A stretch of 64,000 bases of DNA from Aquiluna sp. Its GTDB lineage: Bacteria > Actinomycetota > Actinomycetes > Actinomycetales > Microbacteriaceae. Below the pieces are notes generated by a model. That model worked only from the letters and a program-made list of their open reading frames with translations, ran no database searches and was not told the origin of the DNA. The translations under genes and the position numbers were made by a program. Numbering within the stretch: position 1 is the first letter of the stretch; each line of letters begins with the position of its first letter. Shown here piece after piece: positions 1 to 64,000 of this stretch. The DNA lies in the NCBI GenBank assembly GCA_018402685.1, contig JAGYIJ010000002.1, forward strand, positions 682,001 through 746,000, written 5' to 3'.

Positions 1-126
1 GCGCTCGGTCTCACTGTCCTCGCCATAGGCGACCTCGTGACCCGGGTTCACCTCAGCCATGCGAGCTAGGACTTCAGGGTGAACACCTGCGTAGTTATCA
101 CTTGCGAAACCGCGCTTGTTTTTCAA
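1..126 (-). CDS. L-threonine aldolase (beta-eliminating lyase family), N-terminal part, cut by window edge
   Basis: Only the first 42 codons are inside the window. The reading begins M-K-N-K-R-G-F-A-S-D-N-Y-A-G-V-H-P-E and continues with a G-H-E-V-A-Y-G-E-D stretch. This is the characteristic N-terminus of PLP-dependent low-specificity threonine aldolases, which cleave L-threonine to glycine and acetaldehyde. The start is a TTG (126-124) that overlaps the TGA stop of the upstream Lrp/AsnC gene, so the two are probably translationally coupled. The PLP lysine and the rest of the enzyme lie outside. Coupling to a leucine-responsive-type regulator suggests amino-acid-responsive expression, which is inference. 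Confidence 0.85.
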   Translation of the reverse strand, partial: MKNKRGFASDNYAGVHPEVLARMAEVNPGHEVAYGEDSETER

Positions 127-584
127 TCTATTGCCTTTGGTTCTGGGAAAACCGGTGGTCGGTTTTCAAATGGTGTAGAGAGAATCACCGTGGTCTTGGT
201 CGAAACATTCGCCAGCGAGCGAATCCTGCCCAATAGCGCCTCGAGATCCTCGGGGTCAGAAAGCGCAACCTTGACTATGTAGGACTCGTTGCCGGCAACC
301 GACCAGCAGCTCTCTATCTCTTCGATGGGGCTAATCATCTGCACGATGTCATCGGGCCTTGCCGGGTCAATGGGAGTTAGAGACACCAGAGCGTGTAAAC
401 CAAGTCCCAACGCTCTGTGATTGATAACTGCCCGATAGCCCTGAATCAAACCCTTGGCCTCGAACTTCTTGACCTTTTGGTGCAGGGTCGAACTTGGTAT
501 CCCAATCTCACCAGCTATCTCGTTTAGAGACCTGCTGGAGTCTTTAGCCAGCTCGGTGAGTATCTGGCGGTCGATGGTTTCCAT
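123..584 (-). CDS. Lrp/AsnC family transcriptional regulator
   Basis: A 153-residue protein, the usual length for the family. Residues 1-60 form the helix-turn-helix (METIDRQILTEL, then IGIPSSTLHQKVKKFEAKG). Residues 65-140 form the RAM/AsnC effector-binding alpha/beta domain. Family members bind amino acids and control amino-acid metabolism as dimers or octamers. It sits 17 nt downstream of the DUF6421 gene, and its stop overlaps the TTG start of a threonine aldolase, so the three genes look like one minus-strand operon. Control of the aldolase by this regulator is inferred from position. No strong Shine-Dalgarno is visible before the ATG. Confidence 0.9.
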   Translation of the reverse strand: METIDRQILTELAKDSSRSLNEIAGEIGIPSSTLHQKVKKFEAKGLIQGYRAVINHRALGLGLHALVSLTPIDPARPDDIVQMISPIEEIESCWSVAGNESYIVKVALSDPEDLEALLGRIRSLANVSTKTTVILSTPFENRPPVFPEPKAID

Positions 585-601
585 AGCTAGAAGGTTAGCT
601 G

Positions 602-1592
602 CTAGGCAGCTATCCCCTTGGTCGAGGCCACCACATCCGCTAGCTTTCGATTCAGAGTTTCGTAGAAGACATTGAGCGGGAACTCATCGTCCAGCACCAG
701 GTTCACAACCGCCTTGAGCTCGCCTGCGGTTGGCAGCTGATCTGCTCCCTTGGCCCAGGTGGATCCTGGGTGTGGAGGAACGAGAGATTTGACGAACTCA
801 TAGGCCGCGATCCACTGGGCCAAGCGGGAGCGGTTGATGCCATCGTGATAAAGCGCCTCGACCTGCTCGCAAAGTTCGATCACCGCCGGGGTCACCTTTT
901 CCCAATCAAAGGTCAATCGATTGTCGGTCCACTGCAGAGCTGCTGTTTTGTGAAGGTGAGCAAACATGATCTGCCCACCTAAGCCGTCATAGTTGCGAAC
1001 CCGATTACCGGTAATCGGGAAGCGGAACAGCCGGTCAAACAAAATCGCGTAGCGAATGTATTTGGCGAGTGGGTCACCCTCCTCATCCAAAACTACTGTC
1101 TCGCGGAAGGTCGACAAATCACAGCGCAGCTCCTCTAGTGCATACATCCAAAAGGGCATGCGCTGCTTGATCATGAAGGGATCAAATGGCAGGTCTCCTC
1201 TGGAGTGAGTGCGATCGTGAATCAGATCCCAGAGCACGTAGGTTTCTTGAGCAAGTCGCTGATCTAAGACCAGTCGCTCGGCATCGGCGGGAAGCGCAAG
1301 ATACAAAAGCTCGCGAGCAGAATCAGTAACCTTTCTGAACCTCGCTGCCTCACGGTCGCAGAAGATGCCGCCCCAGAAATAGGTTGCCACTTCCCTAACG
1401 GCCACCGTCTCCGGGAACAACACCGCTGAGTTGGTGTCGTAGCCAGCAGTGAAAGCCACGAATTCGATTGGGATAAACGCTGGGTTTTGATACTTCTGCT
1501 CTTTTTGAGCTAGCCAGTCGGGCCAGAAAGTATTGATGACCACCGCCTCCAGATTGCGGTTTGGGTTGCCGTTCTGGGTATACATCGAGAAA
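602..1592 (-). CDS. DUF6421 family protein, C-terminal part (gene broken by a frameshift)
   Basis: This is the C-terminal half of a protein whose N-terminal half is encoded just upstream in another frame. Frame match resumes around 1590 at a Y-T-Q-N-G-N-P-N-R-N segment. It continues through conserved-looking blocks such as GYDTNSAVLFPETVA, LWDLIHDRTHSRGDLPFDPF and EELRCDLSTFRE, which I recognise from actinobacterial DUF6421 proteins. The HDRTH and D/E-rich motifs suggest a metal site, but no activity is established for the family. The open reading extends to 1687 in this frame, but the first residues there are out-of-frame noise. Removing one base gives a single 696-residue protein (602-2693). 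Confidence 0.75.
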
Positions 1593-2693
1593 CACCACCA
1601 GGTGCTCAACACCGTCTTTTCGAATCTGGTCTGGCCTAAATTCCTGCAACGAGTCATAGAAGTCCGGGACTTTGTAGCCGCCATCACGCCATGATGCGAT
1701 GTCTTTGTTCAGAGCGTGAATGTAGTTTTCTTGGTGTGGGAACTTCTTGCTCAGTGCGTTTACCGAAGTTAGAACATCGTCAATCAACTTGTTGACCAGG
1801 TTCAGATCAGCCTCGGGCTCAATCGAGCCATCTTTGAGCTGCATCGGGCGCAACTGCTCCACCGCGTTGACCAAACGCTGCCAGTCAAGGTTTGAACTCA
1901 CCCAGCTCTCGGGCTTTTTGCTTCCGGATAGTTTTGCTGCCTTGGCGTTTGACAAAAAGCCGACGATGTTCAGCCAGAGTTGAATGTTGTCGCCATCAGA
2001 AACAGAGTCATCACCAAACAGATCGGAATCTGCCAGCACCACAACCCTGCCTTCGCCGCGCCAAAGCGCTGCCGCAAGCGGAGCGCCGGCTGGCAGTGCG
2101 TGCTCGGAGGTGGAGAGAAAGACCTCGGCATTTTCGGAGCTAACCAGCTCGAGAGTGGCCGCCCTATAGAGACTGAGGTTTTTCACCTTGAAGTTCAGAT
2201 CAGACCTGACCAGCCTCGGCATATCTGGCTTGGGCCAGCTTGCCACCCCGTTGTGATTCTGAACTGAGTCCTGCACGGTGGCATTGGTGATCTTGACGCC
2301 AAAGCGCAGAGCGAGCTCGGCAAAGTTGTTTCCGTATTTCTGTTGCTCGGTTTCTCCAAGGATCAAAAGCCCGCCGCCTGAAAGCACAAACTCTTCGAGA
2401 GCTGCGATCTCAGAGTCAGTTAGCTGCGGAGAACCATAGCCAACTGTCTTCTCCCACTCATCCTCTGATGCGTGCGGTAATACAAAGACGTCGATGTCCG
2501 CTAGGAGCTCTTTTGTGATCTGGCTAGATTCATTCACCAAAACATCAAAGCCGTCTTTCTTGGCAGCTTCTGCAACCAAGTGATAGCTGGAATCAGCGGG
2601 GTTCGCGGGATTGATCTTGGCAGCCAACTCGAGGTCTGCTGTCCATGCTTGGCGGTGGGACTGATCTAGCAGTATTCGGGGTGTTCTCCGCAT
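1590..2693 (-). CDS. DUF6421 family protein, N-terminal part (gene broken by a frameshift)
   Basis: N-terminal part of the same gene, starting MRRTPRILLDQSHRQAW. Residues 1-260 resemble a class I glutamine amidotransferase-like/DUF4350-type fold: D-V-F-V-L-P-H-A-S, a G-G-G-L-L-I-L-G-E turn and a V-V-V-L-A-D-S-D-L-F strand. This is a fold-level impression only. The frame is lost in a run reading GTG GTG TTT CTC. Deleting one T restores V-V-F-S-M and joins the downstream part. The open frame continues to 1395, but that tail (after about residue 367) is not meaningful. The gene precedes Lrp by 17 nt. Function is unknown. Confidence 0.75.
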
Positions 2694-2750
2694 TTATTGG
2701 CTCCTACTTAGATTTTTTCCAAGAATAGCCCATAAATTACGGACAAAGCA

Positions 2751-5402
2751 CTAGTTAGCTAGAGTTTTGTCCTTCTCGCGCTCGAGCGAACTGCCCTCGA
2801 CATCAACGTTTGGCAAGATCCGGTCCAGCCACTTTGGTAGCCACCAGGCGCTCTTGCCCAAAAGCGACATCACAGCTGGAACCAAAATCAACCTGACCAA
2901 GAAGGCATCAATCAAAACACCGATGGCAAGACCAAACCCGATTGGTCTAACCAGAGTCAGGTGGTTGAAGGCGAAGCCACCAAACACCGTGATCATGATT
3001 AGAGCCGCTGCAATCACCACGGAGCGTGAGAGGTGGATTCCATAGTTGATGGCATCCTTTGGCGACTTGCCATGGACGTAGGCCTCACGAATACCCGATG
3101 CCAAAAACAGCTGGTAGTCCATGGCCAGACCAAAAAGGATTCCAATCAGAATCGTTGGCAGGAAGTTCAGAATTGGGCCCGGGTCGTGAACCCCAAACAA
3201 GAATCCGAGCCAACCCCACTGGTAGACGGCAACAACAGCTCCGAAGGTGGCAAAGACCGTGAGCAGGAATCCAGCGCTAGCCAATAGCGGAACCAAGATT
3301 GACCTAAACACCAGAATCAACAAAATCAGGGACAGCAATAGCACCGTGCCCAAATAGAGCGGCAGCGCGCCTGCGAGCGTGGCAGAGATGTCGATGTTGG
3401 TTGCCGTTATGCCGGTCACACCAAGCTGAGCATCAAACTCGCTGCGGATCTCATCCTCTAGCGACCTGATGTCGTAAACCAAGTTCTGAGTCTCATCAGT
3501 TGCCGGACCCATTAGCGGAATCACCTGGAACAAAAGCGTCTGGTTGTCCTCCGAAACCGCAGCTGGCAATGCTGCCATGACGTTATCGAGCTCAAAGAAC
3601 TTCTCGGCTAGATCTGCCTGCAGCTCCATTAGGTCGTCGTCTGAAACGGCCTGTGGCATTGTGACAACGGTAGAAATCTGTCCGTTGGCACCAGCACCAA
3701 AGTTCTCACTCACCAGCGAGAAGGCCTTGTAGGTGGTGGAATCAAGCGGCTCCGATGAGCCATCTGGCAAACCAAGTCGCATCTCCGATGCCGGAATGGC
3801 CGCAACTCCCAATATCAAACCAACCGCGAGGGTTGCAATCACGGGGTGCTTGGTTGCCAATACTGGCTTCAGGGCATTTTTCGGCTCCTGAGCTTCTGCA
3901 AGTTCAGTTTCAGACTCAAGAGCAGCCCGCTCCTTCTTGTTCAGCACCTTCATGCCAACCAGCGACATCATTGCCGGGGTGAAGGTCAAGGCAATCAATA
4001 CCGCCATTGCAATGGCAACCGCACCCATGGTTCCCATCAGACCCAAGAAACCGACACCCGTGAGGTTGAGGGCAGCGAGCGCGATGATGACGGTCAAACC
4101 AGCGAATGTGACCGCATTGCCCGAGGTTCCGGTGGCCAAACCGATTGAGTATCTAAGTTCCATGCCTGACTTCAGTTGCTTGCGATGACGGTTTAGCAAG
4201 AACAGGCTGTAATCAATTCCAACCGCAAGCCCGAGCATCACACCAAGGATTGGCGTGGTGGAGGTCATCTCAATCGAACCAGAAAGAGCCATGGTTATCG
4301 ATGCCGAGATGCCAACACCCAGGACCGCAGACAATACTGGCAACCCAGCCGCAATCAAAGAGCCAAGCATCACAAACAGCACAATGGCGGCAATAGCGAG
4401 TCCGACAATTTCTCCGGGGCCCAACAGATCGCCAAAACTAGTCGTCAGAGATTGCGAGAACTCAACCGCGAGAGTCTCAGAGCGGAGCTCTGACAAGAGA
4501 TTCACGATTGACTCGGTGGTCTCTGGTTCAACCTCATTCACCGGCAGCGTGAACTGAACGCTAGCCACTGCTGTTAGGCCATTAGAAGAAATCGTTCCAA
4601 AGTTCTCGGTGACTGGAATCAGGCGCTTGCCAACCTCGAGAGCTGCAATCGCATCCTGCAATTCGAGCTCCCCGGCAGCAAGGTCCTCTTGCGCCGCGGT
4701 CAGTTCAGCAAGACCCGCATCGAGTTGCTCTTGACCGAGGTTGAGCTGAGACTCACCCTGACGAATCTGCTCCAGACCAGCCTCGACGGCGGCCTTATTG
4801 CCAAGTAGCTCTGCCTGCATCTCTGGTGGTGCTCCGGCGGCCTGAAGCTGAGCTAGACCGGCTTCGATCTGCGCCAAAGAAGCCTCTAGCGATGCCTTGT
4901 TGGCCTCGAGCTCTGCGCGCTGAGAGTCGATCGCATCCTGGTTTGCCTCAATCTCAGCTAAACCGTCAGTTATTTGGATTTTGCCATCGGCAATCTCCTT
5001 CTGGGCAGTTGCGATTTCCGCCTCGCCATCACTGAGCTCAGTGCGCTGGCTGGCAATCTGATCGGCAACCTCAAATGGGTTTAGGGTGCTGGCAACGCCA
5101 GGGAGGTTTGCGGTTTCCTCTAAAGCGGCCGCGATGATGTCAATTTCAGCCTGAGTGAATGGAGTGTCTTGTTTGTGGAAAACGATCTGTCCCTGACCTC
5201 TGGCTGCCTCGGGGAAAGAATCAGCAAGCCGGTCGATGACATCCTGAGATGGGATGCCATCGATGGTCATTGAGGATGAGAGGCGACCGCTAAAGCCAGC
5301 CATTAGACCCACTGCAGTGCCAAGAATCAATATCCAGGCAACTATTACCGCCCAAGCTCTTTTTGCCGAAAATGTGCCGAGTTTGAATAGAAGATTTGCC
5401 AC
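2751..5402 (-). CDS. MMPL/RND-family membrane transporter with a long coiled-coil insert
   Basis: An 883-residue inner-membrane protein with the duplicated 1+5 / 1+5 helix layout of MMPL transporters. TM1 is near residues 15-37, with helix bundles around 330-490 and 690-860. Bundle motifs include GLAVGIDYSLFLLNRHR and GLAMDYQLFLASGIREA, the Asp-Tyr pairs typical of proton-coupled MMPL proteins. Residues about 115-265 are an unusual Ala/Glu/Leu-rich region with recurring L-x-A-G-x-x-x-L units, likely a periplasm-facing coiled coil in the first extracytoplasmic loop. Such inserts occur in some actinobacterial MMPL and YhgE/Pip-type proteins. The start is GTG. Substrate is unknown; lipid or siderophore export is usual for the family. 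Confidence 0.9.
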   Translation of the reverse strand: MANLLFKLGTFSAKRAWAVIVAWILILGTAVGLMAGFSGRLSSSMTIDGIPSQDVIDRLADSFPEAARGQGQIVFHKQDTPFTQAEIDIIAAALEETANLPGVASTLNPFEVADQIASQRTELSDGEAEIATAQKEIADGKIQITDGLAEIEANQDAIDSQRAELEANKASLEASLAQIEAGLAQLQAAGAPPEMQAELLGNKAAVEAGLEQIRQGESQLNLGQEQLDAGLAELTAAQEDLAAGELELQDAIAALEVGKRLIPVTENFGTISSNGLTAVASVQFTLPVNEVEPETTESIVNLLSELRSETLAVEFSQSLTTSFGDLLGPGEIVGLAIAAIVLFVMLGSLIAAGLPVLSAVLGVGISASITMALSGSIEMTSTTPILGVMLGLAVGIDYSLFLLNRHRKQLKSGMELRYSIGLATGTSGNAVTFAGLTVIIALAALNLTGVGFLGLMGTMGAVAIAMAVLIALTFTPAMMSLVGMKVLNKKERAALESETELAEAQEPKNALKPVLATKHPVIATLAVGLILGVAAIPASEMRLGLPDGSSEPLDSTTYKAFSLVSENFGAGANGQISTVVTMPQAVSDDDLMELQADLAEKFFELDNVMAALPAAVSEDNQTLLFQVIPLMGPATDETQNLVYDIRSLEDEIRSEFDAQLGVTGITATNIDISATLAGALPLYLGTVLLLSLILLILVFRSILVPLLASAGFLLTVFATFGAVVAVYQWGWLGFLFGVHDPGPILNFLPTILIGILFGLAMDYQLFLASGIREAYVHGKSPKDAINYGIHLSRSVVIAAALIMITVFGGFAFNHLTLVRPIGFGLAIGVLIDAFLVRLILVPAVMSLLGKSAWWLPKWLDRILPNVDVEGSSLEREKDKTLAN

Positions 5403-5503
5403 GCGTTTGAACCTGTGCTCTCAAAAAGATTTTCGGCGCCACCGGCGCACCTCACATTCAACAGTATCTCCTCACATCTTGAGTCCCAGCTGAGAAAGAA
5501 TCT

Positions 5504-5533
5504 TTGTCCCCTGATAATCCCGCTCGCTATATT
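5504..5533 (+). promoter_or_regulatory. candidate sigma-70-type promoter for the DUF1801-like gene
   Basis: TTGTCC at 5504-5509 and TATATT at 5528-5533 are separated by 18 nt and lie about 30 nt upstream of the preferred ATG at 5562. The match to the consensus boxes is by eye. No transcript data are available. Confidence 0.4.
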
Positions 5534-5561
5534 TTTTATGGAGGCCAAGGCGGGAGAACCA

Positions 5562-5999
5562 ATGGCAGAAGAATCTGAATTTTCAAAAGCCGAAAAAGCT
5601 GCCATGAAGGCAAGGGCGAAAGAGCTCAGGGCTAAGACCAAACTGGATCCCTTGACCCAGGTTCTAAATGCCATCGAAGAGATGAGTCCCAACGACAAGA
5701 AACTTGCTCAAAAGATTCATGAGTTGGTGACTAAGCACGCACCAGACTTGAAACCAAAGACTTGGTACGGCATGCCTAGCTATGCCAACAAAGAGGGTAA
5801 AGCACTGATCTTTTTTCAGGCAGCGAGCAAGTTTGATTCCCGCCTTGCGACCCTCGGGATTTCTGAGCAAGCCCAGTTGGATGAGGGCTTAATGTGGCCA
5901 ACCTCCTGGTCAATTACCAAGATCGACCAGGAGGTTGAGGCTCAGATTGTTGAGCTAATAAAGCGAGTGGCTAGGCAGCATCTACTAGCACAGGGATGA
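5562..5999 (+). CDS. DUF1801/YdhG-like domain protein
   Basis: A 145-residue cytoplasmic protein starting MAEESEFSKAEK. An upstream in-frame ATG at 5415 exists, but the start at 5562 is preferred because GGGAG lies six bases before it and a plausible promoter ends at 5533. The core (KTWYGMPSYANKEGK, then FFQAASKFDSRLATLG and MWPTSW) has the pattern of DUF1801 proteins of the YdhG/iron-chaperone-like fold. The N-terminal 40 residues are charged and helical. Exact function is not established for the family. Its 3' end overlaps the convergent heliorhodopsin gene by 29 nt. Confidence 0.75.
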   Translation: MAEESEFSKAEKAAMKARAKELRAKTKLDPLTQVLNAIEEMSPNDKKLAQKIHELVTKHAPDLKPKTWYGMPSYANKEGKALIFFQAASKFDSRLATLGISEQAQLDEGLMWPTSWSITKIDQEVEAQIVELIKRVARQHLLAQG

Positions 6000-6780
6000 T
6001 TGCTCCCGAGAACACCTGCCAAGCCAGGATGGTCTTCGCAACCAGGCTCAGGGTGATGTAGGTGGCTTCTCCGAATAGGTAGTCCTTCCAAGGACCCACC
6101 ATCTTGTATTGGAAAGCCTGGTTGAACGCAAAGGTGTTGAAGAAAACAAACAGTGCCACGATGATGCCGTAGACAAAGCCAGGAATCTCGGCAGCATTGG
6201 TGCCACCAGGCTGGATTGTGTATAGCACAATGATCAGCCATGGCACGATGCCAGTGATGGAGCCCATGATGAATGGCAAGCCCTTGCCGTTACCCGGAGT
6301 CTCGTACTTCTCCTGAATAGCTCCAAAGAAGATCATCGATGCGTTCACCGCAAAGATTCCAACCAGCGCTGCAAAGTCGGAGACACCGGTTAGCTGAGCA
6401 ATAAGCCAGATCATGATTGATGAGGACAGTGAGTACTCAACCCAGCGGAAGTAGTTGTGGTTTTGCTTCAGGCCGCCCTTGTAGCGCTCGAAGAACATTG
6501 GTGAAGAAATGATGAAGTGGAACAGCGCGGAAAGGGCCAAGAAGGCGACAACGCCTGCACCAATGTTTACCTCCCAAAGCACAACCCGGTCGGTTGGTAG
6601 GTCAAAGCCCGGAGGGCCTGTCGGGTAGTCCATGGTGGCCGGGAACAGCACCTGGAAGTCCAATAGGGTGAGCACAAAGCCCAACCCGACTGCCTGAATC
6701 AAATGCAGGAAACCTGCTAGGACGTTATAGCCGCGCAAGCGGGAGATTTGCTCGTCCTGTGTTCTTTGCTTTTTGGCCAT
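5971..6780 (-). CDS. heliorhodopsin
   Basis: A 269-residue seven-helix membrane protein with unmistakable heliorhodopsin blocks. FRWVEYSLSSSIMI in TM3 has E115 at the counterion position. VNASMIFFG..QEKY, PGFVYGIIVALFVFFN and LSLVAKTILAWQVFSGA follow; the last is in TM7, with K249 as the retinal Schiff-base lysine. Layout and wording closely follow the described actinobacterial heliorhodopsin 48C12. Heliorhodopsins have an inverted topology (N-terminus inside) and slow photocycles. They generally lack ion transport and are thought to be sensory or regulatory. An AGAAGGAGG Shine-Dalgarno sits eight bases before the ATG. No retinal biosynthesis gene is in the window. The 3' end overlaps the convergent DUF1801-like gene. 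Confidence 0.96.
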   Translation of the reverse strand: MAKKQRTQDEQISRLRGYNVLAGFLHLIQAVGLGFVLTLLDFQVLFPATMDYPTGPPGFDLPTDRVVLWEVNIGAGVVAFLALSALFHFIISSPMFFERYKGGLKQNHNYFRWVEYSLSSSIMIWLIAQLTGVSDFAALVGIFAVNASMIFFGAIQEKYETPGNGKGLPFIMGSITGIVPWLIIVLYTIQPGGTNAAEIPGFVYGIIVALFVFFNTFAFNQAFQYKMVGPWKDYLFGEATYITLSLVAKTILAWQVFSGAIIPVLVDAA

Positions 6781-6876
6781 TATGGCCTCCTTCTAAGTAA
6801 TGCACTTATTTCCAGACTATGGCAAAATCCGAGATTCCTTCATGCTTAGGGATGGCTATTTTGTTCAACTTTGAAA

Positions 6877-9290
6877 TCAAAGTTTGAGATGGCGCTTGAT
6901 CCTTTGAACCGAGACGCTCTCGGACGTGCCCAAGGACTGCGCAAACAAACTCACTCGAAGCTCTTCCAGAAGCCACCTTGCCTGAACCAATTCACTAGTG
7001 GCGCCGGCAGTCAAAGGGATGCTGCCGCCGGCGGCTTCAAAGACTGCGATGGCCTTGGCAAGCTCGCTTGCCGACTCGCGATCTCGTCCCGGGTTTTCAG
7101 CTAGCTTTCTCACCCGCTCTGAAACTGCCTTGAGATAGGTGGTGATGCGAGGAAGTCTTGCAAGTCCGGTCTCAGTGAGAATGTTTTTCGGAGTCAGCTG
7201 GGCAACGTGATCCTTCTCTGAGGACAACACAGTGAGAAAAGCCATGGCATTGGCATTCGAGATGGCTTTCAATGCTTCTCTTTGAGCCCGAGCAATCTCG
7301 TTTAGATCTTTGGCGACCTCAAAGGATCTCTCCAGCGCAATTGCTCCAACTTTGTCCCGGACCGCCTCATATTCTTTGCGAGTGAAGATCATGCCGGAAT
7401 CGAGCGCTTTGAGTTCTTGGTTTGCAAGTGCCACATAGAGGTCTTGAACGAAGCTTTCGATATTGCCGTATTGCAAGGTTGCCAGAGCGAGCTTCTCATC
7501 ACCGGTGAGGTGATCCTCGACATACTTAGCAACCGAAGGTGTTGCCATGCGGATAAGTTCTGCAACTCCCCTGGGGTGTTGAGCGAGCTGATCAGTCTTT
7601 TGAGAAAAGACCTTGATCGCAACCTGACCCTTTTTGATTTTCACAACCGCAGGAAATGCGCTCACCTTGTTAGCACCGATATCCAAGCTGATCTCTTTTG
7701 GTAGTTCATCAAAATCCCAAGAGCTAATCTCACGTTCTAGATCGGAATTGATCTTGCTGGCAATGCTGGCAACTGCTCCGCGAGATTGGTCTTTGAGCTT
7801 GGTGCGAAGTTTCTCAACATCGTTTTCTAGACCAATCTCTTGACCTTTGTCATCGACGATCTTGTATGACATGCGAAGGGAAGTTGGGAGCTTGTCGACA
7901 TCAAAGTCGCCGGCCTCAATCTTCACTCCACTTAGTCTTTGCAGGTTCGATGCCAAGACCTCGGTGAGTCTCCCGCTTGGTTGATCGGGGAGCAGATCCA
8001 ATGTCTTTTTGGCCCAGTCCGCCGCGGGAACCACATTGCGCCTAATGGTCTTTGGCAAGGTCCTGATTAGTTCAGTGACCAGCTCTAACCTCATGCCGGG
8101 TACTAGCCAGTCAAAGCTCTCTGGTTGCACCGAGGACAACAGCTCGAGCGGAACCTCCACTGTCACACCGTCATCGATTGCCCCAGGGTCAAATCGATAG
8201 CTGAGCTTGAGCTGTTGGCCATCCTGCAGCCACAAAGTTGGATTGTCGTGCTCGGCAGGTTCCTCAACCCTTTCACCAAAGAGCTTTTCTTGACTAATGG
8301 TTAGTAGCTCTGGTTGCTCCAGCTTCATGACTTTCCACCAACCCTCAAACGATCTTGTTGAAAAGACATCAAGGGGAATGCGGTTATTGAAAAACCTAAA
8401 CAGGTCTTCCTCATCCGGCACTAATCCAGGGTTTCGGGTGCGCTCGGCCAGTTGCGCTAACTCCGCGATTACCTCTTTATTGCGCTTTTCAAACTGCTGA
8501 ACCGAGTGCCACTCGCCTTCAACCAGGGCATGGCGAATAAACAGCTCTCGCGAGAAACCCGCATCCACCTTGGAATACTGCATCTTTCTCGAGGCCACAA
8601 TCGGCAAACCAAACAGCACGACCTTCTCTAGGCCAATAACGGCTCCGAGCTTTTTCTCCCAGTGTGGGTCTGAGTAGCTCCGCTTACAAAGATCGCCTGC
8701 GATCTCCTCAGCCCAGGCGGTGTCTATCTCGGCATTCATGCGCGCATAGAGCGCGCTGGTCTCTACCAGCTCCGCGCTCATGATTGCCTCGGGTGGCTTT
8801 TTAGCCAAATTAGACCCTGGGAAAACCAAGAACTTCCGACCGCCAGAACCTAAGTATTCTCTGGAAGGTTTTGGTTTCTTGCCGGGTATCTTCTTCGGCT
8901 CTTGCCTTAATCCAAGCTGGGATAACAGTCCTGCCAACAGTGATTTGTGAATCCCATCGGGATTCACCTTCGCACCTTTTAGGTTTAGGCCCAGCGGCTT
9001 GATGATCTGCGTGAGCTGGCGCATCAAATCCTGCCACTCCCGAATGCGCAGGTAGTTGAGGAACTCCTTTTTGCAAAGCTTTCGGAACTGAGAGGAGGAG
9101 AGTTTGCGCTGCTCAGATTCGATGTGGTTCCAAAGATTCACCAGCGACAGAAAGTCGCTAGTGGGATCCACAAACCTTGCGTGCAGGGCGTTTGCCTGCT
9201 CACGTTTTTCCAGTGGTCTTTCCCTGGGGTCTTGAATGGTGAGACCAGAGACGATAACTAAAACTTCACGAACAACGTCGTGCTTTTTGC
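6877..9290 (-). CDS. hrpA: ATP-dependent RNA helicase HrpA, C-terminal part (frameshifted)
   Basis: C-terminal two thirds of HrpA, joined to the upstream part after a one-base loss near 9290. The long open frame with its own ATG runs 6877-9171. The true reading begins about 120 nt earlier with V-V-R-E-V-L-V-I-V-S-G-L-T-I-Q-D-P-R-E-R-P, the conserved helicase-associated/OB-type region, followed by FVDPTSDFLSLVNLW. The remainder is the large DUF3418-type C-terminal region of HrpA. Reconstructed, the gene is 6877-10655 with 1,259 residues, the normal size. A small hairpin (6867-6884) overlaps the stop codon and lacks a U-tract. Confidence 0.88.
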
Positions 9291-10655
9291 CTCCAGCAAC
9301 ATGCGACCAAAGCGTGGTTCGATCGGGAGCTTTGAAAGCTGTTTGCCAAGCGGGGTGAGTGAAACCGAGCTGCCCTCAGAGATTTCCAGTGCCCCAAGTT
9401 CAGAAAGCAGCCCCAAGCCATCTTTGATGCCCCTGGAATCAGGGGACTGGATAAAGGGAAACTCGCTGAGGTTATCAATGCCAATTGTTGCTGCCTGCAA
9501 GATCACTGCCGCGAGGTTGGTGCGCAAGATCTCGGGGTCGGTGTATTCGGAGCGGGATTTGTAGTCCTCCTCCGAATAGAGCCGGATGACAATGCCATCG
9601 CTGGTTCTACCAGCACGCCCTGCGCGCTGGTTGGCACTGGCTTGCGAGATTGCCTCAATCGGCAGCCGCTGCACCTTGGCCCTCGGGCTATACCGAGAGA
9701 TTCTGGCGGTGCCGGTGTCGATCACGTATTTGATGCCGGGGATAGTCAGAGAGGTTTCGGCAACGTTGGTGGCCAGGATTACTCTCCTGCCAACATTCTT
9801 TGGCTTTTGCTCAAAGATTCGGTGCTGCTCGCTTGCAGAGAGCCGGCCATAGAGCGGCAGCACCTCTGTGTTCCTGGCCAAGATGCCGGCAGTTATCTGC
9901 CCCTCGAGAAGATCCTGGGCGTCTCTAATCTCGGATTCTCCAGAGAGAAAGACAAGGGTGTCGCCATCGGGTTCTTTCTCGAGTTCTCTGAGCGCCTTGG
10001 CGATGCCGTCGATGTAGTCATCGGCGGTGTCGGAATCATCGACATCATCCTCAGCTGTCGCGTCTTTTTGAACCGGGCGATGGCGCACCTCAATCGGATA
10101 AGTCCTGCCAGACACCTCAATGATCGGAGCTCCCCCGAAGTGCTTCGAGAAGGACTCGGGGTCGATGGTTGCCGAGGTGATGATGACCTTGAGGTCAGGG
10201 CGAGACTGCGTGAGCTTTTTGAGATAGCCAAGCAGGAAGTCAATGTTGAGGCTGCGCTCGTGAGCCTCATCAATAATCACGGTGTCGTAGCGCTTGAGGT
10301 CTCTGTCGTTTTGCAAACCTGCGAGCAAGATGCCGTCGGTCATCACCTTGATCTTGGTTTGCTTTGAGACCTTGTCGGTGAAGCGAACCTGATAGCCCAC
10401 CAGGCCACCGAGTTCAACCTGCAGCTCTTCTGCTATGCGCTCGGCAACAGAGCGAGCGGCGATGCGTCTTGGCTGAGTGTGAGCAATGGACTTTCGACCC
10501 AGCTCCAAACACATCTTGGGGATCTGGGTGGTCTTTCCAGAACCGGTAGCACCTGCAATCACCACCACCTGATGGCTCTTTATCGCTTCAAGAATCTCCT
10601 CACGACGACCTGCCACTGGCAGGTCGTTCGGATAGGAGATCTTGATGGGTTCCAT
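9258..10655 (-). CDS. hrpA: ATP-dependent RNA helicase HrpA, N-terminal DEAH helicase core (frameshifted)
   Basis: Carries the complete DEAH-box motor: Walker A GATGSGKTTQ, motif Ia TQPRRIAARSVAER, motif II DEAH (IIDEAHERSLN), motif III SATID, motif V TNVAETSLTIPGI and motif VI QRAGRAGRT. HrpA proteins are cytoplasmic 3'-5' RNA helicases, linked to mRNA processing and to rescue of stalled ribosomes in other bacteria. The frame ends prematurely just after LPIEPRFGRMLLEA. One extra base there (for example GCC instead of GC) restores the downstream C-terminal part. The gene is transcribed divergently from the Xre antitoxin gene. Confidence 0.9.
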   Translation of the reverse strand: MEPIKISYPNDLPVAGRREEILEAIKSHQVVVIAGATGSGKTTQIPKMCLELGRKSIAHTQPRRIAARSVAERIAEELQVELGGLVGYQVRFTDKVSKQTKIKVMTDGILLAGLQNDRDLKRYDTVIIDEAHERSLNIDFLLGYLKKLTQSRPDLKVIITSATIDPESFSKHFGGAPIIEVSGRTYPIEVRHRPVQKDATAEDDVDDSDTADDYIDGIAKALRELEKEPDGDTLVFLSGESEIRDAQDLLEGQITAGILARNTEVLPLYGRLSASEQHRIFEQKPKNVGRRVILATNVAETSLTIPGIKYVIDTGTARISRYSPRAKVQRLPIEAISQASANQRAGRAGRTSDGIVIRLYSEEDYKSRSEYTDPEILRTNLAAVILQAATIGIDNLSEFPFIQSPDSRGIKDGLGLLSELGALEISEGSSVSLTPLGKQLSKLPIEPRFGRMLLEAKSTTLFVKF

Positions 10656-10793
10656 GGCCCATCAATGCTATGGGAGGGGCTGTGGAAAACTCCCTGCAGC
10701 TTTATCGCATTGTGTTTAGGCTCGAGACTCCAAGGAGTTGCTCTCTTCTGTTTTGAAAGAAAGCAACTTAGAATTTCAATTGAAAGGATGCGG

Positions 10794-11168
10794 ATGTCAA
10801 CAGCCGTAATGCTCGAGATGCAGACAGATGAAGCAAGAGTCGTTCAAAAGGCGGTGCTGCGAGCCTCCGAAGAGCTTCAGTTTTCCAAGAGCTTTCTCGG
10901 TCAGATCCTGGGCCTGAGTCCAGCTACTGTGACAAGGATGTTCCAGGGCGGTTTTGAGCTCAACGAGCGATCTAAGGAGTATGAGAGCGCGGTCTTGGTT
11001 TTGCGCCTCTATGCAGGACTTGCAGATCTCTTGGGCAGTAAGGAAAACATCCAGCTCTGGCTCAACGGGGAGAACTCTGAGTTGAGTGCGAAGCCGGTTG
11101 ACATGCTTGTGTCAACCGAAGGGCTACTCACCGTGGTTGGTTATCTTGAATCCATCATCGATCGCTAG
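10794..11168 (+). CDS. Xre/MbcA/ParS-type antitoxin (DUF2384) of an Xre-RES toxin-antitoxin pair
   Basis: A 124-residue cytoplasmic DNA-binding protein. The first half has a helix-turn-helix-like segment (FSKSFLGQILGLSPATVTRMF). The second half is the MbcA/ParS/Xre toxin-binding domain, ending with the recognisable [21 protein letters not shown] pattern in which an Arg follows. The open frame extends upstream to 10479, but ATG 10794 is preferred because an AAAGG lies six bases before it; ATG 10788 is an alternative. It is followed immediately by a RES-domain gene. In known Xre-RES systems the antitoxin neutralises the toxin and represses the operon. Confidence 0.85.
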   Translation: MSTAVMLEMQTDEARVVQKAVLRASEELQFSKSFLGQILGLSPATVTRMFQGGFELNERSKEYESAVLVLRLYAGLADLLGSKENIQLWLNGENSELSAKPVDMLVSTEGLLTVVGYLESIIDR

Positions 11169-11790
11169 TGCCACACGTGGGTTTGATCTCGAGATTTACA
11201 GACTCCAGTCATTCACAATCCCAGGAAAACTCAGGCAATTCGTTGAAACTGAGCATGAATTTTCGACTCTCTTGCGAATCCTCAAGCGAGAAGATTTATT
11301 ACTCATTCCGTTTAGAAGAAAGCCCGCCCGAGAATCCCGCTTCCGGGCCCGCCACTCCCCAGGTGTCTTCTATGGAGCACAGCGACTCGAGACGGCGATG
11401 GTGGAGATTGCTTACCACCAACACAGGCTGCTCAAATCCAATGAATCGCTCGAGATTGTTACTCGCAGCCTGGTTAGTTTCTCGGCTCACCTGAAAGCCA
11501 TGCTGCTTGACGTTGAACTGCTACCAGACAATGCAGAGATTTATTCAAGGACCAGCTATCGGGCCTCACAGGAGTTAGCTCGTGCAACACGAGAGCACGG
11601 AATAGCCGGGATTCACTTCCTAAGCGTCAGAGCCAAAGAGCCCTCGAGCGCTTTTGCCGTTTTTGACTCAGCGGCTCTAACTGCAACGAAAACCCCGCCC
11701 GAGCCTTGGCTGCTCACTCTAAGCCTCTCACGGATTGAGTTCAGATCTCCGCTAGGGCTTCATGAATTCGATCCGGCAGCTTGGAGCTAG
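11146..11790 (+). CDS. RES-domain toxin (NAD+-degrading type) of an Xre-RES pair
   Basis: About 214 residues with the RES-domain landmarks: an early E-I-Y-R-L, then [20 protein letters not shown], and [10 protein letters not shown]. Several family members deplete NAD+ (phosphorylase or glycohydrolase activity) and cause growth arrest. The start is uncertain. No ATG is in frame near the domain; TTG 11146 overlaps the antitoxin end by 23 nt and a GTG lies at 11086. A GTG at 11168 belongs to a different frame and is not the start. The gene converges on the DoxX-like gene, with stop codons overlapping at 11787-11790. Confidence 0.82.
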
Positions 11791-12269
11791 GCCAGCTGAT
11801 TACTTGTCACTAGCTGATTCTTACTCGCCGCCGACTGCACGCGCGAACCAATCACCAGAGCCGAACCAATAATCACCAGGTTCTTCACTATGTATTGACC
11901 CTCCAAGGTCAAACCAAACGGGAAACACTGTGAAGCAGACCTCGGGGAGCAATACCAGTGGCAAGAAGGTTCCCGGCAGCTGCAAGAACAACAGGAAGAT
12001 TGCGATCCTGGTCAGTGGCGTGAACAAAAAGCAAGACCAATTGCCACCTCCCACAAACCCAAGAGCGGCACGATGATCTCCGGGGTGAGCCAGTAGACAG
12101 TTGCAGCAACGAGGTCATAGGCCGGTGAAAGCTCACCAATGGTCTTGAGTGCACCAAACCAAATGAAGACGACACCAATCGCGAATCGCAAGAACGTCAG
12201 TCCAATGCGATCCATGAAGTCAATAATCAGAGCGTCGAAGCGCCTCAGCAAGGTTTGGAATTGGGTCAT
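11787..12269 (-). CDS. DoxX-like/DUF417-type small membrane protein, two compensating frame breaks
   Basis: Three frames must be joined to read this four-helix protein: [24 protein letters not shown], then [20 protein letters not shown], then [24 protein letters not shown]. One T is missing from a T-run near 12015 and one base is extra near 11926. Corrected length is 160 residues. The [13 protein letters not shown] block before the last helix is typical of DoxX-related membrane proteins of redox or quinone-linked function. The native substrate is not known. No good Shine-Dalgarno precedes ATG 12269; a perfect 12-bp palindrome lies three bases upstream. The two breaks cancel in length, which favours sequencing error over decay. 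Confidence 0.7.
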
Positions 12270-12271
12270 AA

Positions 12272-12283
12272 GAGTTGCAACTC
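12272..12283. promoter_or_regulatory. perfect 12-bp palindrome GAGTTGCAACTC at the DoxX-like gene start
   Basis: GAGTTGCAACTC is an exact inverted repeat immediately upstream of the ATG of the DoxX-like gene, where a Shine-Dalgarno would normally lie. It could be a repressor operator or a structure hiding the start. The regulator is unknown. Confidence 0.35.
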
Positions 12284-12301
12284 AGATAGAGGGGAAAACC
12301 T

Positions 12302-12340
12302 GCCCAAAAACAGAAACACCCCGGCGATAGCCGAGGTGTT
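12302..12340 (-). terminator. Rho-independent terminator of the HemL-like aminotransferase gene
   Basis: On the minus strand an 11-bp stem (AACACC-T-CGGC / GCCG-G-GGTGTT, one U-G wobble) closes a TATC tetraloop. It is followed directly by TTCTGTTTTT. It begins 13 nt after the aminotransferase stop codon. Confidence 0.85.
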
Positions 12341-12353
12341 GATGTCGAACTAG

Positions 12354-13760
12354 TTAGCTCCTTAGAGCCTTCGCCAACTCTCGGTTAGATTCAACCAATT
12401 TGTCCATGTCTTTTTGAGTTGTGGCAAGGGAAACCAGCCACTGCTCATCAAGCCCCGGAGGGGTCAGCACGCCGCGGTTCACTCCCCACAACCAGCTCAG
12501 CTCGGCAACCTCAAAGTCAGTTGCCTTGAAATCGCGGTAGTTGCGAACTGGAGTTGGGGACCAAATCATGGCACCCTTCACACCAAAACCGATGGTGTGG
12601 GCGGGAAGCTCGTATTCGTTGATGATCTCATCGAGCTTGGCAAGGGTTGCCAGGTTGATCGCCTCCGCCTTGTCCAGGGCTTCCTTGGTCGCAAGCTCAT
12701 CAACTGCAATGGCAGCGGCAACCGAGATTGGGTTGCCGTTATAGGTGCCGAAGTGAGCCATGCGGCCATCAACCACTGCATTCATGTACTTGGTCTTGCC
12801 ACCAAAAGCAGCCACCGGCATGCCGCCACCGATGCTCTTTGCAAGAGTGATCAAATCGGGTTCTACCCCGACGCGCTTGGCAGCGCCGGCAACGCCGGCG
12901 GTGAGGCCGGTCTTGACCTCATCAAAGATCAGTGCGATGTCGTACTCATCGCACAACTCGCGAACCGCTTTGAGGTAACCGGCATCGGGCAGGATGATCG
13001 AGAGGTTCTCAATGATTGGCTCGATCATGAAGCAGGCAATGTCTTTGCTGTGCTCCTTGAACACTCGCTCCAGGGCATCGAGATCGTTATAGGGAACGAC
13101 GTGAACGGTGCCAGGCTCGGCATCAAAAGGTGCCCAACCAACCGGGTTATCTGCCGGACCGATGTCCTCAAGAGCTGGCTTGACAGAAACCTGCAGAGGG
13201 TCATAACCGCCGTGGTAGCCACCCTCGATCTTGACAACGGCCTTGCGACCGGTCACCGCGCGAGCGGTCCTGATTGCATACATCGTTGACTCGGTGCCGG
13301 AGTTGGTGAAGCGCAGCATGTCAACACCGAAGCGCTTTTTGAATCTCTCGGCGGCCTCGGTCGAAATTGTCGACGGGGTCACAAACAGCGTTCCTGTTTT
13401 CCGAAGCGCCTTGCGCACTGCCTTGACGACCTTGGGGTTTAGGTGACCTACGAGCATCGCACCAAAGCCCATGGACAGGTCTAGCAACTTGCGGCCATCG
13501 ATGTCGGTCAGGTACGCGCCCTTGCCCGAAACAATCGTGATTGGGTAGGGATCCCAGTGCTGGAAGCTTGAGGTGACACCAAGCGGCAACACCTTGGATG
13601 CTTGCTTGTTGTGCCTACCGGATTCGGGGTAAGTCTTTTCAAACTTTTCCCACTCCTGAACTAGCAGGTCTTGGACTCGTTTTGGATCAATTGGTTTGTG
13701 AGAGCTGGGGACATTGCGCCACCCGGCTGGATCGTGCTTTAGGTCTAGAACTTTAGACAC
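12354..13760 (-). CDS. class III aminotransferase, glutamate-1-semialdehyde 2,1-aminomutase (HemL)-like
   Basis: A 468-residue PLP enzyme. The chosen start is GTG 13760, with AAGGAGTG eight bases upstream; the open frame extends to 13820 without a better site. Seen: FTNSGTESTMYAIRTAR (PLP phosphate loop), IFDEVKTG with the pyridine-binding Asp (about residue 280), and TLAKSIGGGMPVAAFGG with the Schiff-base Lys (about 308). The IGGGMP-A-FGG wording matches the HemL branch, which makes 5-aminolevulinate for haem. Length is some 40 residues above classic HemL, and no haem genes are adjacent. An amino-acid or polyamine aminotransferase of the same fold is therefore possible. Followed by a strong terminator. 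Confidence 0.8.
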   Translation of the reverse strand: MSKVLDLKHDPAGWRNVPSSHKPIDPKRVQDLLVQEWEKFEKTYPESGRHNKQASKVLPLGVTSSFQHWDPYPITIVSGKGAYLTDIDGRKLLDLSMGFGAMLVGHLNPKVVKAVRKALRKTGTLFVTPSTISTEAAERFKKRFGVDMLRFTNSGTESTMYAIRTARAVTGRKAVVKIEGGYHGGYDPLQVSVKPALEDIGPADNPVGWAPFDAEPGTVHVVPYNDLDALERVFKEHSKDIACFMIEPIIENLSIILPDAGYLKAVRELCDEYDIALIFDEVKTGLTAGVAGAAKRVGVEPDLITLAKSIGGGMPVAAFGGKTKYMNAVVDGRMAHFGTYNGNPISVAAAIAVDELATKEALDKAEAINLATLAKLDEIINEYELPAHTIGFGVKGAMIWSPTPVRNYRDFKATDFEVAELSWLWGVNRGVLTPPGLDEQWLVSLATTQKDMDKLVESNRELAKALRS

Positions 13761-13915
13761 GGTTATCACTCCTTCGTGTCCCCCCATTGTTACCCACAAA
13801 CTAAATAAATGCCAACCCAACTATGGCGATTTCAAAACCAATTCAGCCAATTCACAGAACTTTTCGGAGGTCAAAGCCCTTTTTGGCAATGAGTTTCGCA
13901 ATAAACACTCAAGTA

Positions 13916-14404
13916 TCAGTTGAACCAACTGGTTGGCGGACCAAGCACTAACAGCACGTTGTAAACCACTATTACTCCGGTTGCCAAAACCGCAACCAAG
14001 ACAATCGGCCGGGCAATAAACCAGCGGAACAAGCCATCGAACCAACCCTCATCACGGGGGTCATCGGACTTAGTGGTTCGCCAATCACCAACCAGGTAAC
14101 CGCGCTTTGCAACCGTGCGCTCAAAGGGCACGGTTGCAAACGGGACAATCGCAAGCGCGACACCAAAAACTATTCGCAAGATGGGCCAGCGCTGATTCAC
14201 GCCAACCAGTGCCGCCAATACTCCGTAGCTCAAAAAGGTAAAGCCGTGAGCACCGCCAACCAGAGGAATTAGCCACTCCGGAGCATTGCCGGTTGCCCTG
14301 ATAATCAAACCCGAGATCAAGCCCGCCCAGGTCACCGCCTCCGCTGCTGCAACGATGCGGAACAGGGTCTTGGGGGCCAAAGTTTTCGAAGGGGTCTTGG
14401 TCAT
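13916..14404 (-). CDS. DUF3817 family integral membrane protein
   Basis: A 162-residue membrane protein with four predicted helices (about 17-37, 43-65, 75-95 and 133-155). It has the DUF3817 layout: L-F-R-I-V-A-A-A-E-A-V-T-W near the N-terminus, G-G-A-H-G-F-T-F-L in helix 2, and an extended F-E-R loop after helix 3. An RTTKSDDPRDEGWFDG hydrophilic loop precedes the last helix. Family function is unknown. Transcribed divergently from the ABC-F gene, with a 74-bp shared upstream region. Confidence 0.85.
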   Translation of the reverse strand: MTKTPSKTLAPKTLFRIVAAAEAVTWAGLISGLIIRATGNAPEWLIPLVGGAHGFTFLSYGVLAALVGVNQRWPILRIVFGVALAIVPFATVPFERTVAKRGYLVGDWRTTKSDDPRDEGWFDGLFRWFIARPIVLVAVLATGVIVVYNVLLVLGPPTSWFN

Positions 14405-14478
14405 AAGAAAAATCCTAAGCGGTTGGTCGATGACCTAGGCTTACTAGAGATCCCCAATCCCCCTTTCGGAGTAAAACC

Positions 14479-16077
14479 TTGATTTCGGTGCAAGACCTAG
14501 AAATACGCATCGGCGCGAGGACCCTGATGTCAGGGGTGAACTTCCGAGTCCAAAAGGGCGACAAGATTGGCCTGGTTGGCCGCAATGGTGCTGGCAAGAC
14601 CACGATGACCAAAATTCTTGCCGGTGAGGGTCAACCAACCGCAGGCAAGGTCACCTCAACTGGTGAAATCGGCTATCTGCCCCAAGACCCAAGATCTGGA
14701 AACCCAGAAGAGCTCGCAATGACCAGAATCCTGAACGCGAGAGGTCTGGGCGACATTGTGGTGAGGCTCAATAAAGCCGGCATGGACATGGCATCCGATG
14801 ACCCCAAGATCCATGACGCCGCAATGAAGAAGTACTCGAGAGCCCAAGAGGAGTTCGACCGAGCCGGCGGCTATGCCGCCGAGGCCGAGGCCGCTGCCAT
14901 TGCCTCAAACCTTGGAATCGAAGAGCGAATTTTGCAACAAGAACTCAAGACCCTCTCAGGTGGTCAAAGAAGAAGAGTCGAACTAGCCAGGATTCTGTTT
15001 TCGAACGCCGAGACCATGCTGCTCGATGAGCCAACCAACCACCTAGATGCTGACAGAGTGGTTTGGCTAAGAAGCTACCTAAAGAACTACCAGGGTGGAC
15101 TGATCGTGATCAGCCACGATGTTGACCTGGTTCAAGAGACAGTGAACAAGGTGTTCTACCTAGATGCCAACCGCCAGGTAATAGATGTCTACAACATGGG
15201 CTGGAAGCAATACCTGCGTCAGCGCGAAGCTGACGAGGAGCGTCGCAAGCGCGAGCGCGCCGGAGCCGAGAAGAAGGCCAGCACGCTACAACTGCAAGCT
15301 GCCAAGTTTGGTGCCAAGGCCACCAAGGCTGTTGCCGCTCAACAAATGCTGAAGCGAGCAGAGAAGCTCTTAGAGGGTCTTGATGATGTCCGCGAGAAAG
15401 ATCGCGTGGCAAAGATCAAGTTCCCAGACCCAGCTCCCTGCGGCAAGACACCCCTTATGGCAGGGAATCTCTCCAAGAGCTATGGCTCTTTGGAGATCTT
15501 CACCGCCGTGGACCTGGCAATTGATAAGGGCAGCAAGGTCGTCGTGATTGGGCTAAACGGTGCCGGCAAGACAACCCTTTTGAGAATCCTTGCCGGTGTC
15601 GATAAGCCCGACACCGGGCAACTTGAGCCAGGTCACGGTCTAAAGATTGGCTACTTCGCCCAGGAGCACGAGACTCTGGATGTGAACAAGACGGTGCTGC
15701 AAAACATGCAGTACGCAGCTCCGCAATTGGGCGACACCGATGCCAGAAAAGTCTTGGGTTCATTTTTATTTACCGGTGACGATGTCAATAAGCCAGCGGG
15801 AGTTCTCTCCGGAGGAGAGAAGACCAGGCTGGCATTGGCCGCCTTGGTTGTTTCGAGTGCAAACGTCTTGCTACTGGATGAACCAACCAACAACTTGGAT
15901 CCGGCTTCAAGAGAAGAGATCCTGCGAGCACTCTCCACCTTCACCGGAGCAGTGGTGCTCGTGAGTCACGATGTTGGAGCGGTGGAAGCACTGAACCCTG
16001 AGCGAGTGTTGATTCTGCCTGATGGTGTTGAGGACCACTGGAACGAGGGCTACGCCGAGCTGATTTCGCTCAGCTAG
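14479..16077 (+). CDS. ABC-F family ATP-binding protein (ribosome-associated type)
   Basis: A 532-residue cytoplasmic protein with two complete ABC ATPase cassettes and no membrane segments. Walker A is GRNGAGKTT and GLNGAGKTT, signatures are LSGGQRRRVELAR and LSGGEKTRLALA, and Walker B is LLDEPTNHLD and LLDEPTNNLD. A charged helical linker (about residues 235-325, rich in Arg, Lys and Ala) joins them. ABC-F proteins act on ribosomes in translation or antibiotic protection. Without drug-resistance neighbours this one is best called a housekeeping or unspecified ABC-F. The start is TTG with CGGAG eight bases upstream. Confidence 0.92.
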   Translation: MISVQDLEIRIGARTLMSGVNFRVQKGDKIGLVGRNGAGKTTMTKILAGEGQPTAGKVTSTGEIGYLPQDPRSGNPEELAMTRILNARGLGDIVVRLNKAGMDMASDDPKIHDAAMKKYSRAQEEFDRAGGYAAEAEAAAIASNLGIEERILQQELKTLSGGQRRRVELARILFSNAETMLLDEPTNHLDADRVVWLRSYLKNYQGGLIVISHDVDLVQETVNKVFYLDANRQVIDVYNMGWKQYLRQREADEERRKRERAGAEKKASTLQLQAAKFGAKATKAVAAQQMLKRAEKLLEGLDDVREKDRVAKIKFPDPAPCGKTPLMAGNLSKSYGSLEIFTAVDLAIDKGSKVVVIGLNGAGKTTLLRILAGVDKPDTGQLEPGHGLKIGYFAQEHETLDVNKTVLQNMQYAAPQLGDTDARKVLGSFLFTGDDVNKPAGVLSGGEKTRLALAALVVSSANVLLLDEPTNNLDPASREEILRALSTFTGAVVLVSHDVGAVEALNPERVLILPDGVEDHWNEGYAELISLS

Positions 16078-16101
16078 TTTCCCTGATTGACTAGAGGGAA
16101 A
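16078..16101 (+). other. short hairpin between the ABC-F and YyaL-type genes
   Basis: TTTCCCT (16078-16084) pairs with AGGGAAA (16095-16101) around a 10-nt loop, directly after the ABC-F stop codon. There is no U-tract, so this is at most a weak or Rho-assisted terminator, or an mRNA-stabilising stem. Confidence 0.35.
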
Positions 16102-16117
16102 TAGTTAGGGGTTAGAG

Positions 16118-17107
16118 ATGGCAAACAGGCTGGCCGGTGCATCTTCTCCCTACCTTCGCCAACACAAAGACAACCCGGTTGACTGGTTCGAATGGGGCGA
16201 AGAAGCTTTTCAAGAAGCTAGATCTCGCAACGTTCCGATTCTGCTATCGATTGGCTATGCCGCTTGCCACTGGTGTCACGTGATGGCCCATGAGTCATTC
16301 GAAGACCTTGAAATTGCAAAGTTCATGAACCAGGAGTTTGTGAATATCAAGGTGGACCGCGAAGAGCGGCCAGATATTGACAGTATCTATATGGCCGCGA
16401 CCCAAGCGATCTCAGGTCACGGGGGTTGGCCCATGACGGTGTTTTTAGATCTTCAGCTCAGACCTTTTTATGCAGGCACCTACTACCCGCCAACCCCGAG
16501 GCATGGGCTGCCATCGTTCCGGGAGGTCCTCGAGGCAATGGCAGATGCCTGGCTGAACCAGCAGGAGTTGATCAACAAATCAGTCGACCAAATAGTTGAG
16601 CAGATCCAGGCTCAGAATTCAAAGCTGCGACACCAAACCGACAAAGCCGCCGTCTTAGAAACCGCCATCGAGAACCTGAGGTTGGAATTTGACCTGGATC
16701 ACGCCGGGTTTGGAGGCGCTCCAAAGTTCCCTCCCCACACCACCCTCAAGTTCCTACTCAGATACCTCTCTCATAACCCAAACCCCGAGGTCATGGGCTG
16801 GGTTGAAAGAACTGCAATCGCCATGGCATCAGGTGGGATGTATGACCAGATCGGTGGTGGCTTTGCTCGCTACAGCGTCGATAACCGCTGGCTAGTTCCG
16901 CATTTTGAAAAGATGCTCTATGACAATGCCCTGTTGATTGAGGTCTACGCCGAGCTAGTTATAAGAACTCAAAACCCGAGATATCGGAAGATCTTGCGAG
17001 ACAGCGTCGACTTTGTGCTGAGAGAACTAAAGACCAAAGAGGGCGGCTTTGCCGCCAGCCTCGATGCCGACTCTGAAGGCAGTCGAAGGAAAGTACTACG
17101 CATTTGA
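16118..17107 (+). CDS. YyaL-type thioredoxin domain-containing protein (DUF255), N-terminal part
   Basis: N-terminal half of a spermatogenesis-associated protein 20/YyaL-like protein. It begins [20 protein letters not shown] and carries the thioredoxin-like DUF255 domain (about residues 1-165). The CxxC is in [16 protein letters not shown], followed by the [12 protein letters not shown] and [10 protein letters not shown] blocks. From about residue 200 the (alpha/alpha)6-barrel region begins ([27 protein letters not shown]). Physiological role is poorly defined. The frame is lost around 17085, in ASLDADSEG; one base must be removed to continue V-E-G-K-Y-Y-A-F. Confidence 0.88.
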
Positions 17108-18100
17108 TCTTGAAGACCTGAATGAGGCGCTTGGTAACGATGCGGCCAAGGCGGCTAAGCCTTTTCAAGATCGGCGATAAGCCCACCTTTGAAGAGGGCA
17201 AATCCGTCTTGCAGTACGACCCAGCCTTTGAACTTGAAGAAGCTGAATACTTTGAGTTGCAACAGAGACTCCTTGCCTATCGCGAGCGCCGAGTAAGACC
17301 AGAGCGCGACGACAAGGTGCTAACCGGTTGGAACACCTGGATGATCTCGGGGCTGCTGCGCGCAGCGACCGCGCTCGAAGGATCACTCGGTTGCAAACTC
17401 CGCCAAGGAGGCTCTCGACTATCTCCTGAGCTCTCACCTCATCGAGGGCAACCTCTATCGCAGCTCACTAAATGGAGAGCTCTCCGCTATCCCTGGGCAA
17501 CTAGAAGACTGGGCAGGACTCGGTGTTGCGCTTCTAAAAGCCCATGCCCACTTTGGAGAGAAAACCTATTTCGACAAAGCGGTCTTTGTTGCGGAAAAGA
17601 TTCATAACCGCTTCAATGACGATGTTCTTTTTGACACTGAACGGATTCACACCCAAACCCCGGTTCGACCAAGAACTCTCACCGACTCCGGTTACCCCTC
17701 ATCACATGGCATCGCCGCCGAGCTCTTTCGTGAGCTGCACCTATTGACTGGCGATGCCAAATACCTAGATCAATCAAACGTCATCACAGCTGAACTTGCA
17801 GGTTTGATGTCCAGGGCTCCAAGGGCAACATCCTCGGCGCTCTATGTTCAAACTGCGCTTTTGGCCCAGGTGAGAGAGTTTGCAATTGTCGGAGCCGGTG
17901 GTGAACTGCACCAGCACGTGCTCACGCTGCCAGATGATGGCAGCGTGATAAGTGCGGGAGAAGCTAATGACACTCCCCTGCTCTCACAAAGAGAAAATCT
18001 TGCTGGAAAACCAACCGTCTATGTTTGCAAAGCTTTTAGCTGCTTGATGCCGGTCAACACCTTGACCGACCTAAAAGCCCAACTAGAGTCTCGTTCTTAG
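17085..18100 (+). CDS. YyaL-type thioredoxin domain-containing protein, C-terminal part (three frame breaks)
   Basis: The C-terminal barrel of the same protein, spread over three frames. [15 protein letters not shown] is read to about 17160. Then F-K-I-G-D-K-P and [19 protein letters not shown] are read to about 17380. Finally [15 protein letters not shown] through [17 protein letters not shown]-like text and [17 protein letters not shown] are read to the stop at 18100. All three breaks behave as single inserted bases. Removing them gives a 659-residue protein, the normal family size. Complete conservation apart from these sites argues for sequencing error. The gene ends tail-to-tail with the hydrolase gene (18-nt overlap). 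Confidence 0.8.
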
Positions 18101-18910
18101 CCAACCCAAGACTGCTGGCAGCACCTCGTCTTTGATGGTGTCGTTTAGTAGCTCGTGATAACCACCTGGGTAGATAAGTAGGTTCTTGTCACTCGCGGAG
18201 ATTTCTTTGAAGAGTTTCTGCGAGTTGCGGTGATCAGTCGAGGTGTCCTTATCGCCATGAATAAATAGCACCGGCAACTTCCAGTTTTGGGCCCAAGACC
18301 AAACCTGGTCGGAGACCTCCAAGATCGTGTTGGCAACCAGGTTCTTAGCCTTGCCGGTGTCCATAAGTGGATCGGCATCGATCAGCTTGACCAGTTCAAG
18401 GTCTCGGGTGAGGGCCTCGGTGCCGGGGCGCGGCAGCGGCATTGGTCCCTCTGGCTTTAGCTTTGCCATCACGCCACCGAGCGTGCGCTCAAAGATTGAC
18501 GAAGGCTTTTGCATCGCGCTCGAGGAAACCACGGCACCTGCCAAACCATCCTGCTGCTTCATGATCGAGCCGATGGTCACTAGCCCTCCGAGCGAGTGGC
18601 CAAAGAGAAACAGTGGCAAGTCTTTCGGGATTGCAGCGCGTGCCTTGAGGTGAAGCTCTAGGGCTTCATGCATATTCACAAGTCCGCGAACACCTTTGGT
18701 GTAGCCGTGGCCGGGTAGATCAAAGCCATAAACATTGAACCCAAGCTCGTTGAGCTTGGGGATCAGTTCGGAGTATTGGTGGACGTAACGGGTGGTGTAT
18801 TCGCCAAGGCCGTGCTGCAACAGGATGTTGGCCTTCGGTTTTTCTGAAGGCCACATGAATGCTGCAACATCGAGGTCTAGGTTCCAAGCTGGATAGGCGT
18901 CTTGATTCAT
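18083..18910 (-). CDS. alpha/beta hydrolase, monoacylglycerol lipase-like (serine aminopeptidase S33 family)
   Basis: About 275 residues, no signal peptide. Oxyanion region L-L-Q-H-G-L-G-E-Y, nucleophile elbow FGHSLGGL, catalytic Asp in LFIHGDKDTSTD and His in YPGGYHELLND make a complete triad with the wording of monoacylglycerol lipases and lysophospholipases. The start is uncertain. ATG 18910 is chosen because the protein fold begins right after it; TTG 18943 is an in-frame alternative, and neither has a clear Shine-Dalgarno. Likely acts on glycerolipid esters. The exact substrate is not visible. Confidence 0.87.
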   Translation of the reverse strand: MNQDAYPAWNLDLDVAAFMWPSEKPKANILLQHGLGEYTTRYVHQYSELIPKLNELGFNVYGFDLPGHGYTKGVRGLVNMHEALELHLKARAAIPKDLPLFLFGHSLGGLVTIGSIMKQQDGLAGAVVSSSAMQKPSSIFERTLGGVMAKLKPEGPMPLPRPGTEALTRDLELVKLIDADPLMDTGKAKNLVANTILEVSDQVWSWAQNWKLPVLFIHGDKDTSTDHRNSQKLFKEISASDKNLLIYPGGYHELLNDTIKDEVLPAVLGWLRTRL

Positions 18911-19029
18911 GCGCCTGATTATCCCACCAACCAAAGGTGCCAAATAGCTATTGCGCTAAACTCAGGTTTACCCGACGCCCAAAGACGAGCGAGATCTTTT
19001 TCTTTTTCATCTCACCTTTAGGAATCTAA

Positions 19030-20466
19030 ATGTCCGCAACAGCAAACATTGGTGTTATTGGTTTGGCCGTGATGGGTTCAAACCTCGCCAGAAACCTCGC
19101 CTCACGTGAGGGCAACTCGGTCGCAATCTTTAACCGCTCCTATGACAAGACCACTGCCCTGGTTGATTCTCACCCAGAAGCAAACTTCATCGCAGCGGAG
19201 ACCATCGATGAGTTCGTGGATTCTCTCAAGAGCCCCAAGACCGCAATCATCATGGTTCAAGCCGGTGCCGGAACCGATGCCGTAATTGAGCTTCTCAAGG
19301 AGCGCTTTTCCAAGGGCGACATCATCGTTGATGGTGGTAACGCGCTCTTCACCGACACCATCAGGCGTGAAAAGGAAGTTGCCGCACTTGGCATCAACTT
19401 CGTTGGTGCCGGCATCTCTGGTGGTGAAGAGGGTGCGCTCCTAGGCCCCTCGATCATGCCCGGCGGCACCAAAGAGGCCTACAAGACCTTGGGTCCAATT
19501 CTGGAAACAATCGCGGCCAACGTAGATGGCGAACCATGCGTTACCCACATCGGCGCCGATGGCGCCGGTCACTTTGTGAAGATGATTCACAACGGCATCG
19601 AATATGCCGACATGCAGCTAATCGCCGAGGCCTATGACCTACTTCGCAAAGCAGGTGACTTCTCCCCTAACGAGATTGCCGAGATCTTCGAAGAGTGGAA
19701 TAGGGGTGAGCTCGAGAGCTACCTGATTGAGATCACTGCCGAGGTCCTAAAGCAAACAGATGCTAAGACGGGTCAGCCCCTAGTTGATGTCATATTGGAC
19801 CAAGCCGGATCCAAGGGCACCGGAGTCTGGACCGTGCAGAGTGCTCTCGATCTTGGCACTCCCGTATCCGGCATCGCCGAGGCGGTATTTGCAAGAAGCC
19901 TCTCTGCTCAGGCCGCGCAGCGCGCTGGCAAGCCGGAGCTTCCCGCGCACGCCCAGACCTGGAGCGTCGAGGACAAGCCCGCTTTTATCGAGGCCGTGCG
20001 CAGAGCGCTCTACGCCTCCAAGATCGTTGCCTACGCGCAGGGCTTTGATGCCATCAGAGCCGGCGCCAAAGAACACAACTGGGAGATCAACCTGGGTGAG
20101 GTTGCCAGAATCTGGCGCGGAGGCTGCATCATCCGCGCTCAGTTTCTAAACCGCATCACCGAGGCCTACCAAAAGAACGAAAACCTACTGAGCCTTTTAT
20201 TTGCCGAGTACTTCGTGAGTGCAATTGATGGAACCTTGGCCTCCTGGCGCGAAATCGTCGCGATGGGTGCACTGACTGGCACCCCAACCCCGGCCTTTGC
20301 CTCGAGCCTGAGCTACTACGACGGGCTTCGTGCAGAGCGACTGCCGGCGGCACTGGTGCAGGGTCAGCGTGATTTCTTTGGAGCACACACTTACAAGAGA
20401 GTCGATGCCGAAGGCTCCTTCCACACCCTGTGGTCTGGGGATAGAAGCGAAATCCAGACCAGCTAA
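19030..20466 (+). CDS. gnd: 6-phosphogluconate dehydrogenase, decarboxylating (NADP-dependent)
   Basis: 478 residues, the full family length. N-terminal Rossmann fold starts NIGVIGLAVMGSNLARNLA, followed by the family blocks GISGGEEGALLGPSIMPGG, ADGAGHFVKMIHNGIEYADMQ (catalytic Lys and His) and a C-terminal all-helical domain with RIWRGGCIIRAQFLN. It converts 6-phosphogluconate to ribulose-5-phosphate, CO2 and NADPH in the oxidative pentose phosphate pathway. No other pathway genes are adjacent. TTTAGGAATCTAA precedes the ATG. Confidence 0.97.
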   Translation: MSATANIGVIGLAVMGSNLARNLASREGNSVAIFNRSYDKTTALVDSHPEANFIAAETIDEFVDSLKSPKTAIIMVQAGAGTDAVIELLKERFSKGDIIVDGGNALFTDTIRREKEVAALGINFVGAGISGGEEGALLGPSIMPGGTKEAYKTLGPILETIAANVDGEPCVTHIGADGAGHFVKMIHNGIEYADMQLIAEAYDLLRKAGDFSPNEIAEIFEEWNRGELESYLIEITAEVLKQTDAKTGQPLVDVILDQAGSKGTGVWTVQSALDLGTPVSGIAEAVFARSLSAQAAQRAGKPELPAHAQTWSVEDKPAFIEAVRRALYASKIVAYAQGFDAIRAGAKEHNWEINLGEVARIWRGGCIIRAQFLNRITEAYQKNENLLSLLFAEYFVSAIDGTLASWREIVAMGALTGTPTPAFASSLSYYDGLRAERLPAALVQGQRDFFGAHTYKRVDAEGSFHTLWSGDRSEIQTS

Positions 20467-20482
20467 CCACTAGCCTTTTCTG

Positions 20483-21425
20483 GTGCGAACGCATTGGATT
20501 TGGCTGTTTATCCCCATGGCCCTGATTTGGGGTTCGAGCTTTTTATTCACTGAGCTCTCTTTGCAGCTAACGACCTTTTTTGGCGTTGCCTTCTGGAGAA
20601 CCTTTTTGGGTGGAACGGCAATGATCCTGCTGGGCCTTTCGCTCAAGCAGGCATTTCCAAAGACCACCCGGCAGATCTATCACCTCTGGATCGCAGGTCT
20701 ATTCATGTCTGCAATCCCGTTCTCGCTGTTCTCCTTTGCCCAGCAGTCCACCACCAGCATCTTGGCCGCAATCATCGGAGCAGCGACTCCGATGTTCACG
20801 CTGTTATCGATTCTGGTTATCTACAAAACCGAGAAGATAACCGCGAATATTCTCATTGGCCTAAGCATCGGTTTTGTTGGGGTTGCCATCACCTTGGGTG
20901 CCTGGAAGGGGTTTGGGGACAATGACCCGCTTGCGATTTTGGCGTTGATATTTGCCGCACTCTCCTATGGCATCGGCACTCCTTATATCCGCAAGCACGT
21001 CACCCCGATGCAGCTCCCGGGTGTGACAACCGCTGCGGTGCAGGTTTCAACCAGTGCGCTGACGCTGCTGCCGCTCTATGTGTTGACCGGTCCTTTGTTT
21101 GTTGCAGAGCCCAGGCTAGAAACTGTTGGTGCTCTTATAGCCCTGGGCGTTTTGGGTAGTGGTTTTGCCTATCGACTCTTTCACGGTGTGATTGCCAAGG
21201 CCGGCAGTGCAACTGCCGCCCTTGTCACCTATACCAACCCCGTCATAGCTTCGATTTGGGGAGTGCTGCTGCTGTCAGAAGCAGCTGAACTGGTATGAAC
21301 CGGTGGGGGCAGCGATTGTGCTGTTTGGGGTTTGGTTTGCTCAGAGAAGATCTCGGCAGCCGGTAGGCACTCCAAACCACTTCTGGCTCAAAGCCAACCG
21401 ACTCATAGAGCGCTATCGCACCTGA
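20483..21425 (+). CDS. EamA family (drug/metabolite exporter) membrane protein, frameshifted near the end
   Basis: A ten-helix EamA permease with two tandem five-helix repeats. It starts from GTG 20483 (MRTHWIWLFIPMALIWGSSFLF, with the WGSSF motif of the first repeat). The continuous frame ends at 21298. Removing one A near 21283 continues the last helix as S-E-Q-L-N-W-Y-E-P-V-G-A-A-I-V-L-F-G-V-W-F and stops at 21425, giving 313 residues. Substrate unknown. It lies 17 nt after gnd, possibly cotranscribed, and overlaps the convergent GNAT gene. Confidence 0.82.
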
Positions 21426-21885
21426 CTCATTGCCCGAATCCACCCCGAGCGCTATCGAGGTGTGGCCCTTTTGGGCGCTGTGGGCAATGCCGTGCATCAA
21501 TAGCTTGCGCCCAAGGCCCTTGCCCTGCATTGACTTGATGACACCGAGCTTGTCAATGAATCCGCCCTGCAACTCTTCGCGGCCATTGGAGCTGACAAGA
21601 TACCCCGCAGCCACTCCGTTTTGGTAGATAACGAATGACCCCTGCTGGTCAATCAGTGAGTCTTCTTTGCGCATCTTGAACCAGGGCTCGAACTCAACGA
21701 ACTTGAAACCAAAGTGCTCCGAGAAGCTGTCCATCTCCAATCGCCAATAGAGGTTTGCATTGTCACTAAATGGAAGCTGGCGAATCTCAGTCCCGGGTGC
21801 AAGCTTGGGATACTGATCTTGGCTGTATCTGTCGAATTAGCTTCCAGTAGTTGCGGTAGAACTCAAAGCCAAATGACTCAATCAG
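21243..21885 (-). CDS. two-domain GNAT acetyltransferase, C-terminal part (broken)
   Basis: Second GNAT domain: D-K-L-G-V-I-K-S-M-Q-G-K-G-L-G-R-K-L-L is the acetyl-CoA Q/R-x-x-G-x-G/A loop, followed by ALGVDSGNESGAIALYESVGFE. The uninterrupted frame is 21243-21740. Upstream sequence from the same gene (I-E-S-F-G-F-E-F-Y-R-N-Y-W-K-L) reads through to it if one base near 21835 is removed. The last 40 or so codons overlap the EamA gene and look like read-through past the true domain end, so the real stop is uncertain. Substrate unknown. Confidence 0.65.
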
Positions 21886-22242
21886 CTATAGCGCTGAGTG
21901 ATCTTTTTGATTGGCCGCACTTGTCACCTCAAACTCGCGGCCCAGGGCCTTGAGGTGAGAAAGAGCTGCTGCGAACACGTCCTCGGCATTTGGAATCGAG
22001 TCAAGATAAAAAAGGTCTAGTTCGTAGCGTTTTCTGCCCGCATCGGTGAAAACAAAACAGACCGCGGTGATTGTGCCATTTTGATCCCAAACAATGGTGT
22101 GGCCGGGTTCTGCAACCCCCTTGATCGAGATCTCAACATCGGCTTTTGTCATCGGCTCAACATCTTTGTCCACGCGCTTCTCGTGAGAGACGCAGACATT
22201 TAGAACCTGATCGACATCTTTTAGGGAGGCTGTTCTAAGCAT
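21886..22242 (-). CDS. two-domain GNAT acetyltransferase, N-terminal part (broken)
   Basis: N-terminal degenerate GNAT domain starting MLRTASLKDVDQVLNVC. ATG 22242 shares one base with the TAA stop of the MFS gene (TAATG), with GAGG eight bases upstream, so translation is coupled. An in-frame TAG at 21886-21888 interrupts the reading, which then continues L-I-E-S-F-G-F-E-F-Y-R. This is the only nonsense codon among the broken genes, so true decay of this gene is more plausible than for the others. Intact size would be about 330 residues, typical of tandem GNAT enzymes. Confidence 0.65.
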   Translation of the reverse strand: MLRTASLKDVDQVLNVCVSHEKRVDKDVEPMTKADVEISIKGVAEPGHTIVWDQNGTITAVCFVFTDAGRKRYELDLFYLDSIPNAEDVFAAALSHLKALGREFEVTSAANQKDHSAL

Positions 22243-23492
22243 TAGTTTTTCCTCAGGTCTGGAACCTTCCATGGCCTAGTGATAAAAATCAGTGCCGATA
22301 GAGAGATGAAGAATAACAGCGCAATAATTGCGCCAACGTCATAGGTGGTGTCGGTGTTGAGCGACACAAACAGCACTGAGACCAGACTCGTGAGACTGAA
22401 GTTAAACACCCCCAGCAATGAGGCGGCCGTGCCGGCCTCCTTGCCGTGGTTGTAGAGCGCAATGGTCGGAATCGTTGTAAGCCCGGCACCAAATAGAAAC
22501 AGCTGGGTGGCAAACAATAACTCTGCAGCCCAGATGCTGCCACCGGCAGTGAGCATCAAACCAATCCCCACCAAGATGCCAGCCGCCGAATACCAAGCCA
22601 AGAGCCACTGACCCCGAAACACCCTGGCCAGCCTGGAACCAGCCTGAACCCCGACATAGCTGGCAGCAGCATTCACGGCGATCCAGACTCCAAACTCACT
22701 TGGAGATAAACCAAAGCCGTCCTGGAAGATAAACGGCACGGTGTTCAAATACGCAAAGAGCGCCGCTAGTTGGAAGGCCCCGAAGAACATCAGACCGATA
22801 TAGATCCGGTCGTTTAACACCGAGCGGTATCCCCTAGCAAGACCAGCCGGAGTGCTGGAGCGCCTGGCTGATTTAGGCAGGGTCTCAATCAAAAACCTGG
22901 AAGCCAAAAGTGCCAAAAAGATGCCGATGAAGCCAAAGACTAGGAAAACGCCCTGCCAAATAATGACCTCGGTCAACTGCGAGCCAACGATTGGTCCAAG
23001 AATTGGAGCGAGCGATTGAATCAGGAAGACCCTTGCAAGCATCTGCTGCATTGGCTGGCCACGATAGAGATCGCGAACAATGGCCCTAGAAATAACATCA
23101 CCACCGGCTGCAAAAAAGCCCATGAAAAAGCGCAGCAGTAAAAACGCCTCAAAGCTCTGCACGAAAAACACCAGCACCGCACTGAGCCCATAGCCGGCAA
23201 TCGCAATCAGCAAAAGCGGCCTCCTACCAAAAGCATCGGAGAGTGGGCCAAGAATCAGCTGACCCAGTGCAATACCAACGGTCACACCCGTAAGCGAAGC
23301 TTGGACCGTGCCATTGGGAACGCCGTAAAAGTCCGCAATCTGAGGAAAGGCCGGTAGATAGGGGTCAATGGTGAAGGGAATCAGGCTCATCGACAAAGCG
23401 AGAATGAAGATGTAAACCAGTAAAAGCTTTTTAGAAAGCTCGTCGCCAGAGGTTACAACTCTGCCCTTATCGGACTTACGGGCAAATGGCAC
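22242..23492 (-). CDS. MFS transporter, Bcr/CflA-type drug efflux
   Basis: 416 residues with twelve predicted helices. The first-loop motif is DYRGQ-like: FTIDPYLPAFPQIADFYGV after helix 1, then G-P-L-S-D-A-F-G-R-R-P (motif A), the layout of Bcr/CflA multidrug exporters. Loop residues R-R-S-S-T-P-A separate the two halves. It begins one base after the DyP peroxidase stop region and is followed, with a one-base stop/start overlap, by the GNAT gene, so it is part of a minus-strand operon. Substrate is not evident. A proton-driven exporter paired with an acetyltransferase suggests detoxification, which is inference. Confidence 0.88.
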   Translation of the reverse strand: MPFARKSDKGRVVTSGDELSKKLLLVYIFILALSMSLIPFTIDPYLPAFPQIADFYGVPNGTVQASLTGVTVGIALGQLILGPLSDAFGRRPLLLIAIAGYGLSAVLVFFVQSFEAFLLLRFFMGFFAAGGDVISRAIVRDLYRGQPMQQMLARVFLIQSLAPILGPIVGSQLTEVIIWQGVFLVFGFIGIFLALLASRFLIETLPKSARRSSTPAGLARGYRSVLNDRIYIGLMFFGAFQLAALFAYLNTVPFIFQDGFGLSPSEFGVWIAVNAAASYVGVQAGSRLARVFRGQWLLAWYSAAGILVGIGLMLTAGGSIWAAELLFATQLFLFGAGLTTIPTIALYNHGKEAGTAASLLGVFNFSLTSLVSVLFVSLNTDTTYDVGAIIALLFFISLSALIFITRPWKVPDLRKN

Positions 23493-23493
23493 G

Positions 23494-24686
23494 CTAAGAG
23501 AATAGTGCCTGCGCGATGATCTCCCCGCGCGCTATGCCACCCGCAATCGCAAACTCGGCAGAACCAATCGGAACCGTCCACTCGTTTAGCAGATCGAGCT
23601 CGTCCAAGCGCCTTTGCACAGGGATAAATTGCTTGGTCATATCCCTTTGGTACGCAGTCCACAACAGCCCAACATCGGGGGTGCCATCACTGGCAGGAGA
23701 AGCCTCATAGGAAAAGGGCCTTCTAAACATGCGGTCGGTGACATTTTGCGGAGATGCCCTGCGGATGTGAGCAAAGTCTGGAATCACGGTCAAACCATTT
23801 GGGTGACGGGCTGCAAAATCCGGAGCATCCTCTTCGTTCACTCCAGTCAGCGGAGCACCGTTAGAGAGCTTGCGACCAATGACCTCCTCTTTCGAGGCGG
23901 TGCCAAGTTGGTCCCAGGTATTGAGCTGCATGGCAATGCGCCTAAAGACCAGCTGGGTGCCACCCTGAATCCAAGCTGGGCCATCCTCAATCCAGACAAC
24001 CTCATTGAAATCTTCCGAACCAGGCTTGGGATTAGCGGTGCCATCAACCTGACCCATCAGGTTGCGGTGAGTAAGCCCCGCAGGAACCATGCCCGGGGTG
24101 TGAGCAAAGCCGGATTGCGAATACCTAACACTTGCAAAGGGCAGGCTGTCGCGAATCAAACCCCTAGTTCCATGAGAGAGCACGATCGGGTCATCGGCTG
24201 CGATGTGAATTAGAACATCGCCGCCTGAGAACTGATCTTGCAGCTGATCGACCTTGAAAGAAGGCAGTGGCCCAAAGCCAGAAGGCATTTGTGATTCCAG
24301 CCCCAGCTTGCGAAACAGGCTTGGACCAAAACCAACGTATGCAGAGAACCTGGCTGCACCAATTGCCAGCTCGGGGTTTGGGTCAGCCAAGATCGGCTCG
24401 CCGCTAGCAAGCCTTGAAATGTCATCAGTCAACAGCGTCATCCAGCGCAGCATGGCTGCGCGGTCTGTTGATGTCCTTGATGTCGAATACGACGAAGTTT
24501 GTGACCGCCTGGAGATCCGCTTCGATGCCCATCTGGTGTGGACCGTAGAACTCGAGTGCTCGCTTGGCTGCAAAGGTCTCTTGATTAGCACTGGCGGCCG
24601 CTCCGGTTACTGATGCTGCCGGCGGCTACGCCAGCGGCTGCTGCAGCCGCGGCCGTGCCACCCAGGAGTCCTCTGCGGCTAATCAA
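23494..24686 (-). CDS. Tat-exported DyP-type haem peroxidase (EfeB/deferrochelatase-like), two frame breaks
   Basis: The continuous frame 23494-24591 holds the DyP core: RWMTLLTDDISRL near the start, the GXXDG haem motif in MGQVDGTANP, the proximal-His region IPDFAHIRRASPQ and the C-terminal DLLNEWTV block. The N-terminus lies in two other frames. From TTG 24686 it reads M-I-S-R-R-G-L-L-G-G-T, a twin-arginine signal, then A-N-Q-E-T-F..F-Y-G-P-H-Q-M-G-I. Dropping one base near 24617 and one near 24480 joins all pieces into 396 residues, the normal length for secreted DyPs. It starts right at the stop of the copper lipoprotein gene. DyPs oxidise dyes, phenolics or Mn, or handle haem; the physiological substrate here is unknown. 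Confidence 0.88.
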
Positions 24687-25169
24687 TTAGTTGTCCATCT
24701 CCATCTCACCCGAGTGGTATTCCTCGTCGCCACCCTCGGCGGGCTTGCCAACAACATCACTCAAGATAATGTCCTCGGCGCCCTCAAAATCAAACAGCAC
24801 CTCAATTGTGCCACCAGCTACCACGTCGGTTTTCAACATCATCAACATCAGGTGGTCGCCACCTGGCTCCAATGTCACGCTCTGGCCTGCAGGAATCACT
24901 AGACCACCATCAATCTCCTGCATCTTCATCTCGCCACCGATCATTGACATCTGGTGGACCTCAACAACACCGGCAGCATCGGTAGATCCACCAATTAGAA
25001 CGACGTCATCACCCGTGGTGTTGGTAATGGTTCCATAAACGGCGGTCATGCCACCCTGGGTGGACATCTCTGATGATTTGACCCAGTAATCGGTGATTTC
25101 AACGGTGCCCTGTGGGGCACATCCGGCTAGAAGTGGCAAGAGAGTTAGAAGGGCGGCGATTTTGCGCAT
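24687..25169 (-). CDS. PCuAC-family copper chaperone lipoprotein
   Basis: 160-residue lipoprotein. The start is ATG 25169 (MRKIAALLTLLPLLAGCAPQG), with AGGAAA upstream and a lipobox L-L-A-G-C; the longer frame to 25202 adds no sensible residues. The cupredoxin-like domain has the copper motif of the family: H-Q-M, then M after about ten residues (GGEMKMQ), then H-L-M in GGDHLMLM. PCuAC proteins carry Cu(I) outside the membrane, for example to cytochrome oxidase or copper enzymes. The stop abuts the TTG start of the DyP peroxidase. This PCuAC-DyP pairing recalls Streptomyces loci in which a DyP and copper chaperones are encoded together. Confidence 0.9.
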   Translation of the reverse strand: MRKIAALLTLLPLLAGCAPQGTVEITDYWVKSSEMSTQGGMTAVYGTITNTTGDDVVLIGGSTDAAGVVEVHQMSMIGGEMKMQEIDGGLVIPAGQSVTLEPGGDHLMLMMLKTDVVAGGTIEVLFDFEGAEDIILSDVVGKPAEGGDEEYHSGEMEMDN

Positions 25170-25212
25170 GTCGTTTCCTAAATTGTCGGCTGCAGGGGGC
25201 ATACTTTTGGCC

Positions 25213-25224
25213 CCTCTCGAGAGG
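25213..25224. promoter_or_regulatory. perfect 12-bp palindrome CCTCTCGAGAGG upstream of the PCuAC-DyP operon
   Basis: An exact inverted repeat 44 bp upstream of the lipoprotein start codon. Its position fits an operator in the leader or core promoter. No known regulator consensus is recognised. Confidence 0.4.
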
Positions 25225-25228
25225 TTAT

Positions 25229-25243
25229 TCTACAGCTTGTAGA
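25229..25243. promoter_or_regulatory. inverted repeat TCTACA-GCT-TGTAGA between the PCuAC operon and nrdH
   Basis: Six-base arms separated by three bases, only four bases from the neighbouring palindrome. TACA/TGTA arms resemble CopY/BlaI-type operators, but those have two-base spacing. The CTACA/TGTAG arms also resemble NrdR half-sites, but with a three-base insertion. Assignment is left open. Confidence 0.4.
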
Positions 25244-25335
25244 GCAAGTGAATAGGTATTTTGGTAAACATCCCACGACACGCGGGAGTTTCTACCAGCC
25301 TAAAGTTCAAGTTGTGGGTTAATGTTTCGAGAAAT

Positions 25336-25349
25336 AACTAAATAAGTGA
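25336..25349. promoter_or_regulatory. nrdR box: candidate degenerate NrdR box (distal)
   Basis: AACTAAATAAGTGA is an imperfect version of the NrdR box core. It is one base short of symmetry, and its C-T-A begins exactly 31 bp before the C-T-A of the perfect box at 25368. Paired NrdR boxes about three helical turns apart are typical upstream of ribonucleotide reductase operons. Call depends on that spacing. Confidence 0.45.
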
Positions 25350-25367
25350 ATTTTTTGGCGTTTCGGT

Positions 25368-25379
25368 ACTACATGTAGT
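25368..25379. promoter_or_regulatory. nrdR box: NrdR box (proximal), perfect palindrome ACTACATGTAGT
   Basis: CTACATGTAG fits the published NrdR core CWANATNTWG at every fixed position and is a perfect palindrome. It lies about 100 bp upstream of nrdH. NrdR is the ATP/dATP-sensing zinc repressor of ribonucleotide reductase genes. The nrdR gene itself is not in the window. Confidence 0.75.
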
Positions 25380-25480
25380 GGTTAAGTGCTAACGTAGGGC
25401 TTCCGAAATTAGTCAGAAATTTCGACAAAATTTACCAAAATGAACCCGGTAACCCGGGTTTTAGAAACTAGGAGAGACCA

Positions 25481-25705
25481 ATGGCGGTAACTGTTTACAC
25501 GCTTCCTGCCTGCGTACAGTGCGACAGCACCAAGCGCATGCTGCAGCGCAACCAAATCGACTACGAAGAGGTTGACATGAGCCAAGATCCGGTCGCCCTA
25601 GAGATGGTAAAGACCATGGGTTACACCGCAGCACCAGTAGTCGTCGCAGGCGAGGACCACTGGAGCGGTTTCCGCATGGACCGCATCCAGGCCATCAGCG
25701 CTTAG
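25481..25705 (+). CDS. nrdH: NrdH glutaredoxin-like redoxin
   Basis: 74 residues, thioredoxin fold. The redox pair is C-V-Q-C at residues 11-14, and the NrdH signature WSGFRMDRI is near the C-terminus. NrdH passes electrons from thioredoxin reductase to the NrdE subunit. It is the first gene of nrdHIEF, downstream of the NrdR boxes, with TAGGAGAG seven bases before the ATG. A leader of about 90 nt separates the proximal box from the start. Confidence 0.96.
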   Translation: MAVTVYTLPACVQCDSTKRMLQRNQIDYEEVDMSQDPVALEMVKTMGYTAAPVVVAGEDHWSGFRMDRIQAISA

Positions 25706-25709
25706 GTAG

Positions 25710-26126
25710 ATGTGTGAGATGTTCGATTTGGTCTACTTCTCGAGCGTCTCGGAAAACACCAAGCGGTTTGTCGACAAGCTCGATCCAAATGCAATTCGGA
25801 TTCCAATCAAGACCGAAGAGGCAGCAGAGTTTGTTCACAACCGGGACAGCGTTCTAGTTGTCCCAACCTATGGGGGCGGAAACGACACCTCCACCGTTCC
25901 GAAACAGGTAATCAAGTTTCTGAACAACCCAGCTAACCGCCAGCACATCAAGGCGGTTATCGCAGGGGGGAACACCAACTTTGGTGCTCACTTCTGCAAA
26001 GCAGGTGACCTAGTTGCCGAAAAGCTTGGGGTTCCAGTTCTCTACAAGTTTGAGATCACCGGAACACCAGAAGACGTAAGTGAAGTAAAAGAAAGGCTGG
26101 CCAAGCTGTGGCAAACCAAATCGTAG
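25710..26126 (+). CDS. nrdI: NrdI flavodoxin-like class Ib RNR activator
   Basis: 138 residues (start ATG 25710; ATG 25719, giving MFDLVYFSS, is equally plausible). It has the FMN-binding pattern [13 protein letters not shown], then P-T-Y-G-G-G and A-G-G-N-T-N-F-G. NrdI supplies superoxide to assemble the dimanganese-tyrosyl cofactor in NrdF. It follows nrdH by four bases, and its end overlaps the nrdE start by 19 nt. Confidence 0.95.
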
Positions 26127-28285
26127 AACTAGCGGATGACCTAGGAAACCCAACCGGCAAGACTGCCATTGACAATGCCCTGAGCTATCAGGACCTCAAT
26201 GCCATGATCAACCTCTGGGGTCAGGACGAGAAGCTGCAGCTTGAGAAAGACAAGCTCGCTGTTCGCAGGTACTTCCTCGACCACGTCAACCAGAACACCG
26301 TGTTCTTCCACAGCCTTCAAGAGCGCCTGGACTACCTGGTTGAGAACGAGTACTACGAAAAAGAGATTCTGGACCAGTACTCCTTCGAGTTCATCGAGAA
26401 GCTAGAAGCCCTCGCCTACTCCAAGAAGTTTCGCTTTGAGGCATTCATGGGTGCCTACAAGTTCTACACCGGTTACGCACTAAAGACTTTTGATGGCACC
26501 CGCTACCTAGAGCGCTTCGAAGACCGAGTTGTAATGGTTGCCCTCACCCTGGCAGCCGGTGACGAAGACGTCGCCACCAACCTGGTGGAGGAGATCATCT
26601 CCGGTCGCTTCCAGCCTGCGACCCCAACCTTTTTGAACTGCGGTAAGAAGCAGCGCGGTGAGTTTGTCTCCTGCTTCCTACTTCGCATCGAAGACAACAT
26701 GGAGTCGATTGCCCGTGGCATCAACTCAGCCCTGCAGCTCTCGAAGCGCGGTGGCGGTGTTGCCCTATCTCTATCCAACGTCCGTGAATACGGCGCACCA
26801 ATCAAGAAGATTGAGGGCCAGTCCTCCGGCATCATCCCGGTGATGAAGCTTCTCGAGGACAGCTTCTCCTACGCAAACCAGCTCGGTGCCCGCCAGGGTG
26901 CCGGTGCCGTTTACCTAAACGCTCACCACCCAGACATCCTGAGATTCCTAGACACCAAGCGTGAGAACGCTGACGAGAAGACAAGAATCAAGACTCTCTC
27001 CATTGGCGTCGTAGTTCCAGATGTCACCCTGGAGCTAGCAAAGAGCGGCGAGGACATGTACCTGTTCTCCCCATACGATGTTGAGAAGGTCTACGGCGTT
27101 CCATTTGGCGACATCTCGGTAACCGAGAAGTACCAGGAAATGGTTGATGACCCAAGGATTAAGAAGTCCAAGATCAAGGCCAGGGAACTGTTCGAGCGCA
27201 TTGCCGAGTTGCAGTTTGAGTCTGGCTACCCATACGTGATGTATGAGGACACCGTGAATGAGGCCAACCCAATCCAGGGCCGCATCAACATGTCCAACCT
27301 CTGCTCCGAGATCCTGCAGGTAAACACCCCAACCACCTACAACCAGGACCTCAGCTACGACGAGATTGGCAAGGACATCTCCTGCAACCTAGGTTCAATG
27401 AACATTGCAATGGCAATGGATGGACCAGACTTCGGTAAGACCGTGGAGACCTCCATCCGTGCACTTAGTGCAGTTTCTGACATGTCCAACATCGAGAGCG
27501 TTCGCTCAATCTCGGATGGCAACCACAAGAGCCACGCAATTGGTCTAGGCCAGATGAACCTGCACGGTTATTTGGCCCGCGAGAAGGTCCACTACGGATC
27601 CGAGGAGTCAATCGACTTCACCAACATGTACTTCTACACCGTGGTCTACCACGCCATCAAGGCCTCTAACAAGATTGCCATTGAGCGCAAGACCCACTTC
27701 CACAACTTCGAGAACTCGAAGTATGCAACCGGTGAGTACTTCGACAAGTACACAAACCAGACCTGGGCACCTGCCACCCCAAAGGTGAAGGAGCTCTTTG
27801 ACAAGGCAGGTGTTGCAATTCCAACTCAGGCTGAGTGGGAGACACTAAAGAAGTCGGTTATGAAGCACGGTATCTACAACCAGAACCTGCAGGCCGTGCC
27901 ACCAACCGGTTCGATTTCCTACATCAACAACTCGACCAGCTCGATCCACCCAATCGCATCTCGCATCGAGGTTCGTAAAGAGGGCAAGCTTGGTCGCGTT
28001 TACTACCCAGCACCATTTTTGTCTGAAGAGACCTGGGAGTACTACGAGGATGCCTACGAGGTAGGTCCAGAGAAGATCATTGACGTCTACGCAGCTGCCA
28101 CCCAGCACGTTGACCAGGGACTATCTCTGACCCTGTTCTTCAAGGACACCGCCACCACTCGTGATGTCAACCGCGCACAGATTTATGCGTGGAAGAAGGG
28201 CATCAAGACCATCTATTACATCCGCATTCGCCAGGCTGCCCTTGAGGGCACCGAGGTCGAAAACTGCGTCAGCTGCATGCTCTAG
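26108..28285 (+). CDS. nrdE: ribonucleoside-diphosphate reductase class Ib, alpha subunit
   Basis: 725 residues from GTG 26108, normal for NrdE, which reduces ribonucleotides to deoxyribonucleotides in the cytoplasm. Seen: N-terminal ATP-cone-less start, F-L-N-C-G (first active-site Cys), the N-L-C-S-E-I finger-loop region with catalytic Cys, P-P-T-G-S-I-S-Y-I and the C-terminal electron-relay E-N-C-V-S-C-M-L. Codon use is highly biased (strings of C/G-ending codons), consistent with high expression. The overlap with nrdI implies translational coupling. Confidence 0.97.
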
Positions 28286-29269
<984 letters not shown>

Positions 29270-29279
29270 GGAGGCGACC

Positions 29280-29330
29280 ATGGGATGCAATTGCGGTAAA
29301 GACACTTGCGGCTGCGGCGGCAAGCACTAG
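29280..29330 (+). CDS. 16-residue cysteine-rich micro-protein at the end of the nrdHIEF operon
   Basis: The ORF encodes MGCNCGKDTCGCGGKH: four cysteines as two C-x-C pairs (positions 3/5 and 10/12), three Lys/His and no hydrophobic core. Its Shine-Dalgarno, TAAGGAGG, ends six bases before the ATG and is among the best in the window; its TAA is the nrdF stop. The ORF starts 10 bp after nrdF and ends 18 bp before the operon terminator, so it must be cotranscribed with nrdHIEF. The C-x-C pairs suggest soft-metal (Zn, Cu, Fe or Mn-site loading) or redox binding. Function is unknown, and it is too short for most gene callers. Confidence 0.7.
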   Translation: MGCNCGKDTCGCGGKH

Positions 29331-29348
29331 TTCAAAGACTAAGCAAAG

Positions 29349-29383
29349 AGCCGGCTGAGAGAATTCTCTAGCCGGCTTTTTCT
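29349..29383 (+). terminator. Rho-independent terminator of the nrdHIEF operon
   Basis: Two copies of AGCCGGCT (29349-29356 and 29370-29377) pair, extended inward by AGAGAA/TTCTCT with one bulged G. A T-tract (TTTTTCTT) follows directly. It lies just after the cysteine-rich micro-ORF and 20 bp before the next gene. Confidence 0.9.
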
Positions 29384-29404
29384 TCCCCTAAAGAAAGGCA
29401 ACTG

Positions 29405-30232
29405 ATGGATAGCGCACTGATTCTCGCGTTCTCCGTCACGCTGTTCGCCGGCCTTGCCACCGGCATTGGTTCCACCATTGCCTTTTTCACCAAGACCACC
29501 AACAAGAGCTTCTTTGCGCTTTCGATGGGGTTCTCGGCCGGTGTGATGATCTACCTGTCATTTGCAGAGATTCTCCCCAAGGCCACCGAATACATCGGCG
29601 AATCCACTACGGAGATTCAAGCTGCCGCTTTAGCAGCCGGAGCACTGATCGCTGGCATGGTGCTAATGGCCGTCATTGACGCTCTGGTGCCATCGGGAGC
29701 CAACCCACATGAAAACACCCAGGTCGAGCTTCTAGGCTCCTCACAAACCCCCATAGAGGGCATTGGCGTTGAGAAGGAAAGACTTCTCAAGATGGGTGTC
29801 TTTCTAGCCCTGGCAATTGCCATCCACAACTTCCCAGAGGGCCTGGCGACCTTCCTTTTGGTGCTAGATGACCCTGAGATTGGCATTGCCTTGGCAGTAG
29901 CGGTCGCTATGCACAACATCCCCGAGGGCATTGCGGTCTCGGTCCCCGTTTATTACGCCACCAAGTCCAAAGGCAAGGCCTTCAGGCTCAGCTTCCTATC
30001 TGGTCTTGCTGAGCCTGCAGGCGCCGTGATTGGTTATTTGATCCTGGCCCCATTCTTGAGTGACTTCGTGCTCGGAGTTATCTTTGCCGGGGTTGCCGGT
30101 GTGATGGTGTTCTTGGCAATTGACACCCTGCTCCCAACCGCTAAGAACTCAGCCCGCGGTCACCTGACGGTTTATGGCTTCATGCTCGGCATGAGCGTTA
30201 TGGCGCTCTCGCTAGTATTGCTTTCGCTCTAG
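29405..30232 (+). CDS. zupT: ZIP family metal transporter ZupT
   Basis: 275 residues, eight helices. The two ZIP metal motifs are present: H-N-F-P-E-G in helix 4 and H-N-I-P-E-G in helix 5, with E-P in G-L-A-E-P-A-G of the next helix. Length and wording match ZupT. It imports divalent metals (Zn, Fe, Mn and others). The nrd terminator lies upstream, so it is probably a separate unit. Proximity to a class Ib reductase that needs Mn or Fe may still be meaningful (inference). The stop overlaps the stop of the convergent giant gene by four bases. Confidence 0.93.
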   Translation: MDSALILAFSVTLFAGLATGIGSTIAFFTKTTNKSFFALSMGFSAGVMIYLSFAEILPKATEYIGESTTEIQAAALAAGALIAGMVLMAVIDALVPSGANPHENTQVELLGSSQTPIEGIGVEKERLLKMGVFLALAIAIHNFPEGLATFLLVLDDPEIGIALAVAVAMHNIPEGIAVSVPVYYATKSKGKAFRLSFLSGLAEPAGAVIGYLILAPFLSDFVLGVIFAGVAGVMVFLAIDTLLPTAKNSARGHLTVYGFMLGMSVMALSLVLLSL

Positions 30233-33200
30233 AGCATTCCCGTGAACTGAACCAGTAGCAAGAACACGACAAAACCAAAGAGCCTGTAGGCCCAGCGCCA
30301 CTGTGGCTTGAGGAAGAATCGCTCCTCACCCTCATTACCTTCACGGCCCAGAATTCCAAGCACCGAGATCGTCAGGATCAGACCCAGCAGCGCGAAGACA
30401 AAGATCGTAGAGAAGTTCGGGTGATCACCAAATAGCGAGCTGAGAGCCCCCTCCAGGACGATCTCTAGGCCAAGCACCATTGCTAGTCCTGGCAAGCCAA
30501 CTGGCAGCACTCTCCAGAGAGCAGGGAAATTTGGCAGCTTGTCGGTGAAGTAGCCCAAAAGCGTCGGCACCATGAACAGTGCAGCGGCAATCCAGACCAC
30601 AACACCAAAGCCCATGAAGGCGCTGGCGATAAAGACATAGAAGAAGTAGCGCAGGATCTGCACCGTGATGACCTGGCCCATAGGTGGTGCTGGCAACGTG
30701 TCAGGAGCAAGCTTGTCCATGCGCTGCGGGAAGAGCCTTCCCGTGATGTCCTCAAGAACGATCCTGATCGCAATGGCAACCGTCGCAATGAATTGGAAGG
30801 CTTCCACGTAGTTGGCCGCTGGCACAGTCAGACCAGTCAGTGCTGGCAGGGCTCTAACTATCAGACCTGCAACCCAACCACCCATTAGCGATGCGAAGGC
30901 GATGTCACCAATTCGAGAGATAAGGCCATCCAGGTCGTTCGAGACTCTCCTGCGGAAGTTCCTAATCGACCTGGCAAGCACGATTGGTCCAAAGCCAGCA
31001 ACCACGATGCCGGCGAGCATTCGCCAGTCCTCAATGCGCGCGAAGTCCACCAACGGCAGGGACAGCAGCACGTAGATAAAGACTGCAATAGAACCTGCGA
31101 AGGCATCGAAGATACCTAATACCGCAATCGCCATAAACAACAGCACTGGTGGGTGCAGAAGCATTCCAGCATTGGAATTTATCGATGTAACAGCCAGCAA
31201 CACTCCAATAACAATGGTTAGAACCGAGAGCGGACCAAACATCGCCCTGAGGTAGACACCATCGTTGATCAACTTCGAGACCAGCGGTGAGAACCTGGCA
31301 ACCTTACGAGTAGCCCAACGGGTAGGCCTATCTAGCGCCGTCATCAGCGCTAATCCAAAGAGACCTAATCGATCACCCGGACCGGGCGGAGCACCCGAGA
31401 AAACATCGAGGTCGTATTCAGCCGATGCCATCGCATCGAGAACGTCTTCGTTCATCTCCGCACCGGTCATGCCACCCGAAGCTCCGGCAGCTCCCGCAGC
31501 ACCTGCTGCACCAGATGCTGCGGCGGCGGCACTTGCGGCTCCGGCTGCTGCCGCTGCCGCGGCCGCTGCTGCAGCAGCTCCGATTGCTCCGGCCACTGCA
31601 ATCAGTGCACCGGTTGCTGCCAAGAGGTTGTTGGTTGCCTGAACCGCCTCAGGCGAACCAAGTGGATCAAACTCAACAATGACACTGTCATCTCCAGAGG
31701 CACCAATGCCCGCGTTTGGCTGAGGTTGGCCAATGTCAATGCCAAGAGCGTTTGCAAGTCCACCAATTGCACCAATCAAGCCCTCAACAATTGCTCCTGC
31801 AGGCCCTGGAACAGCACTATCGAAGATGCCCGAACCGGGGTCACTTGGTGGAGCGGCAATTGGTGGAGCAGGTTCAGAAGTCTGAGACGGTGTTGGGGTT
31901 GGAGTCGGGGTCGGTGTCTCTGTGACTTCTGGCTCAACCGTTGGCTCCTCTGAAGGAGTCGGGGTTGGTGTGGCAGAAGGCTTTGGTGTCACACTTGGCT
32001 TTGGTGTAGCCGATGGCTTAGGTGTTGGTTTTGGAGTTGGCTTTACAGTCTCTTCAGGCAGCACTGGAACGACCGGCTTCGGAATGAATGGGTAGGTAGG
32101 CGTTCCAGAGTCCAAGGTCACCGGTGGTGGCGGTGGCGGAGTTGGGTCTTCTGGTGTCACAACAATCACGCTTGCAGCTGGGCTGAAGCCGATTGAGTTA
32201 CGGGCCTTGACCTCGATCGTGTAGGTGGTCTCCCAGTCCCAGCTCAAGAACAGCGCGTTCGCTGCAATTGGCGAGACGGTCAGCGCAACTCCATTTACAA
32301 AGACTGTGTAGTCAATGATTGAGGAGCCTCCGTCAAATGTGCTGCCAGACCAAGCAATGAAGATGTCATCGCCCTGGATTTGGGCCGAGGCAGTGACAGG
32401 TGCCGTCGGTGCAGTGAGCAGCTGCTGCTGCAACATAGCCGTGTTTAGCAAATTAGAGGTAGAGGAGGTGTCCGTTACGGTCACAATCATGAACTCGTAG
32501 TTTGAACCAAGATCTGCCATGGCGGTTGGAGCAGGCTGATTGACCTGCTGGGCTTGGTTCATTGTGATTGGGAGAGCAAATCTAAACAGTGGCTGCAGTG
32601 GCTGCGGCTCACTAGCAGCCTGGAAGCTGAACGCAAAGCTGAAGACCTGCATGGGGCTCGGTGCTCCAAACGAGGCGGACTCAGCAAGAATCTCGTTGCT
32701 CTCGGTGGACTCTGGTTCTGGCTCTGGCTCAGGTGCTGGAGGTAGCAAGCTCAGCGGTACCGCAGAGCTTGTGGCGCTAAAGCTCGAGATGCTTGGGAGC
32801 TGGGTGTATTCACTGGTTCCAACCGCCCTAACAAAGAGGTCGAACTCCTGGAACTCGCCATCGATAGCGATTGGAGTGTCCCACTCGAGCGTTGCGGTTG
32901 CATCGTCAGAAATGGCCCTCAGACTCTGTGGAGCAGCGAAGTTGGCCGCTGGCGTGATTGGTGCCGAGGCATCTGAGATTTGGCCGGTGCCGTAGGCGGT
33001 GACGGCCGCCACGGTGACGATGTATTCCTCTCCGTTGGTTAGACCATCAATTTCACAACTGACCTGGCCCTGCGGAGTGACAATTGGACTTCCAGAGGAA
33101 TCAAATTGTGGGGTGTCATCAAGAGGAATACATGCGTAGCTCGTGACCTTGGCACTTGTTGAGACATTCGTCACGACTGTCTCATAAGCGGTGATGGTAG

Positions 33201-36200
33201 ATCCGCCTCGGAACGACGGCTCACGGAAGGACAGCAGAATCGACTCGTTGGCACCCGCCACCGAGGTGATAAATGGCTTTCCGGCAGGCTTTGGCAAAAT
33301 CTCAAAGCGCTGCTTCACGATAGGAGCTTCGCGATAGAAGCGGTTTCCAGCCTGGGTTGCCCAAACTTCACAGGTTCCGGCTTTACCCAGAGTGACCAGT
33401 CCAGCTGACGACACCGAACAGATTGCGCTGTCGAAGTTTTGAGGCTGAGAGAACGAAACATTCAATTCAGCGTTCGAGGTTGCGGTGAGGTTGAAGTTTG
33501 GGTCACCAAAGTCAACGTTGGCAAGTGCTTCAAAAGTGATGGTCTGGTTTAGCTTGTCGACCTCAATAACCTGGCTGATGCTAGGCGCCTCGAGGAAGTT
33601 GTCATCTCCTGCCTGCGTGGCAACCAGCACACAGCGACCAGGACCAACAAATGTGACCTTGGTTCCAGATGCGGTACAGGCGGAAACAATTGGCGATCCC
33701 GAGGAATCAAGTTCGGTGGCGATGCTGATGTTCACAGCCAGCTCACTTGAGGCAACAGCGGTTGGCTCGTACTCGTAATCCTCAACCTCAGCACCAGGCG
33801 AACCAAATGCCTTTGGCGTCTTCGGCATGATCGAAGTGAAGCGAATGAATTGCCTTGCCTTCACAACCGAGAAGCTCTGTGTGAGAGATTCGTTGGTTAG
33901 ATAGTTGAGAGATGCGGACTTGATGGCCTTGATGTCACAACTTCCCGCAGCTTTACCCTGCACGAATGGCAGACCATCGACAGTTACAACTTCGCAGTTG
34001 GTGCCTCCGCTGACAACCTCGAAACTGACCTGGCCGGTGCCGTTGCCGCCAGCCGCAAAGAGCCTTTGAGTTTCACCGAACACAACAACGGGGTTCGCGA
34101 CCATCGAAACGGTGGCTTGCTCGGTTGGCATCACAGCGATGTCCAAGTAGTTGGTAATCGGGTTGTAGTCCGAGTCGCCAAGCTTTGTGACGATCACCCG
34201 ACAGGCGGCCACTTCAATACCGCTGACAAGTTGAACGCTTCCGGGGAAGACCGCATTTCCAACCATCACACAGGGCTGAGTGTTGTTGCCAGCGGCAAGT
34301 AGGGCTGGCGAATTGGTGATCTGGTAGACAATTTGAGAGCCGGAAACGGTGCCGCCTTCAAACTCAAGCCAAACTGGCTCACCAAACTCCTTGTTCACCC
34401 TAAAGAAGTCCGGCAGGTTACTCTCCGCACTGGATGAGACCGCGAAGGAGTCTGTGACTCTGGAGATCAATAGCGCTTGGTCCGCCTTCGCGATGCTCAA
34501 GGTGGTTTGAGCGTTGGTGGTCAACCAGGAACCACGAGTCTCACCAGCTACTTCAACATTGGCCAGCTGCTGCGAAACATTCACAATGCAGTTACCGGCT
34601 CCCTCTATGGTCACCTCGCCGGAGCTTTGATCCACGCTGCAGACTCCAAGTGAGGTTGGTGAGGTTGTAAAGCTCAGCACCCCATCACTCTCGGAAGTAA
34701 CTGTGACGCTCACGGTCGCACTCATTGAGAACACGGTGTTCTCATAGCTAATTGCCAATTGCGGGGTGAGGTTTACAAACAACCCGCCACCTGAGACCAC
34801 TGGCAAGCCGGGAGCTTGATACGAGACCGTGTAGCTCTCAGATGGGATACCAATCAGAGCCACACCAGAGAAGTTGGCAATACCGTTGACGAACGTCGCG
34901 GTTGAGCTTCCAGTGATGGCACCTTCAGCACCGCCGGTCACGGAGATGGCTGCCGCAAGACCTGTGGTCGTGGTGGCCAAGTTGCCATCCTGGTCATAGA
35001 GGCTGAGCTGTGGCTGTCCGGCGGCAACCTGGCCAGATGGCTGCCTGGTGGTCAGGTTGTTGTCAATCTGCATGTAGGCAGCAGGTCCTGGAGCCAATTC
35101 AAACGGCAGCGATGTGACTTGGGAAATCGAAGAGCTCACAAGAGCTACTGGTGACGATGATGCGTCTCCTTGGACATAGAAGGCGAACTCTTCCAGCGAC
35201 GCCTCTCGGAAGGTCAAGCTGTACCCAAACTCAAGATCACCCTGAACGGCAAGGTTGGTGAAGCTCACGACACCATTGCTAGCAACCGCGACAACCTGAC
35301 CCGAGAGAGTTCCGTTGCCATTGAGGACCGCAATCACCCTGGTCGAAGAGTCGTTGGTAACCACGTTGCTATAGGTGTCATAGAGAGTCAATTGCGGCTG
35401 GGTTGACAGTCTCGCCCTGGTGGGGGCAGCAATTTCGTTTGAAACGCTGACGACATTTGTAGTGACGACCATGGTGCGGGCAATATCGGGGTTCAGGCTA
35501 AACAATCCAGTGTCCGCGGTCAGCGAGGAATCAGCGGTGTTTGTGATTCGTAGTTGGAAGTTATCGGTCGTTAGACCAGCAACCCCAACGCCATCAAACT
35601 GAACTCTCGGACCACCCGCGACGGTGGCAACATATGGACTCGTCGTGACAATCAACTCTGGCAGGTCGGCATTAGCACCAACCGGGTAAATGGTGGAGCC
35701 TTGAATCAAGCTCAGCTCAAACACAAGATCTTCAGTCAAGGTTGCAGGGTTTCCGGCCTGATCTCGAATCTCAATGATTGCTGGAGCGGCAAGCTCCTGG
35801 CCGGTAATTCCGCCGACAGGCTCCTGCACCACGACAATCTGAGCTGGTGCTCCGGCCAAGACTCTGAAGGCCGGGGACGTCACGGGAGCGACCCCGGAAA
35901 CGCTCGGTGTCACCGTCATGAAGTAATCGACTCCCGGGGATCCCAGCATGCTAATACTCGTGAAGTCAAGAACACCGTTGGCAAAGGTGGGCATCACAAC
36001 TTCGGTGGTTACCGATGGCGAAATTGCAATCTCTGCAGAATTGCCCTGAACGCTATCGGCAAGGTTGCCGTATTGGTCTACCAGCTTCAAAGATGGCTGC
36101 TGGCTGGCTGGGAAATTCTCTCCTACTGAAACCAGCAGAGGAGATTGTGAGAACACCAGGCTGGTTGGAGCACCGTGGTTCAGGCTAATGACCTGAGAAT

Positions 36201-39200
36201 CAGTCGAAATCAGTCCGAGGTTCGGAGCCACAAACTGCAAACGGTAGTCAACTCCAACCAAGCCACCAACGACGTAGTCAGAGAACGTCACCACACCCGA
36301 GCTGAAGGTCAAAGTAGTGGTTGCACCGTTTGGTGGAACAATCACTCCACCACGGCCAACATTTGGATCATTGGCATCTACCTTGACACGAAGCTCGACC
36401 TCTGAGCTTGAGTCAGTGGTGATGATGTTTCTAAACCTGTCTCGAAGGTGGAGTTCATAAGAACCAAAGGCGGTCTCTCCAGCAGTCAGGTTCGGATTAC
36501 CTTGCGAGGAAATGAAGATCTCCGTTGGATTTGCAGCCGATAGAACAAAGCCAAGGCTCTGGTTGCTATCTGCAAAGCCCGAGGCCTGGAATCTCAAGTT
36601 GTAGGTGTGGCCAGGAACACCAATTACACCGAGGTCGGCAAAGGTTGCAACACCATTGACATCGGTGACTGCCTCTGGAGTGCTCAGAGGAGGTTCAACA
36701 ACTGCAGCACTCTCGGTCCAGTTACCAACCGCCTCTGCCGCGTAAATAGCCTTCTCGATGACACCGGATCCAACCATGCTCTCTAGCTCCGCCGAAATAG
36801 TGATGTCGCCCACTGGCACTCGGTTACCAAAGCGGTCACGAATCTCGACCACTGGCTGTGGCGTGAAGGCTGCACCGGTTTGAGTTCCAGAAACCGCAGG
36901 CTGAGTGACAATCGCAATTCGGTCAGCCTGGCCAAATGTCAGTGTCACATCGTGAGTGGTTGATAGCACAGTGGTTCCGAAGGCAACGCGGTAGGTAATC
37001 GTGTAGTTACCCACTCGACCCTCAAGCTTCACCCCTGGTGTCGCACTTCCACCAGCGAGGATCGCGTCAGAGTTGCTGATGGATACCACACCTCCACCAG
37101 AGGCAAACGCAGTAATGGTTCCGGTCTGGTTGGTAATCGGGTTGCCAGAGAAGTCGGTAACCGTCAGGGTCACTGGTTGGAACTCCAATCCAGCAGCAGC
37201 GGATGTGGCCAGGGAGCTAACGCTCAGCTGACTTGGTGCTGCTGGCGAGAGAGTCACAGCTCCAGACTCAGTGCTGATGCCGCCAGAGGTAAAGGTGATC
37301 TGATAGTCCTCGGAAACCAGTCCACTCAGCCTTAGATTCTGGAACGAGACCTGACCACTCACCGCTTGAGCGGAGAGCGAGCCTGCGAGCGAGCCGCTAG
37401 CTCCAGCGGTGAGTGTGGCACTCACGACTGTGTTGGAGTCATCAGAGATGTTGTTGCCGAACTTGTCAACGAACTGAATTCTCGGGAACTCAACTCCCGC
37501 AGTCTTTCCGCTAACCAGTTCACCATTCACAGCACCGAGCGGTTCTGAGATAAAGCTGAAGCCACCAAGTGGTCCTGGAAGAACTCGGAACTCATTGGTC
37601 TCGGTGGAAACCAAGCCAGAGGCTGAGATCACCATGGAGTAGCTGTGCTCAAGGACACCCTTGAACCTCAGGTTGGCAAACGTTGCCTCACCATTGACCG
37701 CTGTCGCCTGAAGGTTCGAGATGTTGGTCTCTGGGTCAAAACCATTGGCCGAAATCATTGCACCGTTGAGACCAGCGTCATCGGTGCCTACAGAAGCTTC
37801 TAGGACCGTGGTGTTATCCCAAAGAACAACATTGCCATCCTGGTCCAGAACCTGAACTACCGGCTGGTCCACAAAAGACGTTCCCGCACGAACAGTCTCA
37901 GAAACGCTGTTCTTCATCGCGAGTGAGTGCGGGTTACCCGGCTGCAAGCTAATCAGCTGAGTGGTGATCAGATCAGCTGAACCGTTGTTATAGGTGAAGG
38001 TCAATAGGTAGTTAGCCAAATCACCATAGAGCGCAACACCGGAGAAGGTTGCAATACCATCAACCACAGTCGCCGAAGGTGAAACGCTAAAGCTGACCGA
38101 AGCAACTCCTGAGGCAGTCAAGGTCACGGTTCCAGAAGCACTCAGAGCCAGGTTGCCGAAGGCATCGCGCACCTCAATGCTTGGCTGAGTCTCAAACGCA
38201 AGCCTGCTCTTTGCGGTCGCAGCCTGCTGCACGATAGCAATCTGTGAAGGGGCGGCGTGAACAACGGTCACCGAGAAGGTGCTGGTAACAGCAGTCAGAG
38301 CATTGCCACCCCAAACAGCTGATACCTCAACCTCGTAGTCACCAGGTCTTGCAACCATCACATAGTTGGAGAAGGTTGCAAGGCCGTTGACCGAGGTTGC
38401 CGTTCCACCAGACTGACGCTGGAACTCAGCTCCAGAGACTGCAGAAACGGAAAGACTTAGATCAACTGAAGAGTCAGTGATGGTCTCGTTGCCAAAGGCG
38501 TCAAGAATTCGAACCGAGAACTCTTCATAGATTGAGCCAACAACATAGGAGTCGGTGCTTGGGTCAACAATCAGCTCAAACTTGGTTGGGTCGCCGTGAA
38601 CCAAAGGAGTTGTTGAAGTTGAATCAACTTCTCCGACTACAGGTGCGGAGTTGTTTCCTGCAACCTCAGTCACCTTTGCACGCAGGGTGTAGTCAGCAAC
38701 AGCTGCAGAGAAGGTGACGCCGGTGAAGGAAACGACACCGTTCGAGGCAACAAACTCAGAGGTTGAAGCAGCAACCTGGTTGCTGCCGTCAACCAGCTCT
38801 AGGACCACCTTGCTGGAGTTATCAACCGTCACTCGGTTGCCGTCAGCATCAACCAGCTCTGCCACAGGAACAGGACCGAAGGTCTTTCCAACCTGAATTC
38901 TGGTTGGTGCTGAAGTCAGCAACCTAACTGTCTCAGGGTCACCAGCTAGAAGCTGAATGGTCTCCGATGTCACCAAGGTCTGGCCATTGCTATTGACGGT
39001 GGTGTATTTCAAAACATAGGAACCAACAGGACCGTTTAGCTGAAGGTTTGCACCAGTGAAGTCAGCGACACCGCCAACTGCCTCGACGGTAACCGTTGAA
39101 GACAGTGACGGAAGCGGGCCAGAACCACCCGTGACATGCTCGATGGTCACTGTGACACTCAGCGTTGAATTTGGACCCGAGGTAATCAGGCTGCCTTCGG

Positions 39201-42200
39201 CGTCCCTGATGTTGATGGCAGGGCTAGCGACAAAGTTCTTACGGTTCTGGATAGTCGCGGAAGCGGTTGCGAAATCGAGCTGCGCTGCTGCACCAGCCAG
39301 AAGTGTGAACTCCTGGCTAGCTAGAACCTCGGCATTGATTGGGCTGCCGGCATTGGTTGCGGTAAAGCTGATGATGTAGCCGGCTTGGGCCAGGGCATTG
39401 AGTCTCAGGTTGGATAAGGTGACCACACCGTTCACTGCTCTTGCTGAGCGCCCATTCAATGAGGTCACCTGGGCACTACCTGAAGTCACAGTTGCCGAAA
39501 GAACAGTCGTATTGTCAGTAACAAGCGGGTTGCCATAGGCATCAAAGATCTCAATGGTTATGTCACTGTTGGCATCACTCTTTAGAGCCAGGCCGCTCTC
39601 GCCACCGCCGATGTCGCCGTTTACGGCGAACGAGAAGGTTGCAGGGGCCGCGGCGAGGATCTCGAAGTTCGTGGAGCTGAGCTCGCTGCCGGCCACTCCC
39701 TCAATTGCAAACTCGATTGAGTAGCCAGCGGCAGCTGAGGCCGTTGATGAAAGTGCGGTGAAAGTTGCTTCGCCGTTGACTGCATCAACTTCGTATGACT
39801 CATAAGCGGTGGCTGACTTACTTACCACCGCTGAGACGGTTGCAACCTGAGTTGCTGCGTTGCCCCAAATATCGAGTGCCTTTACGATCACTGGGTCCAT
39901 CGTTGAGCCAGCAGTGTATTGGTTAGGGGGTTGCGTTCCACCCGTGAACGTGAGCTGGCTCGCATGGCCACCCTCTACCAGAACTGACCCACTGGCGCTT
40001 ACCGAAGCATCTCCTGAGAGGGCAAAACTAAGTGCCCGAGAAATTGTCGCCTCACCCCCGATCACCACTGCACTAAATGTTGCGTAGCCAGCAGTCGGAC
40101 TGGTTGTCGAGAGCGCGACGGTTATTTCTTCAGAGTAGGTCACGCTCGGCGACGTTGAAAATGAGTTCTCATACCTCAAGGTGACGGTTGGGGAGTTTGA
40201 TGCCCAACTACCACGTAACCAATCCGTAACCACGTTTCCATCAGAATCCAAAACCCTCACGCCAAAGTCTTGGAAAGAGGCAATTCCAGCACTCACAGAA
40301 GAAGGCTGGGAAACGATCTCAATTCGACTTGGAGCGCCGTGAACCATTTCAATGCTTGACCACGAGGTAAACCCTGGCAAATAGGTCTTGGGGGCTGACA
40401 CCACAGGAAGTCCATTTGATGTTCCCGACTTGATGTCTGAGAATGCAGGAGAGCCAACAGTCACGAGGTTCCGACCGCCAATTCGATCAAAGACTGTTCC
40501 TCCGGAGCTTTGATTGAAGTCGTAGTGAGCTCGCAGCGTAGCTGATCCCTTGACTGCCGCATCACCCAGAGTGAACATGCTTTGCTTTATTTGAGCTGCA
40601 CTGAGCGCGGTTTCCCAAACCTTGACCTGGTCGATAAGTCCGTCAAAGCTGCGGTCCTCAGAGTTGATGTTGTTATAACCGACAAAGAAGTTGTCGATCA
40701 TGTTGCCAAAGTTGACTACGTTGCCTACGGTGTGGCTCGCAGAATCAACAAATTCACCATTGCGATAGAAGCGGGCAGTGTACCCATTGCCCACTATATC
40801 GATAGAGACGGCAATGTGGGTCCAAACTCCAATGGGGGCTGTGAACCCAGCAGCGGAGAAATTGAACATGTCGTCGGTTTCGCTCCCCTCAGGGTTATAG
40901 AGCACCTGAATTAGATCGGAGCCGATGACTCCGTTTCCGACATTGATATCAAACCTGAGGAAGTTATCTCCAGTGCTGTTGTGGACGACTTGGTTCCACT
41001 TCTTGTTGAGCGAGTCCGGCTTGATCCAGGTTTCCACCGTGAAGGAAGACTTGGCTGGGATAACTTGCGAACTAAGTGTTTCAGCACCTTGGATTGCTGC
41101 AGTTCCAGGGTTATTCAGTGCGTAGTCAATAGTTGAGTCAGAACCGTTGAGACCGAAACTCGCTGGGGTCGCAGACTCAAAGGTGTCGGTGTAGAACACC
41201 AGCTGGTAACTGACTGGCGAGCCATCAGGGTTTCTTGAAGGACCAGTTACAACAATGTCGCTGAAAGTGACAAGACCAGCGGTGACCACTTGCGGAGAGT
41301 AGGTAATTGATAGCTGCGCACTGCTACTAACCCGGACGCTCACCGTCATGGAATTCTCGCGCGTGGTCAAGTTGTTGGCTGCATCTAAGACTCTCAGTGA
41401 GATGCGCGGAAGTTCCTCGCCAACCGCCGTCGAGGAAGGCAAAGAGGATGGAGTGCTGAACCTCTCTGGAGCTCCGTGAATGAGTGTGAAAAATGGAGAG
41501 TCAACAGTCAGCGTCTGGCCCGAAACAGTCGCCGTAAATCGGACTCTGTGAGATTCGGCATCGTCCCCCAAGAGATATAGCTGCTCAAAGGTTGCGATTC
41601 CGCTTGCAGAGATTGATTCCTGAGTCACACTATTCGGAGTTGAAAAAGCTCCTCCTCCTGCTGCTACCTCAGCTGAAATAGTCGTTCCAGCTCCTTCAAT
41701 CACGTTGCCGAATGCATCTGCGAGGCTAACTGTTGGAACAACCTTTGCCACAGGGGCAAACCTAAGAATCACAATTCCCGATCCGCCATCGCCTCCGGGG
41801 GAACCCGAATGAAGACCAGCGCCACCGCCACCGCCCGAGCCTGTACCGTCCTGTCCTTGCGTCGCCGGGCAAGCTACTTGGTCTCCGGCCGCGCCTCGAC
41901 CACCGATGCCGCTACCACCATTGTTCGAACACCCGCCTACCCCTCGATCAACCTCACTGTTGGTAAATGCATCCTCGGGCCCTCTGTCTCCACCACCGCC
42001 ACCACCGGCAAATAGTCTTGTTTCACCTGTGATGGTTCTAGAAAGTGCTGCGCCGCCAACTCCGCCGACTCGGAATGAGGTGGCTCGATCAACGCTTCCA
42101 CCAACCCCTCCGGCACCGCCGCCACCGGATCCGGCTTGCGTTGCACCCTTGGTCGAACCGCCGGCCTCGCCGAACTCTGCTCCGCCGGGGTATGTCACTC

Positions 42201-43269
42201 CGTCCGTTCTCTGGGTTCCAGCGACACCCGCTAAGAAGTTGCCATGCTCGCCGTTTCCACCCGATGATCCACCGGCTCGACCTGTAGCGTCAGCGGTCTT
42301 GTTTTGGTAGCCATAACCGCCACCGCCACCACCTCCGAGAGCAACGACTCCGTCGAAGGTGGTGTTTCCACCGTCAGATCCTTTGCCCGTTGCGGTGCTA
42401 CTTGCTGCTCCATCACCACCATCCCCAATTGAAAGGTTCACCGAGGTTCCTGTCGGGGTGAAGGAATCAAAATAAACAACACCTCCGGCTCCTCCGCCAG
42501 CGCCGTCAAGGTGGCCGCCACCCCCACCGCCACCGGCCACAACGAGCAGGCTCACGGTGGAAACACCGATTGGCTTTGTCCAAGTGGCACTTCCGAGAGA
42601 GGTGAACTCCACAACGCAGTCACCCGAACCGTCCTTGGCTCGATAAGTCAGGTCACCCGCTGTTGGACATACGGTACTTGAATTACCTGAAGTCGCTGTC
42701 GTGCTTCCAATCCTGTCACCAGAAACAAAAGGCCCCTGCGGCTGCTGAATAATCTTCAAAGCACTTGCCGTTCCCGCGGACACTGTCATGCTCTGCGTGA
42801 CGGTTGCTGCGGGTGAACCAAACGAATACTCGAGTGTGTAGGTGCCGACCTTGCCACCCAGAACAAAGTTCGAGAAGGTGGCAACACCTTGTGCAGAAGT
42901 TGTTGAGATCTGGGTTGTTCTGGTTCCAGCAACGTAGATACCAGCACTCTGAGTGAACACTCCAGTGGGGAGGATTCTTAGGGTCACAGTCGAATCAGAG
43001 CCTGGACCACTCAGAGCTCGGTTGCCATAGGCATCTTGGAGCTCGACGACCAACTGGTTGGTTGGAGTTGATCCAGCTTGAATAGTGAAGCTTGGGTTAC
43101 TCACGAGGTGAACAGAGACCGGAGCACCGTTGGCAACGGTAACTGCGTCTGAGGTCGTGGCGGTTAGACCGGTGGCAGTTGCCTCGAAGGTGTAGGTCGC
43201 GGGTGAGGCAGAGATCGCAACTGCACTGAAGGTGATCACGCCGGAGGTCCCGGTGACCGAGCCGTTCAC
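30229..43269 (-). CDS. giant surface protein, C-terminal piece (4,346-codon uninterrupted frame)
   Basis: A 13-kb frame without any break. It carries about 20 Ig-like (invasin/filamin-like) repeats of 95-130 residues, each with a D-x-x-G-N core and a V-N-G-V-A-T-F-type strand. A Gly-rich module is inserted at about 41.8-42.6 kb and a LamG domain (SFTVETWIKPDSLN..IDQVKVWETALS) at about 40.4-41.1 kb. Then come four or so beta-sandwich repeats with C-x-V endings (34.7-33.3 kb) and three FN3 domains (33.3-32.15 kb). The Pro-rich stalk, Ala tract and 381-residue membrane domain end the protein. It has no start signal of its own; its first ATG lies inside an Ig-like repeat. Confidence 0.85.
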   Translation of the reverse strand: MNGSVTGTSGVITFSAVAISASPATYTFEATATGLTATTSDAVTVANGAPVSVHLVSNPSFTIQAGSTPTNQLVVELQDAYGNRALSGPGSDSTVTLRILPTGVFTQSAGIYVAGTRTTQISTTSAQGVATFSNFVLGGKVGTYTLEYSFGSPAATVTQSMTVSAGTASALKIIQQPQGPFVSGDRIGSTTATSGNSSTVCPTAGDLTYRAKDGSGDCVVEFTSLGSATWTKPIGVSTVSLLVVAGGGGGGGHLDGAGGGAGGVVYFDSFTPTGTSVNLSIGDGGDGAASSTATGKGSDGGNTTFDGVVALGGGGGGGYGYQNKTADATGRAGGSSGGNGEHGNFLAGVAGTQRTDGVTYPGGAEFGEAGGSTKGATQAGSGGGGAGGVGGSVDRATSFRVGGVGGAALSRTITGETRLFAGGGGGGDRGPEDAFTNSEVDRGVGGCSNNGGSGIGGRGAAGDQVACPATQGQDGTGSGGGGGAGLHSGSPGGDGGSGIVILRFAPVAKVVPTVSLADAFGNVIEGAGTTISAEVAAGGGAFSTPNSVTQESISASGIATFEQLYLLGDDAESHRVRFTATVSGQTLTVDSPFFTLIHGAPERFSTPSSLPSSTAVGEELPRISLRVLDAANNLTTRENSMTVSVRVSSSAQLSITYSPQVVTAGLVTFSDIVVTGPSRNPDGSPVSYQLVFYTDTFESATPASFGLNGSDSTIDYALNNPGTAAIQGAETLSSQVIPAKSSFTVETWIKPDSLNKKWNQVVHNSTGDNFLRFDINVGNGVIGSDLIQVLYNPEGSETDDMFNFSAAGFTAPIGVWTHIAVSIDIVGNGYTARFYRNGEFVDSASHTVGNVVNFGNMIDNFFVGYNNINSEDRSFDGLIDQVKVWETALSAAQIKQSMFTLGDAAVKGSATLRAHYDFNQSSGGTVFDRIGGRNLVTVGSPAFSDIKSGTSNGLPVVSAPKTYLPGFTSWSSIEMVHGAPSRIEIVSQPSSVSAGIASFQDFGVRVLDSDGNVVTDWLRGSWASNSPTVTLRYENSFSTSPSVTYSEEITVALSTTSPTAGYATFSAVVIGGEATISRALSFALSGDASVSASGSVLVEGGHASQLTFTGGTQPPNQYTAGSTMDPVIVKALDIWGNAATQVATVSAVVSKSATAYESYEVDAVNGEATFTALSSTASAAAGYSIEFAIEGVAGSELSSTNFEILAAAPATFSFAVNGDIGGGESGLALKSDANSDITIEIFDAYGNPLVTDNTTVLSATVTSGSAQVTSLNGRSARAVNGVVTLSNLRLNALAQAGYIISFTATNAGSPINAEVLASQEFTLLAGAAAQLDFATASATIQNRKNFVASPAINIRDAEGSLITSGPNSTLSVTVTIEHVTGGSGPLPSLSSTVTVEAVGGVADFTGANLQLNGPVGSYVLKYTTVNSNGQTLVTSETIQLLAGDPETVRLLTSAPTRIQVGKTFGPVPVAELVDADGNRVTVDNSSKVVLELVDGSNQVAASTSEFVASNGVVSFTGVTFSAAVADYTLRAKVTEVAGNNSAPVVGEVDSTSTTPLVHGDPTKFELIVDPSTDSYVVGSIYEEFSVRILDAFGNETITDSSVDLSLSVSAVSGAEFQRQSGGTATSVNGLATFSNYVMVARPGDYEVEVSAVWGGNALTAVTSTFSVTVVHAAPSQIAIVQQAATAKSRLAFETQPSIEVRDAFGNLALSASGTVTLTASGVASVSFSVSPSATVVDGIATFSGVALYGDLANYLLTFTYNNGSADLITTQLISLQPGNPHSLAMKNSVSETVRAGTSFVDQPVVQVLDQDGNVVLWDNTTVLEASVGTDDAGLNGAMISANGFDPETNISNLQATAVNGEATFANLRFKGVLEHSYSMVISASGLVSTETNEFRVLPGPLGGFSFISEPLGAVNGELVSGKTAGVEFPRIQFVDKFGNNISDDSNTVVSATLTAGASGSLAGSLSAQAVSGQVSFQNLRLSGLVSEDYQITFTSGGISTESGAVTLSPAAPSQLSVSSLATSAAAGLEFQPVTLTVTDFSGNPITNQTGTITAFASGGGVVSISNSDAILAGGSATPGVKLEGRVGNYTITYRVAFGTTVLSTTHDVTLTFGQADRIAIVTQPAVSGTQTGAAFTPQPVVEIRDRFGNRVPVGDITISAELESMVGSGVIEKAIYAAEAVGNWTESAAVVEPPLSTPEAVTDVNGVATFADLGVIGVPGHTYNLRFQASGFADSNQSLGFVLSAANPTEIFISSQGNPNLTAGETAFGSYELHLRDRFRNIITTDSSSEVELRVKVDANDPNVGRGGVIVPPNGATTTLTFSSGVVTFSDYVVGGLVGVDYRLQFVAPNLGLISTDSQVISLNHGAPTSLVFSQSPLLVSVGENFPASQQPSLKLVDQYGNLADSVQGNSAEIAISPSVTTEVVMPTFANGVLDFTSISMLGSPGVDYFMTVTPSVSGVAPVTSPAFRVLAGAPAQIVVVQEPVGGITGQELAAPAIIEIRDQAGNPATLTEDLVFELSLIQGSTIYPVGANADLPELIVTTSPYVATVAGGPRVQFDGVGVAGLTTDNFQLRITNTADSSLTADTGLFSLNPDIARTMVVTTNVVSVSNEIAAPTRARLSTQPQLTLYDTYSNVVTNDSSTRVIAVLNGNGTLSGQVVAVASNGVVSFTNLAVQGDLEFGYSLTFREASLEEFAFYVQGDASSSPVALVSSSISQVTSLPFELAPGPAAYMQIDNNLTTRQPSGQVAAGQPQLSLYDQDGNLATTTTGLAAAISVTGGAEGAITGSSTATFVNGIANFSGVALIGIPSESYTVSYQAPGLPVVSGGGLFVNLTPQLAISYENTVFSMSATVSVTVTSESDGVLSFTTSPTSLGVCSVDQSSGEVTIEGAGNCIVNVSQQLANVEVAGETRGSWLTTNAQTTLSIAKADQALLISRVTDSFAVSSSAESNLPDFFRVNKEFGEPVWLEFEGGTVSGSQIVYQITNSPALLAAGNNTQPCVMVGNAVFPGSVQLVSGIEVAACRVIVTKLGDSDYNPITNYLDIAVMPTEQATVSMVANPVVVFGETQRLFAAGGNGTGQVSFEVVSGGTNCEVVTVDGLPFVQGKAAGSCDIKAIKSASLNYLTNESLTQSFSVVKARQFIRFTSIMPKTPKAFGSPGAEVEDYEYEPTAVASSELAVNISIATELDSSGSPIVSACTASGTKVTFVGPGRCVLVATQAGDDNFLEAPSISQVIEVDKLNQTITFEALANVDFGDPNFNLTATSNAELNVSFSQPQNFDSAICSVSSAGLVTLGKAGTCEVWATQAGNRFYREAPIVKQRFEILPKPAGKPFITSVAGANESILLSFREPSFRGGSTITAYETVVTNVSTSAKVTSYACIPLDDTPQFDSSGSPIVTPQGQVSCEIDGLTNGEEYIVTVAAVTAYGTGQISDASAPITPAANFAAPQSLRAISDDATATLEWDTPIAIDGEFQEFDLFVRAVGTSEYTQLPSISSFSATSSAVPLSLLPPAPEPEPEPESTESNEILAESASFGAPSPMQVFSFAFSFQAASEPQPLQPLFRFALPITMNQAQQVNQPAPTAMADLGSNYEFMIVTVTDTSSTSNLLNTAMLQQQLLTAPTAPVTASAQIQGDDIFIAWSGSTFDGGSSIIDYTVFVNGVALTVSPIAANALFLSWDWETTYTIEVKARNSIGFSPAASVIVVTPEDPTPPPPPPVTLDSGTPTYPFIPKPVVPVLPEETVKPTPKPTPKPSATPKPSVTPKPSATPTPTPSEEPTVEPEVTETPTPTPTPTPSQTSEPAPPIAAPPSDPGSGIFDSAVPGPAGAIVEGLIGAIGGLANALGIDIGQPQPNAGIGASGDDSVIVEFDPLGSPEAVQATNNLLAATGALIAVAGAIGAAAAAAAAAAAAGAASAAAAASGAAGAAGAAGASGGMTGAEMNEDVLDAMASAEYDLDVFSGAPPGPGDRLGLFGLALMTALDRPTRWATRKVARFSPLVSKLINDGVYLRAMFGPLSVLTIVIGVLLAVTSINSNAGMLLHPPVLLFMAIAVLGIFDAFAGSIAVFIYVLLSLPLVDFARIEDWRMLAGIVVAGFGPIVLARSIRNFRRRVSNDLDGLISRIGDIAFASLMGGWVAGLIVRALPALTGLTVPAANYVEAFQFIATVAIAIRIVLEDITGRLFPQRMDKLAPDTLPAPPMGQVITVQILRYFFYVFIASAFMGFGVVVWIAAALFMVPTLLGYFTDKLPNFPALWRVLPVGLPGLAMVLGLEIVLEGALSSLFGDHPNFSTIFVFALLGLILTISVLGILGREGNEGEERFFLKPQWRWAYRLFGFVVFLLLVQFTGML

Positions 43270-46200
43270 GACACCATTAGTGACAGTTGCTGTTGCCTGA
43301 GTCCTTCAGGTTCAGTGTGACTGTGACACTCTCACCGGTGTTGACTCGGTAACCATCGGCATCGAGAACTTCAACAGAGAAAGGTGCGATGCCGGCATTG
43401 ATGGTTGCTGAGCCTGCTGGCTGAACTAGGAAGCTCAGCGATGCAGCATCACCAGAGGTGATCTCGAAGGTTCTCGAGAAGATGGCGTTGTCCTCGTAAC
43501 CCTGGACAAAGTAGCGAAGCTGGTAGCCAGTTGATGGGGCAACGTTGTAGGTCAGGGCTTCAAAGGTGTGAGCATCGTTGCTTGCGGCAACCACTGCCTC
43601 AGACTTTGAGGTAGTGCCATTCCAAAGCTGAACCACCAAGTTGGAGCTCGTCTCAACCTCGTTGTCAAAGGCATCAAAGATCTTTACTGCACCCGGAGCA
43701 AATGGCACCGTGCGGCTGATGGTTACTGGTGGCTGAGTGGTCAACTGCAACTTAGATGCAACTCCCGGGCTCAGCGTGAAGCTCTGGCGACCAATGATTG
43801 TTGTGCCACGAGTTGTGGTCGAGCTGAAGATGAGGTTGTAGCCAGTGGAAGTTTCGGTGCCCTCCAGCTTTAGGCCATTGGCACTGAAGTCTGCAACACC
43901 AACAACCGCACTAGAGGTTGTTGATCCGGCAACTCCAACAGCCACTGAACTGACACCAATAGTTAGGTCTCTGTCGTCACCGGTGGTGACCAGGTTGCCG
44001 AAGCGGTCAAGGATGTTGACCTTTAGATAGCCACCGGCATCAAACGTCAGTGGCAGGCCAGCCTTTGGAGTTTGCAGGCCAACCAGCTCAACCTCGAGGC
44101 TGGCTGCCACATCGTTAGAGATGGTGATGGCGTGAGAGATGGAGACATCGTTGATGCTGGCAACGTTTGAGTTGCTTGCAGTGAACTTGAGAGTGTGAGA
44201 ACCGGTTGCGGCAATCATGTTGAAGCCGTTGAAGGTGACGACACCGTTCTGGGCGGTTGCAACAGTTCTAGAAAGTGTTGATCCTGCGGTCGAGGTGATG
44301 ATGACCTCGGTTGAGTTGTCACCGGTGACGAGGTTGCCGTAAGCATCGTGGATCTCAAGGATGCTCTGAGGCATGTTGATACCTGTCACCAAATCACTTG
44401 GTGGTGGAGTCTGCCAGGTGAGGATGCTTGGGTCGGCAACGGTAATCACAAACACTGAAGAGGTGACTGGGGCAAAGTTGCTGGCCTCAAAGACCAGTCG
44501 GTAGCTGCCAGGCAGGGCAACGATGTCAAAGCCTGAAAGATCTGCAATGCCGTTGGTAAACGTGACTGCCGAGCTCTGGGTAACTGGGCTCAGAGCAGCG
44601 CTGTTAGATGCAACCAGGGTTGCAGTAACAGTTATGTTGTCGCTGATCGTCACTGGGTTATTGAAGGCATCCAGCAACCTGACCTTTGGACCCGAGCTAA
44701 AGGTTGCACCAGTCTGCTTGGTGGTTGGCTGCTCGGTGATCTGGATCTTGGCAGCATCACCCGCAATCACCTCAATGTTCTGAGTGGTGCTCACGATGTT
44801 GCCATTGTCGTTCAAGTGTGTAGGTGATGAGGTAGTTGCCAATGGCACCAGATGCTCCAACGCTCTGGAAGGTTGCCAAGCCCTCGACCGCAGCACTCTG
44901 TGTCGCACCGAAGGTGCCGATCTGTGCAACCCTCGCTGAGACAGTTGCGCTGGTTGGAACCTGGCTGCCGTCAGCATCCAGCACGCGCAGGATTGGCTGC
45001 TGAGCAAAGGCCTCGCCAGCCTTGGCAGTCTGCGCAATCTGAACTAGATCTAGAGAAGCAATTGCACCAGGGGTGATTTCAAAGGTGTCGGAGTTGCCAT
45101 CCAGTGCTGCCAGCAAGAGCAACACCCGAGTAGGTGGCTGCCATTACCTCGAGGCGGTAGGTATCGGCAAGGAGACCTAGAGCGAGGTTGTCGAAGGTGA
45201 TGTAGCCACCAGAGGCCTGCTTGGTTATACCGGTTAGCAAAGTTAGGTGTTGCCTCTGCCGAAGCGCTGTCAATTACCCTCAGCCTTGCGGTGGTGAGAG
45301 AGTCTCCAGCGACGTGGTTGCCATAGACATCCAAGATCTTGAGTCTTGGTGATGTCATCACTGCACGAGCAACAACATCACTTGGCTGAACGTCCCACTC
45401 AAGGCTGTGAGGGGTAGCGGGGCTAACCACAAACTGTGACGAGGTAACGCTGGCAAGTGGTGAGGTGCTGGTGTCCTCGAAGCGAATGCGGAAGGTGCCG
45501 GCGTTGGTTCCGGTGAGATCTTCAAAGGCGAGCACGCCGGCACTTGCCGTGATGGTTGCCGAGATGCTCTCGGTGCCATCGGCCTTCACGAAGACTGGAC
45601 GGAGCTCAAAGTCGTTGTTTGAGGTGACAACGTTTGAGTAAGCATCGATCAACTCGATACTGACCTCGGGCGAGAAGGAAATACCTGCGACTATGTTGCT
45701 TGGTTGCTGAGCCACTCGCAACGAAGATGGTGTTCCAGGCTGCAGCTGGAAGTTATTGACAGCGGCAGAGATGGTTGTGGACTCAGTTGAACCCTGAATC
45801 ACAACTGAGAACTCCACCGTGTAGTTGACTCCGACCGAACCTGCAATAACAAGGTTGGAGAAACTTGCCACACCACCAGTCGCAGCTACCTGGCCTCCGC
45901 CAAGAATCTGTCCTCTAGGGCCGGTGATGGTCGCAGAGACTGTTGCGGTGTCGTGAGGGGCAACCTTGATTGTGTTGCCACCAGCATCAATGATTGAAAT
46001 GGTTGGGGTCTGGAATAGCGCACCGCCAGCAGAACCCCAGCGGTTGGACCAGTTGATGTTTAGGGACGATGGCTGCGAGGAAATCAATTCGTAGTTGTCA
46101 CCGGTGACAACAGAGTCAACTAGGACGCCATTCGAGAGCACCTCAAATGTCACTGGGTACTGGCCCTGAGCACCCAAGAACCTCAGTCCGGTGAATTGAG

Positions 46201-49200
46201 CAAAACCACCAGCAACGCTAGAGACTGTGACTCCAGAGAGTTGAGCTTGAGCGCTAGCGGTTGCCTGGACTTGGTAGTTCGATGCCAAGGTGTTTCTTGC
46301 ATTCAGGGTTTGAGCATAGGCATCAATCAAGCTGATCTGTGGTGCTGGGTTGACTTCAGCGTTCTGATAAACGGCAGTTGGCTCAGTAACTGGCACCTGG
46401 CTCGCTCTTGCAGAAACCGCAACACCAAAGACTGGCGTCACTCCGTCGACCTCGGCAGGAGTGTAATCACCGGACATCTGGCTGAACTGCACGTTTCCGG
46501 CCGACAGGTTGCCAGAGTTCAGTGCCAGCAGTGATGGGGTTGCACTCGAGTAGTCAGAATCAAGTCTGATGGAACCACCGGCTTGGACTGCGAGGTTAGA
46601 AACACTGAGGTTGTTGCCATCGGTGTTTGCGACCGAACCAGCAGTTCGAAGTCTCAGAGTGTTGCTGCCAGCCTGGTCGCGCACCAGTGGGCTTTCGATT
46701 GTGATGTTTCCAGCGTTGGCAGCACCAATTCTCAGTTTGCCCGCGGTCACCTTATCTAGGTCCTCGGTGGCAATGTTCAGTGTCGTAGTTGCAGCACTTG
46801 ACTTGTCAGTTGCACTTAGAATCCTGATGCCTGTTCCAGAAGATGCCGAACCTAGATCCACGGCTCCGGTGCCGGCATTGATGGTCGCGGAAGCGCCCAA
46901 TCCGATGCTGTCAGCTCGAACCAGAACATCGCCATTGTTGGTGACAATATCGCTGTTGCCGGTGAAGCCAGTGACCGAGTTAATACTTATCTGAGCGCTC
47001 TCGGAAATCGACTCCAGGGTGTTGGTGAGAGTCAGTGAACCCGCGTTCAACTCAATTGGACCGTTGACCCTGATCAGGGAGGCAATCGTGGTTGGCGTCA
47101 GAGTCTGAGTCGCTACCGTTCCAGTCTTGCCGATTCTGGTGTTCGAGAAATCGAAGACCTGCACGGTCGAGTCCATGAAGAATAGCGTTCCGGCACCCCG
47201 ATAGTTTTGGGTAATTGGCTCAATCACAAGTGAACCAGTAGCGGCGATTCTCATGTTGCCATCAAGAGCCAAGCGATCAACCCTGATCGTCACATTGGCA
47301 CTTGAGGTTGACTCACCAGGACCGGTTCCAAGATATGAGGTGCCACCAGTCCAAATTCGAGAACCGTTCGCGATCAGATTTATCTCACCGGTCTCACTCA
47401 AGACTTTGGCATCATTTAGGCCGATGCCGGTGTAGGCATTGTCGACATCCGCGGAGTTAGTTGAAGTCAGATTCAGCTCTCCATTGGTGGCCTTGATTTC
47501 TGCCCCATTCACAGACAGAGCCGTGTATGCCGACTGAGCATTCAAGGTGCCACCGATGGAGATGTTTCCATTAGTTGAACTGATGTTTGAGCCCGATTCA
47601 ATCGTCACACCACGACGACCACTTTGCTCAGCAAGACCCTCAACCACTATTTCTCCTGTAGTGGAGGTCAAGGCAGAACCTGCGATGTTGACACCGTCAT
47701 AGGAAATGTTTGCCCTGCTAACTCCGCGGATTCTCATGAGGGAGTCACCGGAGTTTAGAGACGCGTTCAAAAGTCTCACACCGTGAACCGTGGTGTTGCC
47801 AGCCGCGTAGCCAGCTGGAACATCTATGTTGGTGCCATTGTGGTTAGTAGGTCTCCCCTGCTCCACCACCAATAAAGATGGGTGCTCCGGCAGAGGAGCT
47901 GAACGTAGTGTCAATGTCAGAACCGATGTTGACTATTCCGTAGCCAGACGAGTTACCGTCTGCCCACAAAATCACCGGTGATCCTGCCGAGCGGATTGCT
48001 TTGGCGTCAGGCAGTGTGATGTTGTAGTTGGCACGGAGAAGGATGTGGCCATCGGACTGATTTACCGTCAAGAAATTGGTCGGCAAAGAGGAGTTGAATG
48101 GCTCAATCGACTCGGCATAAATCTCAATGACTCGTTGCGCGGTGATTGGGGCCTCGCCTAGATCTGCAAGCTTTCGGTTGGTCACTTTGCCGTACTGGAA
48201 GGTTTCCGGAGTGGAGACAAAGTTGAGGTGGTAGTCCTTTCGACCAATCTCCTCGTTGTTGGTGAAGCTCGCGGAGTTGGACTCCAAAACTATTGGACCT
48301 GCGATATCAAATCTGAACTTGTTGTCGTAGCTCGAGGACCAAGAAGAATCAAACATCTCGTCGGCCTGAATCTTCAGCCCACCATTTGGGTTCTTGAAGG
48401 TTGCACCAAATGGCATGAACAAACCGTGCTCGCGGTTGCCGTCCGTCACACCAATGATCTTGATTGCATCGTCATCGGCGTTGATGGACTCGATCACGTA
48501 GTCATCGGCATAGGTAACTGAGAGTTGTCGAGTTAGATGATGCTGGTGACTGAGACTTGGTTACTTGCGTACATGTTTAGGCCCACACCACCACATGTCA
48601 CGTTATTGGTTGGGCTAGCACACTCGCCGTGGATTAGCACCTTGCCGCCATCGGCGAAGATTCCAGAGGTTCCGTTGGTCGTGTTGCTATCACCCATTGC
48701 CACAACACCGTAGGCCAGGGAGTACCAGCTACCTGGGTAACTGGAGTTGTTGGTTGTCTGACCACGAATCACGATGTCACCGCCACCGGAGTGGATGGAT
48801 GTGGTGTTGATCCACTGTTGACGCAATCCGATGTGGACTCCAGAGAGGTAGCCGTTACCGGTGGTTTGAGACCCGACGTGGCCGCTGTAGTTGTAGGTAC
48901 CAAAGCCCTCTGCGAAACCACCCGGCACCGTGGCATTCAAAACCGATGAGTCAGAGCTTGCAACCGAAGTGCCACCCGCGATGTGGATGTCTCCACCACC
49001 GGTTGAATTACAGCTCGTGAATGCTGCATCACCTTGAGAAACGGCTGCGAAGTTGGTCGCCGAACAAATACGGGTGCCATCCTGAATGATGATTGAACCA
49101 ACATTCGTACCAGCATTTGACCAAAGAACAATGCTCGAGCCATTTGTGAGGATGTTGGATCGCAAAGTATCGCTGTTCGCGACGTAGTCGGTGAAGATGC

Positions 49201-52200
49201 TTCCGCTCGCCTTTGCCCGGATGCCTGCAGAAGCAGTTGGCGTATTCATTGCCAGCGACTTCAGGTCACCATCGATATAGATGTTGGATCCGTAGAGCTC
49301 AATAGATCCATCGGCCACAAGGTTTGGTCTTGTGTAAAGCTCCGCACTTGCAGTGGTGCTGTCCTTACCAAACCTGATGTTCGCAGGCACAACCTTGCCG
49401 TAGGTGGCGTAGTGGTTGAAGGTGGTGGTGAAGTTTTGCCCCTGAGGCTCCATAACAACATCGCCTGTGGTGCGGATTGTCAGCACATTATTGAAACCAT
49501 AGTGGATTACCTGGTCACCAACGACCTTGATGTCTGCTGTTGAGTTTTGAACATCAGAACCGTCACACAACGAAAGACCAAAGTTTGGAAGATCGTTAGT
49601 AACACAGGAGCCAAGAGCGACATGACCAAGGTTTGAATATCTACCCGAGAACCTGACTCCACGCTGGTTACCATCGATCGTGATGTCGCCCTCTTTAGAC
49701 AAAATCGCTGTTCCGTTAATCTCAACACCGAGGAAGCCACCGGTTCCCACCTTGGTGCCATCAATGTTGATACCACCTTGACCACTGGCCTCAATCAAGA
49801 TGCGGCGATCCTGGCCACCGGTTCTCCAGGTGTAGGCGTGGAACCCGATGAGGATTGCCTCTTCCGAGCGGTCTGCAATCACTGCCTCAATGTTGATGGC
49901 AGGAGATGCGGTGGCCGATGACAGGATCGCAATCCTGCTGGCCTGGTTGGCTCCAATCTCAATACCCCTAGCTCTGCTACTAGCCACCGGCGTGCTCGCC
50001 TGAATGTCGATTTGTCCGGCACCGGCCGCAATGGTCTTGTGACCCTGAACCAAAAGGCCGGTCACGGAGTTGACGTGAGAACCGCCATACATGCGGATGT
50101 CTCCACCACCGGAATACATGATGCCCGAGGTGCCACTTGTACCAAAGCGAACACCTGGATTGCTGCTAGTTCTAGTCCTCGCGAATCCGTAGGGACCGAT
50201 GTCATCATTTGCGCTTCCAGAGGCCATGACAATGTTTCCACCGCCGGTTGCGGTGCGGTAGCCGGGAATCAGAGTCTGAAGCTGAGCCTGGCTAATGTTG
50301 TCAACCTGCAAAATTGCAATATCAGGTGCCATTGCCGAGACCAGCTGGACTCCGTCGGCAACATATATGAAGGAGTGCTCGGCATCATTGTTGTTGTTGT
50401 TTGAACGCAAGATGATGTCACCGTTGTTGGTGAAGAGGCCGCCTCGAGACCAGTCATGAAGATAAAGCTCTCTAGAGGCCTTCAGCTCGATGTCGGCGCC
50501 ATCCGCCAAAGTTCGAAGCGTGCCATAGATCTGGATGTACCCACCACGAATGTTGAATGGACCCTGGCCGTAGGCCTCACCATAGAACCTTGTGGGCTGA
50601 GCGGGTGCGTTGTCCTTTGCAATGTCAAGAGTGCCAATGCCATACATTCTTGAATAGACGAAGGGCATTGACCGGAACTCATTGGATATCGGCATGATCG
50701 AGACATCACCGGTGGTGTGCAGAATCATGCGGTTATTGCTTGCAGAGTAAATTCTGTCGGTCTCAATAGTGATGTCGGCCGAGGATGTCCTGATTGTTGT
50801 GCCGACCGTTGCATTGCTCGGTGCGTAGCTCTGCTCGTCAACAGTGGTTGCTGGAGCGGCACCGAGCATGGCGCCAGGCCCGTAAGAACCGTTGTAATAG
50901 AAGAAGATGCCATCGTTATTGGCACTTGTTCTGAGGTCAATTGGACCGTTTTGCGACAGAAGCGCAGTGCCGTTGAGAGCCATAGCTACGCTTGTGCCAG
51001 TGGTCCTCGATGCATAGAGACTTATTCCACCCTGGCCACGAGCCTCAAGGACTATGTCGGTGTGAAGCTGGGCATTCAAGCCCGTGTAAATAGCCTGGCT
51101 ACTCCCGTTGTGTTGGACTTCACCGCTGATGCTGATCGCGGGTGAGGAGGTGTTGTTAGAACCACCTGCTGCGTAAAGGTAGAGCTTGGCTGAAGATGCG
51201 CCATTCAGAAGGACGCCGTGATTACTTGAAGTGCGGCCAATGCCATCGATAGAGATGGTTCCGTCTCCAGCATCGATCAGTCCACCGTAAATGGAGACAC
51301 CGTGAGAGTTGTTCCAGTATCCCGATCCTCTACCACGCATGATGATGTCACCACCACCGGTGTGAATCTTTGTGGCGTTGCTCGCATGCACCATTGCTCT
51401 GCAATAAGTTGACGCCGTGGATATTTTGGGAATAGGCCTCGGCTAGACCATTCGGGAATCCATTCTCATCGAAGGAATTTGCGGCTGCGAAGATGACGTG
51501 ACCGCGATTGTTGTTGTAATCGGGATCGTCAGTCAAACCATTCGCGGTGTTGATCTTGACGCCAGAGGCGATGTAAACATCGCCGTTATGACCAAGGGCA
51601 TCTGTTCCATCCGCGTGCGGACCAAAGATTATGTTTCCACCATTTGTCGTGAAACTCTTTCCACCGTTTGTGAGCACTCGATCCTCTGCGTAAACACGAA
51701 TGTCGTTGTTCTCGCCAGTCACCCGGAGGTTTCCATATAAATAAGCTGTGTACTCAGCGCTAACGCTGACCCCGCCGGATGCGGAGATTGTCTGATAAAG
51801 AAGTACGCTTCCGCCATAGACCTCTAATGGGCCATTGACATCAAAGGTTCGGTTCAGTTCAATGCGGCGAATACCGTTGTTTCCAAGGCCATCTCCACTG
51901 CCTGCGATGAAGCGACCAATACGGACCTTACTTGGGGTGTTGACATCATTGCCAATAACGGTTGTCGTGCGAGGGAAGTAAATGCTTGCTGTGAAATCCG
52001 AGTTTGAACCCGGGTCAGCGATCAGCTCACCGTTTGTGAAGAAGTTTGAATAGTCTTCAGCTGCGAAGTAGGCACCGTGCAGGTTAATGTTTGCACTGGA
52101 TGAGGTAATCGGCGAATTCGGCATTGAGCCGAAGTAGCTGCCGCGAGATGAGGCCCCATTGAAGTAGATGGACTTGTTGCCTGCATCGAGGGTGATGTCA

Positions 52201-55200
52201 CCAGTCTCGGCAAGGAAGTTTCCTCTCGCCATAATCGAATGAGCGTAAATGCGCTGCGTGACATCAATGTCGATACCACCCTTGCCCCAGATGTTTGGCA
52301 TGCGGTTCAAAGCAATGGCCCTCGCAGATTGACTGTAAGAATTGCCACCGTTGCGATCAATGCTGTCTTGATCGGTGCGGGTATCCATTGCGGCACCCTC
52401 GTCGATGTAGAGGCCCCACCAAGAACCGGTCGAGTCATTGTTGACGTGCATGCGAATAGCTGGGTTCTGAGTGGACTCTGAGATCAAGAAAGATCCCATC
52501 GCCGCGCCTCCAAGCCAGTTGAGACGAATACCCATTCCACGCTGATTACCGAAGGTGGTTCCAGAGAAGTCAATTACTCCGGTGCCGGAGTGAATTCGAT
52601 TGCCCGCATATCCGAGGATTCCATAGCGGCTGTTCTGGTTTGTCGAGCCTCGAACAACGATGTCTCCACCCTCGGAAAGGACTCTGACCTGATCGCGTAT
52701 CTGAGAAGTTCCAAAGCGAACACCATCGTTGAAGGTTCCGTTGAAGGCAACCGCATAGCCACCCGGCACCTCAACCTCACCCGAGGTAGTTGCAGCACCA
52801 CCAGCTATGAAAATATCTCCGCCGTTTGACTTCAGCTCGGTGTAGTTCGGGATAAGGATCGTGCCCTGGTTGTTGTCGTTGCTATTTGCCCACAGAACTA
52901 GGTTGCCGTTGCTAGACCAAAGCTCTCGATAGTTATTCCAGGCACCTCCGGTGGTGACGATGTTTCTTGCCGCCTTGACCACTAGCGAAGAGGTGGCACC
53001 TGCAAGCTTGATGTCCTGACGAAGGAATGTGTCGCGTCCTGCATCAAGCGTTAGTGAACCAGCCTGTGGGCTGGAAGAAATTGCAACCTCCATGGTTATG
53101 TCACCGGTGCTCGTTGCCAGCTTGACTTCAAGTCCCTCTTCGATCTTCTCCATGACATCGCTGACCCTAAGAACGGCATTCGGAACTGAGGGGTCGGTAT
53201 AGAAGTCACCGCGGACCCATGTGCCCGGGGTTGAAACCACGGCGGTCGCATCAGAAACCACGCGTAGGGTCTCTGGTCGCGGCATCACCGCAACTGACTG
53301 ATAGACCTTTAGTAGGTCTCCGGACTCAAAAACAATTTGAGTCGGTCTGGTGGTGTCGGTGAAGAGATTCTCACCTGAGAAGTCGGCGACTCCGTTGACG
53401 GCATTCACCGTGGCCGAAACCAAAACCGTGGAGGAGCCGCTCATAACCTTGGCAGTCACAGCATTCGTAGCACTCGTGACAGTGTTGCCGGCAGCATCAA
53501 CAATTTTGATGATGGGCTGAATCGCAAATGGTGCCTGGTTGCCACCCTCAATGACATCAGAGGCAGGTCGAACAATTGCAAGAGAGTGCGCAGTGGCTAC
53601 GCTCGCGTAGCGCAGCAAAACAGCACCGCTTCCACCGACTCCACCGTTGGCACAGCCCGCTTCACCGCCACCACCACCGCCACCGGTGCCAGCCTGGCCA
53701 TTGCGACCCCACGCCGTTGGTTAGGTAAGCACCTGCACCACCGCCGCCAACGCCACCGATGCCGTTGAGCTTGCGTAAACCTTGCCAGCCTCCGCCACCA
53801 CCACCGCCGCCAAAGAAGCGCTCGTCTCCGGTGAAGTTAGTCGAGTAACCATTAGAACCATTGGCACCATTGGCTGGGTTTGCGGCAAGCCCTCCGGCTC
53901 CACCTGCTGAGCCACCAGCTCCGGCTGCTCCGCCCGAACCGCCAGAGCCAACCTTGCCGCCAGATCCTGAACAGACATTGTTGGCCCAGTAGCTTTGACC
54001 ACCGATACCCGCAGCGGCATTAAGGATTACTGTTCCTGATTCGTTCTCAACTGTTGTTGGGAAGCCGTTCTGACCGTCTCGCAATGTGCTGTTCAGATTG
54101 ACACCACCGGCACCACCGGCACCAACCGTGATTTTGATCTGGCCGTTCACGGCAGAGCGGTTTGTGCTCAGCGCAGCCGAGCCACCACCGCCACCGCCGC
54201 CACCGACGTTGTTACCGCCACCGCCACCGCCACCGACGGCGTAGAGCTCAAAGTTTCCAACACCCGCTGGAATGTCGAATTCACACTCCGCACCGCCCAA
54301 GAACTCGTGGATGGTGTACTCGGTTCCAGAGATGGTCTTGGTGTAGGTGATTGGAGCACACTTACCAGCTTCAGCATTGAAGGTTGCAAACTGACCTGAG
54401 GTCGCAGGCTGAAGAATTAGGCGTTCTAGGTTGGCAGAGTAATTGCCACGGTTCGTTCCAGCACTCCATCCACTGTTGAGGTTCCCGCCGCTTGTGTGCC
54501 AACAAAGCCTGAGATCAGTGTTCGTGGTCTGAACATCACAACTTCTGCGGTCTAGCGCATCGCCACCTTTAGCAAAGCCCATCGAGCGAGTTCCGCTGTA
54601 ATACCACTGAGATCCATTGGCCAAGTTACGAGGATTCACGAGGTTTGCTGTGTCCTCCAGCACCTCTGAACGAGGTGCTGCTGCTAAAACTCTGAGGTTG
54701 GCAGTGCCAACATCTCTACCCGCAAGCATCAGGTATTCACCCGTGCAGTTCTCCCAAATCCCTGCTAGCGAAACACCGCTTTGGTTATAGGTTCCCTGGT
54801 AGCAAACCTCCCAGCCACCAGCAAGTACCGTTGCCAGTGGGATGTTGGTTTGAGGACCCTCTGGGTAGTAGAGAGGGGCTGCAGCTGTGCCATCTGAGGT
54901 TGGCACAACGAAGCTGACGGCAATCACACCGGAGCCACCCCAGCCACCGGGTTGTGAGCTGTACCAGGAAGAAATACAGCCCGAGCCGCCACCGCCACCG
55001 CCACCGCCGCCGCCGGAACCCGAGTTCGCAGCTGCGTTACCAATAGCAGGGGTTGCACCAAACTGCGTTGTTCCAAATGCCTTACAACCCTTGGCTGATC
55101 CACCGGCGGCGTAGAAGTTCAGAGTTCGAGTGTCAGCCGCATAGGCTCCTGGGCCACCAGCGCCACCCTTGCCAGCATCAGTGCCCGAGTTTGTTGCGGT

Positions 55201-56526
55201 TCCACCAAGTCCTAAAACTCCACCACCGCCGCCGCCAGCTCTCTGAGCTGCATTTGCGGTCGGCGGAGCATCACCTCCAGCAAATCCTTTGCCTGAAATG
55301 CCGGCAGCTCCAGTTTGGTAGAGAGCGCCACCGCCTCCAGATGCACCCGTCGTTGCCAGGCTTTCGGTGCCACTGCCACCGCCGTTTCCACCTGCACCAC
55401 CAAAGGTTGCCTCAAGTGAGCCAAACTCTGTGGCCTGTCCCACCGTTGATGGATAGGTGATGCGGTCCCCAGAGTTTCTTCCAGCACGACCACCCTGGCC
55501 AACAGCAACCTGGAGGGTCTGACCAGGAATAACACTGAAGTTTTGCTGTCTGAGGACTTCAGCACCGCCACCGCCACCCCCGGCATAGCCGGTTGAGCCG
55601 CCACCGCCACCGCCACCGCCACCGCCGACGAGGAAGGCCTCTACTGAGGTGACGCCGGAGGGAACCCGCCACCCGCCAAAGCGGGTGATGTAGGAGCGGG
55701 GGAAGACGTAGGTGGTTAGTCGGTTGTTGGCAGATGCTGGGTAAATCTCTTTGACGTCGGTTGGGTTTAGATCGCCATTGATCCTTAGGTGGCTATCTGC
55801 GGTGGCCCCTGGAGCGGTGTTCTGAACCCATCCTGACTCCAGGTCATTGAAGTCGTAGTAGGCCTGCAGCCCAGTGGTTGAGACTGGGCGGTTGTGCATG
55901 TCGGCAAGAATTTCAGACTGAGTCTTGGCTTTGCCCCAGATCCTGACCTCGTCAATTCGGCCTAGAAAGTTCTCAGTTGGGTTTGAGATGCGATTCTGGA
56001 TCGAGAGAGTTCCTCGCGCTGGCAAGGTTGCGATTCCTGCATAAGTCGCGGTATACACCTCCTGACCATCGACGTACAGCTTTAGGACACTCGAGTCCTT
56101 GACCCACGCCACGTGTTGCCACTCATTGAAACGCGCTGGGATGCCTGTGTTAATCCAGGTCCAGTTGTTTCCTGAGTTCCCCCAGATAGCCCAGTGGTGG
56201 GTGCCACCCCAAATGGCAAATGTGTAAGTGCTTCTTTTATCGATGTAGGCACCACCGCGGCCAGTTGGATAAATCCACTGTTCCCAAGTTGCATCTTGAG
56301 ACACCCGGTGAGCCGACACATCATCGCTCCACGCGTAGTTGGTGGCGCTAGTTGTGTTGGTGGAGTAGTCCACCGGCTCACCACCCGGAACCGCCACGGC
56401 TTGAGGCTCAGGCGTAAGGAGATTAGGGGTGGCGGCGGCGAACAAACCGATGAAGACAGCTACCGTGATACGACGAAGCCAAGCGCCGGTAGCGGCCCCT
56501 CGGATACGACTCATCAACGTGCGCAT
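30229..56526 (-). CDS. giant secreted, membrane-anchored multidomain surface protein (whole locus, reconstructed)
   Basis: Eight open frames in a row continue one another's domains exactly, so they are read as a single gene. The breaks lie near 53707, 51390, 48536, 47856, 45240, 45101, 44813 and 43297. Seven behave as single extra bases and one (48536) as a loss. Corrected, it encodes about 8,760 residues. Order: signal peptide, LamG, two Gly-rich modules, FHA-like beta-helix super-repeats, Ig-like repeats with an inserted Gly-rich module and second LamG, beta-sandwich and FN3 domains, Pro/Thr/Lys stalk, Ala-rich tract, about ten membrane helices. Start ATG 56526 has AGGAGG ten bases upstream. 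Likely role is adhesion, aggregation or predator defence (inference). The alternative, several separate proteins, is unlikely because only the first piece has a signal peptide and only the last a membrane anchor. Confidence 0.8.
30232..31374 (-). other. C-terminal polytopic membrane domain of the giant surface protein
   Basis: The last 381 residues hold about ten hydrophobic helices: for example LSVLTIVIGVLLAV, VLLFMAIAVLGIFDAFAG, MLAGIVVAGFGPIVL, GVVVWIAAALFMVPTLLG, GLPGLAMVLGLEIVLEG, FVFALLGLILTISVLG and LFGFVVFLLLVQFTG. Positively charged loops such as RSIRNFRRRV lie between them. No LPXTG motif or other cell-wall sorting signal is present. A multi-helix bundle at the end of a surface adhesin is unusual. 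It may anchor the protein or take part in its export. I recognise no named family. Confidence 0.8.
31450..31630 (-). repeat. Ala-rich tract of the giant protein
   Basis: A run of about thirteen consecutive alanines is followed by A-A-S-A-A-A-A-A-S-G-A-A-G-A-A-G-A-A-type sequence. On the DNA it is imperfect GCN repeats. It links the extracellular stalk to the membrane domain and could itself be the first membrane-spanning or a flexible helix. Confidence 0.7.
31830..32150 (-). repeat. Pro/Thr/Lys/Ser low-complexity stalk of the giant protein
   Basis: K-P-T-P-K-P-T-P-K-P-S-A-T-P-K-P-S and T-P-T-P-T-P-T-P units after a P-P-P-P-P-P block. This is a wall-spanning type of rod that would lift the Ig/FN3 region away from the membrane domain. 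It is typical of Gram-positive surface proteins. Confidence 0.8.
41780..42560 (-). repeat. Gly-rich module inside the Ig-like array of the giant protein
   Basis: Dense GGN codons encode a 250-residue stretch with V-S-L-L-V-V-A-G-G-G-G-G-G-G at the start and G-G-S-G-I-V-I-L-R-F at the end. The same entry and exit strands recur in all other Gly-rich modules of the window. These are probably the Gly-rich fold seen in secreted bacterial proteins. Confidence 0.75.
43277..45037 (-). CDS. giant surface protein, Ig-like repeat piece (frame g)
   Basis: Meaningful sequence begins near 44813 at L-N-D-N-G-N-I-V-S-T-T-Q-N-I and carries about five Ig-like repeats, each with D-A-F-N-N-P/D-A-Y-G-N-L/D-R-F-G-N-L turns. 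It ends at 43277, where one extra G before GCAACAGCAAC shifts the frame; the next piece resumes A-T-A-T-V-T-N-G-V-V-N-G. The first 70 or so codons of the open frame are noise. Confidence 0.75.
   Translation of the reverse strand: MRRLPRLARPLLSSQSCACWMLTAARFQPAQLSQRGLHRSAPSVRHRVLRSRAWQPSRALEHLVPLATTSSPTHLNDNGNIVSTTQNIEVIAGDAAKIQITEQPTTKQTGATFSSGPKVRLLDAFNNPVTISDNITVTATLVASNSAALSPVTQSSAVTFTNGIADLSGFDIVALPGSYRLVFEASNFAPVTSSVFVITVADPSILTWQTPPPSDLVTGINMPQSILEIHDAYGNLVTGDNSTEVIITSTAGSTLSRTVATAQNGVVTFNGFNMIAATGSHTLKFTASNSNVASINDVSISHAITISNDVAASLEVELVGLQTPKAGLPLTFDAGGYLKVNILDRFGNLVTTGDDRDLTIGVSSVAVGVAGSTTSSAVVGVADFSANGLKLEGTETSTGYNLIFSSTTTRGTTIIGRQSFTLSPGVASKLQLTTQPPVTISRTVPFAPGAVKIFDAFDNEVETSSNLVVQLWNGTTSKSEAVVAASNDAHTFEALTYNVAPSTGYQLRYFVQGYEDNAIFSRTFEITSGDAASLSFLVQPAGSATINAGIAPFSVEVLDADGYRVNTGESVTVTLNLKDSGNSNCH
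44772..45125 (-). CDS. giant surface protein, short Ig-like piece between two frame breaks
   Basis: One Ig-like repeat (D-T-F-E-I-T-P-G-A-I-A-S-L-D-L-V, then L-R-V-L-D-A-D-G-S-Q-V, ending G-N-Y-L-I-T-Y-T-L). It is joined upstream to a 45-codon piece in the third frame (A-S-G-G-Y-I-T-F-D-N-L-A-L, 45110-45240). Three breaks within 430 bp make this the most damaged stretch of the locus. Confidence 0.65.
   Translation of the reverse strand: MLLLLAALDGNSDTFEITPGAIASLDLVQIAQTAKAGEAFAQQPILRVLDADGSQVPTSATVSARVAQIGTFGATQSAAVEGLATFQSVGASGAIGNYLITYTLERQWQHREHHSEH
45050..47914 (-). CDS. giant surface protein, end of beta-helix and first Ig-like repeats (frame e)
   Basis: Meaningful from about 47856 (T-N-H-N-G-T-N-I-D-V-P-A-G-Y). 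Residues to about 46.4 kb continue the beta-helix, with short G-x-I-x-I/L-x-A rungs (ISSTNGNISIGGTLN, DVLVRADSIGLG, NITIESPLV). Then four or so Ig-like repeats follow (Q-I-S-L-I-D-A-Y-A-Q, SIIDAGGNTIKV, IELIDAYSNVVTS, KILDVYGNHVAGD). The tail after 45240 is out of frame. Confidence 0.8.
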   Translation of the reverse strand: MTLRSAPLPEHPSLLVVEQGRPTNHNGTNIDVPAGYAAGNTTVHGVRLLNASLNSGDSLMRIRGVSRANISYDGVNIAGSALTSTTGEIVVEGLAEQSGRRGVTIESGSNISSTNGNISIGGTLNAQSAYTALSVNGAEIKATNGELNLTSTNSADVDNAYTGIGLNDAKVLSETGEINLIANGSRIWTGGTSYLGTGPGESTSSANVTIRVDRLALDGNMRIAATGSLVIEPITQNYRGAGTLFFMDSTVQVFDFSNTRIGKTGTVATQTLTPTTIASLIRVNGPIELNAGSLTLTNTLESISESAQISINSVTGFTGNSDIVTNNGDVLVRADSIGLGASATINAGTGAVDLGSASSGTGIRILSATDKSSAATTTLNIATEDLDKVTAGKLRIGAANAGNITIESPLVRDQAGSNTLRLRTAGSVANTDGNNLSVSNLAVQAGGSIRLDSDYSSATPSLLALNSGNLSAGNVQFSQMSGDYTPAEVDGVTPVFGVAVSARASQVPVTEPTAVYQNAEVNPAPQISLIDAYAQTLNARNTLASNYQVQATASAQAQLSGVTVSSVAGGFAQFTGLRFLGAQGQYPVTFEVLSNGVLVDSVVTGDNYELISSQPSSLNINWSNRWGSAGGALFQTPTISIIDAGGNTIKVAPHDTATVSATITGPRGQILGGGQVAATGGVASFSNLVIAGSVGVNYTVEFSVVIQGSTESTTISAAVNNFQLQPGTPSSLRVAQQPSNIVAGISFSPEVSIELIDAYSNVVTSNNDFELRPVFVKADGTESISATITASAGVLAFEDLTGTNAGTFRIRFEDTSTSPLASVTSSQFVVSPATPHSLEWDVQPSDVVARAVMTSPRLKILDVYGNHVAGDSLTTARLRVIDSASAEATPNFANRYNQAGLWWLHHLRQPRSRSPCRYLPPRGNGSHLLGCCSCWQHWMATPTPLKSPLVQLLL
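47844..48497 (-). CDS. giant surface protein, beta-helix piece (frame d)
   Basis: 217 codons of beta-helix (S-V-T-Y-A-D-D-Y-V-I-E-S-I-N just upstream of the first ATG, then PVILWADGNSSGYGIVNIG and PIFIGGGAG). Frame is lost at a GGGG run at 47855-47858; three G instead of four restores the next piece. Upstream, the join to the previous piece near 48536 behaves as a lost base. Confidence 0.75.
   Translation of the reverse strand: MIESINADDDAIKIIGVTDGNREHGLFMPFGATFKNPNGGLKIQADEMFDSSWSSSYDNKFRFDIAGPIVLESNSASFTNNEEIGRKDYHLNFVSTPETFQYGKVTNRKLADLGEAPITAQRVIEIYAESIEPFNSSLPTNFLTVNQSDGHILLRANYNITLPDAKAIRSAGSPVILWADGNSSGYGIVNIGSDIDTTFSSSAGAPIFIGGGAGETY
48533..51394 (-). CDS. giant surface protein, central beta-helix piece (frame c)
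   Basis: 953 codons of FHA-like beta-helix covering about two super-repeats. Examples are TKIHTGGGDIIMRGRG, DIVLEARGQGGISL, TNNGDIILRSNNNN, SGGGDIRMYGGSHV, RILIEASGQGGINIDG, KEGDITIDGN and SSIVLWSNAGTN. Asn- and Gly-rich turns and almost no charged clusters are as expected for an extracellular solenoid. Joined upstream by removal of one base near 51390. Confidence 0.8.
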   Translation of the reverse strand: MVHASNATKIHTGGGDIIMRGRGSGYWNNSHGVSIYGGLIDAGDGTISIDGIGRTSSNHGVLLNGASSAKLYLYAAGGSNNTSSPAISISGEVQHNGSSQAIYTGLNAQLHTDIVLEARGQGGISLYASRTTGTSVAMALNGTALLSQNGPIDLRTSANNDGIFFYYNGSYGPGAMLGAAPATTVDEQSYAPSNATVGTTIRTSSADITIETDRIYSASNNRMILHTTGDVSIMPISNEFRSMPFVYSRMYGIGTLDIAKDNAPAQPTRFYGEAYGQGPFNIRGGYIQIYGTLRTLADGADIELKASRELYLHDWSRGGLFTNNGDIILRSNNNNNDAEHSFIYVADGVQLVSAMAPDIAILQVDNISQAQLQTLIPGYRTATGGGNIVMASGSANDDIGPYGFARTRTSSNPGVRFGTSGTSGIMYSGGGDIRMYGGSHVNSVTGLLVQGHKTIAAGAGQIDIQASTPVASSRARGIEIGANQASRIAILSSATASPAINIEAVIADRSEEAILIGFHAYTWRTGGQDRRILIEASGQGGINIDGTKVGTGGFLGVEINGTAILSKEGDITIDGNQRGVRFSGRYSNLGHVALGSCVTNDLPNFGLSLCDGSDVQNSTADIKVVGDQVIHYGFNNVLTIRTTGDVVMEPQGQNFTTTFNHYATYGKVVPANIRFGKDSTTASAELYTRPNLVADGSIELYGSNIYIDGDLKSLAMNTPTASAGIRAKASGSIFTDYVANSDTLRSNILTNGSSIVLWSNAGTNVGSIIIQDGTRICSATNFAAVSQGDAAFTSCNSTGGGDIHIAGGTSVASSDSSVLNATVPGGFAEGFGTYNYSGHVGSQTTGNGYLSGVHIGLRQQWINTTSIHSGGGDIVIRGQTTNNSSYPGSWYSLAYGVVAMGDSNTTNGTSGIFADGGKVLIHGECASPTNNVTCGGVGLNMYASNQVSVTSII
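51348..53618 (-). CDS. giant surface protein, Ig-like domain and start of beta-helix (frame b)
   Basis: The true reading starts near 53707 (R-N-G-Q-A-G-T-G-G, then G-A-V-L-L-R-Y-A-S-V). One Ig-like repeat follows (I-I-K-I-V-D-A-A-G-N-T-V-T, V-N-G-V-A-D-F). From about 53.2 kb the beta-helix begins (GSLTLDAGRDTFLRQDI, NLVLWANSND, EGGDIVVRGS, GKGGIDIDVTQRI). It ends out of frame at 51390. Confidence 0.8.
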   Translation of the reverse strand: MLRYASVATAHSLAIVRPASDVIEGGNQAPFAIQPIIKIVDAAGNTVTSATNAVTAKVMSGSSTVLVSATVNAVNGVADFSGENLFTDTTRPTQIVFESGDLLKVYQSVAVMPRPETLRVVSDATAVVSTPGTWVRGDFYTDPSVPNAVLRVSDVMEKIEEGLEVKLATSTGDITMEVAISSSPQAGSLTLDAGRDTFLRQDIKLAGATSSLVVKAARNIVTTGGAWNNYRELWSSNGNLVLWANSNDNNQGTILIPNYTELKSNGGDIFIAGGAATTSGEVEVPGGYAVAFNGTFNDGVRFGTSQIRDQVRVLSEGGDIVVRGSTNQNSRYGILGYAGNRIHSGTGVIDFSGTTFGNQRGMGIRLNWLGGAAMGSFLISESTQNPAIRMHVNNDSTGSWWGLYIDEGAAMDTRTDQDSIDRNGGNSYSQSARAIALNRMPNIWGKGGIDIDVTQRIYAHSIMARGNFLAETGDITLDAGNKSIYFNGASSRGSYFGSMPNSPITSSSANINLHGAYFAAEDYSNFFTNGELIADPGSNSDFTASIYFPRTTTVIGNDVNTPSKVRIGRFIAGSGDGLGNNGIRRIELNRTFDVNGPLEVYGGSVLLYQTISASGGVSVSAEYTAYLYGNLRVTGENNDIRVYAEDRVLTNGGKSFTTNGGNIIFGPHADGTDALGHNGDVYIASGVKINTANGLTDDPDYNNNRGHVIFAAANSFDENGFPNGLAEAYSQNIHGVNLLQSNGACEQRHKDSHRWW
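53600..55700 (-). repeat. two Gly-rich modules near the N-terminus of the giant protein
   Basis: Module 1 (about 54.88-55.70 kb) begins S-V-E-A-F-L-V-G-G-G-G-G-G and ends G-V-I-A-V-S-F-V. Module 2 (about 53.6-54.33 kb) begins G-N-F-E-L-Y-A-V-G-G-G-G-G and ends G-A-V-L-L-R-Y-A. A spacer with paired cysteines lies between them (residues C-T-G-E-Y, C-D-V, C-W-H-T). Codons are mostly GGN, giving CCNCCN-rich sequence on the plus strand. Confidence 0.8.
53662..56526 (-). CDS. giant surface protein, N-terminal piece: signal peptide, LamG, Gly-rich modules (frame a)
   Basis: Starts MRTLMSRIRGAATGAWLRR, a basic n-region, followed by ITVAVFIGLFAAA and a probable cleavage after A-V-A. This is a Sec signal peptide. 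Residues about 60-240 form a LamG/concanavalin-like domain (D-A-T-W-E-Q-W-I-Y-P, WQHVAWVKDSSVLKLYVDG, FLGRIDEVRIWGKAKT). Then come two Gly-rich modules. The longer open frame to 56559 is not used; AGGAGG lies ten bases before ATG 56526. The frame is lost at a GGGG run near 53707. Confidence 0.85.
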   Translation of the reverse strand: MRTLMSRIRGAATGAWLRRITVAVFIGLFAAATPNLLTPEPQAVAVPGGEPVDYSTNTTSATNYAWSDDVSAHRVSQDATWEQWIYPTGRGGAYIDKRSTYTFAIWGGTHHWAIWGNSGNNWTWINTGIPARFNEWQHVAWVKDSSVLKLYVDGQEVYTATYAGIATLPARGTLSIQNRISNPTENFLGRIDEVRIWGKAKTQSEILADMHNRPVSTTGLQAYYDFNDLESGWVQNTAPGATADSHLRINGDLNPTDVKEIYPASANNRLTTYVFPRSYITRFGGWRVPSGVTSVEAFLVGGGGGGGGGGSTGYAGGGGGGAEVLRQQNFSVIPGQTLQVAVGQGGRAGRNSGDRITYPSTVGQATEFGSLEATFGGAGGNGGGSGTESLATTGASGGGGALYQTGAAGISGKGFAGGDAPPTANAAQRAGGGGGGVLGLGGTATNSGTDAGKGGAGGPGAYAADTRTLNFYAAGGSAKGCKAFGTTQFGATPAIGNAAANSGSGGGGGGGGGGSGCISSWYSSQPGGWGGSGVIAVSFVVPTSDGTAAAPLYYPEGPQTNIPLATVLAGGWEVCYQGTYNQSGVSLAGIWENCTGEYLMLAGRDVGTANLRVLAAAPRSEVLEDTANLVNPRNLANGSQWYYSGTRSMGFAKGGDALDRRSCDVQTTNTDLRLCWHTSGGNLNSGWSAGTNRGNYSANLERLILQPATSGQFATFNAEAGKCAPITYTKTISGTEYTIHEFLGGAECEFDIPAGVGNFELYAVGGGGGGGNNVGGGGGGGGSAALSTNRSAVNGQIKITVGAGGAGGVNLNSTLRDGQNGFPTTVENESGTVILNAAAGIGGQSYWANNVCSGSGGKVGSGGSGGAAGAGGSAGGAGGLAANPANGANGSNGYSTNFTGDERFFGGGGGGGGWQGLRKLNGIGGVGGGGAGAYLTNGVGSQWPGWHRWRWWWR

Positions 56527-56673
56527 TGCGCAACTGCCTCCTACCCCGCAGGTGTGCACTCCGTTGGGGCTATATAAGACTATTTAGGAGTCCAGGACCG
56601 CCCATGAATAATGTGTGGTTTACCGAACATCTTGCGTTTGGGCCCAGAGAAAAGGCCTTATAGACCCTCAATC

Positions 56674-56741
56674 AGCAGTTCCGAATTGGGAAGCTGCCAC
56701 TGGCGTAAGCATTTTTTGCTCAGGTGGCGAGGGGAACTGCT
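56674..56741 (-). ncRNA. nested inverted-repeat structure between the TIG-protein gene and the giant gene
   Basis: Outer 9-bp perfect repeat AGCAGTTCC (56674-56682) / GGAACTGCT (56733-56741), inner GCCAC/GTGGC (56696-56700 / 56724-56728) and apical AGCA/TGCT (56708-56711 / 56717-56720). It abuts the stop codon of the TIG-protein gene and lies about 150 nt upstream of the giant gene start. It could be a 3'-end structure or part of the giant gene leader. No U-tract follows directly, and I recognise no known riboswitch class. Confidence 0.4.
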
Positions 56742-57428
56742 TTAGCGAATCGTAAGCTCCTGGACCCTAACAAGTTTGTTGCCCAAATAAACCATGACTG
56801 TGACAGTCTTACCAACCCCGACCTTGGTCAGGTTTTGGGTGTAATTGGCATCCAGTTCACCGATCAATCGCTCATTGTCTGCGATTGAAATCTTGAGGGA
56901 GTAGCCCTTGAAGTTTTTGGTGTAGACGGCGGCATAACCCTGGAATGTGCCAATGGTTACTTTGGCCTCGGAGTCATCAGCTGCATCCCCTGAAGCAGCC
57001 AGCACTTCAAACAAATATTGCTTTGAGATACTGCCGTACTCACCCTCCAGCTTGAGCACCGCATCACCCGGGTTAGCTCCCTCTGGGATCAAGATGCTCA
57101 ACCGAGAGCTTGATTGCATCAGGTGCTCGGTCTTTGTTGCATCAACAAAGACCGCAGTGACCTGATCGAACCCAGACCCGGTGATCAGCACCCAGTCACC
57201 GGCAGCAACGATTGAGGAACTTGCAACACCCATAACGACAGGCTGTTGCCTAGGTCCTGTTTCTCTGAGGTTGCCCTGGTCAAATGCTGCAGCCGGTGTA
57301 GTGAAGGTGAACAGCAGTAAGGACAAGGCTGCAGTGACTATTGAGCCTATTGAGCGTGCTCTTGACGTTCTGGATTTTGCTGTTGAGCGTGCGGAGGCAA
57401 GCAACTGATTGCTTGATTGAATCCCCAT
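56742..57428 (-). CDS. secreted IPT/TIG-domain protein with shared C-terminal domain
   Basis: 228 residues from ATG 57428 (MGIQSSNQLLASAR, GGGAG upstream; a longer frame to 57503 is less likely). There is a basic n-region, then hydrophobic IVTAALSLLLFTFTTPAAA, a Sec signal peptide cut after A-A-A. Residues about 65-145 form one IPT/TIG Ig-like domain (V-A-A-G-D-W-V-L-I-T-G-S-G-F..V-F-V-D). The C-terminal 75 residues (K-V-T-I-G-T-F-Q-G-Y-A-A-V-Y-T-K-N through V-T-V-M-V-Y-L-G-N-K-L-V) are nearly the same as the end of the neighbouring giant protein. Function unknown; location between two giant surface genes suggests a surface-layer or assembly role (inference). Confidence 0.8.
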   Translation of the reverse strand: MGIQSSNQLLASARSTAKSRTSRARSIGSIVTAALSLLLFTFTTPAAAFDQGNLRETGPRQQPVVMGVASSSIVAAGDWVLITGSGFDQVTAVFVDATKTEHLMQSSSRLSILIPEGANPGDAVLKLEGEYGSISKQYLFEVLAASGDAADDSEAKVTIGTFQGYAAVYTKNFKGYSLKISIADNERLIGELDANYTQNLTKVGVGKTVTVMVYLGNKLVRVQELTIR

Positions 57429-57479
57429 CTCTTGCTCCCAGGATTTGTTTTTGGATTTAGCCGTGCGACAAGTGTCACA

Positions 57480-57522
57480 AGAGAAAAGAAAAATCCCCTG
57501 CAAGAAAAGCCCTAGAGGGGAT
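57480..57522 (-). terminator. Rho-independent terminator of the second giant gene
   Basis: On the minus strand ATCCCCT (57522-57516) pairs with AGGGGAT (57499-57493) and is followed by TTTTTCTTTTCTC. It starts nine bases after the stop codon of the second giant gene, separating it from the TIG-protein gene. Confidence 0.88.
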
Positions 57523-57530
57523 AAAAGGAC

Positions 57531-58260
57531 CTACTGAATCTTGATCTGCTTCACCTGCACCAGCTCACGATCCAGGTAGACCATGACGGTTACGGTTCTG
57601 CCAACTCCAACCTTGGTGAAGTTGTAGGTGTAGTTGGCAGTCAGTGGGTCAATGACTCGCCACTTGTTGCCGATCTTCATTGAGAGTCTCTTGCCCTCGT
57701 GGTTCTTGGTGTAGACGGCGGCAAAACCTAAGAAGGTTCCAATGGTGACCTTGGTGTCTATCGACACCTGGGTAACACTCACTTCAATCAAACCAGTAAA
57801 GATCCTTGAACCAAAGGCTCCCTGCAAAGTGATGGTTGGGTTGCCAGCTGCAACATCCATCGGAATTCTGATGGTGATTAGCTCAGCACTGTTCACAAAG
57901 AAGCTTGCTTCAACATCACCTATCAAGACCTTTTCAACCAGGTTGAAGTTGGTGCCTACCAGCCTTACGACCTCATTGGTCTTGACCACTGCACTACCAG
58001 AGACATCGAGCACTATTGGTGCAGCAGCTCCTGGTGTGACACCAGGGAAGCTGCCTCCACCAATCAGTCCTGGTGGGTTAGAACCGGGCAAAGCTGCCAC
58101 GGTGATTGATGTGGAGACTGGAGCAGAGAGACCGGCATCGTTTCCTGCACGAACCTCAATTACCGAGGTGTTGCCAGGCGATGGCTTCGCAACTTCACAA
58201 CTTGTGGTGGTTGCCGAGGTGATTGTGCAGACGGCAGCTGCCGTCTTTCTCAACCACGTA
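57531..58260 (-). CDS. second giant surface protein, C-terminal piece: FN3 end, IPT/TIG, shared C-terminal domain
   Basis: Meaningful from about 58250 (A-A-A-V-C-T-I-T-S-A-T-T-T-S-C), the end of an FN3 domain that begins in the upstream frame. The open frame itself extends to 58313. It is followed by a Pro/Gly linker and an IPT/TIG domain (V-K-T-N-E-V-V-R-L-V-G-T-N-F). The roughly 75-residue C-terminal domain (K-V-T-I-G-T-F-L-G-F-A-A-V-Y-T-K-N through V-T-V-M-V-Y-L-D-R-E-L-V) closes it. No membrane helix or LPXTG is present, so retention at the surface must use another mechanism or the protein is released. Confidence 0.82.
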
Positions 58261-61200
58261 TTGGTCAATTGGATTACCACCATCAAAGACAGGTGCTTGC
58301 CAAGCAACCACAACGTTGTTGTCGTTGTCTATTGCAACAACCGCTGCTGGAGCATCTGGGACCGTGTAGGGGGTTTGTCTGACCTCTGCGGTGTTGGACT
58401 GAAGCTCTAGGGTGTTCACGCTGGTAATAGTGGTGACCTTCACGTCATAAGCGGTTCCATTAGTGAGCCCGGTAATCACAAAAGAGGTTGATGCCTGGAA
58501 CCCGACTGTGGCACCAGGTGAGCCGTTGGGTTGGTAGCTGCCGCCCGGCTCTTTCCAGAAGATTCGGTACTGATCAAATGACCCACCACCCAAGTTTGTT
58601 GGTGGCGTCCACTGCAAGGTCAGAGTGCCATTTCCTTCAATGGCAACCAGGTTTCCAACCGCTTCGGGGTTGGCAGCTGGTGTCACCTCTGAGGAGCTGG
58701 CAGAGAGCAGGCCAAGCCCGGCCTGAGTGATAGCCGCAACCTTGAGCTCGTAGGTCACACCATTGGTTAGGCCAACAACAGAGCAGGTTTGGTTTGTTCC
58801 CTGCTGCGGGATGCAACCGGTGTTCTTCACGACTGCTCCACCACCAAGTGGGTGGGCTTGTAGCTCATAGGCAGAGACGTTTCCTCCGCCGAGATAGCTC
58901 GGCGTGAAGAAGGATGCGTTCAGCTGCCTGTCTCCAAACGAGACAGATCCAATAAACGGAGCACCGGCCTGGTTGGCAGTCACCTCAAACAATCTGGTTG
59001 TGGTGACTGCGGTGAAGGCAGAGTTGCCAGCCTGCGTTGCAGTAATCGCACAGGTGCCAACGTGCTTGATTGTCACAATGCCATTTGCGCTGACATCACA
59101 AGCGTCGTTGGTGGTTTGGTTGTTTTCAGAGTAAACAATGCTCAATCCAGAGGATGCGGTTGCGGAGAGACTGAAGGCCAATGAACCCCAGCTCTTATCA
59201 GCAAGCGCCGAGAAGGTCATGGTCTGGTTGATCTTGCCAACAGAAACAGTTTGGCTGATTGTCACTGCGGGTAGGAAGCTGTTGTCTCCTGGCTGACCCG
59301 CCTCAATCACACAGTCACCAGAACCTGTGAAGGTGACGGTGCTGCCTGCCAGGGTGCAGAGGCCAGAGGAGATGCTGTAGGCAACGCTTAGCTGACTTGA
59401 GGCAGTTGCCTCAAGTGCATAGGTGTTGCCTGCAACATACTGCGCCTGAGGTTGAGAGACCCAGGAAAGGTTCTGAGAGATCTTGTTGACAGTGATGACC
59501 ACATGAGAAGAGGTGACCTCGTCATAGTTGTCTGAAAGCGCCCGCTGGGCATAAACCTCACACTGACCCGCACCAGTTGCCGTTAGTGCTCCGGTTGTTG
59601 GGTTAGCAACACAGCCGGTAGTTCCTTGGTTGGCGACTATGTAGCTCAGTACACCGTCGCCAGAACCACCGGCAGCTGAGAGAGTCAAGGTCTGGTCAAC
59701 ATCCATTGAGGTTGCCGAGGTTAAGACCAGTGCTGATTGAGAAATCTTTGTGACCGAGACTGTTAGTGCTGTTCCTGTTGCAGGCAGGTAGATGTCGGTG
59801 CCATTGATGGTTGGTGTGACTGAACAGCTAAGACCTGCATCACCCACGGTGAGCATCACACCTGTCACAGCACAACCAGTTCCTGTCGCTGTGAATGAGT
59901 AGTTGGCAACGCCAGATGGAGAAGCCAGCTTCTCATAGAGGTCAAAGCTGCTGCCGAACGCAACCGTTGCCGTTGCTGAGTCCCAACCCGGAGCAGTCTG
60001 TGTGATCTTGTCGATCCGGAAGCTGACCTCAGCGGACCCGGTTGAGAAGCCACCAGAGGCTGCAACAGTCACTGACACCGCACAAACACCGGCAATCAAA
60101 ACTGTCACCGTCGCACCGGAGTCATTGCCCGTGACAGTGCAAATGGTTTGGTTTGAGGTGGTCCAAGCTGCGCTTCCCGGACTTGTCTTGGTCAAGGTAA
60201 TCGAGGCGGTGTTTGCAGTTGAGGAATAGCTCATTGCATCTGGCTGGCTGAGCGTAATCTCACCAGCGCCAGGGACGTAGTACAGGGCAACTAGACCTGA
60301 GCCACCTGCAGCTCCAGCGAAGCCACCGCCCGAGTTATATGAACCGCCTCCACCACCGCCGCCGGTGTTGGCAATTCCGGCATCGGCGGCTACATAGTTG
60401 GTTCCATTGAAGTAGTTACCATCACCACCAGATGAAAGGCCCGCGGTCGAGCAGCTGCCGCCCTTGGCTTGGTAGTAGAAGTGAGTTGCCTCAGCACCGC
60501 GGTTACCGCCTGCTCCACCACCACCAATACAGAACTGCTCGCCACCTAAAGTTGTCAGATTTGCAGCACCGCCGTTGGCAGGTCTCTGGTAGGTCTGGAA
60601 GGCCATACCATCGGAACCCTTGCCTCCGGAGCTGCCTCTAACGCCAGCTCCAGACCCCCCTGCGCCACCGGTTCCAGCGGTGCTCAGGTTGGTGGAACCG
60701 AGCCCACCAGAACCGCCGGTCGCCACAGCGCCGCTGACACTGAAACTTGAACCTTGACCATCGCCACCATTGTTAACTGATCCGGGCGATGCGAAAGCAC
60801 CTCCTGTGCCACCAGTGCCAACTGTCAAGGGGATCTGCTGGCTCGTTGTTACTGGCAGAGTGACCTTGGTGTATTCACCGCCGCCGCCTCCGCCGCCACC
60901 GCCGTACCAGGTGCCTCCGCGGCCGCTGGCTCCACCGCCACCGCCACCAACAACTAGTGCCTCAACAGAGCTCACGTTATTTGGGACAAACCAAGAGTTG
61001 TTGCCGGGTGTTGTGAACTCAAGAAGACAGCCGCCGGCTGCTGTCTGACTCACCGTTGCACCAGAGTCATTAGAAACCATTGTCTCGCAGAGCCCGGAAC
61101 CAATAGTCACACCAATAACCGAGATAACCGCAACACTGGATGTCACAACGCTGTTCTGGTCATTCAAAGTGTTTGTGACAATCACTCGATATTGAATGCC

Positions 61201-64000
61201 GTTGTCAGATAGGGCAAGCGTGCCAGTTGTGAATGAGGAGGCGTTGGTTCCAACGTTTGTCCAACTGCTGCCATCAGTGGATGACTGCCACTGGTAGCTC
61301 AGGGTTCCATTGCCGGTTGCTGTGACAGTCAAAGTCTTTGTTTGGCCGGGCTCCGCAGATGCGTCTTGGGGCTGAGTTGATATCGCTGGAGCTCCAGCAG
61401 AAAGCTGTCTGATCACAACTAGACCAGAACCGCCATCGCCACCCCGGGAGCTCCAGCCTTCTAGCGCGGGGTGACCTGCACCACCACCACCACCACCTCT
61501 TCCATCTTGACCAGCCTGTCCAACGGGCGCTTGACCCGTATTGTTTCCTAACCAATTAGGTCGTTTAGGACCTGATCCTGCACCCCCTCCGCCTGCGCCG
61601 CCAACTCCAAAGTCTCCATCTTGGTATGTGGAGCTTGAACCGTGGACACCACCACCACCGCCACCTCCGTAGCGAATGGTGGTTCCTGTGATGTCGGACG
61701 CAAAACCTACTCCACCATCTCCGGATACGTTGTTCGCCAGATCTGCATTCTCGCCAGCGCCCCCGGCTCCACCGCCACCGCCAGCTGGGTGTGGTTGCGC
61801 AGTTGATGTGTTGTTGTCACCTGGCACGTCACCGCCCTTGAAACCCTGACCAGTCACAGTCGGAGTTAGGGCTTCTCTCTGCCCTGCCCTTCCTGTGGCT
61901 CCTCCACTGGTAGCAAAGTTGCCTGTAGGCGTTGCCGCGTCCCAGCTCATTCCAGCTCCACCACCGAACGCCGTTGTTGAGCCAAAGACGGTCGGCTCTC
62001 CGATTCCAGCGACGATAACTGAATCGCCACCAATTTTGGAAGCACCAGAGCCACCTGCTCCGACATCTACATTGACTGCGGTGTTTGGAGTCAAGGCAAC
62101 GATGCTCTCTGTGACGCCACCGCCACCGCCACCCCCACCGACCCAGGCGCCACCTCCGCCACCGGCACCGACTAGCAGTGCTTCAACGGTTGTGGTTCCG
62201 GATGGCGGAGTCCAGGTGGTGGCAGTGGTTGAAGTGAATGTCACAACGCACTCTGAGTTGGTGGAGCTGATCTGAACACCAGTCAGGGAACCAAAGGTTC
62301 CCCAGACGGGTGTTGCAGATGCTGTTGCGCTTGTTGCAGAACTGAAGTTTGTGTTCTTTGCAATCACCCTGAACTCATGAGCAATACATTGCTGAGACAA
62401 CTGAACACTCGCTGGAGACGAGGCAACATTTGAGTGGCTTGTCCATGAACCACCAGCAGGCTTGTATTCAATGTCATATCCGGTGATTGAAGAGTTGCCT
62501 GTGTAGGTGGGGGCAGTCCAACTCAAATCAATTGTGGCGTGAGAGGTGGTTTGAGTTGCGACCAAAGATGTCGGAGCATCTGGGGCGAGGCTGTAGGAGA
62601 GGATGATGACTCCGGAACCTCCTTGACCTCCCGGGTACCAGGTGGTGCTTCCACCACCCGAACCACCACCACCACCGGCACCGGAGTTGGCCTCACCGCT
62701 CGATCCTGGAAGACTAACTTGCGCCCCTCCGAGCCCGGCGCCCTGGAAAGATCCGCCGCTACCGCTTCCGACTTGTTCATGTCCGCCACCGCCACCGGCA
62801 CCGAATGTGAGTGAGGTACCGGTAATGTCAACCGGGACTCCAACACCGCCGCTACTTGAGTTGACGGCATCAAAATCAAACCCAGGACCTCCGGCACCGC
62901 CGCCTCCGCCGGCATAGAAGAGGTTTCCATTACCGCCGGCGAAACCTCTTCCCGATGCTGGTTCAGCCCCGAGAACCACTGAACCTGTGCTTGGCCACTT
63001 TGTGCCACCGCCACCGCCAGTCCATTCGGCTAGGGCTGATTGAGAGAAGCCGCCACCGCCGCCGCCAGGCAATGCCTGGACACCCGCTATTGAGCTGTGT
63101 TGACCGCTAGTACCCCGTTGGCCCTCAGTTGCCTCGGCCAGTCCGCCTTGCCCCACCGCAATCTGAGTAGCCCCGTTCAATGTTTGTTGGCTTTGAGTAA
63201 CCTGGCCGCCACCGCCACCACCACCACCATGGTTTGACGAGTTTCCAGCACCTCCGGCACCGCCACCACCGACGGCTAACACGTTGTATCGAGTGATGCC
63301 AGGGATAGGTGTCCACCCACCGTTGGCAGTCAAGTAGCTTCTGTTGAACTTGAAGTAAACGTCCTGATTTGTGGCGTTACCGGTTTCGACAATGCTTGAG
63401 GAGGTGATTGCGTCTGATGCCAGTGCATTCCTGACGAGGTGATTGCCGTTACCTGATCTGTCTAGCTCAAGAGAACCATCGGGGTCGTTCATGTCATAGT
63501 GGGCAACCAGTGTTCCTGTCACACCAGAGCTGGAGTAGGTGTGCATGGACTTGGCAAGGTTTGTGGCATCAAGGGCCGAATACCAGACCTTTACCTGATC
63601 AATCTCGCCATCGAAGTCCCGGCTATTGTCGTGAGCCCAATCACCAATCCAAAAGTCGTTTGCGTAAGTACCCGCGTTGGCAGAGGCCGACCAGACAAGA
63701 GATCCGTTGACATAAAGCCGAGGGATGTTTGACGCGTCTTTTGTCAAGGCAAGGTGAGTCCACACATTATCAGGGACTGAAGTATTGAGTTCTCCGGTTC
63801 CGTAGTAGACATCTCCAAGGCCAGCAATCAGCTTGCCATCGTTATTTACCCATAGGAACACTCTGTCGTCCGAAGTGTCAGCTCCGTCACCTTGTGAAAA
63901 TACTGAGGCTCCGTTGGTCGGAAGATTAGCGAGATTTGGCTTAATCCAAGCCTCCGCAGTGAAAGCTCCCGATGGAATAACAGATGAGGCGGTGCCGATG
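58250..64000 (-). CDS. second giant surface protein, LamG/Gly-rich/Ig/FN3 piece; N-terminus beyond the window
   Basis: The frame is open to the right edge (read from 63999; an apparent GTG start at 63861 is internal to a LamG domain) and ends at 58195 out of frame after about 58250. Order: LamG (A-W-I-K-P..IDQVKVWYSALD, 64.0-63.5 kb), Gly-rich module, FN3, Gly-rich module, Ig-like domain (PAISTQPQDASAEPGQ..YQWQSSTDGSSW), Gly-rich module, four or five beta-sandwich repeats with K-I-S-Q/K-I-N-Q linkers, two or three FN3 domains. The module types match the first giant protein, so the two share ancestry. One extra G near 58245 separates the last piece. Confidence 0.85.
60270..63320 (-). repeat. 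three Gly-rich modules of the second giant protein
   Basis: Modules at about 63.3-62.6, 62.2-61.4 and 61.0-60.3 kb. Each opens with a V-x-x-L-x-V-G-G-G-G-A-G-type strand, contains I/L-x-V-G-x-G-G pairs and F-x-G-G-G-A turns, and closes with G-G-S-G-V/L-V/I-x-x. They are separated by an FN3 and an Ig-like domain. Confidence 0.8.

Follow-up and report, generated by a model that had tools for sequence, protein, structure and literature searches.

The window, a stretch of 64,000 nucleotides (C2:682001-746000 of the host genome), probably contains a single gene of about 26 kb that encodes a secreted, membrane-anchored fibre of about 8,760 residues. The one-gene reading, which agrees with the original prediction, draws on intact giants at the same locus in relatives, on the kept order of the pieces, and on a genome-wide frame-switch rate that is able to explain the breaks in the gene. 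The host genome is assembled into 3 contigs that total 1,480,071 bases (completeness 93%, contamination 4%), and the gene takes up about 1.8% of it, close to the 2 percent expected for a genome of about 1.5 Mb. This genome size, together with the origin of the two relatives that have a giant at the same locus (G009 and G010, both pond MAGs of the Microbacteriaceae), fits the proposed small-genome planktonic actinobacterium.

The gene is read through eight successive stop-to-stop frames on the minus strand: 53662-56583 (973 codons), 51348-53720 (790), 48533-51442 (969), 47844-48560 (238), 45050-47932 (960), 44772-45143 (123), 43277-45043 (588) and 30229-43305 (4,358). When these frames are joined, the product comes to about 8,760 residues, and the last 13 kb are a single frame. 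A hydrophobic segment lies directly after the ATG at 56526 and a block of hydrophobic segments ends the last frame; the sequence thus confirms a single signal at the N-terminus and a single multi-helix membrane domain at the C-terminus across the eight consecutive frames. The features of the gene and of its adjoining small gene are as follows:

56742-57503, minus strand: small TIG-domain protein, a homologue of which adjoins the giant in G009 and G010
30229-56526, minus strand: whole giant gene, ATG at 56526 and stop at 30229-30231, eight open frames with seven frame switches
56390-56526, minus strand: N-terminal signal peptide region, hydrophobic core at 56413-56469, presumed right edge
55909-56325, minus strand: LamG domain 1 (PF13385, E 1.5e-22)
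54913-55671, minus strand: Gly_rich_2 domain (PF21722), the better of two stretches in that frame
53256-53609, minus strand: first Ig-like repeat, by repeat HMM
46463-53162, minus strand: probable beta-solenoid region between Ig matches, approximate edges, modelled part 49571-51370
42751-46444, minus strand: Ig-like repeats, block 1, by repeat HMM, spanning frame switches
41758-42603, minus strand: Gly_rich_2 domain (Pfam, E 4.5e-13)
41122-41757, minus strand: two Ig-like repeats, by repeat HMM
40585-41079, minus strand: LamG domain 2 (PF13385, E 1.6e-22)
34750-40356, minus strand: Ig-like repeats, block 2, 16 matches to the repeat HMM
32965-33252, minus strand: fibronectin type III domain (Pfam), the better of two stretches
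31861-32040, minus strand: Pro/Thr/Ser-rich linker, presumed to span the wall
31648-31671, minus strand: FDPLGSPE element, directly before the first anchor helix
30232-31500, minus strand: C-terminal multi-helix membrane anchor, 423 aa, no Pfam family

Internal promoters combined with signal peptides, which had been named in advance as the mark of several independent genes, gained no support from the sequence. Promoter-like sites inside the gene were not above chance (6 versus 7.7). A hydropathy scan of the eight pieces (19-residue window, cut-off 1.6) marked segments at the N-terminal start, within the final 460 residues and at four places further inside (1.64 to 1.72); none of these four lies in the opening 500 residues of any of the pieces 2 to 8. 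The eight frames, and the separate secreted upstream neighbours with similar domains, could also be read as several adjacent surface genes. We consider this very improbable, since intact single-frame giants occupy the same locus, the starts of the inner pieces carry no signal, and the order of the pieces is kept.

To describe the domains, Pfam was searched with seven of the eight pieces (the 123-residue piece was left out), which gave LamG twice, Gly_rich_2 in three stretches, and fn3 in two. An Ig-like repeat HMM of 118 positions that was built in this analysis gave 31 matches in the window pieces, some of them halved at breaks, and the proposed number of about 30 repeats therefore holds. The same HMM gave 21 matches in the giant of G009, 27 in G010, 54 in G222 and 33 in G031, and zero matches in the three short anchor proteins tested. 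Nine of the Ig-like repeats were 21 to 30% identical to a tenth. In Pfam, Big_1 and Invasin_D3 were each matched by one of ten repeats (best E 0.0068), which is no clear match, and a comparison of a repeat with PDB profiles gained no name (best E 0.021). The fimbrial proteins TafC and PefA (NCBIfam) were rejected, as their scores of 17.7 bits against a cut-off of 410 and 16.5 against 227 are far below what is required. No RTX Pfam match, and thus no sign of RTX calcium repeats, was obtained in the seven giant pieces searched.

No Pfam family matched the region that separates the first Ig repeat from Ig block 1. An AlphaFold (AF2) model of 600 residues of this region, built from a 6-sequence alignment, consists of nearly all strands and has moderate confidence (pLDDT 69.7, pTM 0.79). 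Comparison of the model with PDB folds resulted in weak matches, with a best E of 0.0097 and none at E <= 0.001; the 50 PDB matches listed are, as we take them, mostly beta-solenoid enzymes, autotransporter passengers and phage tailspikes. The model suggests that the region is probably a beta-solenoid. Because no haemagglutination activity domain was found by Pfam at E <= 0.01 in five giant pieces (P0002-P0006), the initial label "FHA-like" was replaced by probable beta-solenoid. The rest of the proposed domain list (LamG, Gly-rich, about 30 Ig repeats, FN3 and membrane anchor) stands.

All five giants examined have a Pro/Thr/Ser linker ahead of the anchor. The pattern LPxT[GAS] does not occur in the last 700 residues of the giants of the window, G009, G010 and G031, and occurs once, as LPSTS, in that part of the G222 giant; the G010 giant has an LPKTG near residue 2,994, far from its C-terminal end. 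Sortase (PF04203) was detected in six of seven genomes searched, the host included, and was not found in G010, a carrier of an intact giant. Judged from its signal, Ig repeats and C-terminal membrane domain, the product qualifies as a putatively secreted, very long, repetitive and cell-anchored chain.

The last 423 residues, which form the anchor, were used as the probe for homologues. The anchor is present in 7 of 22 same-genus genomes and in 13 of 299 genomes of the family sample, the host included. In G009 and G010, which belong to the same genus, it lies at the same locus in stop-free frames of 7,098 and 8,169 codons, and the flanks agree with those in the window: a TIG-type protein on one side, and ZIP and three genes that we take to be nrdF, nrdE and nrdI on the other. 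The same anchor ends frames of 10,947 codons in G222 and 7,968 codons in G031, which belong to another genus, and the nrd neighbours were not seen beside these two giants. G031 is probably the type strain of Rhodoluna lacicola, MWH-Ta8T, and its genus (g11) is then Rhodoluna. Besides G009 and G010, a total of eight genomes have anchor-bearing frames, which range from 7,153 to 12,006 codons. In the Rhodoluna-genus sample, the anchor was found in 32 of 60 genomes, and in 9 of the 20 best (>=90% complete, <=5% contaminated); seven of its anchor frames are longer than 7,000 codons, the longest having 12,006. The stop-free anchor frames of 12,006 (G869:C8), 10,729 (G899:C174) and 10,947 codons (G222:C1) come from genomes of about 1.3 to 1.4 Mb.

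A segment from the end of the solenoid into the Ig block matched within a frame that has the anchor frame's length, contig and strand in 10 of 10 genomes, which had been picked because they contain a giant frame (7,098 to 12,006 codons). When the order of the pieces was shuffled, none of 300 orders reached the observed chain score for G009, G010 and G222 (best shuffled versus observed scores, 1244 vs 1277, 936 vs 946 and 1640 vs 1658), and 13 of 300 did so for G031; much of the score comes from the last piece, which keeps the margin small. No alignment chain takes in all eight pieces in any of the four giants compared, as two pieces are missing in G009, one in G010, two in G222 and three in G031, with the first piece among those missing in G222 and G031. 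Chance is excluded because colinear homologues exist in single open frames.

The anchor of the window giant is 58% identical to a paralogue in its own genome and 65% identical to that of a protein of 2,061 codons at another locus in G007. Its identity to the same-locus giants of G009 and G010 is only 36% and 35%. Either fast evolution of the giant or an exchange of C-terminal parts between loci would explain these identities. Because the anchor is nearer to the paralogue than to the same-locus giants, the comparison establishes the same place, not common descent of every part. A search for plasmid relatives gave no match. Between the giants of G009 and G010, dN/dS was 0.29, 0.17 and 0.32 in blocks of 3,563, 2,190 and 3,702 codons, with high synonymous change in the last two blocks and with the third overlapping the others as a repeat match.

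Compared with synonymous shuffles, runs of at least 5 equal bases are reduced in number in the giants of G009 (8 versus 22.9, z -3.7) and G010 (7 versus 21.5, z -3.5) and in the last frame of the window giant, 30232-43305 (11 versus 18.8, z -2.2). The deficit is unclear in the giants of G222 (z -1.0) and G031 (z -1.2). It could reflect selection against slippage in very long genes. Ordinary G009 genes are likewise low in such runs (z -3.3), and the deficit is therefore no proof of anything specific to the giant.

The frame switches were assessed by aligning G009 and G010 proteins to 130 kb of the host genome beside the giant, with queries whose best alignment was below 40% identity excluded from the counts. 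The G009 proteins covered 45 genes (44.6 kb) and gave 8 within-gene frame switches, 7 of them credible; a switch in nrdF was rejected as a false positive from an over-long query. The G010 proteins gave 3 frame switches in 24 genes (24.2 kb), and ten other 20-kb samples of the host gave 3 in 24 genes (16.4 kb). The control comparison of G009 with G010 resulted in 0 frame switches in 61.2 kb and 0 in 68.0 kb. At 7 per 44.6 kb, 4.1 switches are expected in 26.3 kb, and the Poisson probability of seven or more is 0.125; under the other rates it is 0.198 (all 8 kept), 0.049 (G010 estimate) and 0.212 (samples). The density of breaks in the giant gene exceeds the point estimate of the background rate. 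Because this rate fits seven switches in 26.3 kb, assembly errors can explain the breaks, and the controls indicate that the seven frame switches are most likely small assembly errors that are absent from the gene of the organism.

The seven G009 proteins that are broken in the host are type I topoisomerase (topA), DNA polymerase III delta' (holB), HrpA, methylmalonate-semialdehyde dehydrogenase, a TadA-type ATPase, one protein without an NCBIfam name, and glycerol kinase, whose match in the host is just 37 to 41% identical and may be another kinase. In the window, DUF6421 is split by frame, with model positions 3-101 in one frame and 100-436 in another. The frame-broken conserved genes of the window are located at 602-2693, 6877-10655 and 16118-18100; they are DUF6421 and HrpA, both tested, and a DUF255 thioredoxin-domain protein, of which the first frame was tested and the remainder judged by eye. 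Homopolymers were rejected as the cause of the breaks, as the break sites are not enriched in them and host runs are about as long as those of the relatives. A codon-usage frame scan was also tried as an error control and gave 38 switches in ten host samples versus 31 in nine samples of the relatives; it was dropped in favour of the homology test because it counts ordinary gene borders.

The seven frame switches, and the patchy presence of the anchor in the genus (7 of 22 genomes), could instead point to a pseudogene that is decaying in this strain. This is unlikely, as topA, holB and other genes are broken at a similar rate and the final 13 kb, 4,358 codons, form one frame. That the pieces are free of stops is no evidence against decay, because the pieces were cut at stops. 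Programmed frameshifting that leads to nested products would account for the frame changes and for nothing else, and it is hardly credible: the four giants compared are single frames without a same-strand switch in the codon-usage scan. We know of no gene with seven programmed frameshift sites. One intact gene in the organism remains the preferred reading.

The anchor itself is predicted to consist of roughly 9 to 10 helices in the cytoplasmic membrane, and its structure model is helical (pLDDT 74.9, pTM 0.74). An alignment of 17 copies has 18 invariant columns, including D57, R85, D132, R180, R183, R196, D199, R246, E250 and R260. Five Pfam families each matched one of the 17 members (best E 0.0042, Amj), none of them convincingly; PDB sequences gave no match (best E 0.51), and a Foldseek comparison of the fold gave no match at E <= 0.001 in the PDB and viral libraries. 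The pattern [FY]DP[LM]..P[EK] before the first helix is present in the giants of the window and G010 and absent from those of G009, G222 and G031; by eye, elements like FDPLGSPE are found in several short anchor proteins.

The anchor forms the C-terminal end of proteins of very different size, with ectodomains that range from about 110 residues (family f44) to more than 11,000 (Rhodoluna genus). In f44, a second family of the class, the anchor was matched by 21 of 101 genomes; the matching genomes are 1.3 to 2.0 Mb, and 7 of the 21 have only weak and partial matches (E 2e-5 to 7e-13). The frames that hold the near-complete f44 copies are 496 to 969 codons long. In the order sample, the host alone carries the anchor (1 of 297 genomes), and in the class sample 13 of 296 genomes do, a third family (f51) among them; both samples contain few Rhodoluna-type relatives. 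No partner gene is common to all 24 anchor loci, and the widest cluster of neighbours, ABC-type-like proteins, covers 6 loci. The neighbours of the second anchor protein of the host (anchor at C1:551542-552807, 58% identical), presumably xthA and pyrE-like genes, also lie beside shorter anchor proteins in G008 and G010. Three short anchor proteins (loci L034, L035 and L040) lie at most about 7 kb from a gene that resembles a CASTOR/POLLUX-type ion channel and is directly adjacent in L040. Because the charges (Asp, Arg, Glu) are invariant in 17 copies, we tentatively suggest, as somewhat less than an even chance, that the anchor is a shared surface platform of planktonic Actinobacteria that does more than hold the fibre, for example by exporting, tensioning or signalling for it.

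In the proposed architecture, the signal peptide would direct export across the membrane through Sec, and the C-terminal helices are predicted to arrest the chain and hold the fibre in the cytoplasmic membrane. The Pro/Thr/Ser linker would traverse the wall. The FN3 domain and the about 30 Ig-like repeats, whose presence is clear and whose fold is presumed, would form a long stalk or spacer, with the solenoid and the first LamG outermost as binding parts and the second LamG within the stalk. The reach of the chain may be roughly 150 to 250 nm, if an Ig domain is taken to add about 4 nm and a solenoid turn 0.5 nm. Glycans of algae, particles or other cells are the most likely targets of the solenoid, Gly-rich and LamG parts, which are mostly at the far end and would do the binding. 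We give about an even chance that binding, presumably for adhesion, is the main role of the fibre; adhesion to algal or particle glycans is the first choice and protection from grazers or phage the second.

The same single gene could also encode a fibre that mainly shields the cell from protist grazing or phage by its size and by surface crowding. This is a possible but less probable role, and it is compatible with binding, as both can hold together. The wide range of length among the relatives, 7,098 to 12,006 codons, is what a shield would permit, and SwmB of planktonic Synechococcus is reported to be involved in resistance to protistan predation (PMC9387257, PMC4949707). However, the two LamG domains and the probable solenoid point to ligand binding, and the anchor is absent from 28 of 60 Rhodoluna-genus genomes and from 11 of the 20 best.

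The upstream gene, from 57531 to about 65600 (into C2:740001-747778), encodes a distinct secreted protein that has a signal peptide of its own. It has LamG, Gly_rich_2, fn3 and a TIG-like domain and, by eye, no membrane anchor, and the gene has a frame break near 58200. In its last 75 residues the protein is similar to the end of the small TIG protein at 56742-57503.

Streamlined freshwater bacteria are generally assumed to lose DNA that they can do without, yet those examined here retain one surface gene of 21 to 36 kb, which makes up about 1.4 to 2.6% of the assembled genome. With the type strain of Rhodoluna lacicola as a probable cultured carrier (7,968 codons), a role in attachment, grazing or phage resistance is open to direct testing, and the shared anchor may serve as a marker for finding such a surface system in other actinobacteria. 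The expectation that the protein would be among the largest in bacteria was too strong: it is large, yet the longest bacterial proteins known are several times longer.

Across life, the number of proteins reported to be longer than 5,000 residues is more than 41,000 (PMC11573180). No description of the giant family or of its anchor was found among the matches listed in the literature, with bioRxiv and most subscription journals outside the scope of the search, and the word "giant" does not occur in the text searched of papers on Rhodoluna lacicola (PMC4156110), Pontimonas and Luna-1 (PMC12422013). SwmB of Synechococcus sp. WH8102 (10,791 aa), reported in swimming and in resistance to protistan predation (PMC9387257, PMC4949707), is likewise a giant surface protein and of similar length, and its host, too, is small, free-living and planktonic, but a cyanobacterium; the likeness noted is one of size and lifestyle, and the role of the giant described here is a proposed one. 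The giant adhesin of Mobiluncus mulieris (7,651 aa, 51 Ig-like domains; PMC10619420) is also actinobacterial and has an N-terminal head and a long Ig-like stalk; in contrast to its LPxTG attachment, the giant described here has a multi-helix membrane domain and no LPxTG in the last 700 residues. Giant1-5 of Apilactobacillus kunkeei are surface proteins of 3,000 to 8,000 aa that take up 6% of a 1.5 Mb genome, and Giant1-4 have a beta-solenoid near the N-terminus, but their repeats are alpha-helical, their C-terminus is SH3b-like and their host is a bee symbiont (PMC12863079). The ice adhesin MpAFP of Marinomonas primoryensis (1.5 MDa; PMC4083281) shares the long stalk of tandem Ig-like repeats; its about 120 repeats of 104 residues are identical, whereas the nine repeats compared here are 21 to 30% identical to a tenth. 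Giant surface proteins are a known kind, and the novelty of the present one lies in its composition, its host group and its anchor, which has no convincing match to Pfam, PDB sequences or PDB folds.
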